A DNA stretch of 64,000 nucleotides, taken from the NCBI RefSeq assembly GCF_900114655.1, contig NZ_FOTT01000005.1, positions 1 through 64,000 on the forward strand, given 5' to 3'. Numbering within the stretch: the stretch's first letter is position 1; every line of letters starts with the position of its first letter. The notes under the pieces were generated by a model. The model was not told where the DNA came from, did no database searches, and was given only the letters and a program-made list of their open reading frames with translations. This DNA is from Candidatus Frackibacter sp. WG13 (GTDB lineage: Bacteria; Bacillota; Halanaerobiia; Halobacteroidales; Acetohalobiaceae). This document shows, in pieces, positions 1-64,000 of the stretch. A program made the translations under genes and the position numbers.

Positions 1-268
1 AAAGAGTATTATGGGGTATGAATTTAGATAAAGATTTAATCGAATTAATTTAATTTTTTGCCTTGCGACAGTTATTGTCCTAGGTGTTATAGTATTATAA
101 ATTTATAATACTATTGAAATAAGTTTGTGAATTAGATAAAATTAAGGTAGCATAATAAGACAATTACATAATTAATGCTTAACTTTATTAATTATGCGAG
201 TTTCTTATTGTAATAAGTTACTTTTTGAACAAATCTTAATTTAAATCAATAAAAGGAGAGATGTAAAG
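1..268. other. Intergenic region upstream of ssb with palindromes
   Basis: No gene can be supported here. A perfect 26-bp palindrome lies at 89-114 (arms of 13, no loop), possibly the terminator of a gene outside the window, although no T-tract follows it. A second, nested inverted repeat lies at 154-209: arms AATAAGA/TCTTATT outside and CATAATTAA/TTAATTATG inside. It sits about 60 bp before the ssb start and could be leader structure. Short open stretches at the left edge are too short to assign to an upstream gene. Confidence 0.5.
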
Positions 269-673
269 ATGAATAAGGTTATTTTAATTGGAAGACTTGG
301 ACAAGACCCGGAGTTGAGGTATACTCCAAATGGAGTGGCAGTTTGTAACTTTAGCATTGCTGTGCAACGACCATTTACTAATCAACAAGGAGAGCGAGAT
401 GTTGATTGGGTTGATATCGTAGTTTGGAGAAAGCAAGCAGAGAATTGTGCTAATTACTTAGCCAAAGGAAGACAGGTTGCGGTTGAGGGTCGATTACAGG
501 TCAGAAGTTATGAAACTGACGAAGGACAGCGCCGTAGAGTCACGGAAGTTGTAGCTAATAATGTACAGTTCTTAGATTATGGACAAGGTAACGGCGGAGG
601 AAACAATCAAGGACAGATGGCTAATGATAATCAGAGCCAAGGTGGTAAAGAGGATATCGATGTGCCGTTTTAA
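269..673 (+). CDS. ssb: Single-stranded DNA-binding protein
   Basis: Binds and protects single-stranded DNA during replication, recombination and repair. The N-terminal ~105 residues are a typical OB fold, opening MNKVILIGRLGQDPELRYTP and containing WVDIVVWRKQAEN. A short Gly/Asn/Gln-rich linker leads to the acidic partner-binding tip DIDVPF at the C terminus. At 134 residues it is shorter than the ~160-170 aa of many Firmicute SSBs because the linker is short. The ATG at 269 has AAAGGAGAG 11 bp upstream. It is not flanked by rpsF and rpsR, so it may be a stand-alone or second SSB copy. A strong hairpin follows at 698-740. Confidence 0.97.
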   Translation: MNKVILIGRLGQDPELRYTPNGVAVCNFSIAVQRPFTNQQGERDVDWVDIVVWRKQAENCANYLAKGRQVAVEGRLQVRSYETDEGQRRRVTEVVANNVQFLDYGQGNGGGNNQGQMANDNQSQGGKEDIDVPF

Positions 674-697
674 TAATGGAGGATAGTTGAGATATAA

Positions 698-740
698 TAA
701 TCTACTGGTCTTACAGATTTAATGTAAGGTCAGTAGATTA
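698..740 (+). terminator. Hairpin terminator after ssb
   Basis: The arms TAATCTACTG (698-707) and CAGTAGATTA (731-740) pair perfectly. The stem continues inward through wobble pairs and TTACA/TGTAA, giving an 18-bp stem, and TATTTTAT follows. It lies 25 bp after the ssb stop codon. Confidence 0.75.
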
Positions 741-1075
741 TATTTTATCAAATAATTAAAAGCGTCCTTATCTTTCTGGCGTTCATTAAACCGATAATTA
801 ATGGTCAAGGCTTTGATTTTACGGAAGTACAGATTTCTCAAGAAAAGAGATTAGATGTAGTAGTTACCTATCGTGATAAGAAGTATATAGTAGAATTAAA
901 GGTCTGGCGAGGAGAGAAGTATCATCAAAAAGGATTAGAGCAACTACTTGATTATCTAAATAAGCAAAATGTTGATAAAGGTTACTTAGTTAGCTTTAAT
1001 TTTAATAAAGGTAAGAAATATAAGAAAGAGAGAATTAAAATGAAAGATAAGGAGATTTTTGCTGTTTGGGTGTGA
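737..1075 (+). pseudogene. Remnant of AAA-ATPase-like/PD-(D/E)XK nuclease protein (C-terminal piece)
   Basis: An open frame without a usable start or ribosome site runs from a stop at 734-736 to TGA at 1073-1075. From about 767 it reads like the C-terminal nuclease domain of the AAA-ATPase-like/DUF1703 (PD-(D/E)XK_9) family: IKPIINGQGFDF, then RLDVVVTY with YIVELKVWRGEKY (the D...ExK core), then LLDYL and KGYLVSFNFNK. The ~450-residue ATPase portion is absent. The match to the end of that family is clear by eye, so this is a decayed gene, not a functional small protein. It lies on the edge of the defence island. Confidence 0.7.
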
Positions 1076-1097
1076 AAGTGAATAGTATGGAATTAAT

Positions 1098-1136
1098 AAC
1101 TGGTATTACAAATATAATTGTGGCACCAGTTTTTTA
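1098..1136 (+). terminator. Rho-independent terminator
   Basis: AACTGGT (1098-1104) pairs with ACCAGTT (1125-1131), with extra ACAA/TTGT pairing inside, and is followed directly by a T-run. It lies after the nuclease remnant and before the next gene. Confidence 0.65.
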
Positions 1137-1240
1137 ATAGAACTATAAGAAAAACATGTATTTTATTAACCTTTTTACTAAACAGACAAAATTTGTCCTA
1201 AGGTGTATGTTATTCTTAATATGAAAAGGAGATGATTAGA

Positions 1241-1759
1241 ATGGCGACTTTAACAGCGCAGATATTAGTAGGCGGAAGCCACCCCAATCATGGAGGTATT
1301 AACCCGAGTCATTATTTGTTCTTATCGGAGAATAGTCGACCGGCCTGGATACTAACTCCAGAGAATATCTTTTCTGAGGAAAAAGAAGATAAGAAGATTG
1401 TCTGGATTCCTACTTTAGAAAACATGTTAGAAGATGCTTTATTAATGATAGGGATCTATGTATTACAGGATGAAGGGTTATGTGAATTAGCTAGAGAGTA
1501 CTTTGATGATCTGGAAACAGATCATATAGAATTATATGATGATATTAGTGAGGAGAATCGAAATAAATTATATCAGCAATGTCGAAAGCTAGAGCAGAAT
1601 TATAAAATTGTGATTATGAGTTTTGATGGTGATCGATTTGGTAATCAGCTTAAGGTGTTAGAAGAGTATGATATGGACGTGAGTGTATGTACGCCTAAAT
1701 ATACTCGCTATTATTCACGATGGCAGGATGAAGTTAAGGTTAAGGGTTCTTTGGAGTGA
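1241..1759 (+). CDS. Uncharacterised 172-residue protein
   Basis: I do not recognise a family. The start is taken as ATG 1241 because AAGGAG ends at 1231, nine bases upstream; an in-frame ATG at 1232 would overlap that site. The protein opens MATLTAQILVGGSHPNHGG, a compact Gly/His/Asn-rich N-terminal stretch. The acidic middle is rich in Glu, Asp and Tyr, and the Tyr-rich C-terminal part contains CTPKYTRYYSRW. There is no signal peptide and no membrane segment, so it is probably cytosolic. It stands alone between a terminator and a hairpin at 1773-1820. Good codon structure and ribosome site support a real gene; function unknown. Confidence 0.7.
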   Translation: MATLTAQILVGGSHPNHGGINPSHYLFLSENSRPAWILTPENIFSEEKEDKKIVWIPTLENMLEDALLMIGIYVLQDEGLCELAREYFDDLETDHIELYDDISEENRNKLYQQCRKLEQNYKIVIMSFDGDRFGNQLKVLEEYDMDVSVCTPKYTRYYSRWQDEVKVKGSLE

Positions 1760-1772
1760 GTTAAATGTAATA

Positions 1773-1820
1773 TATGAATATTATAGCAATACTATGAAAT
1801 GAATCACTATAATATTCATA
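1773..1820. terminator. Inverted repeat, probable terminator
   Basis: Perfect 14-bp arms, TATGAATATTATAG (1773-1786) and CTATAATATTCATA (1807-1820), are separated by 20 bases. It lies 13 bp after the preceding stop and before the long defence operon. There is no T-run, so the assignment is tentative. The rest of 1821-2040 is AT-rich and should hold the operon promoter, but I see no box pair I would defend. Confidence 0.45.
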
Positions 1821-2043
1821 AGTTTAAGGAAATGTTAGATTAGCGATCAGTAAATACATTTATTTGTCAAAATAATGTTTGATTATGGTTAATGAGTATT
1901 ATTTATGATTTTATACAGGAAATTAACATATGAATATAGTAGTATACTATAGGACACTCCATGATATTTATGTAAAATTTAGAGTTAGATATATAATAGT
2001 TATTCACTTGGAAATTATAGTCTTAAATAAGGAGTGGGAAGTG

Positions 2044-5000
2044 GTGGATTACTTAAAAGAGTTAATAGAAGAAAAATTAAATAATAAACAAGAAAAGTTA
2101 ATATTTTCAGTAAAGAACCTTGCAATGAGATTATTTTCACGATGTGGGGAAGAATTAAGCAAAAAGGAAATAATAAAATTCCTAGATAATGACAAAAGGT
2201 TTCTGCAAATTAATTCAAGGCAATTTATAGTTAAAGAAGAAGTTTTAAATCTTATTTCTGATGAATTTATTAATGAATCAGAAGTTAATGAGGATTATCA
2301 AGGAGTAACTAATAGATTAATAAATGTTATAAAGTCTAATTTTCCTGTTTTTGAAATAAGCAAGAATACTATTCTTAAGAGTCTAAAGAAAAAGGCTTTA
2401 GTTAAATATAACCAAGAAAATACGGAGGAAAATGAAAATTTAGATACTGTAAAACAAGATGAAAATAGTAATCAATTAAAAAAATTTAATAAAGATACGA
2501 ATGATAAGATTCAAGCAGAAATGGAGAATAGCGTCGATAGTATTTATGAAGTATTTAACAGTAGAACATATAAAATGTTTAGAAATTTTTGTAAGGCAAA
2601 AGGTATAAAGAGTATCAGAGGAATCAATAAAGATTTGCTTTTAGAATTTAGACAACAAAAAGGTATAGGGGATAAAAAAGTAAAAGATGTTAAGAATAAA
2701 TTATTAAAATTCTTAATTGATAGAATAAATACTTTGAATATAAAATCAGATAGTATTTTTACAGTATTTAGGGGCAGGAAATATAGAATGTTCAGAGAGT
2801 TTTGTAAGATAAAAGGTATCAAGACTATAAAACAGATAAGAAAAGATTTGTTTTTTGATTTTAAACAACAAAGAAATATAGGAGAGAAAAAAGCAAAAGA
2901 TGCTGAGAATAGATTATTAAAATTTTTAATTAATAAATACTATCGTTCCAATATAAAGAATAATAAATCTTCGAATAAATTGTACTTTGATAAAGTGCTT
3001 GAAAAGTTAAAGGAGCCAAAGGATATCAATGAATTGAAAGAAGATATTAAAATAGATGTTGATGATAATGTGTTTATCTACTCACTATTAAGTCATGGTA
3101 ATATATATTATGATAATGGTTATTTGGTAAAAAAGAAGGAACCACAATTAGCTGATAGTTTACAAAAAGTTGGCATGGTATATAAATATACTAATAATAA
3201 ATTAACTGATTATAATTTACAAGTGTTGATTGATGGTTTACTTAAACATTCTCACAAACCAATGACTATAGAAGAAATTGAGAAAGCTTTACTAGTATTA
3301 GATAAAAGAATTGATTTAAATGAGATCGAGGAGATATTAAATAATGATGATTCATTTAAATGTGTAAATTATAAAACTTGGATTAATAAAAATAATAAAT
3401 TTATTCGACATAGTAAATATAAAGAATTTTATGGTGATTTTAAACAACAATTAGATGAAATATTAAATGATTTAGATGAAAGAAAAAAGTATATTCTTTT
3501 TAACAGAACTTTTATATCTAATAAACCAACGTTAAGTGAGCTTGGTAATGAATTTGGTCTTTCTAGAGAAAGGGTTAGACAACTAGAGAATCAAGCTATA
3601 AGACAAATTATGCATCCTCAAAGACGTTCTAGTTATATGCGTTATTTTAAATTATTAGAAAAAGTTTTTGTTGAAACAAGAGTTATGAATTTAGATGGCT
3701 TTTGGAGTCACCCAGTGATTAAAGAATGTTTTTCAAATATAGATTTGGATTTTTTAATTAATTTCTATAATGAATGTAATCATAATAAGGAACAAAAACA
3801 AATTCAATTACTTTATAATAAATATTTAGTTCATATGAAACCTCAGTATTATGAATTATTATGGAGAAGAATTAGAAATGAACTAACCACTAAAACTAAT
3901 ATTGCTGAATTGAAGGATATAGTTCAATTTTTTAGTAAGTTTATGATTAAGAATGAAGAATTTTTAAAAGAAGCTATATTTAGAAAGAGTAATATTATAA
4001 AAATAGAAGCTAAACTGTTAATCAAAGAAAAAAAAGTTTATGAAACAGACAAAATAAAACTAATTCTTTCTTTAATTGGAAAGCCTGTTCATTATAAACA
4101 GGTGGCTGGCTTATATAATCAATACTTTACAGAAACTACAGCACATAACATTCATTCTAAATTAAATAGTTATGATGGAGACTTTATTAGAGTAGATTCA
4201 GGCACTTATGGGTTAACCTCTTGGGATTGCGAAGAAGATATTTATGTACGTGATCTTAATTACCAGATTTTAAAAGAAGAGAAGAAACCATTGCATTATA
4301 AAGAAGTAGCTAAAAAGGTACTGGAACATAAAGAGGTAGAAGCAAGAACGGTATATCATTATCTTATTGATAATAAAAGGATATTCAATTATTCCTCTGG
4401 ATTATTTGCTTTAAAAGAATGGAAAGATGATGAGAAGATTGCTAGTAAGTACCATATTAATTCATGGCGAATTAAGGCAAGTGAACAAGACCGAGTTTAT
4501 GATTATTTTTTAGGGAGTTTTAATGGACGTAAAGGGAGGTTGGTAAGTTTACATAAGATTAGTAAAAAGTACTATTATGAGGATCATTTGAAAGTTTCTA
4601 AAAAGATTATTAAAAGAATGCAAATTAAAAATCAGATTAGTGGAATTGATACTAAAGGTAGGATTTATAATTTGTATTTTGATCAAGAACTAAGGGCCTT
4701 TAAAGGAATAAAGAAGTTTTTAAAAGATAATGATCTAAAAATTGGAGATTATCTTTATGTTGAATATTATAGTGATCAAATAGTTAAGTTTCATAAACAG
4801 AGTGAATATGAAGAAGATTATAAACCCATTTTAGAAACTGATCTTCATCAAGTAAATTCTAATATAGTGATTAATGAGGTTTTAAATGCTAGTAAAGCAG
4901 ATATTAAAGATGGACAAAGAATTGAAATTGTTGATTTAGAATCAGCTATCGAGTATGGACTAAGATATGGTCATGTTAATTTTAATGAACTAATAAAGTT

Positions 5001-5085
5001 GAATTATAACCAAGAAGAAGTTAGTGATCATTTTGAAGCAATTCAATTGCTTGATAGGAAAAATATTGAAATTGTTTACGACTAA
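2044..5085 (+). CDS. Large sigma-region-4/HARE-HTH protein, first gene of the BREX-like operon
   Basis: Multi-domain predicted DNA- or RNA-polymerase-associated protein of 1014 aa. The start is GTG 2044 (or 2041), placed by AAGGAG at 2029-2034; the upstream in-frame ATG at 1930 has no ribosome site. In order: an N-terminal helical region; two tandem 71-residue repeats (from ~165 and ~236; DNA period 213 bp, e.g. YKMFRNFCKAKGIKSI and YRMFREFCKIKGIKTI); a sigma-70 region-4-type HTH at ~496-520 (LSELGNEFGLSRERVRQLEN); two HARE-HTH-like winged helices (~673-725 and ~737-792, GKPVHYKQVA and KKPLHYKEVA) as in RNA polymerase delta subunit; and a C-terminal ~50-residue module (~964-1013) resembling sigma region 1.1, also found in the next two genes. 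There is no sigma region 2, so it is not a normal sigma factor. A regulator or sensor role for the downstream system is inference. Confidence 0.8.
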   Translation: MDYLKELIEEKLNNKQEKLIFSVKNLAMRLFSRCGEELSKKEIIKFLDNDKRFLQINSRQFIVKEEVLNLISDEFINESEVNEDYQGVTNRLINVIKSNFPVFEISKNTILKSLKKKALVKYNQENTEENENLDTVKQDENSNQLKKFNKDTNDKIQAEMENSVDSIYEVFNSRTYKMFRNFCKAKGIKSIRGINKDLLLEFRQQKGIGDKKVKDVKNKLLKFLIDRINTLNIKSDSIFTVFRGRKYRMFREFCKIKGIKTIKQIRKDLFFDFKQQRNIGEKKAKDAENRLLKFLINKYYRSNIKNNKSSNKLYFDKVLEKLKEPKDINELKEDIKIDVDDNVFIYSLLSHGNIYYDNGYLVKKKEPQLADSLQKVGMVYKYTNNKLTDYNLQVLIDGLLKHSHKPMTIEEIEKALLVLDKRIDLNEIEEILNNDDSFKCVNYKTWINKNNKFIRHSKYKEFYGDFKQQLDEILNDLDERKKYILFNRTFISNKPTLSELGNEFGLSRERVRQLENQAIRQIMHPQRRSSYMRYFKLLEKVFVETRVMNLDGFWSHPVIKECFSNIDLDFLINFYNECNHNKEQKQIQLLYNKYLVHMKPQYYELLWRRIRNELTTKTNIAELKDIVQFFSKFMIKNEEFLKEAIFRKSNIIKIEAKLLIKEKKVYETDKIKLILSLIGKPVHYKQVAGLYNQYFTETTAHNIHSKLNSYDGDFIRVDSGTYGLTSWDCEEDIYVRDLNYQILKEEKKPLHYKEVAKKVLEHKEVEARTVYHYLIDNKRIFNYSSGLFALKEWKDDEKIASKYHINSWRIKASEQDRVYDYFLGSFNGRKGRLVSLHKISKKYYYEDHLKVSKKIIKRMQIKNQISGIDTKGRIYNLYFDQELRAFKGIKKFLKDNDLKIGDYLYVEYYSDQIVKFHKQSEYEEDYKPILETDLHQVNSNIVINEVLNASKADIKDGQRIEIVDLESAIEYGLRYGHVNFNELIKLNYNQEEVSDHFEAIQLLDRKNIEIVYD
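2536..2940 (+). repeat. Tandem 213-bp repeat inside the sigma-like gene
   Basis: Two in-frame units start at 2536 and 2749 with GATAGTATTT and stay alignable to about 2940 (e.g. both end in TTATTAAAAT followed by TTAATT). They encode duplicated 71-residue helical units with a Gly-Ile/Gly-Glu-Lys-Lys turn (KGIGDKKVKD and RNIGEKKAKD) like a helix-hairpin-helix. Close DNA similarity suggests a fairly recent internal duplication. Confidence 0.8.
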
Positions 5086-5111
5086 AATTAATAAAGTGAT
5101 TGGTGATAATT

Positions 5112-5348
5112 ATGAGCAATGTTAATGATGAATCTGTTAGTAAGATTATGGATGTTATTTTTGGTGGTAAAGATAAAACAAAACAAAGTATTACTGATTT
5201 AAAATCAGCAATTGAATTTGGTTTGGAGAATGGTTATGTTAACTTTAAAGACTTAATGAAGTTTGATTATGAATCAGAAGAAGTAAAGGACCAATTTGAG
5301 GCAATACAGATACTGGATAATAAGAATATTGAGATAATTTATGATTAG
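5112..5348 (+). CDS. Small stand-alone copy of the sigma-1.1-like module
   Basis: A 78-aa protein that is almost entirely the module ending the preceding protein: compare LKSAIEFGLENGYVNFKDLM with LESAIEYGLRYGHVNFNELI, and the endings FEAIQILDNKNIEIIYD and FEAIQLLDRKNIEIVYD. ATG 5112 is preferred (GGTGAT upstream) over the in-frame TTG at 5100. It sits 26 bp after the large gene and 13 bp before the next. The module resembles sigma-70 region 1.1, a domain that masks the DNA-binding parts of sigma. A free copy could act as an anti- or competitor partner of the large protein; that is inference. Confidence 0.75.
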   Translation: MSNVNDESVSKIMDVIFGGKDKTKQSITDLKSAIEFGLENGYVNFKDLMKFDYESEEVKDQFEAIQILDNKNIEIIYD

Positions 5349-5361
5349 AGGATGACAGTTT

Positions 5362-6879
5362 ATGAATAAAAAGATTAAAGGATTAATTGATAAACGATAT
5401 AAAAGAATAACAGGTACTGATGGTATTATATCTATTGCCAACCTTCAACAGATGATCTTAGCTAAACTAGGTATTCAGGTTGATAGAATTAAGATTAAAG
5501 AATATCTAGAACAGCACCCCAATCTATTACCATTAACTGTTAATCAATTTATTTGTTATGACTATTTTAGCAATATATTTTGGAATTTTATTGCTTATAA
5601 AACTTCACTGAAGGATATAAAAGAGTTTTTAAGTGAGCTATATTCTGTATTAAAAGAGGTTAAAGTAGAAATTCTATTAGAAGCATTTTGTCCAGAGTTT
5701 TTAGAATTTATAAAAGGAGAATATACTACTCCTTTACAAGTTCGTAAGAATGAGGATATTTATACCATTAAAAGTGAAGAAGACTTTGTTGATTTTGGTA
5801 TGGATTATGGTTATGTATCAGCAGATATGGTTAAAGAATATATGAATCGATATAATGTGGATGAAAGTAGTGATCAATTTGAGTTAGTTACCTATTTAAA
5901 TGAAAAAAATATTGATTATTCTTCTAATAGTAATGGTGAGAAGATTTTGAAAGATGACAAAAAGTTCATTAAGAACTATTATGCTCTACAAGATGTTGAA
6001 TATAGTAAAGATAATAATGTTTTATTAGTAGATTTAAGGTTAAATGAATTATTAGCTTTATTATTTTTAATGCAAGATGAGCAAAAATTAATGAAAAAAC
6101 TAGAGAATGCTTCAAGACATAAGTATAAACATGACCTAGTTAGGCTTAGTTTAATAGATCAAAACTTATCGCCTACTAAGAAAGGAGAAAAATTATCAGA
6201 TGCAATAATAGAGCTTATTTATGAGTATATGAATTATAAAGATATAATCACAATTAAAAAGGAGAATTATTCTATTAATGAGTTATGTAAGTCAAAACCG
6301 ATTAAAAAATTGCAACATAATGAAGAGTTTTTGAATGATGCAGCTCCTTATTTAAGAAGACATTTTCTTTCTCTACCTGCTGTTAAATTATTTGTAAATT
6401 GGATCAAGACAATTAATAAGCAGGGTAAGAACTCTATGTTTGATATATTCCAATATTTGATTAAAAATGAGCATTATAGTGAATTGGAATGGCTTTTGAT
6501 AGGTAAAAAACCTAGTTGTGGTTTAAAGCCAATAAGGAAAGGAACAGAAGTATGTATAAATTGCAAAAAACATGTTTCTAGTTGTTGTTTAACACCAGAG
6601 CTTAATAGCTTAAATGATAAGAAAGAGTACTTATTAAATTTAAGAAATCAAAAAATTAAAAAGTATATTGCTGAAATGAAAGAAGATAACTATGAAATGA
6701 TTAAAAAGCCTATTTATATTAAGTTTTTAGCACCTTATTGTCTTGTAGTACGAGTAAAGATCTTCATGCGAAAAATCGGAATATTAAAATCGACTAATAA
6801 TATTTTATATAAAGATAGTGGTAAATATTGTCCAATAGAAGATAAATGGGAGATAGATAACTATGATATTTTGGTGTGA
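5362..6879 (+). CDS. Uncharacterised operon protein with internal sigma-1.1-like module and Cys cluster
   Basis: 505 aa, no recognised family. The N-terminal ~125 residues contain a small winged-helix-like unit (IISIANLQQMILAKLGIQVD). At ~133-187 there is a divergent copy of the module shared by the two upstream proteins (EEDFVDFGMDYGYVSADMVK, FELVTYLNEKNIDY). The central part is Lys/Asp/Glu-rich and helical. Near ~391-415 a Cys cluster (CGLKPIRKGTEVCINCKK, then SSCC) suggests a metal site. The ATG at 5362 follows GAGGATGA. Its last 17 bases overlap the start of brxP, implying translational coupling and a linked function. I cannot name the activity. Confidence 0.75.
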   Translation: MNKKIKGLIDKRYKRITGTDGIISIANLQQMILAKLGIQVDRIKIKEYLEQHPNLLPLTVNQFICYDYFSNIFWNFIAYKTSLKDIKEFLSELYSVLKEVKVEILLEAFCPEFLEFIKGEYTTPLQVRKNEDIYTIKSEEDFVDFGMDYGYVSADMVKEYMNRYNVDESSDQFELVTYLNEKNIDYSSNSNGEKILKDDKKFIKNYYALQDVEYSKDNNVLLVDLRLNELLALLFLMQDEQKLMKKLENASRHKYKHDLVRLSLIDQNLSPTKKGEKLSDAIIELIYEYMNYKDIITIKKENYSINELCKSKPIKKLQHNEEFLNDAAPYLRRHFLSLPAVKLFVNWIKTINKQGKNSMFDIFQYLIKNEHYSELEWLLIGKKPSCGLKPIRKGTEVCINCKKHVSSCCLTPELNSLNDKKEYLLNLRNQKIKKYIAEMKEDNYEMIKKPIYIKFLAPYCLVVRVKIFMRKIGILKSTNNILYKDSGKYCPIEDKWEIDNYDILV

Positions 6880-8431
6880 TAATTGTTCAGTTCCTATTAT
6901 TGATAATCATAAATGCCCTAGTTGTAAAAAACAAATAAAAGAAATTGCTAAGGATGTCAGACCAGTTTTTTTTGAAGAAAAAGTTTTAGTAAGTTTACTT
7001 TTAGAAGAGGAGATAGTTGATAAAAGCGTATGGGCTACTAAACGCAATACGTATATCGTTAATGGGCAAAAATACAAACTTAATTATAATAAGATAAAAG
7101 ATAAAAAGTGGGATTTGAATAATATTAGACAGAAACTTAAAAAAAGAATTTCAGAAACTGATAAAAAAATGAATGATTATAAATGTAAATTTATTAGAAA
7201 CAATAGTGAAAGATTTGATTATATAGAGACTGAAGCTAAAAAGTATATTATGAAAGTTACAAATGAATATAAATCAAAAAATTACATTCCTGTTATTTCG
7301 TTCAGTGGGGGAAAAGATTCTACAGTTATTTCTCATTTAGTAAGGAATGCTTTATCAAAGCAAAAAATAATTCATGTTTTTGGAGATACAACTCTTGAGT
7401 TTCCTTATACATATAAATATATAAAGAAATTTATGAAAAAAAATACGTTAACCCCATTCTTTGAGCAAGCAAGCGATGAAAATTTTATGGATTTATGTTC
7501 AGTATTTGGTCCTCCTAGCAGGTTAGAAAGATGGTGTTGTACAATTTTTAAAACAAATCCTATAGGGCAAAGCATTAGCACTTTCCCTGGTAATAAAAAG
7601 GCGTTAACTTTTATGGGGATTCGCAAATGGGAATCAAGAGAACGAAGTGAATATGAAAGAACTCAAAAGAAATCAAAGATATCAAGACAAATTTCTAGTT
7701 TTCCAATTTTAAATTGGAAAGATTCAGATGTATGGTTATATATCTTATCTAAAGATGTATTATTTAATAAGGCTTATAAATTAGGTTTTACTAGAGTGGG
7801 TTGTTGGTTATGTCCAAATAATTCTGTGTGGTCTGAGTTTTTAACGAGGTTATATATGCCTGAAAAATATGAGGAATGGAGAAGTTTATTAATCAAATTT
7901 GCTAAAAAAGCTGGAAAGCCAGACTATCAAGTATATGTAGATGAGGGTTATTGGAAGGCTAGAAGGGGTGATAAAGGAATAGACACTCAATTAAAAGAAG
8001 TTGATGCTAAAGAATGTACCATAAATGACAATGCCAAAAGTTATACATTAAATAGAAAAATAAAAAAAGACTTTATAGAGTTAATAAAACCTTTTGGAGA
8101 AGTTAATTCACAAGTTGACGGGAGAAAGTTTGAATGGAAGGTGAAAAGTGATAAAACTGAATTTAAAATTACAGGAATACTTAATACTAAACTAATTAAA
8201 GTTATTCCTGATAAAGTTGAAAATATTAGTACTTTCCATAAAAGATTTTTATGTCAATTAAGAAAATATGAAAATTGCATTTATTGTTCTGCTTGTGAAA
8301 ATACTTGTTCTAGCTCTGCTATAAATACAAAGAACAAAAAATACACTATAGATAACAGAAAATGTATTAATTGCAAAGATTGTATAGCTAATTTTTATAA
8401 TGGTTGTTTAAAATTTGAAGCATTAAAATAG
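6863..8431 (+). CDS. brxP: BrxP-like PAPS-reductase-family protein with zinc ribbon and ferredoxin ends
   Basis: ATP-pyrophosphatase fold of the PAPS reductase/DndC type, the marker gene of BREX type 4. Residues 5-21 form a zinc ribbon (CDNC...CPSC). The PP-loop SFSGGKDST lies at ~146-154, FGDTTLEFP at ~172, RWCCTIFKTNP at ~223 and GCWLCPN at ~313; those four Cys match the Fe-S ligands of DndC-like enzymes. The tail (~472-520) is a ferredoxin-like double Cys motif, CIYCSACENTC and CINCKDC. DndC uses ATP and cysteine-derived sulfur to make DNA phosphorothioate; transfer of that role to this protein is inference, helped by the desulfurase at the end of the same operon. 522 aa, intact. It overlaps the gene before and lies 16 bp from the gene after. 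Confidence 0.88.
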   Translation: MIFWCDNCSVPIIDNHKCPSCKKQIKEIAKDVRPVFFEEKVLVSLLLEEEIVDKSVWATKRNTYIVNGQKYKLNYNKIKDKKWDLNNIRQKLKKRISETDKKMNDYKCKFIRNNSERFDYIETEAKKYIMKVTNEYKSKNYIPVISFSGGKDSTVISHLVRNALSKQKIIHVFGDTTLEFPYTYKYIKKFMKKNTLTPFFEQASDENFMDLCSVFGPPSRLERWCCTIFKTNPIGQSISTFPGNKKALTFMGIRKWESRERSEYERTQKKSKISRQISSFPILNWKDSDVWLYILSKDVLFNKAYKLGFTRVGCWLCPNNSVWSEFLTRLYMPEKYEEWRSLLIKFAKKAGKPDYQVYVDEGYWKARRGDKGIDTQLKEVDAKECTINDNAKSYTLNRKIKKDFIELIKPFGEVNSQVDGRKFEWKVKSDKTEFKITGILNTKLIKVIPDKVENISTFHKRFLCQLRKYENCIYCSACENTCSSSAINTKNKKYTIDNRKCINCKDCIANFYNGCLKFEALK

Positions 8432-8447
8432 ACTAGAGGTGATAAAA

Positions 8448-9353
8448 ATGGGGTTTGCTAAACATAGAACATTTTATATAAGAGAGGGATGGTTGCCCAA
8501 AACTTTAAAACTAATAAATGAAAAACCTTATATATTTACTCCAGCAAATAGAGAAGAGGCTATTGATGAATTGGGAGTAGGTAAAACTATGGTAGCAGCT
8601 TTGCGTTTTTGGATGCAGGCTACTGGTTTAACGATAGAAGGTAGAGGAACAAAGGGGATGATTGAACAAGAAATAACTGATTTAGGTAAATTTATTTTAA
8701 ATCATGACCCTTTCTTTGAAGATACAAAAACCTTATGGTTATTACACTATAAGCTAGTGACACAAGAATCTTTAGCTACAAGCTGGTATTGGTTCTTTAA
8801 TTTTTATCAAGAAAATTTTTTTGACCAAACTTCTTTTATAACAGAACTGAAGGCTTATACAAAAAACAACTTAAAAAAAGAGGTTGCAGAAAGCTCCTTA
8901 AAGAAGGACTTTCACTGTTTTAAGAATACTTACCTTTATGAACGAAAGTATAGTTATCAGAATAATCCAGAAGATATTTTGACTTCTCCCTTAGTTGATT
9001 TAGAATTAGTTACTAAGAATGGGAAGCAAGGCTTTCAATTAAATATTCCTTCTTTTAATAAATTAAGTAGTGATATACTCTATTATGTGATTTTAAACCA
9101 ATACTCTGTTAATGAGAATGAACAAATTTCATTTACTCAGTTATTAGAAACAGAAAATAGTATTGGAAAGGTCTTTAGATTAAAAAGAAAATCTTTATTG
9201 AGACATTTAGAATTTTTAGAAGAAAAAGGTTATTTGGAAATTCAAAGAGGGTTTGGCCATAATTTAATAACACTACACCAAACAAATAAATTTAAAGTTT
9301 TAGAAGATGCATATACAGATATAGACACTAATTATGGATTAGAGGGGATTTAA
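8448..9353 (+). CDS. DUF4007 family protein (BREX-associated)
   Basis: 301 aa; ATG 8448 follows AGAGGTGAT. It opens MGFAKHRTFYIREGWLPKTL, the hallmark of DUF4007 proteins that accompany PAPS-reductase-type defence genes. A helical/winged-helix core follows (ELGVGKTMVAALRFWMQATG, then ITDLGKFILNHDPFFED and LLHYKLV). The C-terminal part has another winged helix (LKRKSLLRHLEFLEEKGYLE). The 'GVGKT' here is not a P-loop, since no Walker context surrounds it. It ends 2 bp before the giant ATPase and so is probably made with it. The biochemical role is unknown; a DNA-reading adaptor is plausible. A divergent relative is encoded at 12948. Confidence 0.8.
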   Translation: MGFAKHRTFYIREGWLPKTLKLINEKPYIFTPANREEAIDELGVGKTMVAALRFWMQATGLTIEGRGTKGMIEQEITDLGKFILNHDPFFEDTKTLWLLHYKLVTQESLATSWYWFFNFYQENFFDQTSFITELKAYTKNNLKKEVAESSLKKDFHCFKNTYLYERKYSYQNNPEDILTSPLVDLELVTKNGKQGFQLNIPSFNKLSSDILYYVILNQYSVNENEQISFTQLLETENSIGKVFRLKRKSLLRHLEFLEEKGYLEIQRGFGHNLITLHQTNKFKVLEDAYTDIDTNYGLEGI

Positions 9354-9355
9354 AT

Positions 9356-12300
9356 ATGACTAGACTACAGGAGATTATAAATACTGCAAAAGGATTTAAA
9401 TATTCAATTAATCTTGAATATGATCTTAACGATCCACTTAAGATAGAAAATTACATACCAACTGATAAAGCAATGAAAATTATGAATGATATAGTTAATG
9501 GTTTTATATTTGAAGATGCCAATCGTTCCCATATCTTATTAGGCTCTTACGGTACTGGAAAATCTCATTTAACGATGGTATTAGCATCGTTATTATCAAA
9601 AAAAATAAATAAAATAGATAATGATATGGCATATACTGACCTCTTTTATCGCATTAGTAATTATAAACAAGATTTTGCTAATAATATTTCTCAAATCATA
9701 TCAGAAAAGTACTTGATTGTTTTACCGGAAGAAGGTTTGTTTGATTTTGAGCAGAGTATTATTTTAGGATTAAAGAAGGCGTTGAAGAATCAAGGGTTAG
9801 AAAGTTATTTGCCTAAAACCTTTTATGATACTATTATTGAAAAAATTGAATTTTGGGCAGAAGATTTTCCTACGACTTATCATAATTTAAAGGAAATATT
9901 GCAGAATGAATATGAATTAACCTTAAAAGAGTTTATTTCAGGAATAAAGAAGTATGATAAGAATTATTATCATATATTTTTAGAATTACATCCTAAATTG
10001 ACTGCTGGCTCTAAATTTACACCTTATAATAGGGTTAGATTAGTAGAATTGTTATCTAGTATTGAAAGTGTTTTAAAAAATTATGGGTATAAAGGGGTCT
10101 TAATTGCTTTTGATGAATTTGGTAAATTTTTAGAGGAGAATATAGATAATTTTAATATTAAAGATATTCAAGATTTAGCAGAATATTGTAATGATGAAAG
10201 TAATAAGTTAAACACTAGTTTACTATTAATTACTCATAAAAATTTAGCACAATATACAACTAATACTAAAGAAATGACTGAAGAATGGCGTAAGGTAGAA
10301 GGAAGATTTAAAAGACATAATATTACTAAACATTCTAAGCAGATTTATGAATTGATTTCTAAAGTTATTATTAAAACTAAAGATGGATGGCAAAAGTTTA
10401 AGGAATTGAATAAAGAAAATTTTAAAGATCTTATGTTTTATTTACAAGAGAGTAACTTATTTGTTGATTTAACGTTGGAGGAATTAAAAGATTGGATCTT
10501 ATTTGGATGTTATCCTTTACACCCAGCAACAGCCTTTGGGTTATTTAATTTATCAAAGTTAATTGCTCAAAATGAAAGGACTTTATTTACCTTTTTATCG
10601 CAACAGGAAAAATATGGTCTAAATTACTTTTTGAAAGAGGCAGATTCTGATTTTCCCTTAGTAGGATTAGATCAACTCTATGATTATTTTTTAGATTTAA
10701 TTAAACAGGAAGATGAAAATAGTAGAATTTATGGGGTGTGGAAGAAAGCTCATCGTAGTTTGCAAAAGTTAAATAATGACGAAGAAGTAGCAAAGCGGTT
10801 TATTAAAAGTTTAGCGGTTATTAATATTATTTCTAAATTTAGTCGGTTAGCTCCTACTCCTGAAAATATTAGGAATAACTTAGGCTTAAATAGAAAAAAA
10901 TTCAAAGAGGTTGAAAAGCTTCTTTTAGAAAAAAAAGTGATTTTTTATCGTAAAAGCTTAAATCATTATAAGTTCTTTGATGGTAGTGATTTAAATATTA
11001 AGGCTAAGATTAAAGAAGTAAGTAAGTCCAGAAATGAATATTTTGATCCGATAGTTAAATTAAATCAGAATTATCTTTTATCACCTGTCTTAGCTCATCG
11101 TTATAATTTTAAAAATAATATGTTACGATTCTTTACATCAGAATACTTAAACATACAAGACATTACTAAAGAAAAAATAAGGGGTAGCATTCAAGAAAAA
11201 TATCTTGATGGCAAAATATTTATAATTTTACCTTCCAGTCAAAATGAAATAAAAGAAGCTAGAAAAAGAATTCAAGAGATTAATCATAAGCAAGCAATCT
11301 TTCTTTTACCTAAAGAACATATGAATTGGAAAGCATTATTAAGCGAAATTGATAGTATTGAATATCTTTTGACTCAAAAAGATTTCCTTGCTCAGGATCC
11401 GATTATTAAATTAGAATTAGAATTTCATTTAGAAGAAAAGCAAGAACAATTACTAGCGAAACTAAATCAAATTTATCATCCTACTTATAACCAAGCTGAT
11501 TTTTATTATCAAGGGAAGAAAATAAAATTAAAAGATAAGAAGGAATTATCAAAGTTAATTTCTGAAATTTGTAAAGAAGTGTTTACTTCTACTATGATAA
11601 TTAATCATGAAATGATTAATCGTAATCAAATTACTGGAATAATGAAAAAAGTACGCAAAGATATTATTAAAAAATTATTATCAGAAAATGATTTACAATC
11701 AGAATTAGGTTTTAGTAATTTTACAGCTGCTCACACGGTAGTTCGTAGTGTTTTAGTTAAGAATGATATATTAAAAGAAGTTGATAATCAGATTAAGATA
11801 GTAGTACCTGAAACTATAGGAAACGGGCAAGGTGTAGTACAAGAGATAAAACAATTCATTGCAAAAGCTAAAGATGAAAGGGTTAATTTTAAGAATATAT
11901 ATGACAATCTTCAGTCAGCTCCTTATGGGTTACGGAAAGGATATCTTCCTATTTTACTAAGTGCTTACTTAAGAAAATATAGAGGTAGAATTGTAATAAC
12001 TAAGAAAGATGAAGATAGAGAAATAAGACCAGCTATCTTTGATGAGATAGAAGAAAATCCTCAAGTGTTTAAATTAGGAATTGACTTATGGGATGATGAA
12101 AAAGAGAGCTACATATTAAATCTAGAGAAAATTTTCAATCAATATATAGATGATGAATTAAAGAAACGAAATAGATTAAAAGCTCTTTGGGAAGGCATGA
12201 AGAAGTATTATCGAAGCTTACCTCATTATACTCGTAATACTAATAGTTTAGCTGAAGAAACGATGATGTTTAAGAAAATATTAAATAGAGACTTTAAGAA

Positions 12301-12934
12301 TACTCATCAGCTATACTTTGAAATCTTCCCAAATAAATTAAGTGAGAACGATTTTAATAAATTGGCAGATCAAATTGAGAATATAATTTATAAGTTAAAC
12401 CAAGCATTAGATGAATTATATAGTGAAATAGTTATTAAATTAAATGACTTAAATGAGCTAAAAGTTTATAATAGTGATACAATAAAAGGTAAATTTTTTA
12501 ATTGGTATCAGCAGTTACCTTCTAAAATTAAAAATCATCATTTTAATTGGCAAGTTAATAGTATTTTTGATCTAATAAAGGATTCTAATATGAAAGATAA
12601 TAAGGAATTTATAAATGAATTAGCAGAGAGGTTGACTGGTTTTACTCCTGCTCAATGGAGGGATGAACATTTAAATGAGTTTTTAGCTAATATCAAAGAA
12701 ATGTTTATAGAAATCAATGACTATAATCAAAATGAAAAACAACATGGAGAAGTTAAATTATCATTTATACAAGAAGGTAGTCAAAAGGAATTAAGTTTTA
12801 ATCAAGAAGAAGTATCAGATTTAGGAGAAATGTTATTATCTAAAGTAAAAACTGATTTTGATAATTTTGGTCATTCGATTAGTAACAAAGAAAAACTAAC
12901 AATTTTATTTGAATTGTTAAAAGAACAGTTATAG
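9356..12934 (+). CDS. Giant BrxC/PglY-like P-loop ATPase, first copy
   Basis: 1192 aa. Walker A is GSYGTGKS at residues 63-70 and Walker B is VLIAFDEFGKFLEE at ~252-265. YPLHPATAFGL, a motif of the BrxC/PglY family, lies near residue 386, and SAPYGLRKGYLPILLSAYL near ~851. The C-terminal part is helical. BrxC/PglY ATPases are core subunits of every BREX system and are thought to drive assembly or movement on DNA. This copy is clearly related in layout to the second copy at 14367 but diverged. The ATG at 9356 follows GAGGGG. No frameshift or lost motif is visible. Assignment to BrxC-like is by motif; which of the two copies is the orthologue of classical BrxC is open. Confidence 0.8.
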   Translation: MTRLQEIINTAKGFKYSINLEYDLNDPLKIENYIPTDKAMKIMNDIVNGFIFEDANRSHILLGSYGTGKSHLTMVLASLLSKKINKIDNDMAYTDLFYRISNYKQDFANNISQIISEKYLIVLPEEGLFDFEQSIILGLKKALKNQGLESYLPKTFYDTIIEKIEFWAEDFPTTYHNLKEILQNEYELTLKEFISGIKKYDKNYYHIFLELHPKLTAGSKFTPYNRVRLVELLSSIESVLKNYGYKGVLIAFDEFGKFLEENIDNFNIKDIQDLAEYCNDESNKLNTSLLLITHKNLAQYTTNTKEMTEEWRKVEGRFKRHNITKHSKQIYELISKVIIKTKDGWQKFKELNKENFKDLMFYLQESNLFVDLTLEELKDWILFGCYPLHPATAFGLFNLSKLIAQNERTLFTFLSQQEKYGLNYFLKEADSDFPLVGLDQLYDYFLDLIKQEDENSRIYGVWKKAHRSLQKLNNDEEVAKRFIKSLAVINIISKFSRLAPTPENIRNNLGLNRKKFKEVEKLLLEKKVIFYRKSLNHYKFFDGSDLNIKAKIKEVSKSRNEYFDPIVKLNQNYLLSPVLAHRYNFKNNMLRFFTSEYLNIQDITKEKIRGSIQEKYLDGKIFIILPSSQNEIKEARKRIQEINHKQAIFLLPKEHMNWKALLSEIDSIEYLLTQKDFLAQDPIIKLELEFHLEEKQEQLLAKLNQIYHPTYNQADFYYQGKKIKLKDKKELSKLISEICKEVFTSTMIINHEMINRNQITGIMKKVRKDIIKKLLSENDLQSELGFSNFTAAHTVVRSVLVKNDILKEVDNQIKIVVPETIGNGQGVVQEIKQFIAKAKDERVNFKNIYDNLQSAPYGLRKGYLPILLSAYLRKYRGRIVITKKDEDREIRPAIFDEIEENPQVFKLGIDLWDDEKESYILNLEKIFNQYIDDELKKRNRLKALWEGMKKYYRSLPHYTRNTNSLAEETMMFKKILNRDFKNTHQLYFEIFPNKLSENDFNKLADQIENIIYKLNQALDELYSEIVIKLNDLNELKVYNSDTIKGKFFNWYQQLPSKIKNHHFNWQVNSIFDLIKDSNMKDNKEFINELAERLTGFTPAQWRDEHLNEFLANIKEMFIEINDYNQNEKQHGEVKLSFIQEGSQKELSFNQEEVSDLGEMLLSKVKTDFDNFGHSISNKEKLTILFELLKEQL

Positions 12935-12947
12935 AGGGGGATAAGAT

Positions 12948-13766
12948 ATGGCAAAAAGAGATTATGAAAATGAATATTCACAACAAAGTTTTAGTTTAGA
13001 GGTCTCATATATTCTAGATTTAGTTAAGTTAGTAAAGGAACAAGAGGTTTTTACCAATAAAGATTTAGCACAAACAATGGGCATAGGTGAGCCTAAAATA
13101 ACGTGTTTCATCCAATATGCTAAAATTATAGATTTACTAGATGACAAAAGAAGTATAACTAATTTTGGAAGAAAAATTTTAAATATGGAGTATAGCTATG
13201 ATTATTTATATTCGTTATTATATTATAAACTTGTAAGAGGAAGTAATAATGGGGCACATTTATACTTCTCAAAAATTGTTAATGAAATATTATATGATAT
13301 TTCTTTTCAACTTAATAATCAAATTTCATTGCAGGACTTAAAAATAGAAATGCTTGATCATAATATTAGGAATATTGATGAAAATGATCATTATAATTAT
13401 ACAAGACAAGCAATCAACACATTAAGCAACCCTAATACAGGATTCGGAAAACTAGGAATGGTAAAAAAAGTCGAAGATAATTATGAAATTTATTCTTATT
13501 GGCCTGAACCTTTAATATGTGCTTATATTATTTATGATCGCTGGGAAGAAGGTTCAGTAGCAATGAAGATAGATGATATTATACGAGGTCATTATAATTT
13601 TGGTCGTATATTCTTCCTAGATGAAGAAACAGTAATGGGGATTTTAGAAGATTTGCAACAGATGGAGTATATTTCAATAGAAACAATTGCTGGGTTAAAT
13701 CAGATTAGGATCAATCCTAAAAAGTCAAAAGATGATATATTAGAGGCGATTGTTGATGAAGCATGA
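12948..13766 (+). CDS. Divergent DUF4007-like winged-helix protein
   Basis: 272 aa; ATG 12948 follows GAGGGGG. It is not a known family by direct recognition, but its layout parallels the DUF4007 protein at 8448. Here TNKDLAQTMGIGEPKITCF is followed by SITNFGRKILN and YSLLYYKLVRG; there the same order reads ELGVGKTMVAALRF, EITDLGKFILN and LLHYKLV. The N-terminal ~70 residues form a predicted winged helix. The C-terminal half contains WPEPLICAYIIYDRW and a further HTH-like part. It precedes a small P-loop gene and the second giant ATPase, so it may be the adaptor for that copy. Overlap of 11 bp with the next gene indicates coupling. Confidence 0.65.
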   Translation: MAKRDYENEYSQQSFSLEVSYILDLVKLVKEQEVFTNKDLAQTMGIGEPKITCFIQYAKIIDLLDDKRSITNFGRKILNMEYSYDYLYSLLYYKLVRGSNNGAHLYFSKIVNEILYDISFQLNNQISLQDLKIEMLDHNIRNIDENDHYNYTRQAINTLSNPNTGFGKLGMVKKVEDNYEIYSYWPEPLICAYIIYDRWEEGSVAMKIDDIIRGHYNFGRIFFLDEETVMGILEDLQQMEYISIETIAGLNQIRINPKKSKDDILEAIVDEA

Positions 13767-14367
13767 ACTATCAACCGAACAAAAAGATATATTTAATCAG
13801 CTTAGATTAATTCAAAAAGAAGAAAAATTCTATCGGCGCAAAAATTTTATACTTCTAGGAGAATTAGGCGTTGGCAAAAGCACCTTATTAAAAGATTTAG
13901 GGAATCAAAAAGGATTTCATTACATTAACTTTACTAAGGACTATTTAGAAGAATTTCATGATAGAGGTTATGTTAGTTTTAGATATTTAACCAGTAATGA
14001 CTTTTTAAAGTATATAAGTGAACAATTTTCTTTTTCGTCTTCATTCTATTTAATAGATGCTTTAGAGCCAATAATTATTTCTATTTATCAAAATGGTGGG
14101 GAAAGAATGTTAACTAATTTCTTTAATAATTTCTTCATTCAAAAACCAAGAGGTCATCTATTATTATCAATCTCTGAATTAACAAGTATAAACTTGAAAG
14201 AGATTATAATTAAAAGTGAGTTTAGTGATAGAAATCTCTTTTATCTGCAAGAAGATGAGAGTATCAGAAATGAATTAGCAGATAAATATAACTTACCTAA
14301 GGTTAAAGTTAATAACTTTAAGAATAATCATTATTTTAAAGCTTATAGAGGAGGGAGTAGTTCATAA
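13756..14367 (+). CDS. Small P-loop ATPase (BrxF/BrxD-like position)
   Basis: 203 aa; ATG 13756 is preferred (AGAGG nine bases upstream) over in-frame TTG 13750/13753. Walker A is GELGVGKS at residues 35-42. A Walker B-like strand, HLLLSISELTS, lies in the middle, and no further domain follows. In several BREX types a small ATPase accompanies the giant one (BrxF in type 3, BrxD in type 2); the size and position here fit that pattern, but the sequence is too divergent to assign the name. It ends with TAATG, sharing one base with the next start, which is tight coupling to the second giant ATPase. Confidence 0.65.
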   Translation: MKHELSTEQKDIFNQLRLIQKEEKFYRRKNFILLGELGVGKSTLLKDLGNQKGFHYINFTKDYLEEFHDRGYVSFRYLTSNDFLKYISEQFSFSSSFYLIDALEPIIISIYQNGGERMLTNFFNNFFIQKPRGHLLLSISELTSINLKEIIIKSEFSDRNLFYLQEDESIRNELADKYNLPKVKVNNFKNNHYFKAYRGGSSS

Positions 14368-17300
14368 TGAAGATTAAAGACTTAGTAAGTTTAAGAAGTT
14401 TTCAGCCTGTAATTAATTTAAAATGGGCCGATGATAAGAATGAACAATTAAGTTTATTAGAGAATTATATTTTAACCGAAGACTTAGCAGAACTTTTTAC
14501 AGATGTGTTAGAAACAATTACTATGAAAAGATCACCAGAAAGATGTGATCAATTAGGTGGAGATATTGATTCAGTAGATGTTCAACGTTCTCATATAATA
14601 AGTGGTCAGTACGGTACTGGTAAATCTTATTTTCTTTTGATGTTAAGTATAATTTTAGAGTTGAAAAATGATAGATTAGCAGAAGAGTTATTAGATAAGG
14701 TTAAAGAATTTACAGACTTACATTATCAATTAGATCATATAATTGATGAAATGAAGTACTTAGTTGTTAGAATCAATGGAGAAAACGAAAATGAAAAACA
14801 TTTTGATGATGTAATACAAGAAGCAGTAATCAATCGCCTCCATCAAGAATTTGATAACGTAGTTCTAAAGAGTAACTATCAAAACCTTTTAGATAATTTA
14901 ATTGCACATAAAGAACATGATGTTAGAAGTAAACTATTAGAAGAAGTCTTAAACCCAAAGAGTTATAACTATCAAGATTTATTAGAAGGACTAAAGGGGC
15001 ATCAAAGAGAAGCAAAAGATAGGTACATAGACTTAATGAAAGAAGCAGGTTTAAGTAGTGGTGATGATTTTAAGAATTTAGAAGAATTTATTGAGGATGT
15101 TAATGAATTTTTAATAAGTCAAGGATATGATGAACTGATTATTATTTTAGATGAATTTTCTGCTTATTTAGATGCTTCGGTTGAAGCAAGACGTAGTAAG
15201 ATAGATTTAGGTAATATTCAAACTTTAGCTCAACTGACTGCTCCTACTTCCAAATATAATATTTCTTTTATTACCTCAACTCATGTAGACATAAAGGAGA
15301 TTCTAAATCAAGCTTTTACAAACCAAGAAGATATCAACAAGGTATTTGGTAGGTTTAAACAACGTCAAATTGCGTTCAATCAAGGAAATGAATTAATAAA
15401 AGATACTATAAAGATAGATAAGAGTAAATTTAATCAAATTAAACAAAAACATTTGGCGTTAATTACTCAATTGGAGAATCAATATGGAGTGTCAGTAGAA
15501 GATTATTATCCTTTACACCCAGCAAGTTTAATATATCTACAACCTGTAGCACAAAAATTCGCTCAAAAAGATAGAACGCTGTTTGTTTTTCTAAAAGAAG
15601 TAGTTAAAGAGAGGTATTTTAATGAAGATGTTGAGGTTAATGGTGAATTGAACTTTATCCAATTAGATGATATTTTTGATAAATTTTTACCTGCTTTTGA
15701 ACAAGATCGTAATTTGATTAAAGTTTATAATCAAATGAGAGAGATAGCAGATAGTGAATTAGCAACTAAGATTAATAAAGCTTTAGTCATTAGTTATGTT
15801 TCTTTATTATCTACAGGAGCAAGTGCAAAAAGAACTGCCGGGCTTTCTAAAGAAGATCTACAAAATATATATTTTGTAGAAGAGAATCAAGTAACTAAAG
15901 CACTGGACCACTTAGTAGAAGATAATCGTAGTCATATTGTCTTTAATGATGATAAATATCAATTAGTAATTAGTAATACAGGAATAAACTTAGAGCAAGA
16001 AATATCTAAGGAAGCACAAAATGTTAATCCGTATCGAGAATTAAGGCGTTTATTAAAAGAAGAAGAGAATAGTTTAGATATTAAAAGGCAGTATAATTTA
16101 AAGTATAATAGAGGTCTTTATCCATTAAGCAGAGAGTTAGAAGGGAAATTAACTACTGCTGAAGATTTTACTGATGTTAAAGATTTAGAAGACTATTTTA
16201 GAACTAATAAGGATGGTAAACTTACATTTATAGTACCTAAATTTAATGAGAAATATAATTTAGCTGATTTTAAAAACAAATATGCACCTAAATTTCAAGA
16301 ATTGCCTGCTAATGTTGCGTTGGCTTTACCAAAGAAGATATATTTTAAAGAGAAAGATCTGAAAGAATATGGAGCGATTAAAATATTAGAAACTAATGAC
16401 GAGATAATTAAGAATGATGATTTAACTAAGTTATTAGGACAACGCAAACGAAAGCTTGAAGGAAAGATTAGAAATAGATTTTTAAGAAAGTTTGGTAAAG
16501 TCAATAACTTTACTTTTATATTTGGTCAAGGAATTGTTAGAGATGATATTAGACAAGATAAAGAACTATTTAAAGAATTATTATATCAATATTATGATAA
16601 GTTTCCTTTAGAGATTGAAGTAGAAAATTTTGATAGTCGGTCAGCGTCTAATTCAGTTATCAAGCGTATGATTGCTACTGGTGAAGATTTGATAAGCAAG
16701 AGTTCTAGTTCTGTTTTTCAGAAACAGATTTTTAATACTATGAAACCATTAGACCTGATTACTATTGAAGAGCAACCAGATAATTATAAGGTTAAGATGA
16801 AGATTCCAAGGGAAGAAGTAAGTCAGAAATCTTATCAAATTTGGCAGATCATTACTGATGATAATATGTCAATTGAAGAGAAATTTGAAACTTTAGAAAG
16901 TGCTCCTTATGGTCTAAATGAAGCATTAATTGAACTTTATATAGCTGTAGCTTTAGGTCTTGGTAAGTTTCGTTTGAAAGATAGGAAAGGCAAAGTTGTT
17001 ACTGCTCCAAATAAAGATCATATTGTTAACATTAAGAATAGTAATTATGAGATGGAAGAAGTTCCTGATACACACGTTGGGAAGAAGGAAAAAGTGAAAG
17101 AAGTGTGGCAAATCTTATCTAAAATTATTCCAAACTCTCAATATAGAAGTTTTGACCCTCATGGTAGAAAGGAAGATAATAAATTCTTTGCTATATTGGG
17201 AAGAGAAATAAAAGCAGCTATTAATAATTTGGATAGAGATAAAGATGTTATGGAAGGTAGAGGTTTAAATACTAAACCATTAGCTAACTTAAAAGATGAA

Positions 17301-18341
17301 TTAATAAAAGTTACTAAGAGTATGAGTCCAGAAAAGCTATATGAGAAATTAATTGAGTTAGTTGATAATCTTTATCCTGAAAAGGAATATAATGCTACTT
17401 TAAAGGAAATAGAAGATTTGATTGATAATTTAGATGTATTTAACAATAAGAAGAAAAGAATTAACCATCTTTCAAAGCAATTAGATAATTTAAAAGGGAA
17501 AATACACATACTAAGTGATTATTCTAATTTAAAGGAAAAACTAAATAATGTAAAAGAAATGTGGAGTAATTATCAAAAGGAGCCGTTTAATTTTACTCTT
17601 ATTTCAGAAATAGAAGATGAACTTAAGATGACAATTGCTGGATATAATCAGAAATATAAAGAAGCACATGACGCTTATTATCAAAAGTTTGAGGATGGAA
17701 AAGAAAAAATTCTAAATGGACAGCAAGATTATATAGAATTAATAAAGAAATTTGAAGCAATTAATTTTGAAATTACTAAAGTTTCTGCATATATTAATGA
17801 ATTGCATCAGTTTAAGCCTTGTGACCAATTAACTATAAATAATGACGAAGTAGCAAAATGTAGTTGTAATTTGAAAAGTTTACAGTCAGTAGAGAATAGA
17901 GCAGCAGATATTGAAAAGAAAATTAACCTTAAAAGAAAACAAATAGCTAATATATATACTAATTATATTGATGATTTTAACGCTAATCAAGGAAAGATTA
18001 ATAGATATTTAGAAGAAAATCTTCCTGATAAATTAGATGACTGGAATTTTATTATTGGAGCAATTAATGATGATGCAATAGCTCATAAAGATAAATTAAA
18101 AGTTAAATTAGAAGACTTAGCTCCTGAAATTAATGAAGCACTTTCTGAAACTGAAGATGAAGAAGAAGTGCAAAAAACTAACAGAGTTAAACTAAATGAA
18201 TTTATGCAGCAATTAGAGAGTAAGGTTAAGGCTTATGGTAGAAATAATATATCTTTTGCGGATATAAAGGATATATTTAACGAAGTATGTAATGAGTTGA
18301 ATGACATTAAAGACTATGAAGGATTAAAACTTGGAGAGTGA
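14367..18341 (+). CDS. brxC: Giant BrxC/PglY-like P-loop ATPase, second copy
   Basis: 1324 aa. Walker A is GQYGTGKS at residues 80-87 and Walker B is LIIILDEFSAYLD at ~257-269. YPLHPASLIYLQ at ~383 and ESAPYGLNEALIELYIAV at ~845 are the BrxC/PglY-type signatures. A long coiled-coil/helical C-terminal third contains two CxxC-like cysteines near ~1170 (CDQLT...CSC), a possible metal site not seen in the first copy. It is the closer fit to classical BrxC because PglZ and BrxL follow directly. It is 5 bp from the pglZ start. Intact, no frameshift seen. The role in BREX is established as essential, though its mechanism is not settled. Confidence 0.82.
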   Translation: MKIKDLVSLRSFQPVINLKWADDKNEQLSLLENYILTEDLAELFTDVLETITMKRSPERCDQLGGDIDSVDVQRSHIISGQYGTGKSYFLLMLSIILELKNDRLAEELLDKVKEFTDLHYQLDHIIDEMKYLVVRINGENENEKHFDDVIQEAVINRLHQEFDNVVLKSNYQNLLDNLIAHKEHDVRSKLLEEVLNPKSYNYQDLLEGLKGHQREAKDRYIDLMKEAGLSSGDDFKNLEEFIEDVNEFLISQGYDELIIILDEFSAYLDASVEARRSKIDLGNIQTLAQLTAPTSKYNISFITSTHVDIKEILNQAFTNQEDINKVFGRFKQRQIAFNQGNELIKDTIKIDKSKFNQIKQKHLALITQLENQYGVSVEDYYPLHPASLIYLQPVAQKFAQKDRTLFVFLKEVVKERYFNEDVEVNGELNFIQLDDIFDKFLPAFEQDRNLIKVYNQMREIADSELATKINKALVISYVSLLSTGASAKRTAGLSKEDLQNIYFVEENQVTKALDHLVEDNRSHIVFNDDKYQLVISNTGINLEQEISKEAQNVNPYRELRRLLKEEENSLDIKRQYNLKYNRGLYPLSRELEGKLTTAEDFTDVKDLEDYFRTNKDGKLTFIVPKFNEKYNLADFKNKYAPKFQELPANVALALPKKIYFKEKDLKEYGAIKILETNDEIIKNDDLTKLLGQRKRKLEGKIRNRFLRKFGKVNNFTFIFGQGIVRDDIRQDKELFKELLYQYYDKFPLEIEVENFDSRSASNSVIKRMIATGEDLISKSSSSVFQKQIFNTMKPLDLITIEEQPDNYKVKMKIPREEVSQKSYQIWQIITDDNMSIEEKFETLESAPYGLNEALIELYIAVALGLGKFRLKDRKGKVVTAPNKDHIVNIKNSNYEMEEVPDTHVGKKEKVKEVWQILSKIIPNSQYRSFDPHGRKEDNKFFAILGREIKAAINNLDRDKDVMEGRGLNTKPLANLKDELIKVTKSMSPEKLYEKLIELVDNLYPEKEYNATLKEIEDLIDNLDVFNNKKKRINHLSKQLDNLKGKIHILSDYSNLKEKLNNVKEMWSNYQKEPFNFTLISEIEDELKMTIAGYNQKYKEAHDAYYQKFEDGKEKILNGQQDYIELIKKFEAINFEITKVSAYINELHQFKPCDQLTINNDEVAKCSCNLKSLQSVENRAADIEKKINLKRKQIANIYTNYIDDFNANQGKINRYLEENLPDKLDDWNFIIGAINDDAIAHKDKLKVKLEDLAPEINEALSETEDEEEVQKTNRVKLNEFMQQLESKVKAYGRNNISFADIKDIFNEVCNELNDIKDYEGLKLGE

Positions 18342-18345
18342 TAAG

Positions 18346-20943
18346 ATGATTAATCCTATTTTCAGATTAATTCAAGATAAATTTAAATTGTATGATTCTC
18401 CCCAAGAGGAGAATCATACAATTATTGTTAATGATGATAAGAGTTATGTTAGATCACGAGTCATGATTGAAACAATAAAAGAACAAGACCGATTTAGTAA
18501 AATTGAAATAGTTATTCAAAATGAAAATTATTTCAATTTATATCAAGATATCAAGGAATTAGGAGCTTTAACGAAGTTAGTAAAGATAGATCCACTCAAA
18601 GCTTTTAAAGAAAAATTCAATTATGAAATTCCTGTGTCTATTTCTGCTCAATTTTTAATTAATAATAATCTTTTAGAGGAAGTAGAGGATTTTAATCATT
18701 ATTACAATGTCGACTATGATTTTAAGACTAATTTATTATTATATCGTTTACAATTAAAAAACATAAGTTTATTATCAAATAAATATAGTTTGCTTAGGTT
18801 TATTAGTGATTATTCAGAGAAAATTAAAATTTTTAAAAATAATCGTAGTCTTTTTGAGATATTTACTAATAAAGTTTTTAATAAAATTGAAGAAAAGGAT
18901 TTAGTACAAGATATTAAAGAAGCAATTATTAATGATGAATTAAATAATTATTTAGAATTTTTATTAGCTGGTCATATTTTCTCTCATTATCAGGAGTATA
19001 ATTTTAATACGTTTTTAAGTGATTTAGATTATGATTACAAAAATTTAAATTTATATTATAGATTAGCACAAGAAAATAAATTAGTAGATTTTTATAAGCG
19101 GTTATATCTTAATAATGAGAGTTTCCTCAAAACAATAAGTAACTATCTTAAGAGCCAACAAGATAAGGTTGACATTTTTGCTGATAAGTTTGAATATAGT
19201 AAGTATCTAGATAATATTTCAGGTTATTTAGATTACGAACTTGATTATTTAATAAAAAACTTATTAAAAGATTTAATTACAAAAGAGGTAGATAAATATT
19301 ATCTTTCCTTATTATCCAAAATAGAAAAAAAATTTGCACCTCTATTTAATTTCGAGAAAGCACTAAAGAATTTTAATATGTTTAAAAAATTATTAAATTT
19401 ATTATATAAACTAAGAAATATTGTGGACTTAGATAATAATTTTACAGATTGGACAACCTTCTATCGAGAAGAATATTTAGATTTAAATAATAATTTAGAG
19501 GAAGAAAAGAATATTTTTAATATAATTGAAAAGCTAGCCGGTAAATATAATTTAAATCTTAGTTCAGTTAAAGTAAAAGTAGAAACTGAATTAAATAAAA
19601 TTAATAGGCAGTATGAGGAATATCTAATTAATAATTATGAGTCTTTGATTAGTAGTGAAGAAAATTTAGGAATCTGTTCTAAGTTAGAAGAAATTAAAAG
19701 AATTATGAATCGAGGTACACCCGTAATTATGATAGTTATTGATGCTATGCGATGGGATATGTGGGATATTATCAGTAGTATTTTTGAGAAATATGGTTTT
19801 GTAATGACTAATAAGCAAGACGAAGTAACTTTATCTTTAATTCCTTCGGTGACTGATATCTCTCGTCGTTCTTTATTCGCAGGGATGAATTATAGTGATT
19901 TACAGCAGAAAAAAGTATCTGGTCAATTTACTCATGGTATTCATAATGAAGTAAAACATTTACAAAGATATTTTGTCCATAATAAAATATCTTTTGCTAA
20001 AGGTGGTAAAAAAGCATTTAAAGAGTTAATAACTGAAAAAGCAGACCTTTATTCATTTATTTTTACTGAAGGAGACGAGATGTTCCATGGCTTTAAAGAT
20101 ATTAATAGTGAATTGATTACTGTTTTATTTGAAAATCAGGTTAAAAATATAGCTGAGACGATCTCTAAATCTGATTATTTAACTCAAGCTAAAATTGTTG
20201 TGACTACTGATCATGGTTCGATTAAAATTGCTCAACATCAGTCCTATAATTTAAACAAAAATTTCAAAGATTATCTTAAAAGTAAAGATTTAATGATTGA
20301 GTCTCATGGTCGTTATTTAAAGGTATATGGTAAGGAATTTATAGAAGAAGAATATCAAGAGGTAAAAAAACATTTACTACAAATGGAAGATGATTATTGG
20401 CATATTATTGACCGAGATACTATGAAAAGCTTTTATCTTCCTAAGACTGATGTAAATGGTGAGAATTATTTTTGGTTAATAAGTAAATATGGTTATTATC
20501 CAGGTGCATGTAGAGGTGATTATACTCACGGTGGTGTGAGTATGAGTGAAACAATAATTCCATTTGCAATTTTAGAAAAGAAGGAAAGTACTTTTAATAT
20601 TCCTGAATTGCAACTAATACACTCTGAATTGGTTGCAGAAAAAGAGTCGCAATTAGAATTACTGTTGGTTAATAATAATAACTATCCATTACGAGATTTA
20701 GTTTTAGAATTTGCTCACTTTGGAATTACTGAGGAGATAGGGTTCATGTCTAGGAATGATTCACTTACATTTCAGATTAATTTACTACCTAATGAAAGTG
20801 GGGAAATTGAAGAGGAAATTAATTTAAATTTTAACTTTGCTGGGAAACACAAGCAATTAAATAAATCTTTATCTTTAACAATAGAAGATAGTAGTAAAAC
20901 TAGAATTAATAAGTCATTAAAAGAATCACGCGAATTATTTTAA
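18346..20943 (+). CDS. pglZ: PglZ-domain alkaline-phosphatase-superfamily protein
   Basis: 865 aa; ATG 18346 follows GGAGAGTGA (the TTG at 18331 is upstream of it). A helical N-terminal half leads to the PglZ domain: a metal-binding strand VIMIVIDAMRWDMWD (Asp ~466), SLIPSVTDISRRSLF, the second metal motif TTDHGS (Asp ~622) and a C-terminal HGGVSMSETIIPFAIL. These are the residues expected of the alkaline phosphatase superfamily, so the site looks intact. PglZ is the most conserved BREX marker; it is thought to act with BrxC and the modification protein. It lies between the second giant ATPase and brxL, the usual type 4 neighbourhood. Confidence 0.92.
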   Translation: MINPIFRLIQDKFKLYDSPQEENHTIIVNDDKSYVRSRVMIETIKEQDRFSKIEIVIQNENYFNLYQDIKELGALTKLVKIDPLKAFKEKFNYEIPVSISAQFLINNNLLEEVEDFNHYYNVDYDFKTNLLLYRLQLKNISLLSNKYSLLRFISDYSEKIKIFKNNRSLFEIFTNKVFNKIEEKDLVQDIKEAIINDELNNYLEFLLAGHIFSHYQEYNFNTFLSDLDYDYKNLNLYYRLAQENKLVDFYKRLYLNNESFLKTISNYLKSQQDKVDIFADKFEYSKYLDNISGYLDYELDYLIKNLLKDLITKEVDKYYLSLLSKIEKKFAPLFNFEKALKNFNMFKKLLNLLYKLRNIVDLDNNFTDWTTFYREEYLDLNNNLEEEKNIFNIIEKLAGKYNLNLSSVKVKVETELNKINRQYEEYLINNYESLISSEENLGICSKLEEIKRIMNRGTPVIMIVIDAMRWDMWDIISSIFEKYGFVMTNKQDEVTLSLIPSVTDISRRSLFAGMNYSDLQQKKVSGQFTHGIHNEVKHLQRYFVHNKISFAKGGKKAFKELITEKADLYSFIFTEGDEMFHGFKDINSELITVLFENQVKNIAETISKSDYLTQAKIVVTTDHGSIKIAQHQSYNLNKNFKDYLKSKDLMIESHGRYLKVYGKEFIEEEYQEVKKHLLQMEDDYWHIIDRDTMKSFYLPKTDVNGENYFWLISKYGYYPGACRGDYTHGGVSMSETIIPFAILEKKESTFNIPELQLIHSELVAEKESQLELLLVNNNNYPLRDLVLEFAHFGITEEIGFMSRNDSLTFQINLLPNESGEIEEEINLNFNFAGKHKQLNKSLSLTIEDSSKTRINKSLKESRELF

Positions 20944-20955
20944 AAGGAGTGAAAA

Positions 20956-22353
20956 GTGAGTATGGAAGAATGGGAAAAAAAATTTAAAGATAACTTCGGT
21001 TCTGCAGTTGTTGATAAAGAAGTTGCATTAAAGAATGAAGTTGATGATTTACCTCGTTATGTTTCAGAATACTTATTAGGTTATTTTTGTCAAGATGGAG
21101 TAACCGAAGAAAACTTGAAAGAAATGCACCAGTATGTTAAAGAATGTCGTGTTGAAGGTAGAGCAAAGGAAAAAGCAAGGCATAAATTACAGACAAATTT
21201 TAGGATGAAAGTGATAGATAAGTTTAAAGTAAAGATTAATTTAACTAAAAAGAATGAACAAGAAAATAATTTAGAAATTCCAAGTATGGGAGTTACAGAT
21301 GCTCAAGTTTATAATAGTATTTTAAAAGATAATGAAAGATTATTAATTGATGGTCTATGGGGGTTAGGTGAAGTAAAGTATAATCCAGAAATAAAAACAA
21401 TAGAATTAACAAAGTTCAAACCATTTCAATTAGCAAATATAAAAATAAATGATTTTGTAGAAGCGAGAAGTGAGTTTAATAGCGAAGAATGGGTTAATGC
21501 TTTAATTAGTACCATAGGATTAAATTATAATGCTTATTCTAAGCGCGAAAAGATGATTTTAATTTCCCGCTTACTACCAATGGTTGAAAATAATCTTTTT
21601 ATGATGGAATTTGGTGCTCCTGGTACTGGTAAGACTTATGCTTTTGAAAATCTTTCCTCTTATTCGCGAGTAATTTCTGGGAGTAAGGTTACAGCTCCAC
21701 AATTATTCTTTAATTTAAAGACTAAGCAGGAAGGATTATTGCTGCAGTATGATGTAGTATTATTTGATGAAATTGATAAAGTGAAAAAGAAAGGGATCGA
21801 TGAAGATGTTATAAATAAGTTATATCAATACCTTGCTTCTGGTAAGTTTGATCGAGGGGGAGTTGAAAAAACAAGTAATTGTGGTGTCGTAATGGTAGGG
21901 AATCTACCTAAAAATAAATTAAATAAAGCCGAAATGTTAGATGAATTATTACATGAGGACTTAAAACATGCTGCATTTTTAGACCGTTTAGCAGGGGTTA
22001 TCCCTGGCTGGGAGTTAAAGAGTATTAAAGATAGTAATGTGAGTTTAACTAAACATTATGGGTTTACCGCAGATTACTTTAGTGAAATTCTTAATCGCTT
22101 ACGCAGAAGTAACTATGATTATATACTTAATCGGATTAAGTTTGAAAATGCTGCCATTAGAGATGAGCAAAATATTAAAAAGATTGTTTCTGGCTTTATT
22201 AAGTTATTGTATCCTAATGGACAACTTACTGATAAACAGTTAAGTAAATTAACTCAATATGCTGTAGAGTATAGACAGTTTGTTGTAGATCAGAATTATA
22301 ATATTAATGGAAAAGAAGACTTCAATAAGACAATTGGGTTTAGAATTAAATAA
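20956..22353 (+). CDS. brxL: BrxL, short AAA+ form
   Basis: 465 aa. GTG 20956 is chosen (AAAGGAGTG just upstream); ATG 20962 is an alternative. The AAA+ core has MEFGAPGTGKTYAF (P-loop at 220-227), VVLFDEIDKVKKKG as Walker B and a sensor stretch CGVVMVGNLP. There is no Lon-like protease domain: the protein ends soon after the AAA+ lid. That is not a truncation, because the short ~470-residue BrxL family lacks it whereas type 1 BrxL is ~680 aa. BrxL hexamers bind DNA and are needed for phage exclusion in type 1. It closes the recognisable BREX core, and the desulfurase follows 17 bp later. Confidence 0.88.
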   Translation: MSMEEWEKKFKDNFGSAVVDKEVALKNEVDDLPRYVSEYLLGYFCQDGVTEENLKEMHQYVKECRVEGRAKEKARHKLQTNFRMKVIDKFKVKINLTKKNEQENNLEIPSMGVTDAQVYNSILKDNERLLIDGLWGLGEVKYNPEIKTIELTKFKPFQLANIKINDFVEARSEFNSEEWVNALISTIGLNYNAYSKREKMILISRLLPMVENNLFMMEFGAPGTGKTYAFENLSSYSRVISGSKVTAPQLFFNLKTKQEGLLLQYDVVLFDEIDKVKKKGIDEDVINKLYQYLASGKFDRGGVEKTSNCGVVMVGNLPKNKLNKAEMLDELLHEDLKHAAFLDRLAGVIPGWELKSIKDSNVSLTKHYGFTADYFSEILNRLRRSNYDYILNRIKFENAAIRDEQNIKKIVSGFIKLLYPNGQLTDKQLSKLTQYAVEYRQFVVDQNYNINGKEDFNKTIGFRIK

Positions 22354-22370
22354 AAATGGGGGATTAGCTT

Positions 22371-23519
22371 ATGATATATTTTGATAATGCAGCTACAACA
22401 TTTAAAAAGCCAGATGCAGTTTATGAGGCAATAATGGAAACATTAAGAAATAAAAGTGGTAATCCTAGTCGAGGAAGTCATAAAGCTGCTTTATCAGCTA
22501 GCAAGGTAGTATTTCAAACAAGAAGAAAACTAGCTAATTTTTTTAATGCTAGAAATAGTAAAGAGATAATTTTTACTAAGAATGCTACTGAAGCTATGAA
22601 TTTAGTTTTTAAAGGCTTATTAGAGTCAGGTGATCATGTAATTATTAGTAGTTTAGAACATAATGCTGTTTATCGTCCTTTGAATCGATTAAGGGAAGAA
22701 GGCATAATTAATCTTACAATAGTTGATACCGAGCAAGGAAGGAAAGAATTTCTGAAGCAAGTTAATAATTCTATTAATTCTCAGACTCGTTTAATGGTAT
22801 TAACTCACGCTTCTAATGTAACAGGTAGTATTTTACCTATAAAGGAATTAGGAAAAATAGCAGTTAATAATAACATTAATTTTTTAGTTGATGCTGCTCA
22901 AACTGCTGGAGTCTTACCTATAGATGTTCAGAAATTAAATATAGACTTTCTTGCTTTTACTGGTCACAAAGGGTTGTATGGTCCTCAAGGCACTGGTGGA
23001 CTTTATATTAATTCTGATGTTCAGTTAACCCCTTTGGTTGAGGGAGGAACTGGAGGAAATTCTAAAGCTAAATTAAACCCTAATATTTTACCGGATAAAT
23101 ACGAAAGTGGTACAGTGAATACTCCTGGAATTGCTGGCTTAGGAGCAGGAATCGATTTTATTAATAAAATATCATTAATTAAAATTAAACAGTATAAAGA
23201 GGAACTATTGGTAAAGTTAATTTCGGGTTTGAATAATATACCCAAGGTAAGAATTATTAATTCAAATATTAGTGTGAATAGAGCTGGTGTAGTTTCTTTT
23301 AAAGTGTCAGGGATTAAATCTGCGACTATTGGTAATTTACTTGATAAAAAATATAATATTGCAGTTAGAACTGGTTTGCATTGTGCGCCTTTGGCTCATA
23401 AAAGCATTGGAACATATGACACGGGAACAGTACGAATTAGTCTCAGTTATTTTAATAATACAAATGAAATAGATAAATTTTTAGAAGCATTAACTGAAAT
23501 TGTAAAAATAAGGGGTTAA
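22371..23519 (+). CDS. Cysteine desulfurase family protein (aminotransferase class V)
   Basis: PLP enzyme that takes sulfur from cysteine to give alanine and a protein persulfide. 382 aa. It starts MIYFDNAATTFKKP. His97 lies in SLEHNAVYRP, the PLP Lys200 in TGHKGLYGPQGTGG and the persulfide Cys338 in RTGLHCAPLAHKS, so all key residues are present. It belongs to the class II-like (EF2568-type) branch that is often paired with the small DUF3343 carrier, as here. It is 17 bp after brxL with GGGGGA as ribosome site and no terminator between. In Dnd systems a desulfurase (DndA or IscS) feeds sulfur to DndC; the same role for BrxP is a reasonable inference. Confidence 0.92.
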   Translation: MIYFDNAATTFKKPDAVYEAIMETLRNKSGNPSRGSHKAALSASKVVFQTRRKLANFFNARNSKEIIFTKNATEAMNLVFKGLLESGDHVIISSLEHNAVYRPLNRLREEGIINLTIVDTEQGRKEFLKQVNNSINSQTRLMVLTHASNVTGSILPIKELGKIAVNNNINFLVDAAQTAGVLPIDVQKLNIDFLAFTGHKGLYGPQGTGGLYINSDVQLTPLVEGGTGGNSKAKLNPNILPDKYESGTVNTPGIAGLGAGIDFINKISLIKIKQYKEELLVKLISGLNNIPKVRIINSNISVNRAGVVSFKVSGIKSATIGNLLDKKYNIAVRTGLHCAPLAHKSIGTYDTGTVRISLSYFNNTNEIDKFLEALTEIVKIRG

Positions 23520-23524
23520 AGAGA

Positions 23525-23740
23525 ATGAATTATAACTTGATTATTTTTCCTACTACACATAATCTTTTTTTAGCAGAAGAATTATTAGAAAAGCATAATT
23601 ATAAATTGGAAATTGTTCCTACACCTGATGACGAAGAAGATTGTTGTAGCTTATCTATTAAGATTAAATGCAATAATATTAATAAAGTGGAAGAGATGTT
23701 ACAAACAGAGATAATTCGATATGTTAAAATAAAAAAATGA
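23525..23740 (+). CDS. DUF3343 putative Se/S carrier-like protein
   Basis: 71 aa. It matches the small putative Se/S carrier family (DUF3343): a beta-alpha-beta start (IIFPTTHNLFLAEELL) and a later Cys-Cys pair (Cys40-Cys41 in EEDCCSLSIK) plus Cys49, suited to holding persulfide or selenide. It is 5 bp after the cysteine desulfurase, the usual partnership. In other Firmicutes this pair is often found with selenium genes, but no selD or yedF is visible here. As last gene of the BREX-like operon it could pass sulfur to BrxP. No clear hairpin terminator follows within 50 bp. Confidence 0.82.
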   Translation: MNYNLIIFPTTHNLFLAEELLEKHNYKLEIVPTPDDEEDCCSLSIKIKCNNINKVEEMLQTEIIRYVKIKK

Positions 23741-23775
23741 TGTTTTCCTTTAAAGACAATTATTTTTTTCTAGAT

Positions 23776-23838
23776 AGTAAACTGTGTAATATACACTTAG
23801 AAATATAGATTATGTATTCTATTTCTATATTTACAAAG
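23776..23838. repeat. Intergenic repeat, copy A
   Basis: AAACTGTGTAA is followed by AAATATAGATTATGTATTCT and CTATATTT, which can fold as a weak hairpin. A related sequence in the same order (AAACTGTGTAA, then AAATATAGATTCTGTAGTCT, then CTATATTT) lies at 26269-26336. The element precedes the MazG-like gene and could double as the terminator of the long operon. Confidence 0.55.
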
Positions 23839-23857
23839 AGATAGGAGGCCAGAATAA

Positions 23858-24175
23858 ATGGGAGAGAAGAGGTATAACAAATTAGTTCGCGATAAGATAA
23901 TTGAAATAATTGAGGCTGATAATAAAGACGCAGGATATAGAATTGTTAGTGGTGAAGAATATAAAGAATACTTAGTTACAAAGTTGCAGGAAGAAGTTAA
24001 TGAGTTTAAAGAGGAACAGAATATAGAAGAGTTAGCTGATATATTAGAAGTAATAGAAGGTTTACTAGATATACTAAGGATTGACTGGGACGAGTTATTC
24101 GAAATTAAGCAAAAGAAGAAAGAAGATAGAGGTGGATTTAAAAAAGGGATTATATTAAAGAAGGTTATTGAATAA
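23858..24175 (+). CDS. MazG-superfamily nucleotide pyrophosphohydrolase
   Basis: 105 aa. It opens MGEKRYNKLVRDKIIEII, the typical start of the phosphoribosyl-ATP pyrophosphohydrolase-like (YNKLVRDKIPEII) group. The metal-binding helices EEVNEFKEE and EELADILEVIEGLLD give the ExxE and ExxD pattern of all-alpha NTP pyrophosphatases. It is expected to hydrolyse a non-canonical or modified NTP to NMP and pyrophosphate as house-cleaning. The ATG at 23858 follows GATAGGAGG. It is a single-domain stand-alone protein, not the histidine-biosynthesis HisE. It belongs to the accessory block after the BREX-like operon. Confidence 0.85.
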   Translation: MGEKRYNKLVRDKIIEIIEADNKDAGYRIVSGEEYKEYLVTKLQEEVNEFKEEQNIEELADILEVIEGLLDILRIDWDELFEIKQKKKEDRGGFKKGIILKKVIE

Positions 24176-24212
24176 TAAAGGGTTACCTAATTAACATGAA
24201 AGGCTGATACCA

Positions 24213-24989
24213 ATGCGCACAGAAATCTTATCGGAACTAAATAAAATGGAAAAAGAGGAAGAAGTCAAGATCTTATATGCCGTCGAATCCGGTAGTAGAG
24301 CTTGGGGCTTTCCATCTAAAGACAGTGATTATGATCTTCGTTTCATATATCTACGTCCAGTAGAGTGGTACCTATCAATTGATAAGAAGCGAGACGTATT
24401 AGAATACCCCATTAATAATAAATTAGATATAAGCGGCTGGGATCTTAAAAAAGCCTTATACTTATTCAAAAAATCTAATCCAGCACTTATAGAGTGGTTA
24501 TTTTCACCGATAGTATATATTGAAAGGTATTCAGCGATTAACAGGTTAAGAGAATTAAATGATAAGTATTTTTCAATAAAGTCAAGTATATATCATTATT
24601 TAAATATGGCTAGAGGGAATTATAAAGCTTATTTACAAGGAGACAAAGTTAAAATAAAGAAGTATTTCTATGTTTTAAGACCTATTTTAGCTTGTAAATG
24701 GTTAGAAGCTAATAAGACGGCAGTGCCGATGAATTTTGAAGAATTATTAGACTCTCAAGTTTTAGATATGCATTTACATAAGGAGATAAAGGAATTATTA
24801 AAGAGAAAGAGAGCTGGCGAAGAGCTTGATATAGAACCGAAGATTGATATTATTAATAATTTTATTGAAGAAGAATTTGCGTATTATGAAGAGTATGCAA
24901 GAGCCGTTGAGGATATAGACTCTGTTAGTTATGAAGAATTAAATAAATTATTCAGAAATACTTTAGATGAAGTGTTTGGAGTGATATAA
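24213..24989 (+). CDS. Nucleotidyltransferase of the YcgL/RlaP (COG3541) type
   Basis: 258 aa. The N-terminal nucleotidyltransferase core reads YAVESGSRAWGFPSKDSDYD (GS...DxD) followed by LRFIYLRP. The rest is a helical domain with HYLNMARGNYKAYL and YFYVLRPILACKWL, both typical of the COG3541 group. Some members sit with RNA ligases and are proposed to take part in RNA repair; no ligase is seen here. The ATG at 24213 follows GAAAGGCTGAT. Active-site residues look complete. The substrate is unknown. It lies in the accessory block, 37 bp after the MazG-like gene. Confidence 0.82.
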   Translation: MRTEILSELNKMEKEEEVKILYAVESGSRAWGFPSKDSDYDLRFIYLRPVEWYLSIDKKRDVLEYPINNKLDISGWDLKKALYLFKKSNPALIEWLFSPIVYIERYSAINRLRELNDKYFSIKSSIYHYLNMARGNYKAYLQGDKVKIKKYFYVLRPILACKWLEANKTAVPMNFEELLDSQVLDMHLHKEIKELLKRKRAGEELDIEPKIDIINNFIEEEFAYYEEYARAVEDIDSVSYEELNKLFRNTLDEVFGVI

Positions 24990-25011
24990 TTAATACCAAG
25001 GAGGAGATTAT

Positions 25012-25389
25012 ATGGGCTTTTTAGATGGTTTAATGGGCAATGCAACGGAGATGGATATGTCAGATTTAGAAGAAGAGTTAAGAGAAATAGTAATTGAAGG
25101 AGAAGAGATCGAAAAAGGTTATAAAGTATTAAGAGATTATTTTGTCTTCACTAATAAGCGTCTTTTACTTATCGACAAACAAGGGATGACCGGAAATAAA
25201 GTAGAATATCATTCAATACCATATAAAAGCATTAGACATTTTAGTGTAGAAACAGCTGGGACTTTCGATGCTGATTCGGAGTTAAAGCTTTGGATTGCAG
25301 GGTCAAATATGCCATTACAAAAACAGTTCGGAAAAAAGGGAGATAATATTTTAGAGGTTCAGAAAACATTAGCTAAATACTTATTATAA
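25012..25389 (+). CDS. Bacterial PH-domain protein
   Basis: 125 aa, matching the bPH_1-type PH-fold family (DUF1696): a short helical lead, then YKVLRDYFVFTNKRLLLIDK, VEYHSIPYKSIRHFSVETAG and a C-terminal helix LEVQKTLAKYLL. There is no signal peptide or membrane segment. Members are common small cytosolic proteins of unclear job, possibly membrane or protein binding. The start ATG 25012 follows AAGGAGGAG, a strong ribosome site. A terminator at 25398-25440 ends the unit. The family call is confident; function is not. Confidence 0.85.
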   Translation: MGFLDGLMGNATEMDMSDLEEELREIVIEGEEIEKGYKVLRDYFVFTNKRLLLIDKQGMTGNKVEYHSIPYKSIRHFSVETAGTFDADSELKLWIAGSNMPLQKQFGKKGDNILEVQKTLAKYLL

Positions 25390-25397
25390 TACTGTTT

Positions 25398-25440
25398 AAA
25401 GCTGCGGATTAATTATTGTCAAAGTTCGTAGCTTTTTATT
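25398..25440 (+). terminator. Rho-independent terminator
   Basis: AAAGCTGCG (25398-25406) pairs with CGTAGCTTT (25427-25435), with one G-U pair, followed by TTATTTTT. It lies 8 bp after the PH-domain gene. Confidence 0.7.
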
Positions 25441-25524
25441 TTTGATATTATAGTTTATAATAACTTAGTCACTTATGACTAAACCTTTATTAATCTATTA
25501 TTTTCAAATTTTTAGCATTTATGA

Positions 25525-25530
25525 TATAAT
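25525..25530 (+). promoter_or_regulatory. Extended -10 promoter before satD-like gene
   Basis: TATGATATAATAAAG contains TATAAT at 25525-25530, about 56 bp before the SatD-like start. A near-identical stretch (TTTATGATATAATAAAGTGA) occurs at 27303-27322 before another gene, suggesting a copied promoter. Confidence 0.55.
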
Positions 25531-25586
25531 AAAGTGAAAAGAAAATAATTACTATTTAAATATAAAACTAAAGTGAGGGATAGTCT

Positions 25587-26228
25587 ATGATAGATGAAAT
25601 AAATTATTGTGCTGTTATAGGCGATATAGTAGAATCAAAAAAAGCAGACGATAGGAATAAACTTAAAGATAAATTTAAGAATGTTATAAAGAAGATTAAC
25701 TCTAAATATAAAGATGTCATTATCGCAGATTTTTTGGTCCAAGAAGGAGATTCAGTTCAGGGGCTTCTTTCTAGTACTTCTATCAGTTATGATTTAGTTC
25801 AAGATTTTAAAGAATATATGAAACCAAGCCAAATTGTCTTCGGAATTGGTATTGGAACTTTATCTACTGCCCTTTTTGCTAATCCTATTACCTCAGAATT
25901 AGATGGAGAAGCTTATCATCGGGCAAAGAAGATGTTAAAAAGAGCTAAGAATAGAAAGCCTGGTATTTGTTACTCATTTGCAGATGAAGCAAGTAATTTA
26001 ATTAATACTTTAGTCTACTTTATTGAATCTAATCAATCATTTCGAACAACTCACCAAAAAAAGATAGTAAAGCTATATAAAGAACTTGAAACTCAAGAAA
26101 AAGTTGCTAAAAAATTAGATATATCTCAAGCAACAGTTAGTGCAAATTTAAAGAAAGCTTTATATCCTCAAATAAAAGAAGCAGAAAATAATATAAAGAA
26201 ATATTTAAAAGTCCTAGATGATAATTAG
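25587..26228 (+). CDS. SatD family protein
   Basis: 213 aa. The N-terminal ~130 residues match the SatD family (CAVIGDIVESKKADDRNKL, VQEGDSVQGLL, VFGIGIGTLST). The C-terminal part contains a sigma-like HTH, YKELETQEKVAKKLDISQ followed by ATVSANLKKAL, suggesting DNA binding. SatD proteins are linked by name to secretion/acid tolerance in streptococci but their activity is not known. A DUF3307 membrane gene follows 160 bp later, a pairing common to this family. Start ATG 25587 follows GTGAGGGA. Confidence 0.82.
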   Translation: MIDEINYCAVIGDIVESKKADDRNKLKDKFKNVIKKINSKYKDVIIADFLVQEGDSVQGLLSSTSISYDLVQDFKEYMKPSQIVFGIGIGTLSTALFANPITSELDGEAYHRAKKMLKRAKNRKPGICYSFADEASNLINTLVYFIESNQSFRTTHQKKIVKLYKELETQEKVAKKLDISQATVSANLKKALYPQIKEAENNIKKYLKVLDDN

Positions 26229-26268
26229 AAATCCGAATTTTGTATCTTAGTCTCTATATAAACTGTGT

Positions 26269-26336
26269 AAACTATATCTGTAAATATAGATTCTGTAGTC
26301 TATAATAACAAATATAGATTCTGTAGTCTATATTTT
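26269..26336. repeat. Intergenic repeat, copy B, with 23-bp direct repeat
   Basis: A 23-bp sequence beginning AAATATAGATTCTGTAGTCT occurs twice, at 26282-26304 and 26310-26332, a 28-bp period. Each copy can form a short AATATAGA/TCTATATT hairpin. Together with the preceding AAACTGTGTAA this matches the arrangement at 23776-23838. It lies between satD-like and DUF3307 genes. Confidence 0.65.
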
Positions 26337-26388
26337 AAATCATAGACTAATTGCTAATAACATCCTTTATTATAAATGAGGTGGTCAA

Positions 26389-27234
26389 GTGCATAATGCT
26401 AAAATTATTTTATCTTTAATTATATTATCTCATTTCATATCTGACTTCGTACTTCAAAGTAATGAATTGGCTAAAAATAAAATGATAAATCATCATTCTT
26501 TAATAAAACATGGTATAGTGGTTTTCATAACATCCTTAGGGTTAACATTTCATTTTTTCTCACATCAATTACTTATAATAATATCTGCAATCACAATCCT
26601 CCATATAACTATAGATTTGATTAAAATAAAATTAGAAAAGAGATATTCAAATTTTGTTCTTTTCTTTATTATAGATCAAATATTTCATTTAATGGTTATA
26701 ATAAGTTTTTATCCTAAAGTCAAATACATCCAAGTAAATTTTTTAGGGAATTATGTTAATCGATTAATTCTTGAGTCTTTTCCTGTTTTTAAAAGCTTAT
26801 CATTAACTAAAGAAGATTGGGCTATTTTAATCTTAATTATTTCTGCTTATATTTTTGTTTGGACAGCTGGAGCTATACTAGTTAAAAGGGTATTAGATAA
26901 ATTTAATTTTAGTGGAAATGACAATGAAAAAACAATTGGTCTTATATCAACTAAAATAGAGTCAAACAGGAATAATATAGGTGAATTAATAGGACAACTA
27001 GAGAGGATAGTGATCCTGACTTTAATATTATGTAAAAGCCTAGGTGCAATTTCTTTAGTATTTGCTGCCAAGTCAATTGCTAGATTTAACAACTTTAATA
27101 AGCAAGATTTAGCTGATTATTATATAGTTGGTACTTTTGCTAGTTTGTTGGTCAGTCTGTTTATTGGACTAGTTCTAACTATGATTATTTCTATATATTA
27201 TAGTGGTAATTTTATATTATATGAAGTTTTATAA
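26389..27234 (+). CDS. DUF3307 integral membrane protein
   Basis: 281 aa. GTG 26389 is used (GAGGTGG upstream). It opens with an N-terminal helix IILSLIILSHFISDFVLQSN containing the DUF3307 hallmark HFISDFVLQ. There are about seven hydrophobic segments, including FVLFFIIDQIFHLMVIISFY and LVSLFIGLVLTMIISIYYSG, so it is an integral cytoplasmic membrane protein. Histidines in HFISDF, HHSLIKHG and DQIFHLM are typical and may bind metal. The family is of unknown function and often sits next to SatD, as here; the SatD-like protein may be its cytosolic partner or regulator. Confidence 0.82.
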   Translation: MHNAKIILSLIILSHFISDFVLQSNELAKNKMINHHSLIKHGIVVFITSLGLTFHFFSHQLLIIISAITILHITIDLIKIKLEKRYSNFVLFFIIDQIFHLMVIISFYPKVKYIQVNFLGNYVNRLILESFPVFKSLSLTKEDWAILILIISAYIFVWTAGAILVKRVLDKFNFSGNDNEKTIGLISTKIESNRNNIGELIGQLERIVILTLILCKSLGAISLVFAAKSIARFNNFNKQDLADYYIVGTFASLLVSLFIGLVLTMIISIYYSGNFILYEVL

Positions 27235-27309
27235 TTTAATAAAGAATCTGCTATTAAATTAGCTTTCTTGGTTAACATTTGATTTGTTTTAAGTTTTTAG
27301 AGTTTATGA

Positions 27310-27315
27310 TATAAT
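27310..27315 (+). promoter_or_regulatory. Extended -10 promoter
   Basis: TATAAT at 27310-27315 lies in TTTATGATATAATAAAGTGA, about 58 bp before the small basic gene. It is the second copy of the promoter seen at 25525. Confidence 0.55.
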
Positions 27316-27372
27316 AAAGTGACAAGAATAGTTTCGAATTTCAAGGTTTAAAAGTAAAAGGAAGGGATAATA

Positions 27373-27585
27373 ATGAGAAAGATCTCTTTTAACGAGTATA
27401 ATAAAAAAAGAAAGACATCAAAGGTTGATTTATTAAAAGTAAGAGATGGTTTGGAGAAGAAATCTAATAACAATTCAAAAAGAAGAGATAGAGAAAAGAG
27501 AATTCTATTATATAAATTAGCAAAGAAAAGAAGAGAAAAAATTTTAAAGAAATCTGGAGAACGAGAATATAAGCTTATTTATTAA
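27373..27585 (+). CDS. Small highly basic protein, possible partner of the next gene
   Basis: 70 aa, about 40% Lys/Arg (e.g. KRRDREKRILLYKLAKKRRE), helical, no membrane segment. ATG 27373 follows AAAAGGAAGGG. I recognise no family. It is 13 bp before a nucleotidyltransferase gene and shares its promoter, so it could be a small antitoxin-like partner or an RNA-binding protein; neither is shown by sequence. The ribosome site, promoter and coupling support a real gene. Confidence 0.6.
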   Translation: MRKISFNEYNKKRKTSKVDLLKVRDGLEKKSNNNSKRRDREKRILLYKLAKKRREKILKKSGEREYKLIY

Positions 27586-27598
27586 GGGGTTATATATT

Positions 27599-28198
27599 AT
27601 GAATACAGATAAACTTAAAAGAATGATTAGAGAAACAATTGAATCGTCTAGAAGTGATTTTGCAAAAAGAATAGAAATTATAGCTATAATTACTGAAGCT
27701 ATGAAAGATATTGGAGTAAAGCCAGTTATTGTCGGAGGACATGCAGTAGAATTTTATACTTCTGGTGGTTACGCAACTATGGATATCGATATGTTGTGTA
27801 CATGTTCAATTTATGAGGTAAATTCTATTTTGAAATCTTTGGGTTTCGATAAAGAAGGTAAGTATTGGGTTTTAACAGATGAAAATATAGATATTGCAAT
27901 AGAGGTGCCTTCTGGACCATTGGCTGGTGATAGTGATAGGTTAACTAAGGTTGAAATAAATGAAGGGTTAAACGCTTATTTTATTGGGATTGAAGATATA
28001 ATTATTGATCGTCTAAATAGATATAAGCATTGGGGAGAGTATTCTGATGAAGAATGGATCATCGGTATGATTATTTTAAATCATGAAGAAATTGATTGGG
28101 AATATGTTTATAAAAGAGCAGAAGAGGAAAGAACATTAGAAGAAATACAAGAGTTTAGAAAAAAATCTGAGGAAGATATGAAAGAAATGAAAGATTAA
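27599..28198 (+). CDS. DUF6036/AbiEii-like nucleotidyltransferase
   Basis: 199 aa. The minimal nucleotidyltransferase core is VKPVIVGGHAVEFYTSGGYA followed by TMDIDML (GG...DxD), then DIAIEVPSGPLAG as the third-acid strand, and FIGIEDIIIDRLNRYKHWG. This is the pattern of DUF6036-type proteins related to the AbiEii toxin fold. Such enzymes transfer nucleotides to tRNA or protein targets in some toxin-antitoxin systems; here the target is unknown. The acidic C-terminal tail (EEIQEFRKKSEED) is helical. It follows a small basic gene by 13 bp and precedes the Wadjet genes, in keeping with a defence island. Confidence 0.75.
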   Translation: MNTDKLKRMIRETIESSRSDFAKRIEIIAIITEAMKDIGVKPVIVGGHAVEFYTSGGYATMDIDMLCTCSIYEVNSILKSLGFDKEGKYWVLTDENIDIAIEVPSGPLAGDSDRLTKVEINEGLNAYFIGIEDIIIDRLNRYKHWGEYSDEEWIIGMIILNHEEIDWEYVYKRAEEERTLEEIQEFRKKSEEDMKEMKD

Positions 28199-28252
28199 AA
28201 ATTTTAATCTGTAATAAAGAACAGAAAAACACGAAATAAAAAGGTGATAATA

Positions 28253-29311
28253 ATGCGGGAACTTATCTTAAAATACTTAAAAAATCGTAATAAAAAACGA
28301 ATCAAGACTAGGGCTATAGAAGATTACATAATTAAGAGTTTGGGACCACACAGATATAGGAAACAGGGTGGTTATCAAGAGTTTGTTAAGAGTATTAAAA
28401 TTTTAGTATCCAAAGAACTGATTCGTCCTATAAAAGCCTGGAAGAAGAATGGTATGGCACCACCGCTCTATAATGGTTATCAAATTCTTTCATTAAAAGA
28501 AAAATTAGGACCTGATATAAAGAAGAAATTACTGACTCAATATCATCCGAGTCTTAATACCACTTACTATTTGAATAACCCACAAGAATATAAGCGCGAT
28601 AAGAAATATCTATCTCAGTTAGATGAGTTTTTAAAAGAAAATAGTAGTTTAGAATTAGTACCTATGACCGTTAATGAACGTTCCTTCCAAATCTTTCAAG
28701 ATGAAAAATTCCTTGCTTCCCAGGTAGGGAAAGAATTTATGCGTCGGATTGGTCTGTCTCTTGAGATTTTAAATTCTTATCCTACCTATGAGCCTTTCTT
28801 TTACTATCAAAACACTAGAGGTTTAGATAAAAGAAATTTGCTAATTATAGAGAATAAAGATACCTTCTTTTCTTTTAAGAAATTATTGCAAGAAGGGAAT
28901 TTTAGTTGGAAAGGTGTTCGATTTGATCTAATTATATATGGAGAAGGAAAAAAGATTCAACATAGCTTTCCGTTCTTTTATGAATTAAAAGAGTATCAAA
29001 AAGGAGAGAATAATCTTTATTATTTTGGAGATTTAGATCCAGCTGGGATCTCTATCTGGTATGGATTACAAGAGAAATTTGAAGAAGAGTTCATACCATT
29101 TACCTTCTTTTATAATACTTTATTAGCGGAGTATCAAGAACAGATACCGAAACTAAAAAAGAAACAAAAGATTAATCAACGAGCAGTTCAAAAATTCATC
29201 TCCTTCTTTTCACCAAAAATTCAGGATAAAATTTTAGAATTAGTTGAATCTAATATATATTTACCCCAGGAAGGATTAAATTATTCTTTATTGAAGAATA
29301 TTAGTGACTAA
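28253..29311 (+). CDS. jetD: Wadjet nuclease subunit JetD
   Basis: Toprim-like nuclease that cuts DNA looped by the JetABC SMC complex, acting on small closed circular plasmids. 352 aa; ATG 28253 follows AAAGGTGAT. The N-terminal winged-helix arm covers ~1-90. The C-terminal Toprim part has a conserved acid in LLIIENKDTFFSF, LIIYGEGKKI and YYFGDLDPAGISIW (DxD). All acids expected of the family are visible. It stands first in the cluster, 78 bp before jetA, whereas the best-known systems put jetD last. 54 bp separate it from the DUF6036 gene, so it may have its own promoter. Confidence 0.88.
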   Translation: MRELILKYLKNRNKKRIKTRAIEDYIIKSLGPHRYRKQGGYQEFVKSIKILVSKELIRPIKAWKKNGMAPPLYNGYQILSLKEKLGPDIKKKLLTQYHPSLNTTYYLNNPQEYKRDKKYLSQLDEFLKENSSLELVPMTVNERSFQIFQDEKFLASQVGKEFMRRIGLSLEILNSYPTYEPFFYYQNTRGLDKRNLLIIENKDTFFSFKKLLQEGNFSWKGVRFDLIIYGEGKKIQHSFPFFYELKEYQKGENNLYYFGDLDPAGISIWYGLQEKFEEEFIPFTFFYNTLLAEYQEQIPKLKKKQKINQRAVQKFISFFSPKIQDKILELVESNIYLPQEGLNYSLLKNISD

Positions 29312-29389
29312 TTAAAATATTAAATATAAGCTAAAGATTATATCTGAATGGGTAACGTTGCTGAAATTGTAATGTGAGGTGAATACACT

Positions 29390-30925
29390 ATGTACTTAAA
29401 CGAAGTTATCGAAGGTTTTTCTGAAAGAATGCATAATATTGCTGTCTTTAAACCGTTATTCGAATTAGAGCAGAAGCGAAAGTACGATTATCCCTTAATG
29501 GAATTAGGAATTATAAGTATGCTCTATATCTTAGAGAGCATGTTAAGAGGAGAGAAGGATTGTACTTATCGTAAGATTGCTTATTTTTTACGAGATGTGA
29601 TTGCTGAGTATTATGATGATGAATTAGAGTATGCGGAAGCATTGGATTTAACTCATTATTTAGTACGGGAGTCGTTGATGAATCAAGGAAGTTCACATCA
29701 ATTCAGTTATTTTGATTTTGAAAATGGTGAGAATGAAGATTATAAGTTTCATTTAGTAAAGTTACAGGATTATGATATAGATAGTAAGGTGGTAAAGTTA
29801 AAGTTATCACCTATTGGCTTAGAACTTCTTTTTAAAACAAAAGAGATGTATAATGAGCTGCAAGTCTCTATTTCACAATTATATTTACGGCAACAGATCC
29901 AAAAAGGTGTCTTTGATGGAGCTCTCTATTCAGTAAAGGAGTTAGCTTTAGCGGTTAAGAATGAAAAGGAGCAATTAAAGCAGTTAAAAGAACGGATTAT
30001 TCGTGATGTTTTGCAAGTGACTCGGGAAGAAGAGTACCAAGAGCAGATGAAACGAATAAATGAACAATTAGAACGAGAAAGAGAGATGTTTTATGAGTTA
30101 AAGGATTTAATTGATGACACTATAGAGAAACATTATTCTGAACATATAAGTAATGAAGCGATAGATAAGGTTATGGAATTGAAACATAAATTAATAGATG
30201 TGATCTCGTTACACGAATCACTATTTACTGATAAGTTACGGATTGAAAAGCTAATGAATGATTCTATCGAAGCGATGATTTTAAATGCTTTCAATACTCA
30301 AGTTAATTTTGAAACAGAATTTTTAGAGCCAGCAGTCAGGAATGATTTAGAAATAAATAAATTAAAGCAGATTCTAGACCCATTATTTTCACCTCATACT
30401 ACTTCGGAGTTTAATCCCCAACGAATCTTTACTAAACAAGTGCTTAACAGAAAAAAAGAAGTGACTGAAGAGGAGTTGTGGCAACTAGAGGAAGATGAGC
30501 AGCGGCAAAAGGAAGCCGAAGAAGAAGAGAAGCGGCGGGCTAAAGAGGAACGACTTAAAAAGTACCTATTATTGTTACTTAAGCCTTTAGCTGAGAAGGA
30601 AGAGGTTAGATTAAGTCAGATAATTAATAATTTAAAGGAAGAAGATCATGACCGTTACCTAAAATTAGTAAAGGAAGTCGATTTTTATCCATTTATTATT
30701 CAACTACATCAATTAGGTGTTATTCCCTTATTGACTAGAGAGGAGATGCAGGGGTTTGTTTTAGATAATCTTTTCTGGGTTGTGACTGAGATTGTTGCTA
30801 AGAATGAAGCAATTGCTATTTTAGAAGGGTTTGAGCTAATAGCTACGGAGGATGTAATTAAGCTTGAGCCTGGTTATGTACTATCTGATTTTATCATTAA
30901 AAGGAGGAATCCTGATGGAGTATAG
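29390..30925 (+). CDS. jetA: Wadjet subunit JetA (kleisin-like)
   Basis: 511 aa. The N-terminal part looks like paired winged helices (ELGIISMLYILESMLRGEKD, YRKIAYFLRDVIAEYY). Long coiled coils follow (~185-260, ~360-400; EEEEKRRAKEERLKK). The C-terminal winged helix contains LLPLAEKEEVRLSQII-type sequence (seen as KPLAEKEEVRLSQII). It matches the JetA family (DUF5716-like) of one Wadjet type and plays the kleisin part that bridges the JetC dimer. ATG 29390 follows GTGAGGTGA. It overlaps jetB by 11 bp. Intact. The exact Wadjet subtype cannot be settled by eye. Confidence 0.82.
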   Translation: MYLNEVIEGFSERMHNIAVFKPLFELEQKRKYDYPLMELGIISMLYILESMLRGEKDCTYRKIAYFLRDVIAEYYDDELEYAEALDLTHYLVRESLMNQGSSHQFSYFDFENGENEDYKFHLVKLQDYDIDSKVVKLKLSPIGLELLFKTKEMYNELQVSISQLYLRQQIQKGVFDGALYSVKELALAVKNEKEQLKQLKERIIRDVLQVTREEEYQEQMKRINEQLEREREMFYELKDLIDDTIEKHYSEHISNEAIDKVMELKHKLIDVISLHESLFTDKLRIEKLMNDSIEAMILNAFNTQVNFETEFLEPAVRNDLEINKLKQILDPLFSPHTTSEFNPQRIFTKQVLNRKKEVTEEELWQLEEDEQRQKEAEEEEKRRAKEERLKKYLLLLLKPLAEKEEVRLSQIINNLKEEDHDRYLKLVKEVDFYPFIIQLHQLGVIPLLTREEMQGFVLDNLFWVVTEIVAKNEAIAILEGFELIATEDVIKLEPGYVLSDFIIKRRNPDGV

Positions 30926-31664
30926 AGCTGAGGATGTACGTTGGGCTTTTAAGATATTCATGTACCTACTAAAGAATGGTTCTATTCCCGAAGATAAACG
31001 GGAATACCATTATGCTTATCAGAAGAATGAAGTGCGTCATATTATTGAAGAGGTTATTAATGAAGAGGCGGAGGTTATGATCTTCTCTTTAGGAGGTGTA
31101 ATCTATTTAACTCCTGGGATTGATAACTGGTTCTTAGGTTATAGTAATGCCCAACTTAGAGATAAGATGAAGTTAAGGACTAATAGTGAGTTATATTTGG
31201 CTTATTTTATCATTTTGAATCTATTAGCTGAGTTTTATAATAGTGAAGATCAATCGCTAGCTACTAGACAATTCTTGTTACTGCGGGACTTAGAAGAGAT
31301 GGTTACCAAGCAGATTGAAAAGATTGATGATACTGATGAAGAAGCCTTAGAACGACGTGAAGAAGAGTTGCAGTTAAACTTAAGCGCTGTAGCAGAGGTT
31401 TGGTTGGATCTACCGCCTTTTGATGATGAACTTAAGAATTTAAGAAGAGGCAAGAAGAATAGAATCAGCTTTATGCTACGGGTATTAAGCTTTCTAGAAG
31501 ATGAAGGCTTAATTCAAGTTTTTGAAGACCAAGAGATTAGACTTTTGCCGAAACTAGAACACTTAATAGTGAAGTATTACTTTAATAGCACAAGAAAGGA
31601 CCAATTATTACAGATAATAGAAAAAGATGCATTGATAGAGGAGGATGAAGATGCCGCGTATTAA
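30915..31664 (+). CDS. jetB: Wadjet subunit JetB (KITE-like)
   Basis: 249 aa; ATG 30915 follows AAGGAGG, so the longer in-frame opening from 30864, which lies inside jetA, is rejected. Two winged-helix regions are apparent: RWAFKIFMYLLKNGSIPEDK near the start and FMLRVLSFLEDEGLIQVFED near the end. KITE-type subunits like this bind the kleisin in MukBEF- and Wadjet-type SMC complexes. It overlaps both neighbours (11 bp with jetA, 14 bp with jetC), so the three are surely co-translated. Family assignment is from size, fold and position more than from strong motifs. Confidence 0.8.
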   Translation: MEYRAEDVRWAFKIFMYLLKNGSIPEDKREYHYAYQKNEVRHIIEEVINEEAEVMIFSLGGVIYLTPGIDNWFLGYSNAQLRDKMKLRTNSELYLAYFIILNLLAEFYNSEDQSLATRQFLLLRDLEEMVTKQIEKIDDTDEEALERREEELQLNLSAVAEVWLDLPPFDDELKNLRRGKKNRISFMLRVLSFLEDEGLIQVFEDQEIRLLPKLEHLIVKYYFNSTRKDQLLQIIEKDALIEEDEDAAY

Positions 31665-34600
31665 TCGAATTCGGGTAACTAATATTAAATATGATCATGA
31701 TAAGAAACAGATGCCGGATGTTATACTTAATTTAGATGGTTTAAATAGTATCTTTTTATTAGCCAATGGCGGTGGGAAGTCCTTATTAATCCAGCTTGCA
31801 TTACAGACGATCTTACCTAATGCGAAGATGGGTAAACGGCGAATTGCTGATCTATTAGAGTCTAACAATTATACTGGACATGTTGTTGTTGAGTGGTTAT
31901 TAGACCAAGAGGGGGATGAGGAACACTATCTATGTACCGGCTTTACTTTTACCGAAGGTTATAAAGACCAACGACTTCGTTATTATAACTATCTTTTTGA
32001 TTATAATGAAGGTGCTGATTTTACTATTGAAGACCTACCTTTAATTAAACAAGGAGATATGTTTGAACGTGAACGTCCAATTAGTTATCAAGCATTCAAA
32101 GATTGGCTTAGAAATAATGAAGATAAACGAATCCAACTTTTTGAACGGATTAAGGATTATCAAAGTTCTTTAGGTCGTTATAGAATCTTACCTGAGGAAT
32201 GGGAGAATATTCGTGATACTAATGCTTCGGAAGGTGGCGTAGATCAATTCTTTGCTAAGAGTAAGACAGCGGAACAGTTAGTCGATAATCTATTGATTCC
32301 TAGTGTGGAAAATATGTTGTTTCAAAATAAAAAGCAGAAAGAGCAACTTGTTAATGCCTTTTCTGAACATCGAAGTATGTTGTTAGATATTCCTAAGATT
32401 GAAGCTAATATCAAAGACTTCAAGGTAATCAGTAATCAGGCTGAGGAAGTTATAGTTAAAGTTAGAAATTTAGGGACCTTTACTAAAGATTTGGAAGCAA
32501 GAACTTTAGATTTAGTTAATTTAGCTAAGACATTTGATAAGCATATTGAAGAAGCCAATAAAAAGCTTACAGAGTTAGATGAAAGTAAAGAGAAGTTTAA
32601 AGATGAAGAACGTAATTTACAGTGGAAGGAAAAGAGCTATAAGGCTTTCTTAAAGAAATTAGAATATCAAGATGCTCTAAAAGAGAAGGAGAAAGCTGAA
32701 GATGAATTAGCAGAACAGAAAGAAAGTTTAGAACAGATGCAACAGAAGGAAAGAGAAGCTAAAGCTTTATACCAATTTAAAAAGGTCCAACGTAATAGGC
32801 AGGATAAGCAACGATATCAATATGAACTAGAGATGTTAGATAAAGCAGCCCCGGAGTTAAAGGAAGAATTAAAGGGGGTAAAACGTAGATTAGCTTTAGC
32901 TTGGCAACAGCAGAATGACCGCTTAAAGAAGAGAAAGTCAGAACACGAGGAAAAGATTAAGGATATCAAAGGTGAAATTAAGAATTTTACTGCTAAGTTG
33001 AAAGAATTGCGGATGGAACAAAATAATTTGCGAGATGAAAGAGCTAAAATAGTAGCTTGGTTTGATGCATATGAAGAGAGACGAGAGCGTCTAAAAGAAT
33101 ATTTAACGGAATGGGAGCTTTATGATCCGGAAAAGACTTTAGACGAGAAGCATGAACGAATTAATTACTATCAACAGAGTAGAGCAGATAAACAGACTAC
33201 TCTAAAGGAGATTCAGCAGCAACAGAAAGACTTAGAAGAGGAGATCGTTAAGTTACATAGTGAACGGAGTGCTATTAAAGGAAGATTAGATAATATTGAA
33301 GAAAAGTTTAATCAATTTGCTAAGGCCAAGGAAGAAGTTCAAGGGTTATTGATGAAGGAAGGGAAGTATACAGATGACTTATTAGTGCAGAAAGAGGATG
33401 TATTAATAAAAGTTAAAGATCTGTTAACTACAGCTCGAAAAGACAGAGTTAACCTTCAGGCAGAACTGGCCAACTTAGAGGAAAAGTGGGCTCTTTTTGC
33501 CGATAAAGATTATTATTTACCGCACCATGAATTATTAAAAATTAAAGATATATTAGAGGAGAGAAATATCTTTACCATATTAGGAAGTGAGTGGTTGACC
33601 AGTCAGGATTTATCCACCGATGAAAAGGAAGCGTATTTACGGAACCAACCATTATTGCCTTATTCGATCTTGGTGGAGGAAACGCAATTGAATGCGGTTA
33701 AAAATACTTTGCGTTATAAAGACAATCTTTCTCAAGATATTCCTTTACTATTTTTGGTAAAGAATTCTGATACTTTAACTCCAGATTATAAGCAAGAGCA
33801 ATTTCTAACTCTCCAACCTAAACAGCTATTAATTTATCAACCGGAGTCTAGTAAAGTATTTACTTCTCAAGAATCTTTTAATGAATTTAAGGCTGATTTA
33901 GAAGGGAAGATACAAAGGATAAAAGAGAAGCTTCAAAATTATAGAGAGCGAGAAGAGATCTTAATTAATCTTAAAGCAAGAGTAGAAGAATTCTATCGTC
34001 ATTATACTTTAGAAATAATTCAAAATTTAGAGGATAAAAGGGAAACGTTAGAGACTAAGACTGAAGCATTAAAGAGTAATCTTGATACTGCCCAGAAAGA
34101 GAAAGAAGAACTATCAATTAAAAAAGAAAAGATAGAAACAGAGATAGATGACTGTTTGGCAGAAGAGAGAAAATTAGAAAGAATAATTGATCGTTTAACA
34201 GAATTCATTAAGGAGTATCGACTTAGGGAAGCTAAAAAGGAAGAAAAGGAAAAGCTTGATAAAGAGCTAGCAGTAATTAAAAAACAGTTAATTAGATTAG
34301 AAGCTAGTAAAGAAGAAGTACGAGAAGAGAAGAGTAAAGCAAGGCAGAGATTAAATGAATCTAATCAAGCTTTAGAAGTACATCAAACGGAGTACCAAAG
34401 ATACGAATTAAAAGATGTTAGACCAGCGGAAAGTATAGAGGAGACTTATGCTGAATTAAAGGGTGAAACTGAGAGTATTGAAAGTAGGTTAAATGAGAAG
34501 CAAGGGGAACGATCTACTTTACAAAAGTTAATTGCTAAATACAATGAAGCGTTACAGACTGCTAATAAAGAAATAGCAAAGACTGGGATTACCGAAGAAT

Positions 34601-36045
34601 GGTTATTAAATAATCAACGGCAAGTAACTGAGAAAGAACTTGAAGTGGCCAAGCAAGATAGGGAACAGGCAATGGAAAGATTTGAATTAGCAAAAAAAGA
34701 TGTAAATCAGGCAAATAATAAGGTAGATACTACTGCTGGTATTTTGGAGAGTTATCAAGAAGATATTAAAGAGGAGTTTAAAAAAGAGGTTTATTTTGAT
34801 TATTCCGAAGCAAATCATCAGGATGAGTACCAAAATATTAAACGTGAATTAGAAGAGTTAAGCAATAGATTAGAAGAATTAAAAGTGGAGATCAACCAGG
34901 CTGTAGAATGGAAGCGCGATAACAAGGAAGCTTTAGATACTTTACAATATAGATTAAAGGATAAATTACACGATTTATGGTCGGACGGAGAAGCTTTAAC
35001 AAAGCAAGAGTGGGCTAATTATGATTTAGAACCGAAAGCATTTTTACGTCGTTGGCTAGAAGAGCAAGAAAAGGCTAAAGCCAAAAGAGAAAGACAGAAG
35101 CGAGTTGTAGATAATCAATTTAAAGATTATTTGCAGGAATTGAAGGCTACTAAGAATCCGAAGGTTAAACAGTTCATTCGTAAAGTACAACAGATTATGA
35201 AGCAAGGCAGAATATACGACTATGATTATGTAGAGACTCAATTTTTACGTATTTTAGAAGGATTAGAAGAGTATCAGAAGAATTATGAACATCAACTGAA
35301 AGAAAGAGAAAAGGATATGGAACATCTAACTAATCTATGTTTACGAAGAGCAAGAACAATTTATGATAGTATTATGGAATTACCTAAAAACTCAAGAGTT
35401 GACCTTTATGATCGTCAAATTCAAGTAATTAAGATGAACTGGCGTATCTTAGCTGATGAGGAAGCTAAGGAAGCAATCTATAATTATCTAGAACAAGTCT
35501 TATCTGACCTTAAAGAGTGGAAAGAGAAAGGTAAAGATGATGATGAGATAGATAGCAGGATGGAAGAGTTATTAAGAACTAGGAATTTGATCAATATTAT
35601 TGCTCCAATTGGCGATTGCAGGGTACGAGTTTATAAACCGCGGAAGGAATCGATCGTTCGTCAGAGCCAATTAAACTATTCTGAATGGAATGAAGTTGCT
35701 AGATGGTCTGGTGGTGAAGAATATAGCGTTTATATTACAATGTTTATGATTATGATCAGCCATATTAGACAACAGATTGATGGTCGAGGTGCTGTCTGGA
35801 AAGCAATTTTAGCTGATAATCCTTTTGGTAAGGCTTCATCACCGCATATTTTAGAAACGGTCTTTGAAGTTGCTCGTTCGAATAAGATCCAATTAATCTG
35901 TTTCACTGCTCACAGGCAGGAAAATATTTTAAAAGAATTTCCGGTTGTTTATAGTCTCCAACTTAGAAATGCTTATGGTAAAGAAGTAATGCAAGCAGAA
36001 AGATTAGAGACAGCATTTTATAATTTAGGAAATGTAGAAGGTTAG
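31651..36045 (+). CDS. jetC: Wadjet SMC ATPase JetC
   Basis: 1464 aa. ATG 31651 is preferred; ATG 31645 abuts the GAGGAGG ribosome site. Walker A is NGGGKS near residues 39-44 (FLLANGGGKSLLIQ). Two long coiled-coil arms (~265-560 and ~770-1180, very rich in Glu/Lys/Gln) flank a hinge around ~600-720. Near the C terminus come the ABC signature RWSGGEEYSV (~1351) and the Walker B-region strand WKAILADNPFGKAS. JetC loop-extrudes DNA with ATP and hands short circles to JetD. All motifs are present, so the system looks functional. It is the last gene of the jet cluster. Confidence 0.92.
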   Translation: MPRINRIRVTNIKYDHDKKQMPDVILNLDGLNSIFLLANGGGKSLLIQLALQTILPNAKMGKRRIADLLESNNYTGHVVVEWLLDQEGDEEHYLCTGFTFTEGYKDQRLRYYNYLFDYNEGADFTIEDLPLIKQGDMFERERPISYQAFKDWLRNNEDKRIQLFERIKDYQSSLGRYRILPEEWENIRDTNASEGGVDQFFAKSKTAEQLVDNLLIPSVENMLFQNKKQKEQLVNAFSEHRSMLLDIPKIEANIKDFKVISNQAEEVIVKVRNLGTFTKDLEARTLDLVNLAKTFDKHIEEANKKLTELDESKEKFKDEERNLQWKEKSYKAFLKKLEYQDALKEKEKAEDELAEQKESLEQMQQKEREAKALYQFKKVQRNRQDKQRYQYELEMLDKAAPELKEELKGVKRRLALAWQQQNDRLKKRKSEHEEKIKDIKGEIKNFTAKLKELRMEQNNLRDERAKIVAWFDAYEERRERLKEYLTEWELYDPEKTLDEKHERINYYQQSRADKQTTLKEIQQQQKDLEEEIVKLHSERSAIKGRLDNIEEKFNQFAKAKEEVQGLLMKEGKYTDDLLVQKEDVLIKVKDLLTTARKDRVNLQAELANLEEKWALFADKDYYLPHHELLKIKDILEERNIFTILGSEWLTSQDLSTDEKEAYLRNQPLLPYSILVEETQLNAVKNTLRYKDNLSQDIPLLFLVKNSDTLTPDYKQEQFLTLQPKQLLIYQPESSKVFTSQESFNEFKADLEGKIQRIKEKLQNYREREEILINLKARVEEFYRHYTLEIIQNLEDKRETLETKTEALKSNLDTAQKEKEELSIKKEKIETEIDDCLAEERKLERIIDRLTEFIKEYRLREAKKEEKEKLDKELAVIKKQLIRLEASKEEVREEKSKARQRLNESNQALEVHQTEYQRYELKDVRPAESIEETYAELKGETESIESRLNEKQGERSTLQKLIAKYNEALQTANKEIAKTGITEEWLLNNQRQVTEKELEVAKQDREQAMERFELAKKDVNQANNKVDTTAGILESYQEDIKEEFKKEVYFDYSEANHQDEYQNIKRELEELSNRLEELKVEINQAVEWKRDNKEALDTLQYRLKDKLHDLWSDGEALTKQEWANYDLEPKAFLRRWLEEQEKAKAKRERQKRVVDNQFKDYLQELKATKNPKVKQFIRKVQQIMKQGRIYDYDYVETQFLRILEGLEEYQKNYEHQLKEREKDMEHLTNLCLRRARTIYDSIMELPKNSRVDLYDRQIQVIKMNWRILADEEAKEAIYNYLEQVLSDLKEWKEKGKDDDEIDSRMEELLRTRNLINIIAPIGDCRVRVYKPRKESIVRQSQLNYSEWNEVARWSGGEEYSVYITMFMIMISHIRQQIDGRGAVWKAILADNPFGKASSPHILETVFEVARSNKIQLICFTAHRQENILKEFPVVYSLQLRNAYGKEVMQAERLETAFYNLGNVEG

Positions 36046-36362
36046 AGATAGTTGTTTATTTCATTGACAAATATAAAAGGACTATTATTATTTTATGACT
36101 AAGTATTTATATAGTGAATTTATGTGCGTTAACTAAATATAATTTTTAAGGTTGAGGCTAAGGCTGAGGGAACCATAGTAATTTAATGATTTGAACTTTC
36201 TCAATCTTATCTTTAGCCTCAGCCTGAAATTATGTATTTTATTAATAAAGATATATTTTCAGACTGCAATCTGTCAGAATTTAGTTTAAGTTAACGCTTA
36301 TGATAGTGAATTAAAAGTTATTAAATGTTTTGATTATTTCAATGACCAAGGAGGAATAGAAA
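36046..36362. other. Intergenic region with possible promoter and partial inverted repeat
   Basis: TTGACA at 36064-36069 with TATTAT at 36086-36091 (16-bp spacer) is a possible promoter, though 270 bp from the next start. GAGGCTAAGGCTGAGGG (36154-36170) and CTTTAGCCTCAGCCT (36211-36225) are imperfect inverted copies that could fold as a terminator-like arm for jetC. I see no coding frame here. Confidence 0.4.
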
Positions 36363-36797
36363 ATGAACAAAAAATTCACTGAAACGCAAATACTAAAATT
36401 TATAGGTAAGTTAGCAAACAAATGGGGAACTGGACATGACAGCATAACGAAAATACTCGAAAAAGTTGAAAGTTTTCTTGAAGAAAAGAGTGAAAAGATT
36501 GATTTTCTAGATAAGGTACGTTTATTTATTAGCATGTTAAAAGATCATTCGCGTCAAGAATACCAGATTGAAGATGGTGCCTTAGGGATGATAATTGCTT
36601 CTTTAGCATATCTTATCTTACCAACAGACCTAATTCCAGACATGATTCCGGTAGCTGGTTTTACTGATGATGCAGCTGCTTTTATGTTAGTGATGAAACA
36701 GATTGCCGATGAAATAGAACGTTATCAAACCTGGAAGAGAGACCAAGAAGACTATGTAGATATAATTGAGTTATCGGTCGATCAGAAGAATAGTTAA
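36363..36797 (+). CDS. YkvA/DUF1232 family membrane-associated protein
   Basis: 144 aa. The DUF1232 signature is clear: LAYLILPTDLIPDMIPVAGF followed by TDDAAAF at about residues 79-105, with one or two hydrophobic helices that may insert into the membrane. The N-terminal ~55 residues are a helical extension. The family is widespread and of unknown function. ATG 36363 follows AAGGAGGAA. It appears to be outside the defence cluster. No sign of decay. Confidence 0.85.
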   Translation: MNKKFTETQILKFIGKLANKWGTGHDSITKILEKVESFLEEKSEKIDFLDKVRLFISMLKDHSRQEYQIEDGALGMIIASLAYLILPTDLIPDMIPVAGFTDDAAAFMLVMKQIADEIERYQTWKRDQEDYVDIIELSVDQKNS

Positions 36798-36841
36798 TGG
36801 AGAAGATAATAAAGTATTTTTAGTATCGATTAAGTTCTTAA

Positions 36842-37006
36842 TTAGTCATTATTAGTCTTCTTCATTTGTATTTCTTTTAATTCTAACTTCAATTCTTCTA
36901 ATTTATTCATCATGTTTATATTAATTGAGTGTGCCGGCATCCGTTCTTCTAAGTCTTTTATTTCAGTTTTTAATTTTTTTATCTTATTATCTATTTTATC
37001 TTGCAT
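36842..37006 (-). CDS. Small coiled-coil protein with PAHS motif
   Basis: 54 aa on the minus strand from ATG at 37006 to TAA at 36842, with ribosome site AAGGGGAG eight bases upstream. It is two Lys/Glu-rich helices around ERMPAHSIN, a conserved-looking hairpin (KDLEERMPAHSININ, MMNKLEELKLELKEI). I recall similar ~50-60-residue Firmicute proteins that share the P-A-H-S turn and are sometimes mislabelled histidine kinase; no kinase domain is present. Function unknown. It pairs with another small minus-strand gene 90 bp upstream. Confidence 0.65.
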   Translation of the reverse strand: MQDKIDNKIKKLKTEIKDLEERMPAHSININMMNKLEELKLELKEIQMKKTNND

Positions 37007-37096
37007 AATTAAATCTCCCCTTTCTAAATAGGCTTGTCTAGTTTAATCTCATAAAATTGCTATTGTTTCGTTACTATATAGAATAGTTCTTTATAT

Positions 37097-37234
37097 CTAT
37101 TTTAATTCCTTTTTGGTAGTATTGTATTTTTGACGAATTTTTCTATATTCTGCAAATACTTTTGTTAACTCGATTTCATCATCCTGTACTTTAAACCAAA
37201 ACTTAAGAAATTCTTCTAATTTTCTTACCTTCAT
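37097..37234 (-). CDS. Small basic helical protein
   Basis: 45 aa on the minus strand from ATG 37234 to TAG 37097. A perfect AGGAGGT ribosome site lies ten bases upstream, the main evidence that it is real. Sequence MKVRKLEEFLKFWFKVQDDE then a basic tail (RKIRQKYNTTKKELK). No known family and no membrane segment. It probably shares a transcript with the PAHS-motif gene downstream. The stretch 37235-37437 upstream is AT-rich and should hold divergent promoters. Confidence 0.5.
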   Translation of the reverse strand: MKVRKLEEFLKFWFKVQDDEIELTKVFAEYRKIRQKYNTTKKELK

Positions 37235-37398
37235 TTAATTCTTACCTCCTAAATAACCAAGTATGTTATATCTATATTTGGAAGTTAACTTTAATATTAT
37301 TTAATTTTGATTTTTTGAATAAATTTCATAACTTTTTCATATTCTTTTCATTACTTTTTCATATTCGAATTATACAATATAGTTAACAAGTTAAAGGA

Positions 37399-37411
37399 GC
37401 CCCATAGGGGC
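37399..37411 (+). promoter_or_regulatory. GC-rich leader hairpin
   Basis: GCCCC (37399-37403) and GGGGC (37407-37411) form a tight stem with an ATA loop, 11 bp before the ribosome site of the secreted DUF2680 gene. It stands out in an otherwise AT-rich leader and may protect or regulate the messenger. Confidence 0.4.
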
Positions 37412-37437
37412 CAATAATAAGAAGGAGAGTGATTTAA

Positions 37438-37845
37438 GTGAAAAAAGCAGTAATTGGTGTAACAGTGTTGGCGTTGGTGATGTCTTTAGGAGTAATGGCT
37501 ATGGCAGCAGAGGAATCTAACAATAATTGGTTCCAAAAGAATTATGAATTTCAGAAAGACTACATTAATCAACAATTAGAAAAAGGGTTAATTACTAAGC
37601 AACAAGCAGAGTATATGCTAGAAAGATTAGACTTGATGAAAGAATACTATAAAGAATATGACGGTGAATATGGTTATAATGGTTTCACAATGCCATGCGG
37701 CAGAGCAGGCTTTGGTCCAATGATGCATGGTCCTGGTATGATGGGCGGTTATGGCTTCGGTCCGATGATGCACGGTCCTGGAATGATGGGTAGTTATGGC
37801 CCTGGCATGATGGGAAGAGGATTTGGACCAAGAGGTAGATGGTAA
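37438..37845 (+). CDS. Secreted DUF2680-like protein with Met/Gly/His-rich tail
   Basis: 135 aa; GTG 37438 follows GAAGGAGAG. The N-terminal signal peptide is MKKAVIGVTVLALVMSLGVM with cleavage expected near AMA-AEE. The middle resembles DUF2680 (YINQQLEKGLITKQQAEYML). The C-terminal third is low complexity: repeats of GFGPMMHGPGMMG and PGMMG with Met and His. Such Met/His-rich tails can bind copper or other soft metals, but that is inference. It is exported, perhaps cell-wall associated. A strong terminator follows at 37889-37938. Confidence 0.8.
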   Translation: MKKAVIGVTVLALVMSLGVMAMAAEESNNNWFQKNYEFQKDYINQQLEKGLITKQQAEYMLERLDLMKEYYKEYDGEYGYNGFTMPCGRAGFGPMMHGPGMMGGYGFGPMMHGPGMMGSYGPGMMGRGFGPRGRW

Positions 37846-37888
37846 TAGATATTACTTAGCTTTGTAAAAAAATATAATAAATTTAGCG

Positions 37889-37938
37889 AATCCTCCGATC
37901 ATAGATATTAATCTATGTAGCGGAGGATTTATTTTTTG
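37889..37938 (+). terminator. Strong rho-independent terminator
   Basis: AATCCTCCG (37889-37897) pairs with CGGAGGATT (37921-37929). An inner CATAGAT/ATCTATG arm extends the stem, and TATTTTTTG follows. It ends the DUF2680 gene. Confidence 0.85.
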
Positions 37939-38079
37939 TTTAGAAGATATTAATGATATGAACAAAATAATTAGTCTGATAATATTATATAACAAGTATT
38001 AAATAAGCAAAGTTCATAATTAGATTGCAAACATAATTAAGTACAAAGAAAGTTATTCTAAAAGCAAGTAGGTGATAAA

Positions 38080-38733
38080 ATGAATCAAAAGTTTAGAAAT
38101 GCTTTTGAAAGACTTCTAAAATATGAAGGTGGATATAGTAATCATCAGAATGATTCTGGTGGGAAGACTAAATACGGAATTACAGAAAGTTTAGCAAGAG
38201 AAGTAGGCTATGATGGAGATATGAAAGACTTAACGAAAGAAGAAGCAGCAGAAATCTATTATAATCATTTTTGGACTAAATATCGGTATAATGAGATAGA
38301 AGATGAAAGAGTCGCTTTTGAATGTTTCGAACAGGCGGTTAATTTAGGTCCCGATGATGCAAATACTAACCTACAAAAATCATATAACTTACTTATTAAA
38401 GATGAAATAGTAGTTGATGGGATTATAGGGTCAAAGACACTTAGTGCAGTTAATAGCTTAGATGCTAAAGATTTCAATTATCTCTTAAAGTTACTGAATA
38501 TCATGCAGGGAAATAAATATATAGAGATAGTCCAGAGTAATAATTCACAGAAAGTATTCATTAGAGGTTGGCTTAGAAGAGTAAGGCTAAAAGTCAATAA
38601 AGATCAGTCTTCTAATGATAAAGATATGACTCCGGATGGAAAAGAAATAATTAATAATCCAAAACTTATAAAAGCTATTCTAATTGTCTTAGGTAGTGGA
38701 GCCATAATTAAAATTTTAGAATTTATATTATGA
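38080..38733 (+). CDS. GH108-type peptidoglycan hydrolase with C-terminal membrane anchor
   Basis: 217 aa. The N-terminal ~85 residues match glycoside hydrolase family 108: FERLLKYEGGYSNHQNDSGG followed by KTKYGITE, with the catalytic Glu in KYEGGYS. A predicted peptidoglycan-binding domain follows (VDGIIGSKTLSAVNSL, FIRGWLRRV). The C terminus ends in one membrane helix, AILIVLGSGAIIKILEFIL, so it is probably anchored. Such enzymes are phage endolysins or host lysozymes; there are no phage genes around, so this is either a domesticated remnant or a sporulation/cell-wall hydrolase. ATG 38080 follows TAGGTGAT. Confidence 0.82.
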   Translation: MNQKFRNAFERLLKYEGGYSNHQNDSGGKTKYGITESLAREVGYDGDMKDLTKEEAAEIYYNHFWTKYRYNEIEDERVAFECFEQAVNLGPDDANTNLQKSYNLLIKDEIVVDGIIGSKTLSAVNSLDAKDFNYLLKLLNIMQGNKYIEIVQSNNSQKVFIRGWLRRVRLKVNKDQSSNDKDMTPDGKEIINNPKLIKAILIVLGSGAIIKILEFIL

Positions 38734-38940
38734 TTAATTGATTTTACAGATTTAAATATGATAAAAGAACTTTAACAATAAATTATAAAATTCTATCTAT
38801 AATAAAAAATAATTCCAAAAGAGGTAATTAATAACTTTTGTATAATTACTATAAAGAAAGTGCTTTTTTTCACAATAATTTTAGTAAAAGCTTTGCACAG
38901 GGAATAGACGATAATAAGTGTGGTTAGAAAGGGGTTAAAG

Positions 38941-39021
38941 ATGCAACTATTGAAGGGGGTTCTAATCTTTTCATCTATTCCAATAATTGTCATAATTATT
39001 CTAATGATATTATTAGAATAA
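38941..39021 (+). CDS. Possible 26-residue hydrophobic peptide
   Basis: ATG 38941 follows AAAGGGGTT. The peptide starts MQLLKGVLIFSSIPIIVIII and ends at TAA 39019-39021: one membrane-spanning helix with a Lys near the N-terminus and Glu at the end. It resembles small membrane peptides such as type I toxins, but no antisense RNA or family match is apparent. Remainder of 38734-38940 shows no gene. Confidence 0.35.
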   Translation: MQLLKGVLIFSSIPIIVIIILMILLE

Positions 39022-39078
39022 TAGAAGAAGTGTATATAGTATCTCTCTTAATATTAAGTTCAAATATTGAATTCGAAT

Positions 39079-39110
39079 ATTAAAACCTCCAATTAATTGG
39101 AGGTTTTAAT
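39079..39110. terminator. Bidirectional terminator (perfect 32-bp palindrome)
   Basis: A perfect palindrome, with AAAACCTCC/GGAGGTTTT as its core, lies at 39079-39110 between the small plus-strand peptide frame and the end of the minus-strand CBS gene. T-runs occur on both strands, so it can stop transcription from both sides. Confidence 0.85.
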
Positions 39111-39133
39111 ACTTTATTGGTTATAATAAATAT

Positions 39134-39559
39134 TTAATTTTTGGGTTTACTAGGAATTGAGATTGAAGATAAGGCTTTACCAGCTTCCATATCAACTTTA
39201 GATTGTACTGCTAAGTCACCTAATGAAACTATTCCAACTAAAGTATCATTTTCGACTATTGGTAATCTTCGTATCTGTTTTTCTGCCATTAATTCGGCTG
39301 CTTCTGTAGTAGTCATAGCCGGTGTTCCATATACAAGTTCACCAGTCATTACATTCTCTATAGAGTCACTAGCGTTACCGTCACTAACAGTATTTCTAAT
39401 AGCAATGTCTCGGTCAGTGACTATCCCAACTGGCTTATTACCTTCACAAACTGGTACAGCTCCAACATTTAAATTATGCATTATTTCCGCAGCATCTTTT
39501 ACAGTAGAATTTCGGTCAACTGTTGAAACATTATTAGTCATTACATCTGAAATTTGCAT
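39134..39559 (-). CDS. CBS-domain pair protein
   Basis: 141 aa; ATG 39559 (MQISDVMTNNVSTVDRNS) follows AAAAGGAGGCG and is preferred to the upstream in-frame ATG at 39604. It consists of two CBS domains (~1-58 and ~65-127): TVKDAAEIMHNLNVGAVPV with PVGIVTDRDI, then AAELMAEKQIRRLPIVEN with LVGIVSLGDLA. CBS pairs bind adenosine nucleotides and act as energy or ion-strength sensors. A short Ser/Lys tail follows. It is a stand-alone regulator type common in anaerobes; the partner is unknown. A minus-strand gene apart from its neighbours. Confidence 0.9.
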   Translation of the reverse strand: MQISDVMTNNVSTVDRNSTVKDAAEIMHNLNVGAVPVCEGNKPVGIVTDRDIAIRNTVSDGNASDSIENVMTGELVYGTPAMTTTEAAELMAEKQIRRLPIVENDTLVGIVSLGDLAVQSKVDMEAGKALSSISIPSKPKN

Positions 39560-39715
39560 TATAAATATTCGCCTCCTTTTCAAAAATAGGATATGTACTT
39601 TCATTGATTTATAATCATAAATTTAAAGCTAATTTATACCAATAATTATTTTAAGAAATCTTAATTTTACGTTTAAATGAACTACTTAGAATTAGGAGGC
39701 TTTATAAATTAAATT

Positions 39716-39883
39716 TTATCTATAATTTATTTGATTCTTCATAAATGAAACAATTAATTCATCGAGTTCTTGACTTTTGTCTAAAATCTTTTTAGTATTA
39801 ATATTTTTGGTTTCTTTAGCTAATTGTAATAATTCTAATTTTAGGAAATTAATTTTGTTTTTTGCTTCTTTAAGACTATACAT
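39716..39883 (-). CDS. Spo0E-like aspartyl-phosphate phosphatase
   Basis: 55 aa; ATG 39883 follows CTAAGGAGTG, so the longer 79-aa reading is rejected. Two helices with the Spo0E family signature SQELDELI (KKILDKSQELDELIVSF) and a preceding INFLKLELLQLAKE helix. Spo0E-type proteins dephosphorylate Spo0A~P and hold back sporulation, so this supports a spore-forming organism. The length is usual for the family. It lies alone on the minus strand. Confidence 0.85.
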   Translation of the reverse strand: MYSLKEAKNKINFLKLELLQLAKETKNINTKKILDKSQELDELIVSFMKNQINYR

Positions 39884-40339
39884 TATGATACACTCCTTAG
39901 TGATATTATTATAATAATAAAAATTGCAAAAAATGGTTACTCTTACAATCATCACTAATTATATAAAAAATATTTGGTATTTGCAAGTATAATTAGAAAA
40001 TAATCACTATAATTCTACTTTTAATAAAGAATAGTTCTAAATTCACAAAGGCAGCCTATTAAGGACTGCCTTTGCAGTGGATAATTAATGTGAAAAGAAA
40101 ATGAGTAAATCAATTATATTATAACATTATGTTAAGTGTATGTCAAGTGAATGTGAGGAATGAGGTGTTTATAAGATTAATAAATAATTATTTGGCAAAA
40201 TATAGTAACAATAAGTTAACTTTTGCATACTCTATATTGAAGGAGGAAAGCAGCTGCAGCCCTCCATAATATAAATCTTTTGTTTGGGTCAGGACTTTAA
40301 ATAGGTCCTGACCTTCAAGAATTTTGTGAATCTTTTAAT
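39884..40339. other. Long intergenic region with three hairpins
   Basis: No coding frame is convincing. Hairpins: CAAAGGCAG/CTGCCTTTG at 40046-40074; GGAGG/CCTCC at 40242-40265 around an AAGCAGCTGCAG loop; and GGTCAGGAC/GTCCTGACC at 40287-40313. The last two lie in tandem, 22 bp apart, and could be a small RNA or an attenuator ahead of the methyltransferase promoter. It does not fit the order of the SRP RNA core, so I do not call that. Confidence 0.4.
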
Positions 40340-40354
40340 AATACCATAAAAGAG

Positions 40355-40383
40355 TTGACTATTTTACTTTTTTATGGTATTAT
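40355..40383 (+). promoter_or_regulatory. Promoter of the corrinoid methyltransferase operon
   Basis: TTGACT (40355-40360), a 17-bp spacer, and TATTAT (40378-40383). It is flanked by a perfect 12-bp inverted repeat, AATACCATAAAA (40340-40351) and TTTTATGGTATT (40370-40381), the right arm of which covers the -10. The first gene starts 190 bp downstream, leaving a long leader. Confidence 0.75.
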
Positions 40384-40396
40384 TTAATCAAATAAG

Positions 40397-40414
40397 GTAT
40401 AGATGTCTATACAA
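40397..40414 (+). promoter_or_regulatory. Predicted GntR operator, site 1
   Basis: GTATAGATGTCTATACAA contains a 16-bp inverted repeat (GTATAGA-TG-TCTATAC) 14 bp after the -10. The same GTATNNNTGTCTATACAA pattern occurs at 40483 and at 44958 before the GntR gene. Confidence 0.7.
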
Positions 40415-40482
40415 GAATTAAATATAAGATAGATACTATAGATAAAACTTCTAAATAATGTAGCAGACATGCCAATTTTTAA

Positions 40483-40500
40483 GTATTTATGTCTATACAA
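40483..40500 (+). promoter_or_regulatory. Predicted GntR operator, site 2
   Basis: GTATTTATGTCTATACAA matches the site 1 and site 3 pattern at 15 fixed positions. It lies in the leader 72 bp before the first gene, where bound repressor could block elongation or loop to site 1. Confidence 0.65.
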
Positions 40501-40572
40501 CCATACATATTAAAATTTAAGGTTTCTTTTTTCATAATATTCAAAAAATACATTAATAAGAGGTGGTAATAA

Positions 40573-41376
40573 ATGATAATTATTGGAGAATTAATTAATA
40601 CTAGTAGGGAGGGACTAGAATCAGCAGTTAAAGGAAGAGATAAAGAGTTCATTCAGAATTTAGCCAAGAAGCAAGAAGATGCCGGCGCAGACTTTATTGA
40701 TGTTAACTGTGGTACTTTAATTCAAGAAGAACCAGAAGCATTAGAATGGTTAGTCAAAACAGTACAAGCAGTTGTTGAAGTGCCTCTTTGTATAGATAGT
40801 CCTAATCCAGAAGCACTCAAACGAGGTTTAGAAGCATATGAACATGAAGAGAACGCTATAATTAATTCTATTACTGCTGAAAGCGAAAGATATGAACAAA
40901 TCTTACCGTTATTAAAAGAATATGATGTTTCTGTGGTAGCACTGGCTATGGATGATAATGGAATGCCTAAGAATGCTGATGATAGAATCAATGTAGCTAC
41001 TAATTTAGTTGAAGACTTAATTGCTGATGGTATAGCTATGGAAGATATCTATGTAGACCCGATAATCCAACCAATAGGAACCGATGTTAAGATGGGACCT
41101 GAAATTTTAAATGCAATTGATACTATTACTAATAAGTACGAAGAGATTCATATTACTTGTGGATTAAGTAATATTTCCCATGGATTACCAAAGCGTCAAC
41201 TATTAAATCAGTCATTTTTGGTATTAGCTATGAGTAGAGGACTAGATAGTGCTATTTTAGATCCATTAGATGAGAAAATTATGTCGTTAGCTATAGCAGG
41301 GGATACTCTTTTAGGCAATGATAAGTATTGTGGTAACTATATTAGAGCAGCTAAAAGTGATAAATTAACTATCTAG
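40573..41376 (+). CDS. Methyltetrahydrofolate:corrinoid methyltransferase (methyltransferase II)
   Basis: Pterin-binding TIM-barrel enzyme that exchanges methyl between a corrinoid protein and tetrahydrofolate. 267 aa. Motifs: IIIGELINTSREG at the start, EDAGADFIDVNCGT, VPLCIDSPNPEALKRGL, and a late ITCGLSNISHGLPKRQLLN, all typical of the MtgA/MtvA/AcsE-type family. As first gene of the operon with a corrinoid protein and UroD-fold methyltransferase it fits methyltransferase II of an O-demethylase system. ATG 40573 follows AAGAGGTGG. After it an unused AAAGGAGGT at 41407-41415 has no start codon close behind. 131 bp to the corrinoid gene. Confidence 0.9.
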   Translation: MIIIGELINTSREGLESAVKGRDKEFIQNLAKKQEDAGADFIDVNCGTLIQEEPEALEWLVKTVQAVVEVPLCIDSPNPEALKRGLEAYEHEENAIINSITAESERYEQILPLLKEYDVSVVALAMDDNGMPKNADDRINVATNLVEDLIADGIAMEDIYVDPIIQPIGTDVKMGPEILNAIDTITNKYEEIHITCGLSNISHGLPKRQLLNQSFLVLAMSRGLDSAILDPLDEKIMSLAIAGDTLLGNDKYCGNYIRAAKSDKLTI

Positions 41377-41507
41377 TTACTGATATAATAAGATTAGAAT
41401 CTAAAAGAAAGGAGGTAATTAGGTAGTATTATAAAAAAGATAAGGTTAGAATATTAACAGATTAGAAAATTATCAACTTGTTTTTAAACTTAAAGGAGGT
41501 TAAAATT

Positions 41508-42137
41508 ATGTCTAAAAATTTAGTAGAACTTATGGCAGATTTAAGAGAAGATGAGGCATTAGATTTAATTAAGAGCCAAATTGAGGATGGCACAAATCCT
41601 CGGGAGATATTAGAGGATTGTAAAGAAGCGATGCAGATTATTGGTGATCGCTTTGAAGCAGGAGAATACTTTCTTCCAGAGCTTATGTTATCTGGGGAGA
41701 TGATTAATGATGTTATGGAGATTATCAAACCTCATTTGAAGGATGAAGAGGAAGATGAAAAACTAGGAACTATTGTCCTTGGTACTGTTAAAGGAGATAT
41801 TCATGACATTGGTAAAGATATTGTAGCCTTTATGTTAGATATTAATGGCTTTGAAGTATATGATATCGGTGTAGACGTTTCAGTACAAGAATTTATAGAT
41901 AAGATTGAAGAAGTTGATCCTGATATTGTTGCTTTGAGTGGCTTTTTAACAACTGTTTTTGATAAAATGAAGGATACTATAGATGCTATTAAGAGTGAAG
42001 GATTACGAGAAGATGTTAAGATTATGATTGGTGGCGGGCCAATTGATGACCAAATAAGAGAGTATACTGGAGCTGACGCTTTTGGTGATGACGCAATGGA
42101 AGCAGTTGCAATAGCAAAAAAATGGATGGGAGAGTGA
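41508..42137 (+). CDS. Corrinoid protein 1 of methyltransfer system
   Basis: 209 aa; ATG 41508 follows AAAGGAGGT. N-terminal helical cap (~1-85; EALDLIKSQIEDGTNPREIL) and C-terminal Rossmann-like cobalamin domain with GTVKGDIHDIGKDI (cobalt-ligand His99), LSGFLTTV and IMIGGGPI. This is the MtaC/MtbC/OdmA family: the bound cobamide cycles between Co(I) and methyl-Co(III). It lies 7 bp before its UroD-fold methyltransferase. A second copy is at 45776. An activating ATPase for reducing Co(II) is not in the window. Confidence 0.93.
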   Translation: MSKNLVELMADLREDEALDLIKSQIEDGTNPREILEDCKEAMQIIGDRFEAGEYFLPELMLSGEMINDVMEIIKPHLKDEEEDEKLGTIVLGTVKGDIHDIGKDIVAFMLDINGFEVYDIGVDVSVQEFIDKIEEVDPDIVALSGFLTTVFDKMKDTIDAIKSEGLREDVKIMIGGGPIDDQIREYTGADAFGDDAMEAVAIAKKWMGE

Positions 42138-42144
42138 TTAACTC

Positions 42145-43491
42145 ATGAGTCTTACTGATAATTGGAGCGAATTAAATCCTGATGAAAAGTTTGAAGCAAG
42201 ATTTGAATCCTTTAAAAATCCTGAAGACATTGATTTCGTTGACGAAGAAACCGAAAAAAAGTATAAGCAAGCGGTACAGAGATTAAAAGATGCAATTGAA
42301 CTAAACGAGCCTGATAGAGTTCCGATTGCACCTAATATTGGTTTTTATCCAACAGAATACGCTGGAATTACTGCAGAAGAAGCAATGTATGACTATGATA
42401 AATTAGCAATGGCTTGGGAGAAGTTTAATAAAGATTTTGATTTTGATTTTTTAGCTACATCGACTATGATTGGTCCTGGGGCTGTATTCGAGACACTTGA
42501 TTACCAATTGTATAGATGGCCTGGTCATGGAACAGACGAAAATACCTCTTATCAATGTGTTGAAGATGAATATATGAAGGCAGACGAATATGATGCACTT
42601 ATTGCCGACCCATCTGGATTTTGGATGAGAGACTATTTGCCGCGTATATTTGGAAGTTTAGCACCTTGGTCTCAACTGCCTCCTTTTACAGACTTAGTAG
42701 AACTACCTTTTGTAGGCTTTAGTATGTTCCCGATTGGCCTACCTGATGTTCAAGAATCATTTGAGAAATATCTTGAAGCTGGAAGACAAGCATTAGAGTG
42801 GATTCAAGCTGTTGGTGAGATTGATGGTAAAGCAAGCGCGGTTCAAGGACTTCCTGGATTTATGGGAGGAGTTACTAAAGCTCCATTCGATGTACTTAGC
42901 GATACCTTAAGAGGTACTCAACCGCTTATGATTGATATGTTCCGGCGTCCTGAAAAGATACTTGAAGCAATGGAACAGATTGTACCGATTATGATTGAAA
43001 CAGGAGTAAGAGGAGCAACTGCTAACAATAATCCAATGGTATTTATACCTCTTCATAAAGGCGCCGATAGTTTTATGTCTAGAGAACAGTTTCTGAAGTT
43101 CTATTGGCCTACTCTAAAAAAGGTGATTATAGGACTAGTAGAAGAAGGATGTGTTCCATTTCTATTTGTCGAAGGAGCTTATAATGAACGGTTAGATTTA
43201 ATAGCTGATCCAGAATTACCAGAAGGAAGAACTTACTGGCTGTTTGATAAGACCGATATGGTTGAAGCTAAGAAACATCTATCTGGTAAGGCTGCTATTG
43301 GCGGAAATGTCTCAGCTTCATTAATAAAAACAGGAACTTCAGAAGAAGTAAAGGATTATGTAAAAAATCTTATAGATGATGTAGCCGATGGTGGTGGCTT
43401 CATTCTTAGTACTGGTGTCGTTGTTGATGATGCTGAAGCAGAAAACTTAAAGGCAATGATTGAAGCTGGCCGAGAATACGGAGTATATTAA
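42145..43491 (+). CDS. UroD-fold corrinoid methyltransferase 1 (methyltransferase I)
   Basis: 448 aa, uroporphyrinogen-decarboxylase superfamily. It should take methyl from a substrate and load the corrinoid protein just upstream. Conserved parts shared with the copy at 47166: VPIAPNIGFYPTEYAGIT, TSYQCVEDEYMK, FDVLSDTLRGTQ, MFRRPEKILEAMEQ, PLHKGADSFMSREQF and the C-terminal EYGVY. The HxC...C zinc motif of MtaA/MtbA is not evident. Its size fits methyltransferase I of acetogen O-demethylases (OdmB/MtvB type, ~440 aa). Substrate unknown. A perfect terminator follows at 43498. Confidence 0.85.
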   Translation: MSLTDNWSELNPDEKFEARFESFKNPEDIDFVDEETEKKYKQAVQRLKDAIELNEPDRVPIAPNIGFYPTEYAGITAEEAMYDYDKLAMAWEKFNKDFDFDFLATSTMIGPGAVFETLDYQLYRWPGHGTDENTSYQCVEDEYMKADEYDALIADPSGFWMRDYLPRIFGSLAPWSQLPPFTDLVELPFVGFSMFPIGLPDVQESFEKYLEAGRQALEWIQAVGEIDGKASAVQGLPGFMGGVTKAPFDVLSDTLRGTQPLMIDMFRRPEKILEAMEQIVPIMIETGVRGATANNNPMVFIPLHKGADSFMSREQFLKFYWPTLKKVIIGLVEEGCVPFLFVEGAYNERLDLIADPELPEGRTYWLFDKTDMVEAKKHLSGKAAIGGNVSASLIKTGTSEEVKDYVKNLIDDVADGGGFILSTGVVVDDAEAENLKAMIEAGREYGVY

Positions 43492-43497
43492 ATAGTT

Positions 43498-43535
43498 TTA
43501 AAATGAGTCTAGTTGTATAGCTGGACTCATTTTAA
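43498..43535 (+). terminator. Terminator after methyltransferase 1
   Basis: TTAAAATGAGTC (43498-43509) pairs perfectly with GACTCATTTTAA (43524-43535). The stem is 12 bp with a 14-base loop, 6 bp after the stop. It separates the methyltransferase unit from the transporter. Confidence 0.8.
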
Positions 43536-43626
43536 ATATACATTTATATTTTTATTTTTAAAATTAGAGTTAAACTTCAATTAGAGATCAATAGGGTTTC
43601 GTGAATTTTTAAGGAGTGATTATTTA

Positions 43627-44886
43627 ATGAGTAATACTTTAGAATCAACTGATTCTAACCAACAGATATCCTCATACCGTTGGGTGATATTAGGAATTGC
43701 ATGGCTTAGTTTCTTTTCTATGGCAATGGCTTGGTATGTCATGCCAACGCTTGAGCATAAACTTGTAGAATTGTATCAGTTAAGCTCATCACAATATTCA
43801 ACTGCTCTAACAGTTCCATTTTTGATTGGTGGTGTTTTAGCTATTGGCGGAGGAATGTTGGCAGACCGATTAGGAATTAGAAAAGCTGCTTCTTTAGGAA
43901 TAATTATTTCTGGGCTTGGAATTTTAGGCAGGTCACAAGTCGGAGGATTCATTTCTTTATTGACACCAATGATGGTTGTTGGCATAGGATTAGGATTAGT
44001 TATGCCTAATCTGCCTAAATTAGTAAGTGTATGGTTCCCACCGGAAGAAACAGGACTTGCAACTGGTATTTATAATACGGCATTGATGGGAGGAATGTCA
44101 ACGGGTTTAGTAATAGCTCCTTTTCTTCCAAGCTGGTTTGTTGGAAATATCATTCTAGGTACAATTATAGTAGTGTTAGGAATAATCTTCTTTGCAATAG
44201 TGAAGGATTCACCTCCGGGTAAAGAATTGCCTTCTTCTTCTTTGCTAGAAGGAATCAGCACAGCAATAAAGAGCAGAAGTGTTTGGTCAGCTGCATGTGC
44301 TGTGTTTTTAGGATTAGCCGGTATGGTTTCGGTTCAGGGTTCTCTTCCAGCGGCATTAAATAAAGTGTATGGGCTACCAATGGCTACTGGGGGAAGAGTA
44401 GCTTCTTTGATATCTTATTTTGGAATTATTGGTTCTTTAACCTTTCCGGCGTGGGCAAATAAATTAGATAAAAGAAAGAGTTTTTTAGTCGTATTGGTTA
44501 TAGGATTTCCAGTACTTATGTTTCTTACCTGGATATTAGGTGGAAATCCAATTATCTTGTGGGTAGGAACCGCTCTTGCAGGATATATTGCTGGAGGATC
44601 ACTTCCTATGTTTATGGAAGTTCCAGCTTTTTTACCGCATATAGAGGATGACCCAATAAAATCACAACATGTTGGAGGCGCATCTGGTTTGTTAACTTCT
44701 CTAATGAATATTGGGGGTTTTATAGGGTTACCATTTATAGTAATGCCAGTAATATCATCTTTTGGGTACACAAAAGGGTTTATGGTTGCATTGCTTATTT
44801 TCTCTGCACAAGCAATTTTTGCATTAAGAATTACATTTCCGAGAGCTAAAGAGAATGAATTTGAAGATAAAGCAGAAAGTGTTTAA
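43627..44886 (+). CDS. MFS transporter
   Basis: 419 aa, about 12 hydrophobic segments, with the MFS loop motif GGMLADRLGIRKAASLG (~79-95). It probably imports the methylated substrate (or exports the demethylated product) of the flanking corrinoid systems. It is loosely like nitrate/oxalate-type MFS proteins; I would not specify. ATG 43627 follows AAGGAGTGA. It lies between the two methyltransferase modules, after a terminator and before the GntR promoter, so it may have its own promoter in 43536-43620. Confidence 0.87.
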   Translation: MSNTLESTDSNQQISSYRWVILGIAWLSFFSMAMAWYVMPTLEHKLVELYQLSSSQYSTALTVPFLIGGVLAIGGGMLADRLGIRKAASLGIIISGLGILGRSQVGGFISLLTPMMVVGIGLGLVMPNLPKLVSVWFPPEETGLATGIYNTALMGGMSTGLVIAPFLPSWFVGNIILGTIIVVLGIIFFAIVKDSPPGKELPSSSLLEGISTAIKSRSVWSAACAVFLGLAGMVSVQGSLPAALNKVYGLPMATGGRVASLISYFGIIGSLTFPAWANKLDKRKSFLVVLVIGFPVLMFLTWILGGNPIILWVGTALAGYIAGGSLPMFMEVPAFLPHIEDDPIKSQHVGGASGLLTSLMNIGGFIGLPFIVMPVISSFGYTKGFMVALLIFSAQAIFALRITFPRAKENEFEDKAESV

Positions 44887-44914
44887 TGGGATATCTTTTA
44901 ACTTAAGGAAAAGC

Positions 44915-44943
44915 TTGACTTTAGGGTTGTTATGTGGTACTAT
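44915..44943 (+). promoter_or_regulatory. Promoter of the gntR unit
   Basis: TTGACT (44915-44920), a 17-bp spacer, TACTAT (44938-44943). The -35 is identical to that at 40355 and the spacer has the same length, arguing for coordinated control. Confidence 0.7.
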
Positions 44944-44957
44944 CTAATTAAATAAAG

Positions 44958-44975
44958 TATGGTTGTCTATACAAG
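44958..44975 (+). promoter_or_regulatory. Predicted GntR operator, site 3 (autoregulation)
   Basis: GTATGGTTGTCTATACAA lies 14 bp after the -10 and 9 bp before the gntR start, the same spacing from the -10 as site 1. GntR/HutC regulators typically bind GTMTATACNA-like sites, and this matches in part. Confidence 0.7.
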
Positions 44976-44984
44976 GTGAGGTTT

Positions 44985-45761
44985 ATGAAAAAAAATTATA
45001 ATCAAGAAACAGAAAAAATCGATAAAGATTCGTTCATTCCTATCTACTATCAACTAGCAAAGATTCTTGAAAGACAAATTTTGAAAGGGAAGCTGCAACC
45101 AGGAGAATCTTTAGCATCAGAGAATGAAATTGCTAAAAAATATGACATTAGTCGTATGACTGTAAGAAAAGCAATTTCTGAACTTGCGGATGCTGGTATG
45201 GTTTATACTGAAAAAGGTAAGGGAACCTTTGTTGCTAAACCTAAGTTAGAAGATGTAGTATTTGAATTAAAGAACTTTCACGAGGAGATTAAAAGTAGAG
45301 GAATGCAGCCTCGAACTAAGCTTTTAAAAGTGAAGATAGTTAGGGCTGATGAGTTACTTGCTGAAAAGCTAGAAGTTCCTCTCAATACTAATTGTTTATA
45401 TTATCGTTTACTTTTATCTACACAAGAAGAACCATTAATTTATGAAAATAAGTATGTAGTCTATACTAAGCAAAAACCAATATTAGAATCGGAATTAAAT
45501 GACCCTTCTTTGTCGAATTTAGCAACTCATCATGGTGAAAAATTTCCTACGATGAGTAGAAGAGTTTTACACGCATAAGTGGCTAATGAAGAAGAAGTAG
45601 ATATTCTTGGAATAGAATTAAATTCACCAGTCTTTGTTGTTGAACAAACATTGTATGATTCTGATAAGAAACCAGTTGGCTGGGGCAAATCAATTTGCCG
45701 AGGTGACCGTTTCAAATTTACGAGTTCTGTCAGTTGGTCAATGGATAATACTGAAGATTAA
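44985..45761 (+). pseudogene. GntR/HutC-family regulator interrupted by an in-frame TAA
   Basis: ATG 44985 follows AAGGTGAGG. The winged-helix DNA-binding domain is intact: IPIYYQLAKILERQILKGKL, LASENEIAKKYDISRMTVRK, GKGTFVAKP. The UTRA effector domain starts at ~85 but is cut at 45576-45578 by TAA after RRVLHA. Reading on in the same frame gives VANEEEVDILGIELNSPVFV then EQTLYDSDKKPVGWGKSICR, a normal UTRA end, to TAA 45761. Read through, the length is 258 codons, exactly typical of the family. A single CAA-to-TAA change would explain it. The truncated ~197-residue product could still bind DNA but lacks most effector-binding residues. Confidence 0.8.
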
Positions 45762-45775
45762 AGGAGTCTATTAGC

Positions 45776-46411
45776 ATGAGAGAAGAATTAATAAGTGCAA
45801 TTGCTGATTTAAAAGAAGATGAAGCACTTACATTAGTTAAACAAAAACTTGAAATGGGTGAAACACCTCTTGAAATTGTAGAGCAATGTCGATTAGGTGT
45901 AGAGATTGTTGGTAAGCGATATAGAGAAGAGAAGTATTTTTTATCAGATTTAATAATGTCAGAGGAAATTCTAAGAGGTGTAATGGAGATTATAACACCG
46001 TATTTTACACAAAAGTATGGTGACCAAGAAGAAATTAATATTATTATGGGAACTATCGAAGGCGATATACATGATTTAGGTAAGAACATTATTATTTATC
46101 TATTGAAATCAGTAGGAATTAATGTTTATGATTTGGGTGTAGATGTTAAGCCAGAAGAATTTGTTGCTGCTTTAAAAGAAACTAATGCATCACTTCTAGG
46201 TATTTCAGTAGTATTAACATTCTGTATTAATGGAGTAAAGAAAGTAGTAGATCTACTAGACAAATCTGGATTAAGAGATGACGTAAAGATAATTATAGGT
46301 GGATATCCTGTAAATCAAAAGGTTAAAGAGTATACAGGAGTTGATTATTTTGAAAACGACCCTAATAAAGCGGTTGATTTAATCAAAGATATAGTTGCGA
46401 ATGAGGAATAA
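45776..46411 (+). CDS. Corrinoid protein 2 of methyltransfer system
   Basis: 211 aa; ATG 45776 follows AAAGGAGT, 14 bp after the regulator. It has the same layout as the protein at 41508: helical cap (~1-85) and cobalamin domain with GTIEGDIHDLGKNI, whose cobalt-ligand His is residue 99 in both. LGISVVLTF and IIIGGYPV complete the corrin-binding site. Divergence from copy 1 suggests a separate substrate enzyme (the one at 47166), not a simple recent duplicate. Confidence 0.93.
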   Translation: MREELISAIADLKEDEALTLVKQKLEMGETPLEIVEQCRLGVEIVGKRYREEKYFLSDLIMSEEILRGVMEIITPYFTQKYGDQEEINIIMGTIEGDIHDLGKNIIIYLLKSVGINVYDLGVDVKPEEFVAALKETNASLLGISVVLTFCINGVKKVVDLLDKSGLRDDVKIIIGGYPVNQKVKEYTGVDYFENDPNKAVDLIKDIVANEE

Positions 46412-46464
46412 CTTTCTAATTTTCAGAATATTGAGTAGAATAAATATAATAGGTGGTGTCTGAT

Positions 46465-47127
46465 TTGCAGAATATTTTTGTTGCCTGTAATACTTTAAAG
46501 GATGAAGTTATGCTTGTAGTAGAAGATTTAAAAGTAGATGCTCCAATTATCTGGATTGATTCTGGACTTCATGATTTTCCAGAAAAATTAAATAAGGCTA
46601 TTCAGGAACAAATTAATAGAATAGCAAATGTAGAAAATATTATACTGTTATTTGGAGTTTGTGGGAATTCTTTGCTTGGCTTACATTCATCTAACGCCCG
46701 AATGATATTTCCAAAAGTAGATGATTGTATAGCCTTATTTCTAGGCAGTAATGAAAGAAAACAGACGTTAGATAAAAAAGCACCTTCTTATTATTTTACT
46801 AAAGGTTATTTAGAAAATGAATCAAATATTTGGTCTGAATATAATTATTGCATAGACAAGTATGGCTTAAAAAAGGCTAAAAAGATTTATAAAAGAATGT
46901 TACATAACTATAAAGAAATAAAAGTGATTGATACAGAAGCTTATGAGCCGAAGGAAATCATTGAGAGAACTAGTAACATTGCTAATGAATTCGAATTAAG
47001 TCATAAAGTAGTAGAAGGTTCTCTAAGGCTTATTTATAAAGCTTTTAACGAAGAATGGGATGAAGACTTTGCTATAATAGATGCTGGAGATCAAATTGTC
47101 TATAAGGATTTAATTATAAAACAATGA
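46465..47127 (+). CDS. DUF1638 family protein
   Basis: 220 aa; TTG 46465 is preferred because AGGTGG at 46451-46456 lies 8 bases before it and the upstream GTG codons overlap that site. It begins MQNIFVACNTLKDEVMLVV, typical of DUF1638 (start motif ...C.TL.DE), with IWIDSGLHDFPEKLNK and NIILLFGVCGNSLLGLHSSN. DUF1638 proteins accompany corrinoid methyltransferase genes, as here, but their task is unproven; cobamide or metal handling has been guessed. It lies between corrinoid protein 2 and methyltransferase 2 and is probably co-transcribed with them. Confidence 0.8.
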   Translation: MQNIFVACNTLKDEVMLVVEDLKVDAPIIWIDSGLHDFPEKLNKAIQEQINRIANVENIILLFGVCGNSLLGLHSSNARMIFPKVDDCIALFLGSNERKQTLDKKAPSYYFTKGYLENESNIWSEYNYCIDKYGLKKAKKIYKRMLHNYKEIKVIDTEAYEPKEIIERTSNIANEFELSHKVVEGSLRLIYKAFNEEWDEDFAIIDAGDQIVYKDLIIKQ

Positions 47128-47165
47128 GGATAAATTAGTAAAAGAATGAATAGGAGGTAAATAAA

Positions 47166-48494
47166 ATGACTAATCAAGAACTTTCTTCACAAGAAAAAAG
47201 AGCGGAGATATTTGCTGATTGGTTATCACCTAAAGATATAGAATTTGTAGATGAGAAAGCAAAAGAAGCATACAAAAAAAGAGCACAAAGATTAATTGAT
47301 GTGGTTAATTTAAAGCAACCAGATAAGGTTCCAGTCATTCCTAATGTTGGCTTTTTTCCTGCTTTTTATGCTGAGATGACTCCAGAAGATATAATGTATG
47401 ATTATGATAAATTTGAAGAATCTTATAAAAAATATACTTTTGATTTTGAACCTGATGCATATAAAGGTTCTATTGAAGCAGTTCCAGGAAAGGTTTTTGA
47501 AGCTTTAGGATATAATCTATATCAATGGCCTAGAAATGGAACTCCTGCGGAGACTTCTTATCAATGTGTAGAAGATGAATATATGAAACCTGAAGATTAT
47601 GATGCTTTAATAGATGATCCTACAGATTTTTGGTTGAGAAGGTATTTGCCTCGTATATGTGATGAGCTTCGCCCTCTTCAAAATTTAGGGGCACTTACTA
47701 GTATTATTGAAATGCCATTCACTCCTCCGGCTCTTATTCCTTTTGGAACACCTGATGTGCAATCGGCGCTTAAGAGTTTAATGGAGGCAGGAGAACGAGC
47801 GTTAGAATGGTTTGAAGCAGCAAATAGTATTAATACACAGATAATTTCTGCTGGATATCCGTTATTTATGGGTGGAGGTTCTAAGGCACCGTTTGACATA
47901 TTAGCAGATACATTAAGAGGAACTCAAGCAGCAATGTTAGATATGTTCCGGCGACCTGAAAAATTGCAAGAAGCAATGGAAAGATTAACTCCTTTAGCAT
48001 TAAAGATGGGAATTAATTCTGCTACAGTTAATAACAACCCTTTTGTATTTATGCCTCTTCATAAAGGAGCCGATAGTTTCATGTCTAGAGAACAATTTAA
48101 AGAGTTCTATTGGCCTACTTTAAATAAAGTAATTAATGGTTTAATAGAAGAAGGATTAGTTCCATTATTATTTGCCGAAGGTGCCTATAATGAACGTCTT
48201 GATATTATTAAAGAAGATATCCCAAAGGCTAGTACATTATGGATGTTTGATAAGACTGATATGAGAAAGGCTAATGAAATATTAGGCGATACGGCTTGTA
48301 TAGCAGGTAATGTGCCTAGTTCATTAATGTCTACCGGAGATCCTAAAGATGTAAGGTCTTATTGTAAAGAGTTAATAGAGGATGTCGGTGAAAATGGAGG
48401 CTTTATTTTAACCACAGGAGCAGTAACTGATGAAGCTAAACCTGAAAATATTGAAGCAATGATTGAAGCAGGTAAAGAATATGGAGTATATTAA
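47166..48494 (+). CDS. UroD-fold corrinoid methyltransferase 2 (methyltransferase I)
   Basis: 442 aa; ATG 47166 follows AGGAGGT. Same family and same landmarks as the enzyme at 42145 (TSYQCVEDEYMK, FDILADTLRGTQ, MFRRPEKLQEAMER, PLHKGADSFMSREQF, EYGVY end). It differs mainly in the substrate-facing part around residues 90-115 and 160-215, so a related but different methyl donor is likely. It needs a methyltransferase II; only one is present (40573), so the two modules may share it. Ends the operon; no terminator directly after the stop, the nearest at 48644. Confidence 0.85.
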   Translation: MTNQELSSQEKRAEIFADWLSPKDIEFVDEKAKEAYKKRAQRLIDVVNLKQPDKVPVIPNVGFFPAFYAEMTPEDIMYDYDKFEESYKKYTFDFEPDAYKGSIEAVPGKVFEALGYNLYQWPRNGTPAETSYQCVEDEYMKPEDYDALIDDPTDFWLRRYLPRICDELRPLQNLGALTSIIEMPFTPPALIPFGTPDVQSALKSLMEAGERALEWFEAANSINTQIISAGYPLFMGGGSKAPFDILADTLRGTQAAMLDMFRRPEKLQEAMERLTPLALKMGINSATVNNNPFVFMPLHKGADSFMSREQFKEFYWPTLNKVINGLIEEGLVPLLFAEGAYNERLDIIKEDIPKASTLWMFDKTDMRKANEILGDTACIAGNVPSSLMSTGDPKDVRSYCKELIEDVGENGGFILTTGAVTDEAKPENIEAMIEAGKEYGVY

Positions 48495-48643
48495 AACCTA
48501 CATTAATTATTAATGAGGTCAATAAAAATTATAATTTGATAGATGATGATAAGAAAGATAAGAGAAAATAATAAATATATTTCCTGGTAAATAATGTAAT
48601 ATTTGCTTTTGCTGATATCTTCCTATATAATAATGTAGAAAAA

Positions 48644-48672
48644 TCCCCTGCTAAATGCAGGGATATATTTTT
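48644..48672 (+). terminator. Rho-independent terminator
   Basis: TCCCCTGC pairs with GCAGGGA (one bulged C) around a TAAAT loop, followed by TATATTTTT. It ends the methyltransferase unit and is 75 bp before miaB. Confidence 0.75.
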
Positions 48673-48746
48673 GAAATTATCTTTTTGTGTTATAATATAA
48701 TTTAGAATCGATTATGAATTATGATATAAGCAGGGGGGAAAGCAAA

Positions 48747-50084
48747 TTGAAAGCAGCAGAAAAAGAAAAAAAGTATTTTATACGTACCTACGGTTGTCAA
48801 ATGAATGAACATGATTCAGAAAAACTAGCTGGTGTTCTCCAAGAAGAAGGTTATAAACCGACTGACGAGATTGAAAACGCCGATGTTATTATTTTAAATA
48901 CATGTTGTGTTAGAGAAAATGCAGAATTAAAAGTTTATGGAAAAGTAGGATCTTTAAAAGAATATAAACGACAGAATCCAGATCTTTTAATCGGAATTTG
49001 TGGCTGCATGATGCAACAAGAGGAAGTTGTAAAGGAGATTAAGGAGAAGTATTCTCATGTAGATATGGTCTTTGGAACTCATAATATTCATGAATTTCCT
49101 CGTTTGTTAGCTGAAGCTAAGAAAGCATCTGATCCTTTAATTGATATTTGGGAAGAAAAAGAAGGATTAATTCCAGATTTACCGTCTAAACGTGAATCAG
49201 ATCATAAAGCTTGGGTTACAATAATATATGGTTGTAATAATTTCTGTACATACTGCATTGTTCCTCATGTTCGCGGAAGGGAAAAGAGTCGTCCATTAAA
49301 AGATATAGTTGATGAAGTAAATAAGTTAGCTGACGATGGAGTTAAAGAAGTCACTCTTTTAGGCCAAAATGTCAATTCTTATGGCAAGGATTTAGATGAA
49401 GATATTGACTTTGCTGATCTATTATCGGCACTAGATAAAGTCGAATATATAGCAAGAATTCGTTATATGACTTCGCATCCTAGAGACTTTAATAATAGAT
49501 TAATTGAGACTATTGCTAATACAGATAAGGTCTGTGAACATTTTCATCTACCTATTCAGTCAGGTAGCGATAGAATTCTCAAAGAAATGAATCGTGGCTA
49601 TAGCCAAGCAGAATACTTAAAAGCAACTAAAAAAATTAAAGAAATGCTCCCTGAGGCTGCAATTACCACGGATATTATTGTAGGTTTTCCAGGTGAGACT
49701 AAAGAAGATTTTGCTGAAACATTAAAAGTAATAGAAGAAGTTGAATTTGATATGGCTTACACTTTTAAATATTCCCAAAGAACTGGCACCCCAGCAGCTA
49801 AAATGGAAGAACAGGTAGATGAAGAGGTTAAACAGGAAAGATTACAACAGTTAATGGATTTACAAAGTGAAATCAGCAGGAAACAGAATGAAAAGCTAGT
49901 TGGCAAGAAAGTAGAGGTCTTTGGTGAGGGAGAAAGCAAGAATAATCCCGATAGACAGATGGGAAGAACCAGGAGTAATAAGATAGTCATCTTTGATGCC
50001 GACTCTGATTTGACAGGAGAGTTAATAAATGTTAAGATAAATAAGGCATCAAGTTGGACATTATTTGGAGATTTGGTTAAATAA
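48747..50084 (+). CDS. miaB: tRNA-2-methylthio-N6-isopentenyladenosine synthase
   Basis: Radical-SAM enzyme that adds a methylthio group to isopentenyl-A37 of tRNA, following MiaA. 445 aa from TTG 48747 (AGGGGGGAA seven bases upstream); the ATG at 48714 lacks such a site. N-terminal cluster-binding domain (FIRTYGCQMNEHDSE, LNTCCVRENA, CGCMMQQ), radical-SAM CNNFCTYC at ~163-170, then a C-terminal TRAM domain (~380-445; VFGEGESKNN). All three Cys sets are present. It opens the conserved miaB-mutS-mutL-miaA-hfq neighbourhood. An extended -10 (TGTGTTATAAT) lies at 48686-48696. Confidence 0.95.
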   Translation: MKAAEKEKKYFIRTYGCQMNEHDSEKLAGVLQEEGYKPTDEIENADVIILNTCCVRENAELKVYGKVGSLKEYKRQNPDLLIGICGCMMQQEEVVKEIKEKYSHVDMVFGTHNIHEFPRLLAEAKKASDPLIDIWEEKEGLIPDLPSKRESDHKAWVTIIYGCNNFCTYCIVPHVRGREKSRPLKDIVDEVNKLADDGVKEVTLLGQNVNSYGKDLDEDIDFADLLSALDKVEYIARIRYMTSHPRDFNNRLIETIANTDKVCEHFHLPIQSGSDRILKEMNRGYSQAEYLKATKKIKEMLPEAAITTDIIVGFPGETKEDFAETLKVIEEVEFDMAYTFKYSQRTGTPAAKMEEQVDEEVKQERLQQLMDLQSEISRKQNEKLVGKKVEVFGEGESKNNPDRQMGRTRSNKIVIFDADSDLTGELINVKINKASSWTLFGDLVK

Positions 50085-50161
50085 TCTCTAAATAATGAAG
50101 GAGATTAATTTTTTTTCTTGAAAAGTTGTCTATGGTAACAAAATTTGGAGGTGTATTAATT

Positions 50162-50521
50162 ATGTCAATTATTGAAAAAGCAGAAGCATTGGGAGAGGAA
50201 ATCGTAGATTCAGCTGAATATACTAAGTTGAAGAAAGCTGAGGAAGTTATGCATAGTGATGATGATGCAAAAGCATTATTAGATGAATTCCAAGCTAAGC
50301 AGAAGCAGTTACAGATGGCACAGATGAATGGTCAGCAGGTTACTCAAGAGCAACAGCAAGAACTACAAGCTCTTCAAGGTAAGATGCAGCAAAACGAAAG
50401 TATTAAGAGCTTCATGGAAGCACAACAACAGTTTGGTCAAGTTATGGAATCTATCAATAAAGTTCTAACTAACTTTATTGAAGGCAAAGATGCGGAAGCT
50501 GATGCTGGCGGTTGTTGTTAA
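50162..50521 (+). CDS. YlbF family protein
   Basis: 119 aa; ATG 50162 follows TTGGAGGTG. Helical YlbF/YmcA-type protein: IIEKAEALGEEIVDSAEY, ALLDEFQAKQKQLQMAQMNG and FGQVMESINKVLTNFIEG. It ends GGCC, a di-Cys tip that may bind an iron-sulfur cluster, as reported for the YlbF-YmcA-YaaT (RicAFT) complex that affects mRNA processing and sporulation in Bacillus. Only one subunit of that complex is seen here. Gln-rich middle. A terminator follows at 50558. Confidence 0.85.
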   Translation: MSIIEKAEALGEEIVDSAEYTKLKKAEEVMHSDDDAKALLDEFQAKQKQLQMAQMNGQQVTQEQQQELQALQGKMQQNESIKSFMEAQQQFGQVMESINKVLTNFIEGKDAEADAGGCC

Positions 50522-50557
50522 TTAATCAAGTTTTCAAATATTAGTACTTAACTAAGA

Positions 50558-50590
50558 GATCACAGGTAATCTATCCTGTGGTCTTTTTTC
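50558..50590 (+). terminator. Rho-independent terminator
   Basis: GATCACAGG (50558-50566) pairs with CCTGTGGTC (50575-50583) with one G-T pair, followed by TTTTTTC. It ends the ylbF-like gene. Confidence 0.9.
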
Positions 50591-50613
50591 TTTATCTTTA
50601 ATAGTACTTGTGA

Positions 50614-50619
50614 TATAAT
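50614..50619 (+). promoter_or_regulatory. Extended -10 promoter of mutS operon
   Basis: TGTGATATAATG with TATAAT at 50614-50619, 62 bp before the mutS start and just after the terminator. Confidence 0.6.
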
Positions 50620-50680
50620 GTTATGTTGAGAACACAAGGATATTACTGGTTTTACATAAATTAATAACACGGAGGTGCCA

Positions 50681-53452
50681 ATGGTGGCTAAAAAATTAAC
50701 TCCTATGATGCAGCAGTACTTTTCAATTAAGAATGAATATGATGATGCGATTCTTCTATTTAGATTAGGTGACTTTTATGAGATGTTTTCTGATGATGCT
50801 AAGTTGGCAGCTAAAGAGTTAGAATTGACTTTAACTTCTCGTAATAAAGGTAAAGGTGATAAGACACCCATGGCTGGTATTCCTTATCACTCAGCTGAAC
50901 CTTATATTGCTACTTTAATTGATAAAGGATATCGAGTAGCAATCTGCGAACAGGTAGAAGATCCTAGTCAAGCTAGTGGTTTAGTTAAACGAGAGGTTGT
51001 AAGAGTTATTACTCCTGGGACAGTTATTAATAATGAATTTTTAGAAGAAAAAAGTAATAATTATTTAGCTGCGATTGCTGTTGGTAAAGAAGGTTTCGGT
51101 TTTGCCATTGTTGATATATCAACAGGTGAATTTTCAATTACTGAATTAACCGGCGAGGAAGCAGTAGATAATTTAATTGATGAGTTAGCGCGAGTTAATC
51201 CTACGGAGTGTTTAATTGATCCTCAACTCTATAAAAATTCTAGAGTGATGAGTTATATTAAAGAAGAACTCGATCCGATTTTAAACGAAATAGAAGAACG
51301 TTTTAGTTATAGCCAGGCCTATGATCTATTAATTGATCATTTTGATGTTTCATCTTTAGATGGATTTGGCTGTGAAGAGTTAAAGATTGCGGTTAAAGCA
51401 GCAGGTGCTATCTTAGATTTTCTTTTAGAAACACAGAAACGAACTTTAAAACATCTACAACAGATAAGTACCTATTCAACTCAAGAATATATGATCTTAG
51501 GTGCTAACACTAGACGAAATTTAGAGTTAACTAAGACGATGCGTGATCATGATTATAAAGGAAGCTTACTTTGGGTCCTAGACCACACAGTAACCGCTAT
51601 GGGCGGGCGTAAGTTACGTAAATGGATTGAACAACCTTTATTGGATACAAACAAGATTAGCGCTCGTTTAGAGGCTGTAGCCCAGTTGCAGGATAATATC
51701 TTTCTTAAAGAAGAGTTAAAAGATAATTTAGATAAATCATATGATATTGAACGCTTAATAGGTAAAGTTACTTACGGTTCAGCTAATGGACGCGATTTGA
51801 TTGCCTTAAAGAACTCAATATCTATCTTACCCGAAGTTAAAGAAATATTAAGCAACTTTTCGGCGCCTAAGTTAACAAGTTTACAAGATAATTTAGATAC
51901 TTTAGAAGATATTCACGAAGCAATCGATAATGCTATTAAAGAAGAACCACCGGTTACTATAACCGAGGGAAGCTTAATCAAAGACGGTTATCATCAAGAA
52001 TTAGATGAATTTAGACAAGCTATGAATGAAGGTAAAGATTGGATTACTAATTTAGAACAAGAAGAGAAAGCAAGGACAGGAATTAAATCGTTAAAAGTAG
52101 GATTTAATAAAGTACATGGTTATTATATCGAAGTAACAAAGGCTAATTTAGACCTAGTTCCCGATAATTATGAAAGAAAACAGACGCTTTCTAATAGTGA
52201 AAGATATATCACACCAGAATTAAAAGAAAAAGAATCTAAAATCTTAAATGCCGAAGAAGAAAGCGTTGACTTAGAATATGAAATCTTTACTGGATTTAGA
52301 GAAAAGATTGCTGAAGAGACAGAAAGAATCCAATTAGCCGCGGATATCTTAGCCCAATTAGATGTATTATCTTCTTTAGCTGAGGTAGCTTTGAATAATA
52401 ATTATTGTCGACCAAAGGTTAATGCTAGCGATGTAATTGAGATTAAAGACGGACGCCATCCAGTAGTTGAGGAAATGTTACAAGAAGAGACTTTCGTTCC
52501 TAATGACTGTTATTTGGACTGTGACCAGGATAGATTTTCGATCATTACTGGGCCTAATATGTCAGGAAAATCGACTTATATGCGTCAAATTGCTTTAATT
52601 ACTTTATTAGCTCAGATAGGAAGTTTTGTACCAGCAGAGAATGCTAAGATCGGTATTGTTGACCGCATCTTTACTCGAGTAGGAGCTTCGGATGATTTAA
52701 CTACTGGACAGAGTACTTTTATGGTAGAGATGAATGAGGTAGCTAACATCCTAAATAATGCCACTCGTAATAGCTTAATTATTTTAGATGAAGTTGGTCG
52801 TGGGACTAGTACTTATGATGGACTAAGTATTGCTTGGGCAGTTACTGAATACATAAGTGATGAAAGTAAGATTGGAGCTAAATCTCTCTTTGCAACTCAC
52901 TATCATGAACTAACTGAATTGGAAGATAGACTATCTGGAGTTAAGAATTATAATGTAGCAGTTAAAGAAGAAGGAGAAGAGATTGCCTTCTTACGTAAGA
53001 TCATTCCCGGAAGAGCCAATGATAGCTATGGTATTGAAGTAGCTAAACGGGCTGGAGTACCTAGGCCAGTAATTGAAAGAGCTAACCAAGTATTAGCAAA
53101 ATTAGAAGCAGAATCTGATAATTACCAGCGTCTGAATACTAATTTTAAAAAAGATATTAAAAATGATGATACCAAGAATGAAAATGATATGACAACAGAT
53201 AATCTAACATCAGTTGTTAAAGAAACCGAAGCCAAAGAGATTCAAAAGCAAAAGATTAAAAAACGGAAAGATGAAGAAAAAGAAGTAAATAATATAGCTC
53301 AGCTACCCTTATTCACTTCACAAACCAGCGAAGTCTTAGAAGAGATAAGTGAATTAGATATTATGTCGATGACACCGTTAGAGGCTATGAATAAATTACA
53401 CCAATTACAACAAGAAGCTAAAGAAGAATTACAAGATAAAGGACTAGCCTAA
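50681..53452 (+). CDS. mutS: DNA mismatch recognition protein MutS
   Basis: 923 aa; ATG 50681 (GGAGG at 50671-50675), GTG 50684 also possible. N-terminal mismatch-binding motif FRLGDFYEMF (the F-x-E is visible), connector and clamp domains, then the ATPase with GPNMSGKST at 624-632, STFMVEMNEVANIL, LIILDEVGRGTSTYDG and FATHYHEL. A Lys/Asp/Glu-rich linker (~815-870) precedes the C-terminal helical tail (MTPLEAMNKLHQLQQEA) that makes tetramers. It forms an operon with mutL (22 bp) and miaA (15 bp). Complete. Confidence 0.98.
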   Translation: MVAKKLTPMMQQYFSIKNEYDDAILLFRLGDFYEMFSDDAKLAAKELELTLTSRNKGKGDKTPMAGIPYHSAEPYIATLIDKGYRVAICEQVEDPSQASGLVKREVVRVITPGTVINNEFLEEKSNNYLAAIAVGKEGFGFAIVDISTGEFSITELTGEEAVDNLIDELARVNPTECLIDPQLYKNSRVMSYIKEELDPILNEIEERFSYSQAYDLLIDHFDVSSLDGFGCEELKIAVKAAGAILDFLLETQKRTLKHLQQISTYSTQEYMILGANTRRNLELTKTMRDHDYKGSLLWVLDHTVTAMGGRKLRKWIEQPLLDTNKISARLEAVAQLQDNIFLKEELKDNLDKSYDIERLIGKVTYGSANGRDLIALKNSISILPEVKEILSNFSAPKLTSLQDNLDTLEDIHEAIDNAIKEEPPVTITEGSLIKDGYHQELDEFRQAMNEGKDWITNLEQEEKARTGIKSLKVGFNKVHGYYIEVTKANLDLVPDNYERKQTLSNSERYITPELKEKESKILNAEEESVDLEYEIFTGFREKIAEETERIQLAADILAQLDVLSSLAEVALNNNYCRPKVNASDVIEIKDGRHPVVEEMLQEETFVPNDCYLDCDQDRFSIITGPNMSGKSTYMRQIALITLLAQIGSFVPAENAKIGIVDRIFTRVGASDDLTTGQSTFMVEMNEVANILNNATRNSLIILDEVGRGTSTYDGLSIAWAVTEYISDESKIGAKSLFATHYHELTELEDRLSGVKNYNVAVKEEGEEIAFLRKIIPGRANDSYGIEVAKRAGVPRPVIERANQVLAKLEAESDNYQRLNTNFKKDIKNDDTKNENDMTTDNLTSVVKETEAKEIQKQKIKKRKDEEKEVNNIAQLPLFTSQTSEVLEEISELDIMSMTPLEAMNKLHQLQQEAKEELQDKGLA

Positions 53453-53474
53453 AAGATACTAGGGAGTGAAATCA

Positions 53475-55472
53475 ATGACTAAAAGGATTCAGCTTTTATC
53501 AGATGAGGTTATTAATAAGATTGCTGCCGGAGAAGTAATTGAGCGTCCAGCTTCGGTAGTTAAAGAATTAGTTGAAAACTCCATTGATGCTAATAGTACT
53601 GAAATCGAGGTTCATATTGATAATGGAGGTAAAGACCTAATTCAAGTTATAGATAACGGCCAAGGAATGGTCCGTGATGATGCTAGATTAGCGTTAGAAC
53701 GTCATGCTACTAGTAAGATAACCGAAGCTAATGACCTTTTTTCAATTCGTACTCTCGGCTTTCGCGGTGAAGCATTGCCTAGTATTGCTGCTGTTTCTAG
53801 GATGGAAATTAAGACTAGAACTAAAGAGGAATTAGGTGGTACGATATTAAAAGTAGAAGGTGGTCAAATTAAACAGGTTAAGGATATTGGTTGTTCAGTA
53901 GGAACTAATATTATAGTTAAAGACCTCTTTTATAATACACCGGTTAGATATAAGTACTTAAAGACTGCGGCAACAGAGATAAGTAGAATTAGTGATATTA
54001 TTAATCGTCTAGCGTTAGCATATCCAGAAATTTCATTTAAATTAACTCATAATCAGAAGAAGATACTAGAAAGTCCGGGTAATGATAACTTATTAGACTG
54101 TATCCTAAGTATTTATGGTAGAGAAATAGCTAAAAGTATGATCAAGGTTAATTATGAAGATAAGTACATGAAGATTAGTGGTTACGTTTCGAAACCTAAT
54201 ATTAATCGAGCTTCTCGTAAACATCAATCTTTCTTTATTAATCGTCGCTATATTAAGAGTAAAGTCTTAAGTGAAGCAATAGGCGAGGCCTATCATACTC
54301 TATTGGCTAAAGGTCGACATCCAATTGTTATTTTAACAATTAAATTAAATCCAATCCTAATAGATGTCAATGTACATCCTACTAAGATGGAAGTTAACTT
54401 CAGTAGAGAAAAGGAAGTCTATAATGTCGTCAAAGATGGAGTAAAAGAAGCATTACAGAATACGGATTTAGCACCTCAAGTCAAATTGAATGCTCGGAAA
54501 GGTTCTGAGCAATTTAACAAAAACAAAACTAAAAAGACTAATAAAGAAAGTAAGAAGAGACAATCCTCTAAAGAAAAGTTATCTAATAAAAGACAGCCTA
54601 AGGATGAACAGCAGAGACTAAATTTAACTACGGGTGAAAAGGCTACGAATAGAAGAAATAAGACTAATAAAAGTTTAAGTCGAAAGAAAGAAGAAACAAA
54701 ATCAAATCAGCAGATTAAGATTCAACCAAAAGAAGCAAAAAAAGAGTCTAAACAGAACGATAATAAAGATCATATTGAAGAAGAAAGAAAAGAACAAGTA
54801 AGAGATAAAATTACGCAAGAAAAGAATGATAAAGAACATAATAATCATAACAAAAATATTAATATTAGAGAAGAAAGCGAAGAATATGATGCTGTACCTA
54901 CTCTTTTCCCTTTAGGTCAAGTACATAAGACTTATATTGTCGCCCAAGACGAAGATGGCTTTTATATTATTGACCAACATGCTGCGCATGAACGAATTCT
55001 TTATAATCAAATTTTAGAAAACTTTGAATCAACGACTGTACAGTCACAACCATTATTAATCCCTTTACAATTAGAATTAACGAGACCAGAGATTGAAATT
55101 CTTAAAGAACATCAAGATAATTTAGAGAAACTCGGTTTTGATATTGAACATTTTGGCGGACAGACTTATTTGGTTAGAGCAGTCCCTTATTTATTACACC
55201 AACTCAATACTAAGGAAGTAACTTTAGATATTATAGATAATTTGTTAGAAAAAGGTTCAGTAAAAGAACCAACTAAGATAATTGAAGATTTAATTATTCT
55301 TATCTCTTGTCGTAGTGCAATTAAGAGTGGCGATAAATTAGTACCAGGTGAAATGGAGGAACTATTAAAAAAACTAGAAAGAACAGAAAATAAATATACC
55401 TGTCCTCATGGAAGGCCAACAATTATTCACTTCTCCCAATCAGAATTAGCTAAAAAGTTTAAGCGAAACTAA
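53475..55472 (+). CDS. mutL: DNA mismatch repair protein MutL
   Basis: 665 aa; ATG 53475 follows AGGGAGTGA. N-terminal GHKL ATPase (GEVIERPASVVKELVENSID, DNGQGM, TLGFRGEALPSI). Linker ~340-480 of low complexity, rich in Lys, Asn, Glu and Gln. C-terminal dimer/endonuclease domain with IIDQHAAHERILYNQI, SCRSAIKSGDKL and CPHGRPTIIHFS. The metal motif DQHAxxExxxxE has Asn in place of the last Glu (RILYN), while the other nuclease motifs are intact. In a non-MutH organism MutL should be the nicking enzyme, so this change matters. mutS lies 22 bp upstream and miaA 15 bp downstream. Confidence 0.97.
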   Translation: MTKRIQLLSDEVINKIAAGEVIERPASVVKELVENSIDANSTEIEVHIDNGGKDLIQVIDNGQGMVRDDARLALERHATSKITEANDLFSIRTLGFRGEALPSIAAVSRMEIKTRTKEELGGTILKVEGGQIKQVKDIGCSVGTNIIVKDLFYNTPVRYKYLKTAATEISRISDIINRLALAYPEISFKLTHNQKKILESPGNDNLLDCILSIYGREIAKSMIKVNYEDKYMKISGYVSKPNINRASRKHQSFFINRRYIKSKVLSEAIGEAYHTLLAKGRHPIVILTIKLNPILIDVNVHPTKMEVNFSREKEVYNVVKDGVKEALQNTDLAPQVKLNARKGSEQFNKNKTKKTNKESKKRQSSKEKLSNKRQPKDEQQRLNLTTGEKATNRRNKTNKSLSRKKEETKSNQQIKIQPKEAKKESKQNDNKDHIEEERKEQVRDKITQEKNDKEHNNHNKNINIREESEEYDAVPTLFPLGQVHKTYIVAQDEDGFYIIDQHAAHERILYNQILENFESTTVQSQPLLIPLQLELTRPEIEILKEHQDNLEKLGFDIEHFGGQTYLVRAVPYLLHQLNTKEVTLDIIDNLLEKGSVKEPTKIIEDLIILISCRSAIKSGDKLVPGEMEELLKKLERTENKYTCPHGRPTIIHFSQSELAKKFKRN

Positions 55473-55487
55473 GAAAGGGTGTTAAGT

Positions 55488-56450
55488 ATGCAGGAACCAT
55501 TAGTAGCAATTATCGGTCCTACTGCTGTTGGAAAGACAAAGTTATCATTAACTTTAGCTAAGAGATTTAATGCAGAGATTATTTCTGGTGATTCAATGCA
55601 AGTCTATAAAGGAATGGATGTCGGTACGGCTAAACCAACAGTAGAAGAACGAAATAATATACCTCATCATATGATCGATATCCTCCCTCCAGAAGAAGAA
55701 TTTAGTGTAGCTGCTTTCCAAGCAAGGGTTGATGAGTTGATACCAAAAATAATTAACCGTAACCGTCTACCAATGCTAGTAGGAGGTACCGGTCTATATG
55801 TTAAAGCCTTAATCCAAGGTTTTATCTTTCCTGATATGGAGACCGACTGGAAATTAAGAGAGAGATTAGAAGCAGAAGCAGAAGAATATGGTACAGAATA
55901 TGTACATAATAAATTAAAAGCGATCGATCCTCCTTTAGCAGAGAAATTACATCCTAATGATCTGCGGCGGGTTATTAGAGGTATTGAAGTCTATAAACAG
56001 ACTGGTAAAACTAGTACTCATTTTAAAAAGGAAGCAAAAGAACGTCCTCCAAGATACAGAGCAATTAAAATTGGATTAAGGAGAGAGCGGGAAGAACTTT
56101 ATGATAGGATTAATCGTCGTGTAGATATCATGATAGAAGAAGGATTAATCGAAGAAGTAAAAGAGTTATATGAAACCGGTTATGACCGAGATCTTCAGTC
56201 TATGCAGGGGCTAGGCTATAAAGAAATTATCGGTTACTTAGAAGGTGAATACGATCTAAAAGAAGCTATTCGACTAATCAAACGAGACACACGCCACTTT
56301 GCTAAGCGACAGTTAACTTGGTTTAGAAAAGATAAGGAGATTGATTGGTTTGATGTAGATAAAATGAAATTTGAAGATTTAATTACTCAGACTGAAGAAC
56401 TAATTAGAACTAATTTACAGCCTGAAGACAAAAAATTAATAGAAGGTTAA
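55488..56450 (+). CDS. miaA: tRNA dimethylallyltransferase
   Basis: Transfers a dimethylallyl group to A37 of tRNAs reading UNN codons, the substrate for MiaB. 320 aa; ATG 55488 follows AAAGGGTG. P-loop GPTAVGKT at 10-17, SGDSMQVYKGMDVGTAKP, HHMIDILPPEEEFSVAAF, GGTGLYVKALIQG, LRRVIRGIEVYKQTGK and RQLTWFRKD are all in place. Last gene of the mutSL unit, closed by the terminator at 56471. The usual neighbour hfq lies 5.5 kb on. Confidence 0.97.
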   Translation: MQEPLVAIIGPTAVGKTKLSLTLAKRFNAEIISGDSMQVYKGMDVGTAKPTVEERNNIPHHMIDILPPEEEFSVAAFQARVDELIPKIINRNRLPMLVGGTGLYVKALIQGFIFPDMETDWKLRERLEAEAEEYGTEYVHNKLKAIDPPLAEKLHPNDLRRVIRGIEVYKQTGKTSTHFKKEAKERPPRYRAIKIGLRREREELYDRINRRVDIMIEEGLIEEVKELYETGYDRDLQSMQGLGYKEIIGYLEGEYDLKEAIRLIKRDTRHFAKRQLTWFRKDKEIDWFDVDKMKFEDLITQTEELIRTNLQPEDKKLIEG

Positions 56451-56470
56451 ATTAATATAATATTTTTATA

Positions 56471-56506
56471 ACCGATATGTTTTTTAAACATGTCGGTTTT
56501 TTATAT
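56471..56506 (+). terminator. Rho-independent terminator after miaA
   Basis: AACCGATATGTTT (56471-56483) pairs with AAACATGTCGGTT (56487-56499) with one G-T pair, followed by TTTT. Ends the mutS-mutL-miaA unit. Confidence 0.88.
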
Positions 56507-56593
56507 CTTAATTTCCTCTTCACAAATTAAATATATTTACATATAATAATTAGTGCTACTACTCTTTAATTTAAGGAAGGAGTGAGTAGTAAA

Positions 56594-57538
56594 TTGAAAA
56601 GGAAAGATATTATTAAAGAGTTTGAGAATGGTAAGTTATCGATTACTAAAGTTTTACGTCTTCTGAATAATCAACAGACTACTTATAATAATCTTGCCTT
56701 GAAAACTAAGGAAGAACCCCCAAATACCTCGGAGAAAAAAATTAAAAAAATAAAAGATAGATTAGAAGGATTAATCGGTTTAAGAAAGATTAAGAACTTA
56801 GTTGAAGAATTAGAAGCTTTCGTTAAGATTCAACAAAAACGTAATAACTTGAACCTAGCTACTGAACCTTTAGTAATGCATATGGTCTTTAAAGGTAATC
56901 CTGGTACTGGGAAGACTACTGTGGCTAGAATCTTTGGTGAACTATTTAAAGAACTAGGACTTTTATCAAAAGGACATTTAAAAGAAGTAGAAAGAGCAGA
57001 CTTAGTAGGTGAATACATTGGGCATACCGCTAAAAAAACAAGGGAGGTTATTGATGAAGCATTAGGAGGAATTCTTTTTATTGACGAAGCATATTCATTA
57101 GCAAGAGGAGGAATTAGAGACTTTGGTAAAGAATCAATAGATGCTTTAGTTAAAGGAATGGAAGATAATCGAGATGATTTAGTAGTTATACTAGCAGGTT
57201 ATCCTGAAGAAATGGAATATTTCTTACAAACAAATCCTGGCTTAAGTTCAAGGTTTCCGATTAAAGTCGATTTTGAGGACTACACTATAGAAGAATTAAT
57301 TGAAATTGCTGAATTAATGCTAAGGGAAAGAGAATATAAATTAAGTAAGGCAGCTAAGAATAAACTTTATCGTTTGTTAGATAAAAAAAGAGAATTGTCA
57401 GGTCCACAACAGGGTAATGCAAGAACAGTAAGGAACCTAATTGAAGAAGCAATTCGTACTCAAGCAATTAGATTAGTTAAAAATAAAAAGATATTAAAAG
57501 AGGACTTAATGACTATTCAACCTGAGGATTTTAAATAA
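56594..57538 (+). CDS. spoVK: SpoVK/CbxX-type AAA+ ATPase
   Basis: 314 aa; TTG 56594 is preferred (GGAAGGAG 11 bases upstream), GTG 56582 overlapping the ribosome site being the alternative. The N-terminal ~50 residues are a short helical part (FENGKLSITKVLRLLNNQQ). One CbxX/CfqX AAA+ module: LEGLIGLRKIKNLVEELEAF, P-loop GNPGTGKTT at ~101, VGEYIGHTAKKTREVIDEAL, ILFIDEAYSLARGG and SRFPIKVDFEDY. Stage V sporulation K-like proteins are common near miaA-hfq in spore formers. Its targets are unknown. Confidence 0.88.
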   Translation: MKRKDIIKEFENGKLSITKVLRLLNNQQTTYNNLALKTKEEPPNTSEKKIKKIKDRLEGLIGLRKIKNLVEELEAFVKIQQKRNNLNLATEPLVMHMVFKGNPGTGKTTVARIFGELFKELGLLSKGHLKEVERADLVGEYIGHTAKKTREVIDEALGGILFIDEAYSLARGGIRDFGKESIDALVKGMEDNRDDLVVILAGYPEEMEYFLQTNPGLSSRFPIKVDFEDYTIEELIEIAELMLREREYKLSKAAKNKLYRLLDKKRELSGPQQGNARTVRNLIEEAIRTQAIRLVKNKKILKEDLMTIQPEDFK

Positions 57539-57569
57539 AAGAAGTTTTTAATAAAAGGAAGGAGCAATT

Positions 57570-58175
57570 ATGACAAAATCTTTAGTAATAGGGCAGACAA
57601 ATGTAGGGAAGACCTGTTTTGCAATTAATTTTGCTGATTATTTAGGAATCAAAGAATTAAAGTTTACCATTAGACAACCGGCTGGTTTCTTATCAAAACA
57701 GACTTATGAATTACAGACAGCTCTAAAAGAATTAGTATGTCCTGAAGAACACACAACTAAAGAAATTCAAGAAATTCAATTAAAACTTCCAGCCGGGAAA
57801 GGATATCAAAGAGTAAATTTAATTGATAGCTGTGGTTTAATTGAAGGAATTCATCCTCAAGAAGAAATTAGATTAGCTATGGCACAAACTTTAAGAAAGA
57901 TTCAAGAATCTAATATTATCCTTCATTTAATTGATCTCTCTAAATTAAATACCAGACGTTTAAAGGAGTTACCTGAATTAGATTTAGAAATATATAATTA
58001 CTGTAAAACTAAAAAATGCTATGCTATTTTAGCCAATAAGATTGATCTTAAAATTGCTCGTAATAATTTAGAATTCTTACAAGAAAGATTAGGTCACGAG
58101 ATTATTATTCCTATTTCTGCACTTTATCAACAAGGATTTAAAGAAGTTAAGAAATTTTTGCTTAAAAACCTTTAA
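57570..58175 (+). CDS. Small GTPase (TrmE-Era-EngA-like)
   Basis: 201 aa; ATG 57570 follows AAGGAAGGAG. G1 GQTNVGKTC (8-16), G3 DSCGLIEG (DxxG), G4 ANKIDL and G5 PISALYQQG. The T-rich switch region around 32-45 (FTIRQPAGFLSKQTYE) differs from Era. No KH domain or other extra domain. Its likely role is in ribosome or membrane processes but unassigned. 31 bp after the SpoVK-like gene, which is a recurrent pair in Clostridia-like genomes as far as I recall; the terminator at 58164 overlaps its last codons. Confidence 0.82.
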   Translation: MTKSLVIGQTNVGKTCFAINFADYLGIKELKFTIRQPAGFLSKQTYELQTALKELVCPEEHTTKEIQEIQLKLPAGKGYQRVNLIDSCGLIEGIHPQEEIRLAMAQTLRKIQESNIILHLIDLSKLNTRRLKELPELDLEIYNYCKTKKCYAILANKIDLKIARNNLEFLQERLGHEIIIPISALYQQGFKEVKKFLLKNL

Positions 58176-58192
58176 ATTCAAAGGTTTTTTTG
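58164..58192 (+). terminator. Rho-independent terminator overlapping gene end
   Basis: AAAAACCTTT (58164-58173) pairs with AAAGGTTTTT (58180-58189), followed by TT. The left arm codes for the last residues of the GTPase. Confidence 0.85.
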
Positions 58193-58219
58193 ACAGATAA
58201 ATTAAAAATAGATTATAAT
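58190..58219 (+). promoter_or_regulatory. Promoter of the two-component operon
   Basis: TTGACA (58190-58195), an 18-bp spacer and TATAAT (58214-58219): near-consensus sigma-A promoter, 66 bp before the response regulator. It abuts the terminator of the previous gene. Confidence 0.85.
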
Positions 58220-58284
58220 GTATAGTAAGAAGAATAAATTAGTTTGAATCTATATAATATATTGAAAGTATTTGAGGTGAAAAT

Positions 58285-58986
58285 ATGAGTGAAGAAATCA
58301 AAATCTTAGTTGTTGATGATGACCAGAATATCCGTAAACTTATTGAACTCTATCTTAAAAAAGAAGGATATGAAGTAACCACTGCTCATGATGGATTAGA
58401 AGGATTTAATTTGGCTAAAACGGAAGATTTCAATTTAATAATTTTGGATATCATGCTACCTAAACTAAACGGTTGGGAAGTTTGTGAGAAATTGCGTAAA
58501 CGATCAGATGTACCAATTATTATGTTAACCGCTAAAGGGGAAAAGTATGATAAGATTAAAGGTCTTGACTTAGGAGCAGATGATTATGTAACTAAACCTT
58601 TTGACCCTGATGAATTAATAGCTAGAGTACGAGCACGATTAAGAAGAACCGATAGCACTGACTTACAACAGGTATTAGAGTTTCCTAAGTTAGAGATTAA
58701 TAAGACTGTCTATAAAGTAATAGTTGATGGTAAAGAACTTAACTTGCCTCCAAAAGAGTTCGATTTACTTTGGTATTTAGCTACTAATCGTGGACAAGTC
58801 TTTAAAAGAGAACAGTTATTAGATCAGGTCTGGGGTTATAATTTCATCGGTGACATTCGTACAGTAGATACTCATGTTAAACGACTAAGAAGCAAGATTG
58901 ACCATGAAGTTGAGGGGATTAGTTACTTACAGACAGTTTGGGGTGTAGGCTATAAGTTTGAGGTTATTGAAGATGCAGATCTTTAA
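58285..58986 (+). CDS. OmpR/PhoB-family response regulator
   Basis: 233 aa. Receiver domain (~1-120): acidic pocket VVDDDQN, phospho-acceptor Asp55 in ILDIMLPK, Lys in TKPFDPDEL. C-terminal winged helix (~135-228) with KELNLPPKEFDLLWYLATNR, IRTVDTHVKRLRSKI and VWGVGYKF. Best fit among known groups is PhoP/WalR-like. It shares its last 14 bases with the sensor kinase start, so both are made together. Near-consensus promoter upstream. Target genes unknown; spaced TTTACCCCTT repeats at 60971-61020 are a candidate site. Confidence 0.93.
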   Translation: MSEEIKILVVDDDQNIRKLIELYLKKEGYEVTTAHDGLEGFNLAKTEDFNLIILDIMLPKLNGWEVCEKLRKRSDVPIIMLTAKGEKYDKIKGLDLGADDYVTKPFDPDELIARVRARLRRTDSTDLQQVLEFPKLEINKTVYKVIVDGKELNLPPKEFDLLWYLATNRGQVFKREQLLDQVWGYNFIGDIRTVDTHVKRLRSKIDHEVEGISYLQTVWGVGYKFEVIEDADL

Positions 58987-60757
58987 AGGCATCTTTGGTA
59001 AATTAATGGCTCGTTTTGTAACAGTCATTCTAATTACATTAATTGTTTTAGGAATCTTTTTGACCTATACCTTTGAAAATTATTATTTCAAAAGTAAAGA
59101 AGAGGAATTCATTAAACAAGGAGAAGAAGTAGCTAATTTAGTAGAAACTTCATTATGTAATGGAAATTATCAACAAACAGTACAGTATTTAAGAAGAGCT
59201 AGCCAGTTTCTCGAAGGGAAAGTATGGATTACTGATTCTAAAGGTTTAATCCTTGCTGCTTCGAATCGTAATCAAAATTGGCGTGGTGTCAAATTAGAAA
59301 AAGAAGAAGTAAAAAAAGTTCTTAATGGACAGATAGTAACTAGAAAAGGAATGTCTCCTCTTTTTGAACAGCCTGTTCTTTCGGTAGCTGTGCCTGTAAC
59401 TATGGATAATAAGGTAATTGGTGCTGTTTTTGTTTATGCTCCTTTAGCGGGAATTTCTGGTATTATGGGTAAACTACAGGAGTTATTATTCTTTGCTACA
59501 TTAATGGCTATTGTTTTAGCTATACTCTTAAGTTTTACTTTTTCTAAATCATTATTAAATCCTCTAAATCGGGTTAATCAGGCTGCATTAAGGTTAGCAA
59601 AAGGAGAGTTTAACACTAGAGTAAAGACTAAAACTAATGATGAAATAGCCCAACTAGGACAAACCTTTAATTATTTAGCAGGAGAATTAGAAGCAACAAT
59701 AGCTGAGTTAAATCAAGAAAAGAACAAAATAGAATCTATTTTAGTGAGTATGAATGAAGGGGTTGTGGCAATTAATGAGGATAGAGAAATAATTCTCACT
59801 AATCCGCAAGCTGAAACCCTATTAAATCTTTCTCAAGATCGGTTAGGAGAGAAATTAAGTCAAATAACTGATAATCAAGATTTATTAAATATATTTAATT
59901 CAGCTTTAGAAGAAGAAGAGGTGGCTATTAATGAATTTACTTTAGAAAATTTCCAACAACCTATTCGAATTTTAGTTCATGTAGCTCCTATATTTGCTAA
60001 TGAAGAGCTTTTAGGTGTAGTTGGAGTTATGCAAGATATTAGCGATAGATGGGAGTTAGAACAGTTACAGAAAGAATTTGTAGCTAACGTTTCCCATGAA
60101 TTAAAGACACCACTAACTTCAATTCAAGGTTTTGTCAAAGCAATTAGAGATAAAGTAGTTACCGATGAAGAGTTAGAACAGGAATACTTAAATATTATTT
60201 TAGATGAAGTTAAGAGGTTGACTAGATTAGTGAATGATCTGCTTGACTTATCTCAGATTGAAAGTGGTCAAATTGCGATGAATATTGCTGAATATAATTT
60301 GAAAGATATTATTGAACAGACTGTTCTTAATCTCCAACCACAGATCGATAAGAAGAATCTTACTATTAATATTGAGAGTTCAGATGACGCAGAATTTAAT
60401 ATTTTCTTAGATCGTGACCGTATCGGTCAAGTTTTATTAAATTTATTAAATAATGCAATTAGCTTTACACCTGAGTCAGGTGAAATTAAGGTTCAAATTA
60501 AAGATTTAGGAGAAGAAGTTAAAGTTAGCATAGAAGATAGTGGACCAGGTATTCCAGAAGATGAATTAAAGTATATTTGGAATAGGTTCCATAAAGTCGA
60601 TAAAGCAAGAACAAGAACTGGAAACGGTACTGGATTAGGACTTTCAATTGTTAAAGAAATAATCGAGCAGCATCAAGGCCAGATAGGTGTAGAGAGTAAA
60701 TTGGGAGAAGGAGCTAAGTTTAATTTTATTCTGCCTAAAAATCTCCAAGAATCATAA
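58973..60757 (+). CDS. Sensor histidine kinase (PhoR/WalK-like)
   Basis: 594 aa; ATG 58973 (GAGG nine bases upstream). Membrane helix 1 at ~12-35 (LITLIVLGIFLTYTFE), an outside sensor region ~36-165, helix 2 at ~168-190 (FFATLMAIVLAILLSF), HAMP (~192-240), PAS domain (~255-360), HisKA with NVSHELKTPLTSIQGF (His375), then the ATPase: N-box LLNNAISFTPESG, DSGPGIPEDE and GTGLGLSIVKEI. Partner of the regulator just upstream. Complete; membrane bound. No terminator with T-run within 100 bp. Confidence 0.94.
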   Translation: MQIFKGIFGKLMARFVTVILITLIVLGIFLTYTFENYYFKSKEEEFIKQGEEVANLVETSLCNGNYQQTVQYLRRASQFLEGKVWITDSKGLILAASNRNQNWRGVKLEKEEVKKVLNGQIVTRKGMSPLFEQPVLSVAVPVTMDNKVIGAVFVYAPLAGISGIMGKLQELLFFATLMAIVLAILLSFTFSKSLLNPLNRVNQAALRLAKGEFNTRVKTKTNDEIAQLGQTFNYLAGELEATIAELNQEKNKIESILVSMNEGVVAINEDREIILTNPQAETLLNLSQDRLGEKLSQITDNQDLLNIFNSALEEEEVAINEFTLENFQQPIRILVHVAPIFANEELLGVVGVMQDISDRWELEQLQKEFVANVSHELKTPLTSIQGFVKAIRDKVVTDEELEQEYLNIILDEVKRLTRLVNDLLDLSQIESGQIAMNIAEYNLKDIIEQTVLNLQPQIDKKNLTINIESSDDAEFNIFLDRDRIGQVLLNLLNNAISFTPESGEIKVQIKDLGEEVKVSIEDSGPGIPEDELKYIWNRFHKVDKARTRTGNGTGLGLSIVKEIIEQHQGQIGVESKLGEGAKFNFILPKNLQES

Positions 60758-60879
60758 GTAATTAAGTAAATTTAAATTATTTGTAATTCGTCATAATTTC
60801 GTAAAAAAGATAGTATATAATTATAGATGTAAGTTAAAGAGGTACTTAGTAAATAATAAGTCCTCTCCTCATTAAGTAT

Positions 60880-60928
60880 TTTCTTGTTTAATCTTAGTTA
60901 ATGGGATCAACTAAGATTAAACAAGAAA
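60880..60928. repeat. Perfect 20-bp inverted repeat
   Basis: Arms TTTCTTGTTTAATCTTAGTT and AACTAAGATTAAACAAGAAA, loop AATGGGATC. It would form a stable stem in RNA; no T-run follows. It could be a terminator, an RNA processing site or a regulator site. Confidence 0.9.
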
Positions 60929-61020
60929 TAAGTTAAGAGAATTAAATTTTAAATCATATGTTTTCCCTTTTTTACCCCTTAAAAACTAATATTTACCCCT
61001 TTAGAGTTAAATTACCCCTT

Positions 61021-61052
61021 AAAGCTACCTGTTAAAGCAGGTAGCTTTTTTC
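61021..61052 (+). terminator. Rho-independent terminator
   Basis: AAAGCTACCTG (61021-61031) and CAGGTAGCTTT (61038-61048) form a perfect 11-bp stem followed by TTT. No gene lies within 250 bp upstream, so it may end an untranslated RNA or the kinase transcript. Confidence 0.9.
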
Positions 61053-61109
61053 ATATTTTTATATTAACTTAATATATATAGAATATAACTTTAATTAGAA
61101 GGTGAAAAG

Positions 61110-61697
61110 TTGACAATTAATTCTTTATTCAATAATTTCATTGCCGTCTTTTTTGCAGGGATAAGTATTAAATTGATGGATGATTACCTAGATCAAAATT
61201 TAGATGAATTGATCGGAAAACAGACATTAGCTATTAAATTAAGGCGAGCTACTATCCCTTATGCTTTACTTTCGTTTTCTTTAAGTGTTATCTTGAATAT
61301 TCAGTGGGCCATTTCATTATTTTGGGGTAGTTATATTATAGGGATGGGAAATGATTTAAGTAATTCTTTACCTTCTGGTTTGAAAGCATATCAAGAAAGT
61401 ATCATACTCTTTAGTATAGGCTGTTTTTTATTACCTATTTATGAATTAATCTCTTCAATCCTAATTATATTTAATCTTCAATTAATAGATGATTTAATAG
61501 ATGCTAAAAAGGATGAGCAAATTTTTCATCGAAATTTTACTCATATCTTAGGAGAACGTCAGGCTATTTTGTTAATATTAATTATTTTAGTTCTAAATCT
61601 TTATCTTCATTTTGAGAAAACTATATTAGTCTTTTTAACAACTCCTTTAGTTATCTTCTTATTAGAAGATGAAGGTGGTGAAGAAGGTGGAGATTAA
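61110..61697 (+). CDS. Membrane protein, UbiA-like fragment
   Basis: 195 aa from TTG 61110 (GAAGGTGAAA upstream). Five or six hydrophobic segments. Acidic motifs KLMDDYLDQNLDE (~22-34) and LIDDLIDAKKDE (~130-141) are like the paired DDxxD sites of UbiA prenyltransferases, spaced as expected, but the protein is shorter than UbiA (~290 aa) and lacks the flanking NDxxD context. I therefore only call it UbiA-like. The acidic end (EDEGGEEGGD) overlaps the start of the next gene by 29 bp. Possibly a conserved gene next to hfq in this lineage. Confidence 0.6.
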   Translation: MTINSLFNNFIAVFFAGISIKLMDDYLDQNLDELIGKQTLAIKLRRATIPYALLSFSLSVILNIQWAISLFWGSYIIGMGNDLSNSLPSGLKAYQESIILFSIGCFLLPIYELISSILIIFNLQLIDDLIDAKKDEQIFHRNFTHILGERQAILLILIILVLNLYLHFEKTILVFLTTPLVIFLLEDEGGEEGGD

Positions 61698-61902
61698 TCT
61701 TCTTATAATTGTAGCTATAATTTTTATATTAGGGATTGGCTATGCTATTGGTTATTATTTCGGCAAGCAAGATGGAATAAAAGAAGGAATATTAATAACT
61801 CCTATCTTATTAAGAGAAGAATCTTTACGAAAAGGTTCTTGTGTTCTCTGTCAGCAAGATAAAAATAGTGAATCTTTGCAGGTAAATAAGGAAGAGATGT
61901 AG
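61669..61902 (+). CDS. Small single-helix membrane protein
   Basis: 77 aa at most. ATG 61669 has no good ribosome site; GTG 61687 with GGTGG eight bases upstream is a likely shorter start. One membrane helix, INLLIIVAIIFILGIGYAIG, then GYYFGKQDGIKEG and a Cys pair in GSCVLCQQDK. Unknown family. It overlaps the previous gene and is 54 bp before hfq. Confidence 0.55.
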   Translation: MKVVKKVEINLLIIVAIIFILGIGYAIGYYFGKQDGIKEGILITPILLREESLRKGSCVLCQQDKNSESLQVNKEEM

Positions 61903-61956
61903 AAATAACATATTAGGAATGTATAAGGAATATATACAAAGGAGGCGTTAGTAAAT

Positions 61957-62205
61957 ATGAAGTCTCAAATTAATCTCCAAGACAGCTTTTTGAATCAAAT
62001 TCGCCGGGAAGGTACTTCAGTAACGATCTATTTAGTTAATGGCTTTCAGTTAACCGGTAAGGTAACAGGATTTGATAATTTCACAGTAATCTTAGACTCT
62101 AATGGTCAGCAACAGATGATTTATAAACACGCTATCTCCACTATTACCCCTCAAAAACCTATTGAAAGTTTATTTAAAGCCAATTGTGAAGATGAGAACA
62201 AGTAA
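61957..62205 (+). CDS. hfq: RNA chaperone Hfq
   Basis: Sm-like hexamer that binds A/U-rich RNA and small RNAs. 82 aa; ATG 61957 follows AAAGGAGGCG. Sm1 motif region with [20 protein letters not shown] and [18 protein letters not shown], and the Sm2 YKHAIS (the Y-K-H that binds the uridine end). Short C-terminal tail as in Firmicutes. Conserved miaA-hfq link is here split by four other genes. A terminator follows at 62251. Confidence 0.98.
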
Positions 62206-62250
62206 TTTTTGGTCGTTAATAAAGAATTAATTTAGGAGAGAAATGGTCTT

Positions 62251-62290
62251 AACGGTTGATAGAAAATTCTATCAACCGTTTCTACATTTT
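62251..62290 (+). terminator. Terminator after hfq
   Basis: AACGGTTGATAGA (62251-62263) pairs perfectly with TCTATCAACCGTT (62268-62280), followed by TCTACATTTT. Confidence 0.85.
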
Positions 62291-62425
62291 CTACACTTAT
62301 AATCTATTTACTTCTTTCTTGATTTTTAAGGAGGAACTTCCGTTATTAAATAGAAGTAATTAAATAAGCAGTTATATTATAAAAGAACGATATAAATGAT
62401 ATAGAATAGGATGGTGTTGCAAATA

Positions 62426-63073
62426 ATGAAACGTATAAGTATTGTATCTATTATATCTCTATTTTTAATAATTTCTTTATTCAACAGCCCAATAGTTGCA
62501 GAAAGTAAATATAAAGCAGAATGGCAAGAATTAATTAAAAATAATCAAAAAATCATAAAGAAGAACGATGAAAAAGAGGATAAAAAAGAAGATAAGAATA
62601 TTAAAGCTCATTTTCGCTTAGGAGTTGCATATGCTAATTTGGGTAAGATAGACCGTGCTAAGAAGGAGTTTGATCTATTATCTGATTTAAATGATGGTCA
62701 GACAGCAAAAAGCATTATAAAGTATTATGAAGCAAGACTAGAAAAGAATCCTGATAATGCGATGTTTTTAAATTATTTAGGTTTTGCTAACTATGCCAGC
62801 CATAATTATAAAGTTTCATTAAAATTATTTAAGAAAATAATTAAAAATGATCCTAAAAATATTTGGTCTTATAATTATTTAGGAACTATCTATGGTAAAT
62901 TAGAAAAGTATGATCAAGCTGAAAAGGTCCTGCAAAAATCTTTAGAATTAGAGGAAAATAGATATACCCATTTCTTATTAGGGGCTGTATATTATAAACA
63001 AGGACGTATATTTAAAGCATTATACCATATCGGACAATCAGGAAAAGTAGCAACTAAATTATTAGAGTGGTAA
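62426..63073 (+). CDS. Secreted or membrane-anchored TPR protein
   Basis: 215 aa; ATG 62426 is preferred (GGATGGTG nine bases upstream) over ATG 62411, because it gives a proper signal sequence MKRISIVSIISLFLIISLFN with Ala-Glu cleavage near IVAES. The body has about four tetratricopeptide repeats (e.g. AHFRLGVAYANLGKIDRAKK, WSYNYLGTIYGKLEKYDQAE, THFLLGAVYYKQGRIFKALY), protein-binding scaffolds. Lys/Asp-rich linker after the signal. Partner unknown. 19 bp ahead of dinB. Confidence 0.8.
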   Translation: MKRISIVSIISLFLIISLFNSPIVAESKYKAEWQELIKNNQKIIKKNDEKEDKKEDKNIKAHFRLGVAYANLGKIDRAKKEFDLLSDLNDGQTAKSIIKYYEARLEKNPDNAMFLNYLGFANYASHNYKVSLKLFKKIIKNDPKNIWSYNYLGTIYGKLEKYDQAEKVLQKSLELEENRYTHFLLGAVYYKQGRIFKALYHIGQSGKVATKLLEW

Positions 63074-63092
63074 TCTTTTTGAGGTGTCAACA

Positions 63093-64000
63093 ATGGAACT
63101 AAATATTATTCATATTGATATGGATGCTTTCTATGCTGCCATAGAAATGAGAGATAATCCAAATTTAAGAGGAAAACCGGTTATTATTGGCGGTACTAGT
63201 CGACGAGGGGTAGTAAGTACTGCTTCTTATGAGGCTAGAGAGTATGGGATTCATTCTGCTATGCCCATGGCTAAAGCTAAAAAGTTATGTCCTAATGGGA
63301 TTATCATTCAACCTAATCACCAAAAATACAAGAAGGTATCAAAAGCTATTCATGATATCTTTAATGAGTACACTGATTTAGTTGAACCTTTAGCTTTAGA
63401 TGAAGCTTTTTTAGATGTAGAAGCTAATTCACAAAATAGCATCCAAGTTGGTCGAGAGATTCAGAGAAGAATTAAGAAAGAATTAAATTTAATAGCTTCA
63501 ATTGGGATTAGTTATAATAAATTTCTAGCTAAGTTAGCATCTGATTTTGATAAACCTAATGGTTTTAAGATTATTTCTCCTCAAAATGTTAATAGATTGT
63601 TATCGAAATTAGATGTCGAAGCATTATGGGGGGTAGGTCCTAAGACTGCTGCAAATTTGAAAGATCATAATTTATATAAAGTCAAAGATATAGTTGATAC
63701 TGACTTAGTATTTCTAATTAAGCAATTTGGCAAAAAAGGGTATCAGATATATCAATTAGCTCAAGGGAAGGACAAAAGAAAAGTTACTCCGCCAGGACTC
63801 CCTAAGTCTATCGGAAAAGAAACTACACTACGCATTGATACTAATGATAAAGTCCTTTTAAGCGAACATTTAAAAAAATTAAGTAAACAAGTAGCTGTTC
63901 GAGTACAGAATAAAGAAGTTCATGGTAAAACCGTAACTTTAAAATTAAAATATGAAGATTTTGAAGTATTATCTCGTAGTCAAACAGTTGATGATTACAT
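63093..64000 (+). CDS. dinB: DNA polymerase IV (partial, runs off the window)
   Basis: Y-family translesion polymerase. ATG 63093 follows GAGGTG; 302 codons are visible and no stop occurs before 64000, so the 3' end is missing (usual length ~350-400 aa). Catalytic motifs: HIDMDAFYAAIE (first Asp pair), RRGVVSTASYEAREYGIHSA (nucleotide-binding), LALDEAFLDV (second acids), then SIGISYNKFLAKLASDFDKP, a helix-hairpin-helix ALWGVGPKTAANL, and the start of the little finger domain. Complete in what is visible. Confidence 0.96.
   Translation, partial: MELNIIHIDMDAFYAAIEMRDNPNLRGKPVIIGGTSRRGVVSTASYEAREYGIHSAMPMAKAKKLCPNGIIIQPNHQKYKKVSKAIHDIFNEYTDLVEPLALDEAFLDVEANSQNSIQVGREIQRRIKKELNLIASIGISYNKFLAKLASDFDKPNGFKIISPQNVNRLLSKLDVEALWGVGPKTAANLKDHNLYKVKDIVDTDLVFLIKQFGKKGYQIYQLAQGKDKRKVTPPGLPKSIGKETTLRIDTNDKVLLSEHLKKLSKQVAVRVQNKEVHGKTVTLKLKYEDFEVLSRSQTVDDY

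Follow-up and report, generated by a model that had tools for sequence, protein, structure and literature searches.

An operon that combines BREX genes with a cysteine desulfurase and a small cysteine-pair protein raises the question of what the sulfur is for, and of how such a system would tell self from foreign DNA. The operon lies in the window analysed here, a stretch of 64,000 nucleotides from Candidatus Frackibacter sp. WG13 (GCF_900114655.1, NZ_FOTT01000005.1:1-64000). An initial annotation had read it as a BREX type 4-like system with its own sulfur supply. The general part of this reading, namely that a desulfurase accompanying type 4 BREX implies phosphorothioate (PT) DNA, is likely right and already published. 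According to a study of January 2026, 255 of 457 (56%) type 4 BREX taxa have a cysteine desulfurase, from which PT was inferred; the study terms the desulfurase a possible sixth core component (PMC12839542). PMC11931770 lists brxPCZL among PT-synthesising families, citing a 2024 preprint; the 2024 preprint cited in PMC12839542 ties BREX type 4 to PT. Given these reports, the association of a desulfurase with BREX was known before. Neither DUF3343 nor a second BrxC copy appears in the main text of PMC12839542. What is new here is the two-module layout together with a carrier-linked, SufS-like sulfur supply, with prior mention possible in the 2024 preprint or in the supplements of PMC12839542.

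Gene content of the operon

The operon consists of 13 ORFs on the plus strand (1930-23740, or from an internal start near 2044 in gene A); it is real and complete, and all core motifs are intact. From gene A to the carrier, the intergenic gaps are 14, 13, -17, 7, 2, 13, -17, -1, -11, 12, 17 and 5 bp. This range of -17 to 17 bp bears out the tight, partly overlapping arrangement described in the initial annotation, including the 17 bp between brxL and the desulfurase and the 5 bp between desulfurase and carrier. Families were assigned by profile searches (PADLOC, Pfam, TIGR01977), and each member of the proposed core, BrxP, DUF4007, BrxC-like ATPases, PglZ and BrxL, was matched by family profiles.

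The writer module consists of BrxP/SspD, SspB and SspC. BrxP/SspD (6863..8431; PADLOC profile PDLC02510, 3.9e-90) is a PAPS-reductase-like sulfurtransferase of 522 aa without a DUF4007 part; it carries an SGGKDS motif, an N-terminal CxxC and a C-terminal ferredoxin-like cysteine cluster, and aligns with homologues from Ssp loci. SspB (8439..9353; PF13182 1.7e-75, SspB profile 4.2e-65) is the first DUF4007 protein, and SspC (gene F, 9356..12934; SspC profile 1.4e-145) the first BrxC-like ATPase. The BREX module follows with a second, divergent DUF4007 protein (BrxA-like, 12948..13766; PF13182 5.9e-13), which has counterparts in equivalent position in Thermomicrobium roseum and on plasmid pPg_05, a BrxF-like STAND/AAA ATPase (13750..14367; BrxF 4.3e-4, a weak match), a second BrxC-like ATPase (gene I, 14367..18341; SspC profile 1.5e-26, BrxC 4.8e-4), PglZ (18331..20943; PF08665 7.3e-13 and metal-site motifs), a putative nuclease/phosphatase effector of alkaline-phosphatase fold, and a short BrxL without Lon domain (20956..22353; PF13337 4.7e-94, PF20442 1.2e-23). 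Assignment of the BrxF-like protein and of the second BrxC draws on weak database matches, on position and on profiles built from these very loci; the profile of equivalent genes that the STAND gene matches included the STAND gene of the window. Walker A motifs are intact in both BrxC copies, the STAND protein and BrxL. The short BrxL is the only one among 59 genomes of the class, and viral contigs searched with BrxL as a single-protein query gave no match. As the initial annotation had claimed, the system appears methylase-free: none of the operon genes, and none of the larger ORFs scanned in the rest of the window, matched a DNA methylase domain.

The last two genes also correspond to their earlier description. 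The desulfurase (22371..23519; TIGR01977 4.9e-148) retains the PLP lysine (GHK) and the HCA cysteine, and the DUF3343 protein (23525..23740; PF11823 1.6e-16), a putative S/Se carrier, has an adjacent cysteine pair (CC motif).

The first three genes share a sigma region 1.1-like segment. Gene A (1051 aa, 1930..5085; PF04545 1.1e-8, PF05066 8.4e-10), a putative regulator or DNA-binding accessory, is composed of two HhH-like repeats, a sigma-70 region 4, a HARE-HTH and, at its C-terminus, the region 1.1-like domain. Gene B (82 aa, 5100..5348; PF03979 E=0.031) is a small region 1.1-like protein that matches the C-terminus of gene A (4.8e-20) and gene C (1.2e-5). Gene C (505 aa, 5362..6879) matched no Pfam family, its homologue was found in none of the plasmids by tblastn, and its single-sequence AlphaFold model (pLDDT 39.8) was not usable. 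Relatives of gene A adjoin BrxP or Ssp genes in five loci (L088, L070, L097, L180, L186), and a further one precedes the equivalent BREX module on plasmid pIAD-21. Sigma-70 region 4 is found in proteins encoded beside BrxP or Ssp genes at L088 2608-4962, which additionally contains an RNA polymerase alpha-CTD and a HARE-HTH, at L070 7751-10771 and at L097 7701-8819.

Two modules and their recurrence

The type 4-like label is apt as far as BrxP, PglZ and BrxL are concerned, but misses a full Ssp writer module and a separate full BREX module. Judged by its genes, the operon is not a canonical type 4 BREX; it is a predicted Ssp-type PT-writing module joined to a separate BREX module. It shares with type 4 BREX (brxPCZL) the PAPS-reductase-like BrxP, DUF4007, a BrxC-like ATPase, PglZ, BrxL, the lack of a methylase and a desulfurase, which often adjoins BrxL. 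Canonical loci, however, have a BrxP-DUF4007 fusion of ~780 aa, one BrxC and a NifS/IscS-like desulfurase, beside which two loci have a small CxxC...CxxC protein, whereas the window has a separate BrxP, two DUF4007 and two BrxC proteins, a STAND protein encoded by a gene of its own, and DUF3343 next to a desulfurase of SufS-like type. Five canonical type 4 loci (L188, L189, L190, L191, L155) have a gene of 720-850 aa directly upstream of BrxP.

With the Ssp system (SspABCD plus SspE or SspFGH) the window shares BrxP/SspD, SspB, SspC (gene F, placed among SspC proteins by the tree below) and a SufS-like desulfurase; Ssp loci are also present in relatives from its class. Nearly all closer relatives in the BrxP alignment with enough flanking sequence have the order BrxP-SspB-SspC-desulfurase, usually with another large gene next; in five genomes of the window's class the BrxP-SspB-SspC core is likewise followed by a desulfurase. 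Ssp loci of this class continue into GmrSD-, helicase- or HerA-type genes, whereas the window continues into the PglZ/BrxL module, and no SspE or SspFGH effector domain was found in the operon or the flanking genes scanned. In one relative (L024 11649-19999) a second cluster, with genes for a BrxC-like protein of 1428 aa, DUF4007, a helicase and a DndB-like protein, lies facing an Ssp locus. Plasmid pIAD-21 of Abditibacteriota has the same order of sigma/HARE protein, DUF4007, BrxF-like, BrxC, PglZ and BrxL genes, but a predicted DNA methylase (NPPY motif in the sequence) at the place of the PT writer.

The two-module order with PglZ and BrxL is found on the Thermomicrobium roseum megaplasmid NC_011961 and on pPg_05 of Pseudanabaena galeata, where the NCBI annotation independently names DUF4007, PAPS reductase, the second DUF4007, BrxL and the desulfurase. 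The layout also occurs in five Chloroflexota loci (L154, L165, L166, L167, L168; L166 without a recognisable SspD), as surveyed with profiles built partly from the loci being counted. In Ktedonobacter (L123/L124) and in genome G405 the modules are adjacent or convergent. In two Chloroflexota (G405, G208) the Ssp half is followed by extra large genes, perhaps effectors of its own, and the BREX half of G208 is degraded; coupling of the modules is hence not universal. The 17 short-BrxL loci retrieved from samples of 395 and 398 genomes of two further phyla are all canonical, or consistent with this where truncated, with a fused BrxP of ~780 aa and one BrxC.

A BrxC/SspC tree, obtained by a quick method and with long branches, places gene F inside the SspC clade (SH-aLRT 99) together with Ssp proteins of Bacillota, whereas gene I belongs to neither the SspC nor the canonical type 4 BrxC clade; nine canonical type 4 BrxC proteins form one supported group that excludes genes F and I. 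Most writer ATPases of Chloroflexota and cyanobacteria belong to a different SspC group than gene F. Because the writer ATPases are split between SspC groups, repeated assembly of the two modules is the simplest reading, and the tree suggests that the layout was assembled more than once. A local tandem duplication of DUF4007 and BrxC was considered and rejected, as the two copies differ strongly and counterparts of each occupy the same position elsewhere.

Desulfurase and DUF3343 carrier

The initial annotation had left open whether the desulfurase/carrier pair adjoins BREX in this genome only, and the two genes differ in this respect. The desulfurase part recurs: a desulfurase directly follows brxL in the window, in the two-module loci of T. 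roseum (NC_011961), pPg_05 and Chloroflexota (L165, L167), and in canonical type 4 loci (L125, L178, L188, L191). With this occurrence in other phyla the link is not particular to the genome of the window, and the reading of a PT-type BREX that brings its own source of sulfur is supported. A desulfurase tree, obtained by a careful method, groups the window enzyme with SufS-like enzymes, among them Ssp desulfurases and two paralogues encoded in the same genome, and its best solved relatives are SufS. The enzymes tested from canonical type 4 loci and from other compact two-module loci, beside BrxL, are NifS/IscS-like. The desulfurase of Ktedonobacter is SufS-like, but terminates a separate, convergent writer module. 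As two unlike classes occupy the slot after brxL, the desulfurase seems, from these trees, to have been recruited there independently, which argues that a local sulfur supply is under selection.

The carrier, in contrast, adjoins BREX only in the window among the loci sampled; none was seen in the other BREX loci inspected. It does recur beside the desulfurase in three Ssp loci of Oscillospiraceae/Eubacteriaceae (gut Clostridia; L037, L038, L041), whose order SspB-SspC-BrxP-desulfurase-carrier is unlike that of the window. One DUF3343 cysteine column is conserved in 34 of 34 aligned sequences. A second cysteine within 4 residues of it is present in 4 of 4 PT-linked carriers vs 1 of 30 aligned sequences of the window's class, a weak comparison because three of these carriers are closely related. 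In most Ssp loci that have a SufS-like desulfurase DUF3343 is missing, which means that a carrier is not a general requirement.

SufS-type enzymes usually pair with a transfer partner, for example SufE or SufU. DUF3343 could take such a role for the SufS-like desulfurase and would then, within the literature searched, be the first partner proposed for SufS-like enzymes in PT systems. A zinc-finger protein has been reported beside type 4 desulfurases, and we asked whether it might be DUF3343. This was rejected, as two canonical loci have a CxxC...CxxC protein of ~65 aa beside the desulfurase (L178 4621-4818; L188 15852-16052), probably the zinc-finger protein mentioned in PMC12839542.

The genome encodes further desulfurases. 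One belongs to an [FeFe]-hydrogenase maturation cluster on contig 29 (L030 4970-10337) with HydG, a DUF3343::HydE fusion, HydF and a TIGR01977 desulfurase that is 49% identical to the window enzyme. Since this cluster likewise combines DUF3343 with a related desulfurase, the pair appears, on gene content, to be a portable sulfur-handling cassette. Comparable DUF3343-bearing long ORFs lie beside HydG at L217 and L221.

The pair is also part of the exchanged interval. The flanking genes SSB (269-673) and RlaP (24213-24989) are 91% and 84% identical, respectively, to genes of G050, where they enclose an Ssp system; in the window the corresponding interval includes desulfurase and carrier. The host belongs to the phylum of Desulfallas sp. 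Bu1-1, as members of its class turned up again, at identical coordinates, when that phylum was searched.

Proposed function and alternatives

We consider it probable that the operon is a PT-based defence system in which writer and restriction modules are joined and provided with their own sulfur supply. PT formation, the flow of sulfur and the division of labour are inferred from gene content, layout and trees. The writer module (BrxP/SspD, SspB, SspC) would replace a backbone oxygen by sulfur at specific sites of host DNA. This sulfur would pass from cysteine to the SufS-like desulfurase, then, probably, to the DUF3343 carrier and on to BrxP. The restriction module (second DUF4007, BrxF-like STAND, second BrxC, PglZ, BrxL) would scan DNA and block unmarked phage DNA. 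Each job would thus have a separate ATPase and DNA-binding DUF4007 protein, whereas the one BrxC of canonical type 4 BREX serves both. BrxC is thought to coordinate modification and restriction, whose communication is an open question (reviewed in PMC12707154). As one BrxC-like ATPase apparently serves writing and one restriction, each could be removed separately; Thermomicrobium roseum DSM 5159 is a sequenced, named strain with this layout. Only tentatively, and at slightly below even confidence, do we propose the more specific reading of a recurrent, undescribed PT-dependent BREX subtype with separate ATPase/DNA-binding sets for marking and restriction, a desulfurase independently recruited after brxL, and a lineage-specific dicysteine carrier that feeds the writer.

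Desulfurase and carrier might instead mainly build the iron-sulfur cluster of BrxP, with PT sulfur coming from a housekeeping IscS-type enzyme. The ferredoxin-like cysteines of BrxP fit such a role, as do the hydrogenase cluster with its related desulfurase and DUF3343, the other desulfurases of the genome and the reported assembly of the DndC Fe-S cluster by DndA (the title of reference 6 in PMC12839542). Published Dnd and Ssp models, however, lead sulfur from the desulfurase via the PAPS-reductase-like protein to DNA (PMC12707154), and cluster building and PT supply are compatible roles; we regard this explanation as rather unlikely. It is improbable, in our judgement, that Ssp and BREX are independent systems side by side in a defence island, sharing an operon and functionally uncoupled. 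The SspC trees do indicate separate assemblies, the Ssp half in G405 and G208 is followed by other large genes that are possibly its own effectors, and a Wadjet-like locus is nearby. But SspE/SspFGH-like genes are missing from the Ssp half, and a methylase from the BREX half, in the window, in T. roseum and in the compact loci of Chloroflexota, so that each half is short of what the other supplies, and both module order and tight spacing recur.

Least probable of all is that desulfurase and carrier have nothing to do with defence and are carried along for sulfur or selenium metabolism. DUF3343 occurs widely in the class, in 46 of 59 genomes, and the literature ties it to selenium genes, where small DUF3343 proteins pair with selenocysteine lyases (PMC5322559). 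The window operon, however, contains no selenium genes, and its carrier has a second cysteine beside the conserved one, like the three Ssp-linked carriers. A related desulfurase lies within about 1.5 kb of DUF3343 genes of the class in only 3 of ~29 loci checked. Desulfurases fill the slot after brxL in several phyla, three Ssp loci share the pair, and that of the window sits between the rest of the operon and the RlaP flank common to G050.

Two further features flank the PT-based system that we favour. A 175-aa gene (Z_175, 1232-1759) has a 94% identical copy on contig 5, likewise beside SSB, and occurs in four relatives; being multi-copy, it was rejected as sole marker of the insertion site, and the SSB/RlaP flanks were used instead. 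Downstream, a DUF6036 nucleotidyltransferase (27599-28198) precedes the Wadjet-like locus (28244-36045), which consists of a gene with a JetD C-terminal domain (PF09983), a 511-aa gene, a DUF6063 gene and a 1466-aa gene.

What the first reader, a model, noticed from the sequence alone, without database searches (positions are those of the whole stretch)
8448..18341. Internal duplication: two DUF4007-like plus giant-ATPase modules in one operon
The classical type 4 set has one BrxC. Here two giant ATPases (1192 and 1324 aa) share the same order of motifs: Walker A GxYGTGKS, Walker B with DEF, a YPLHPA segment and SAPYGL. Each is preceded by a winged-helix protein whose landmarks line up (LGVGKTMV/MGIGEPKI, ITDLGKFIL/ITNFGRKIL, LHYKLV/LYYKLV), though the second was not an obvious DUF4007 member. 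A small P-loop gene belongs to the second module only. This could separate a modification complex from an exclusion complex.
Basis: partly seen in the sequence, partly recalled or inferred. Interest (0 to 1): 0.72.

Follow-up and report, generated by a model that had tools for sequence, protein, structure and literature searches.

The report
Sulfur-marking and phage-blocking defence operon
This gene cluster joins a DNA sulfur-marking machine to a separate phage-blocking machine, each with its own DNA-binding protein and large ATPase; the same pairing turns up in distant bacteria, so the link between marking one's own DNA and blocking foreign DNA could be tested part by part.

Summary
Both winged-helix proteins score above Pfam's DUF4007 cut-off (254 and 49 bits). 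The model of the second matches crystallised SspB (Z 16.3, 249 residues). Both ATPases are SspC-like. But it is no internal duplication: grouping the two ATPases together is rejected (p-AU 4.5e-38), and neither lies in the type-4 BrxC clade. Two older modules stand side by side: a phosphorothioate (PT) writer, SspD-SspB1-SspC1 (6863-12934), and a BREX-like exclusion chassis, SspB2-small protein-SspC2-PglZ-BrxL (12948-22353). The five-gene chassis recurs intact, in that order, at nine other loci from distant groups. SspBCD adjoins it in 8 of the 10 loci, the window included; in one genome writer and chassis lie on different contigs; on one plasmid an adenine methyltransferase stands in the writer's place, and a viral contig shows a partial second case. 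The desulfurase behind BrxL looks like a host gene. Verdict: new variant of a known kind (PT-based BREX).

The parts
6863..8431 (+). SspD/BrxP-like PAPS-reductase-type sulfurtransferase with 4Fe-4S motifs; writer module
   Evidence: PADLOC BrxP 3.9e-90, SspD 4e-15; Pfam PAPS_reduct 128 bits; SGGKDS at 7304-7321, CxxCxxC at 8276 and 8363
8439..9353 (+). SspB1, DUF4007 DNA-binding protein of the writer
   Evidence: Pfam DUF4007 254 bits; PADLOC SspB 4.2e-65; PDB SspB 6juf 1.1e-20; falls in the writer clade
9356..12934 (+). SspC1, AAA+ ATPase of the writer
   Evidence: PADLOC SspC 1.4e-145; writer clade, SH-aLRT 96; Walker A 9542-9565
12948..13766 (+). SspB2, second DUF4007 protein; first gene of the exclusion chassis
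   Evidence: Pfam DUF4007 49 bits, cut-off 27; AF2 model pLDDT 73.7, SspB 6juf Z 16.3, 249 aligned, rmsd 4.2
13750..14367 (+). small P-loop protein, BrxF/BrxB-like (assignment weak)
   Evidence: PADLOC BrxF 4.3e-4, NCBIfam BREX_3_BrxF 0.0033, below its cut-off; Walker A GELGVGKS 13858-13881; a small protein holds the same position in the other chassis loci
14367..18341 (+). SspC2, AAA+ ATPase of the exclusion chassis (BrxC-like role)
   Evidence: PADLOC SspC 1.5e-26; SspC profile 167 bits against type-4 BrxC profile 75 bits; PDB BrxC-BrxB 9zn5 0.0015; 32% identical to an orphan relative, L125
18331..20943 (+). PglZ, alkaline-phosphatase-fold putative effector
   Evidence: Pfam PglZ 49 bits, cut-off 25; PorX-like PglZ domain 8ted 3.9e-9; DAMRWD, TDISR, TTDHG, HGGVS
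20956..22353 (+). BrxL, AAA+ protein, short form of 465 aa
   Evidence: TIGR02688 400.8 bits, cut-off 329.3; PDB BrxL 8emc 3.8e-65 over its residues 8-465 of 679
22371..23519 (+). cysteine desulfurase (EF2568 family); possible sulfur donor but probably a host chromosomal gene, membership uncertain
   Evidence: TIGR01977 493 bits; 63% identical to a desulfurase of same-order genome G150 that is not the one beside its SspDBC, only 41% to the one that is
5362..6879 (+). protein of unknown function overlapping sspD by 17 bp; possible operon member
   Evidence: no family match over cut-off; gap -17 to SspD
1930..5085 (+). sigma-70 region 4 + HARE-HTH protein upstream; possible associated regulator or sensor
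   Evidence: Pfam Sigma70_r4 1.1e-8 and HARE-HTH 8.4e-10; homologue beside the methyltransferase-paired chassis on pIAD-21

Best explanation
The operon is a phosphorothioate-based BREX-like defence system in which the two jobs that studied BREX systems do with one ATPase are split between two. Writer: SspD activates sulfur (from a cysteine desulfurase, the 22371 product or a housekeeping one) and, guided by the DNA-binding SspB1 and the ATPase SspC1, puts phosphorothioates at a chosen site in host DNA. Exclusion chassis: SspB2 (the BrxA-like winged-helix part), the small BrxB/BrxF-like protein, SspC2 (the BrxC part), PglZ (presumed nuclease or phosphodiesterase effector) and BrxL form a separate complex that inspects DNA and blocks replication of DNA lacking the mark. 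Shown here: gene content, intact motifs, families, recurrence of the chassis, its separation from the writer and the exchange of the writer for an adenine methyltransferase. Inferred from known homologues: PT chemistry, complex formation, PglZ and BrxL action. Not shown: that the chassis reads PT, and that the writer works without the chassis in this operon.
For: Family assignments. The chassis order SspB2-small-SspC2-PglZ-BrxL is intact at 10 loci: the window; Ktedonobacter; Thermomicrobium; Pseudanabaena; Abditibacteriota plasmid pIAD-21; genomes G659, G712, G661, G595, G523. SspBCD lies beside it in 8 of those 10 (for Ktedonobacter). On pIAD-21 an Eco57I-type adenine methyltransferase replaces SspBCD, and none of the SspB, SspC or SspD profiles matched elsewhere on that plasmid. 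Viral contig L294 has SspB2-small-methyltransferase-OLD nuclease-SspC2, cut by the contig end. In G523 chassis and writer are on different contigs, the chassis near metabolic genes. Writers without this chassis are common: 17 of 17 other unfused SspD loci fetched from the phylum surveys show no BrxL match. Trees of B and C agree: writer, type-4 and SspFGH-type proteins each form one group in both. Published type-1 work describes BrxB-BrxC-PglZ as a core complex and a BrxB mutant that keeps most methylation but loses restriction (PMC13326643, abstract and passages).
Against: No experiment. Chassis ATPases do not form one clade (p-AU 1.7e-7): the Thermomicrobium/Pseudanabaena type groups with SspFGH-type ATPases, so 'one chassis' rests on shared gene order more than on one ancestry. 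In published type-1 BREX, BrxB, BrxC and PglZ are needed for modification too, so SspC2 might also serve marking. The small protein matches a Walker A pattern in only 6 of 15 homologues, so its naming is weak, and its structure model failed (pLDDT 38.8). The methyltransferase-for-SspBCD exchange rests on one complete and one truncated locus.
Confidence: 0.72

Rival explanations
1. One mixed machine: SspB1/SspB2 and SspC1/SspC2 assemble together (for instance a two-subunit ring), and both pairs are needed for marking as well as for exclusion.
For: The pairs are packed in one run of genes in the window with gaps of -17 to +13 bp and in Thermomicrobium, G659, G712, G661 and G595. BrxC of type 1 is needed for both activities (PMC13326643, passages).
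Against: Writers alone are common, and SspBCD with IscS is published to make PT (PMC8092258, passages). The chassis occurs with a methyltransferase and no SspBCD on that plasmid. In Ktedonobacter the two modules are on opposite strands, in G523 on different contigs.
Confidence: 0.13
2. Two unrelated defence systems that merely sit together: a solitary PT writer, and a BREX-like chassis that works without any mark.
For: Each module is found without the other. In the window's family a writer sits with other effectors (PbeA, PbeC) near a homologue of the same neighbour gene.
Against: SspBCD adjoins the chassis in 8 of 10 intact loci from distant groups; in Thermomicrobium, G659, G712, G661 and G595, as in the window, writer and chassis form one same-strand run; in Pseudanabaena only a toxin-like gene pair on the other strand interrupts it. 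When SspBCD is absent a different DNA-marking enzyme takes its place.
Confidence: 0.12
3. A recent internal duplication inside one type-4 BREX operon, the copy being redundant or decaying.
For: Two homologous gene pairs in the same order in one operon.
Against: Sister grouping of the two window ATPases rejected (p-AU 4.5e-38); the two DUF4007 proteins fall in different parts of their tree; all reading frames intact; the same two pairs recur in other phyla.
Confidence: 0.01

Closest known systems
Type-4 BREX (brxP-brxC-pglZ-brxL; PMC12839542, section 34 read)
   Same: PAPS-reductase writer, DUF4007, a BrxC/SspC ATPase, PglZ, BrxL; PT is the expected mark
   Different: Here the sulfurtransferase and DUF4007 are separate genes, there are two DUF4007 and two ATPases plus a small protein, and ATPases, PglZ and BrxL are not of the type-4 clade or best models
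SspABCD phosphorothioation module
   Same: SspD, SspB1, SspC1 are members by family score and, for B and C, by tree
   Different: Coupled to a PglZ-BrxL chassis and not to SspE, SspFGH or Pbe; dedicated SspA doubtful
SspBCD with an SspH (HerA) module carrying its own DUF4007-ATPase pair: 7 of 7 other two-DUF4007 genomes of the window's phylum sample
   Same: A second DUF4007 + ATPase pair dedicated to the non-writer half
   Different: Effector is a DndH/SspH-like HerA protein; no PglZ or BrxL found beside it
Type-1 BREX (brxABC-pglX-pglZ-brxL)
   Same: Order DNA-binder, small STAND-like protein, ATPase, PglZ, BrxL matches A-B-C-Z-L (type-1 gene order recalled, from no call)
   Different: No PglX in the window; the PT writer takes its place. 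On pIAD-21 a methyltransferase stands upstream
HerA/FtsK-centred BREX-related capture system (PMC12839542, passages)
   Same: PglZ, BrxC-like DUF6079, STAND NTPase and DUF4007 together
   Different: Has HerA, GNAT and TGT; BrxL and a PT writer are not among the seven components named

Membership tests
DUF4007 (PF13182) | score over the curated cut-off of 27 bits | tested here: met
   254 bits (8439 gene) and 49 bits (12948 gene)
DUF4007 (PF13182) | SspB fold | tested here: met
   model of SspB2 against 6juf: Z 16.3, 249 of 272 residues, rmsd 4.2, next entry outside SspB Z 9.1; the alignment fed to AF2 held SspB sequences
SspABCD writer | SspD, SspB and SspC present, B and C in the writer groups | tested here: met
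   96*; 93
SspABCD writer | dedicated cysteine desulfurase SspA | tested here: inconclusive
   desulfurase 17 bp behind BrxL but closest to desulfurases of the order that are not PT-linked
SspABCD writer | phosphorothioate in DNA | not testable with these tools
   needs mass spectrometry
Type-4 BREX | PAPS reductase, DUF4007, PglZ and BrxL present | tested here: met
Type-4 BREX | single BrxC of the type-4 lineage | tested here: not met
   two ATPases, neither in the type-4 clade of 7 rows (100*)
Type-4 BREX | BrxP fusion of sulfurtransferase and DUF4007 (frequent, not universal, by PMC12839542) | tested here: not met
   separate genes; fused in 12 of 12 type-4 loci fetched, L058-L069
Type-1 BREX | PglX methyltransferase | tested here: not met
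   no PglX match among the genes 1232-22353 scanned; the SspD gene gives one weak MTase_II match, 1.4e-4
SspFGH-type restriction | SspG and HerA-type SspH | tested here: not met
   no SspG, SspH or HerA match among the ten window genes scanned
BrxF/BrxB small subunit | family score over cut-off | tested here: inconclusive
   NCBIfam BREX_3_BrxF 17.1 bits against 50; PADLOC 4.3e-4; structure model unusable

The most novel reading that the evidence does not exclude
The SspB2-small protein-SspC2-PglZ-BrxL set is a self-contained exclusion machine that can be licensed by different DNA marks: phosphorothioate when an SspBCD writer with its own B/C pair is plugged in, N6-methyladenine when an Eco57I-type methyltransferase is plugged in. 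BREX would then be one chassis with exchangeable writers, and the extra DUF4007-ATPase pair is what makes marking and exclusion physically independent.
Probability: 0.42. Interest if true: 0.78.

Novelty: new variant of a known kind. Interest (0 to 1): 0.62.

Why it matters
In the BREX systems studied so far one ATPase, BrxC, serves both marking and restriction, and how the two are kept apart or made to communicate is open: a 2025 review raises it for type-1 and PT-based BREX (PMC12707154, passage), and a 2026 structural paper proposes distinct but overlapping complexes (PMC13326643, abstract). Here nature has put the two jobs on two ATPases and two DNA-binding proteins, in an arrangement that recurs across distant bacteria, so single-gene deletions can ask which part marks, which part blocks, and whether the block reads the mark.

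Tried and rejected
Recent internal duplication: rejected. All chassis ATPases one clade: rejected. Reading module 2 as canonical type 4: not supported. Desulfurase at 22371 as dedicated SspA, with the chassis nested inside the writer operon: I held this after and dropped it; in Thermomicrobium, Pseudanabaena and G661 a desulfurase does follow BrxL, but in the window it looks like a host gene. Close SspC2 relatives: in 58 other genomes of the class only two hits of 26% at E 1e-15 (loci L078 and L079 not examined further), none in viral contigs by single-sequence scan; the best match of the genome scan, L125, is an orphan gene among unrelated genes. Small-protein fold: model useless. BrxF assignment: below cut-off. 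PglZ-only hits in G198 and Prevotella were other systems. VIA-align did not list BrxA; absence there proves nothing.

Rows left out: the ATPase tree used 23 writer rows picked by hand for spread from the many seen, 7 of 12 type-4 loci, 5 SspFGH-type rows and 12 chassis rows; broken or partial chassis genes of G569, G654 and Annamia, and L294 (found later), were not put in. The DUF4007 tree used 48 rows chosen likewise, with only the last 270 residues of 6 BrxP proteins. Both trees are quick searches. Of 10 two-DUF4007 genomes of the Ktedonobacter phylum, G732 was not fetched; of the 9 fetched, G569 has broken chassis genes, and G740 and G654 are split by contig ends. Of the 16 single-copy genomes of that survey I fetched 8 (G458, G708, G479, G579, G457, G587, and the fragments G691 and G539); none of the 8 shows the chassis in the fetched stretch. 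Annamia's broken copy is not counted among the ten intact loci.

Literature: PMC12839542 (section 34 and passages), PMC13326643 (abstract and passages), PMC8092258, PMC11931770, PMC10853773 and PMC12707154 (passages). The paper most likely to show such loci, Yuan et al. on type-4 BREX (Nat Commun 2026), is not held and supplementary files could not be read, so 'not described before' is not claimed; I only say that searches and the passages read show no mention of two DUF4007-ATPase pairs in one PT-BREX locus.
Full report
What is there. The stretch holds a run of closely packed genes on the + strand (gaps of -17 to +13 bp from 5362 to 22353). By family searches they are: a PAPS-reductase-type sulfurtransferase with ferredoxin-like cysteines (6863, SspD/BrxP), SspB1 (8439, DUF4007 254 bits), SspC1 (9356, PADLOC SspC 1.4e-145), SspB2 (12948, DUF4007 49 bits against a cut-off of 27), a small P-loop protein (13750, weakly BrxF), SspC2 (14367, PADLOC SspC 1.5e-26), PglZ (18331) and BrxL (20956, TIGR02688 over its cut-off). 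The alignment fed to the model contained SspB sequences, so this is support, not an independent proof.

Not a duplication. In a tree of 47 ATPases (885 columns) writer ATPases of SspBCD loci form one group (23 rows, SH-aLRT 96), with the window's SspC1 inside it next to the same-family genome G363 (L070) and the same-order genome G150 (L021). Type-4 BrxC proteins form another (7 rows, 100), placed beside the writers (92). SspFGH-type second ATPases form a third (5 rows, 99). The window's SspC2 lies with chassis ATPases, closest to L125. A tree holding the two window ATPases together is 202.65 log units worse (p-AU 4.5e-38). The DUF4007 tree (48 rows) has the same shape: writer group 93, BrxP group 100, SspFGH-type group 98. 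Against tidiness, the chassis ATPases are not one clade (p-AU 1.7e-7): the Thermomicrobium/Pseudanabaena kind groups with SspFGH-type ATPases. Several rows, the window's SspB2 among them, are on long branches, and the searches were of the quick kind.

The architecture recurs. A DUF4007 survey of the window's phylum found 30 of 398 genomes with a match and 8 with two. The seven besides the window all carry the second pair beside an SspH/DndH-like HerA protein, a related but different arrangement. A scan of species genomes led to Ktedonobacter, and plasmid searches to Thermomicrobium roseum, Pseudanabaena galeata, an Abditibacteriota plasmid and a broken copy in Annamia. A survey of 301 genomes of the Ktedonobacter phylum found 26 with DUF4007 and 10 with two copies; all nine of these ten that I fetched carry chassis genes besides SspBCD genes (Ktedonobacter itself). 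Counting only loci with all five chassis genes intact gives ten: the window, Ktedonobacter, Thermomicrobium, Pseudanabaena, Abditibacteriota, G659, G712, G661, G595 and G523. SspBCD adjoins the chassis in eight of them.

Modules come apart and the writer can change. In Ktedonobacter the modules are convergent. In G523 the chassis sits near metabolic genes on one contig and SspBCD on another. On the Abditibacteriota plasmid the chassis follows an Eco57I-type N6-adenine methyltransferase, with no SspBCD match in the rest of the plasmid. A viral contig shows SspB2-small protein-methyltransferase-OLD nuclease-SspC2, cut by its end. This natural exchange is the strongest evidence that SspB2/SspC2 belong to exclusion and SspB1/SspC1 to PT marking.

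How it probably works. By published work on homologues, SspBCD with a desulfurase installs PT (PMC8092258, passages). DUF4007 has a BrxA-like DNA-binding architecture, and small STAND-like proteins are the BrxB/BrxF parts (PMC12839542, passages). BrxB, BrxC and PglZ form a core complex, and PglZ is cited there as having nuclease activity (PMC13326643, passages). The window's PglZ aligns with the PglZ domain of a PorX-like response regulator (the name PorX is recalled) over the blocks that hold its DAMRWD, TTDHG and HGGVS motifs, and BrxL matches the solved BrxL over residues 8-465 of 679, so the C-terminal part is absent. I therefore propose a PT writer with its own B/C pair, and a B2-small-C2-Z-L complex that excludes unmarked DNA. 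The small protein's P-loop is not conserved: a strict Walker A pattern is found in 6 of 15 homologues, in keeping with a structural role like BrxB's.

What it is not. It is not canonical type-4 BREX: 12 of 12 fetched type-4 loci have the fused BrxP, the 11 complete ones have one BrxC position each (split frames in L058 and L068), and the window's ATPases, PglZ and BrxL are of another lineage or fit other models better. It is not SspFGH (no SspG or SspH among the genes scanned) and not type 1 (no PglX). The desulfurase at 22371 is closer to desulfurases of the order that are not PT-linked (63% in G150) than to the PT-linked one of the same genome (41%), so I leave it out of the core.

Novelty. 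The parts are known and at least one of these loci already seeds a defence database: the PADLOC PglZ model PDLC02549 matches the Thermomicrobium protein over its whole length at 1742 bits. In the papers held and the passages read I saw no description of a PT-BREX with two dedicated DUF4007-ATPase pairs, nor of the methyltransferase swap on this chassis (searches; 'paralog', 'two BrxC' and 'two copies' absent from the main text of PMC12839542). The most relevant paper could not be read. I therefore rate it a new variant of a known kind.

Noticed in passing
window 1930-5085: A 1051-aa protein with sigma-70 region 4 and HARE-HTH stands upstream of the system; a smaller homologue with the same two domains (HARE-HTH below its cut-off) stands directly before the methyltransferase of the chassis on plasmid pIAD-21, and short relatives follow PbeB in many SspBCD-Pbe loci.
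   Followed up: partly
window 4906-5082, 5169-5345 and about 5746-5916: Three neighbouring proteins share one segment of about 58 residues: the C-terminus of the 1930 protein, most of the 82-aa protein at 5100, and the middle of the 5362 protein (local scores 190, 77 and 91). It resembles, from memory only, sigma-70 region 1.1.
   Followed up: partly
window 269-1759 and G000:C5 start: The SSB gene and the 175-aa gene at 1232 have a second copy at the start of another contig of the same genome (97% and 94% identical); in same-family genome G363 the 1232 homologue lies 4.5 kb before an SspD-B-C-desulfurase-Pbe set. A possible insertion hotspot or mobile segment.
   Followed up: partly
L109/L110, L111/L112, L113/L114, L115/L116, L117/L118, L119/L120, L019: All seven other two-DUF4007 genomes of the phylum sample carry a second DUF4007-ATPase pair beside an SspH/DndH-like HerA gene; the protein before SspG in G370 is a 1524-aa NERD + kinase + STAND-like fusion, reminiscent of the domain fusions described for DndF (PMC10853773 passage).
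   Followed up: partly
L125 4101-8510: An orphan SspC2-like ATPase of 1469 aa (32% identical to the window's SspC2, E 2e-143) sits among unrelated genes in a Clostridiaceae MAG.
   Followed up: partly
L256: In G569 the chassis SspC2 and PglZ genes are broken into fragments while the adjoining SspBCD writer genes are open, as if exclusion can be lost while marking stays.
   Followed up: no
L294 7982-9961: An OLD-family-like ATPase with TOPRIM domain stands between the methyltransferase and SspC2 on a viral contig.
   Followed up: no
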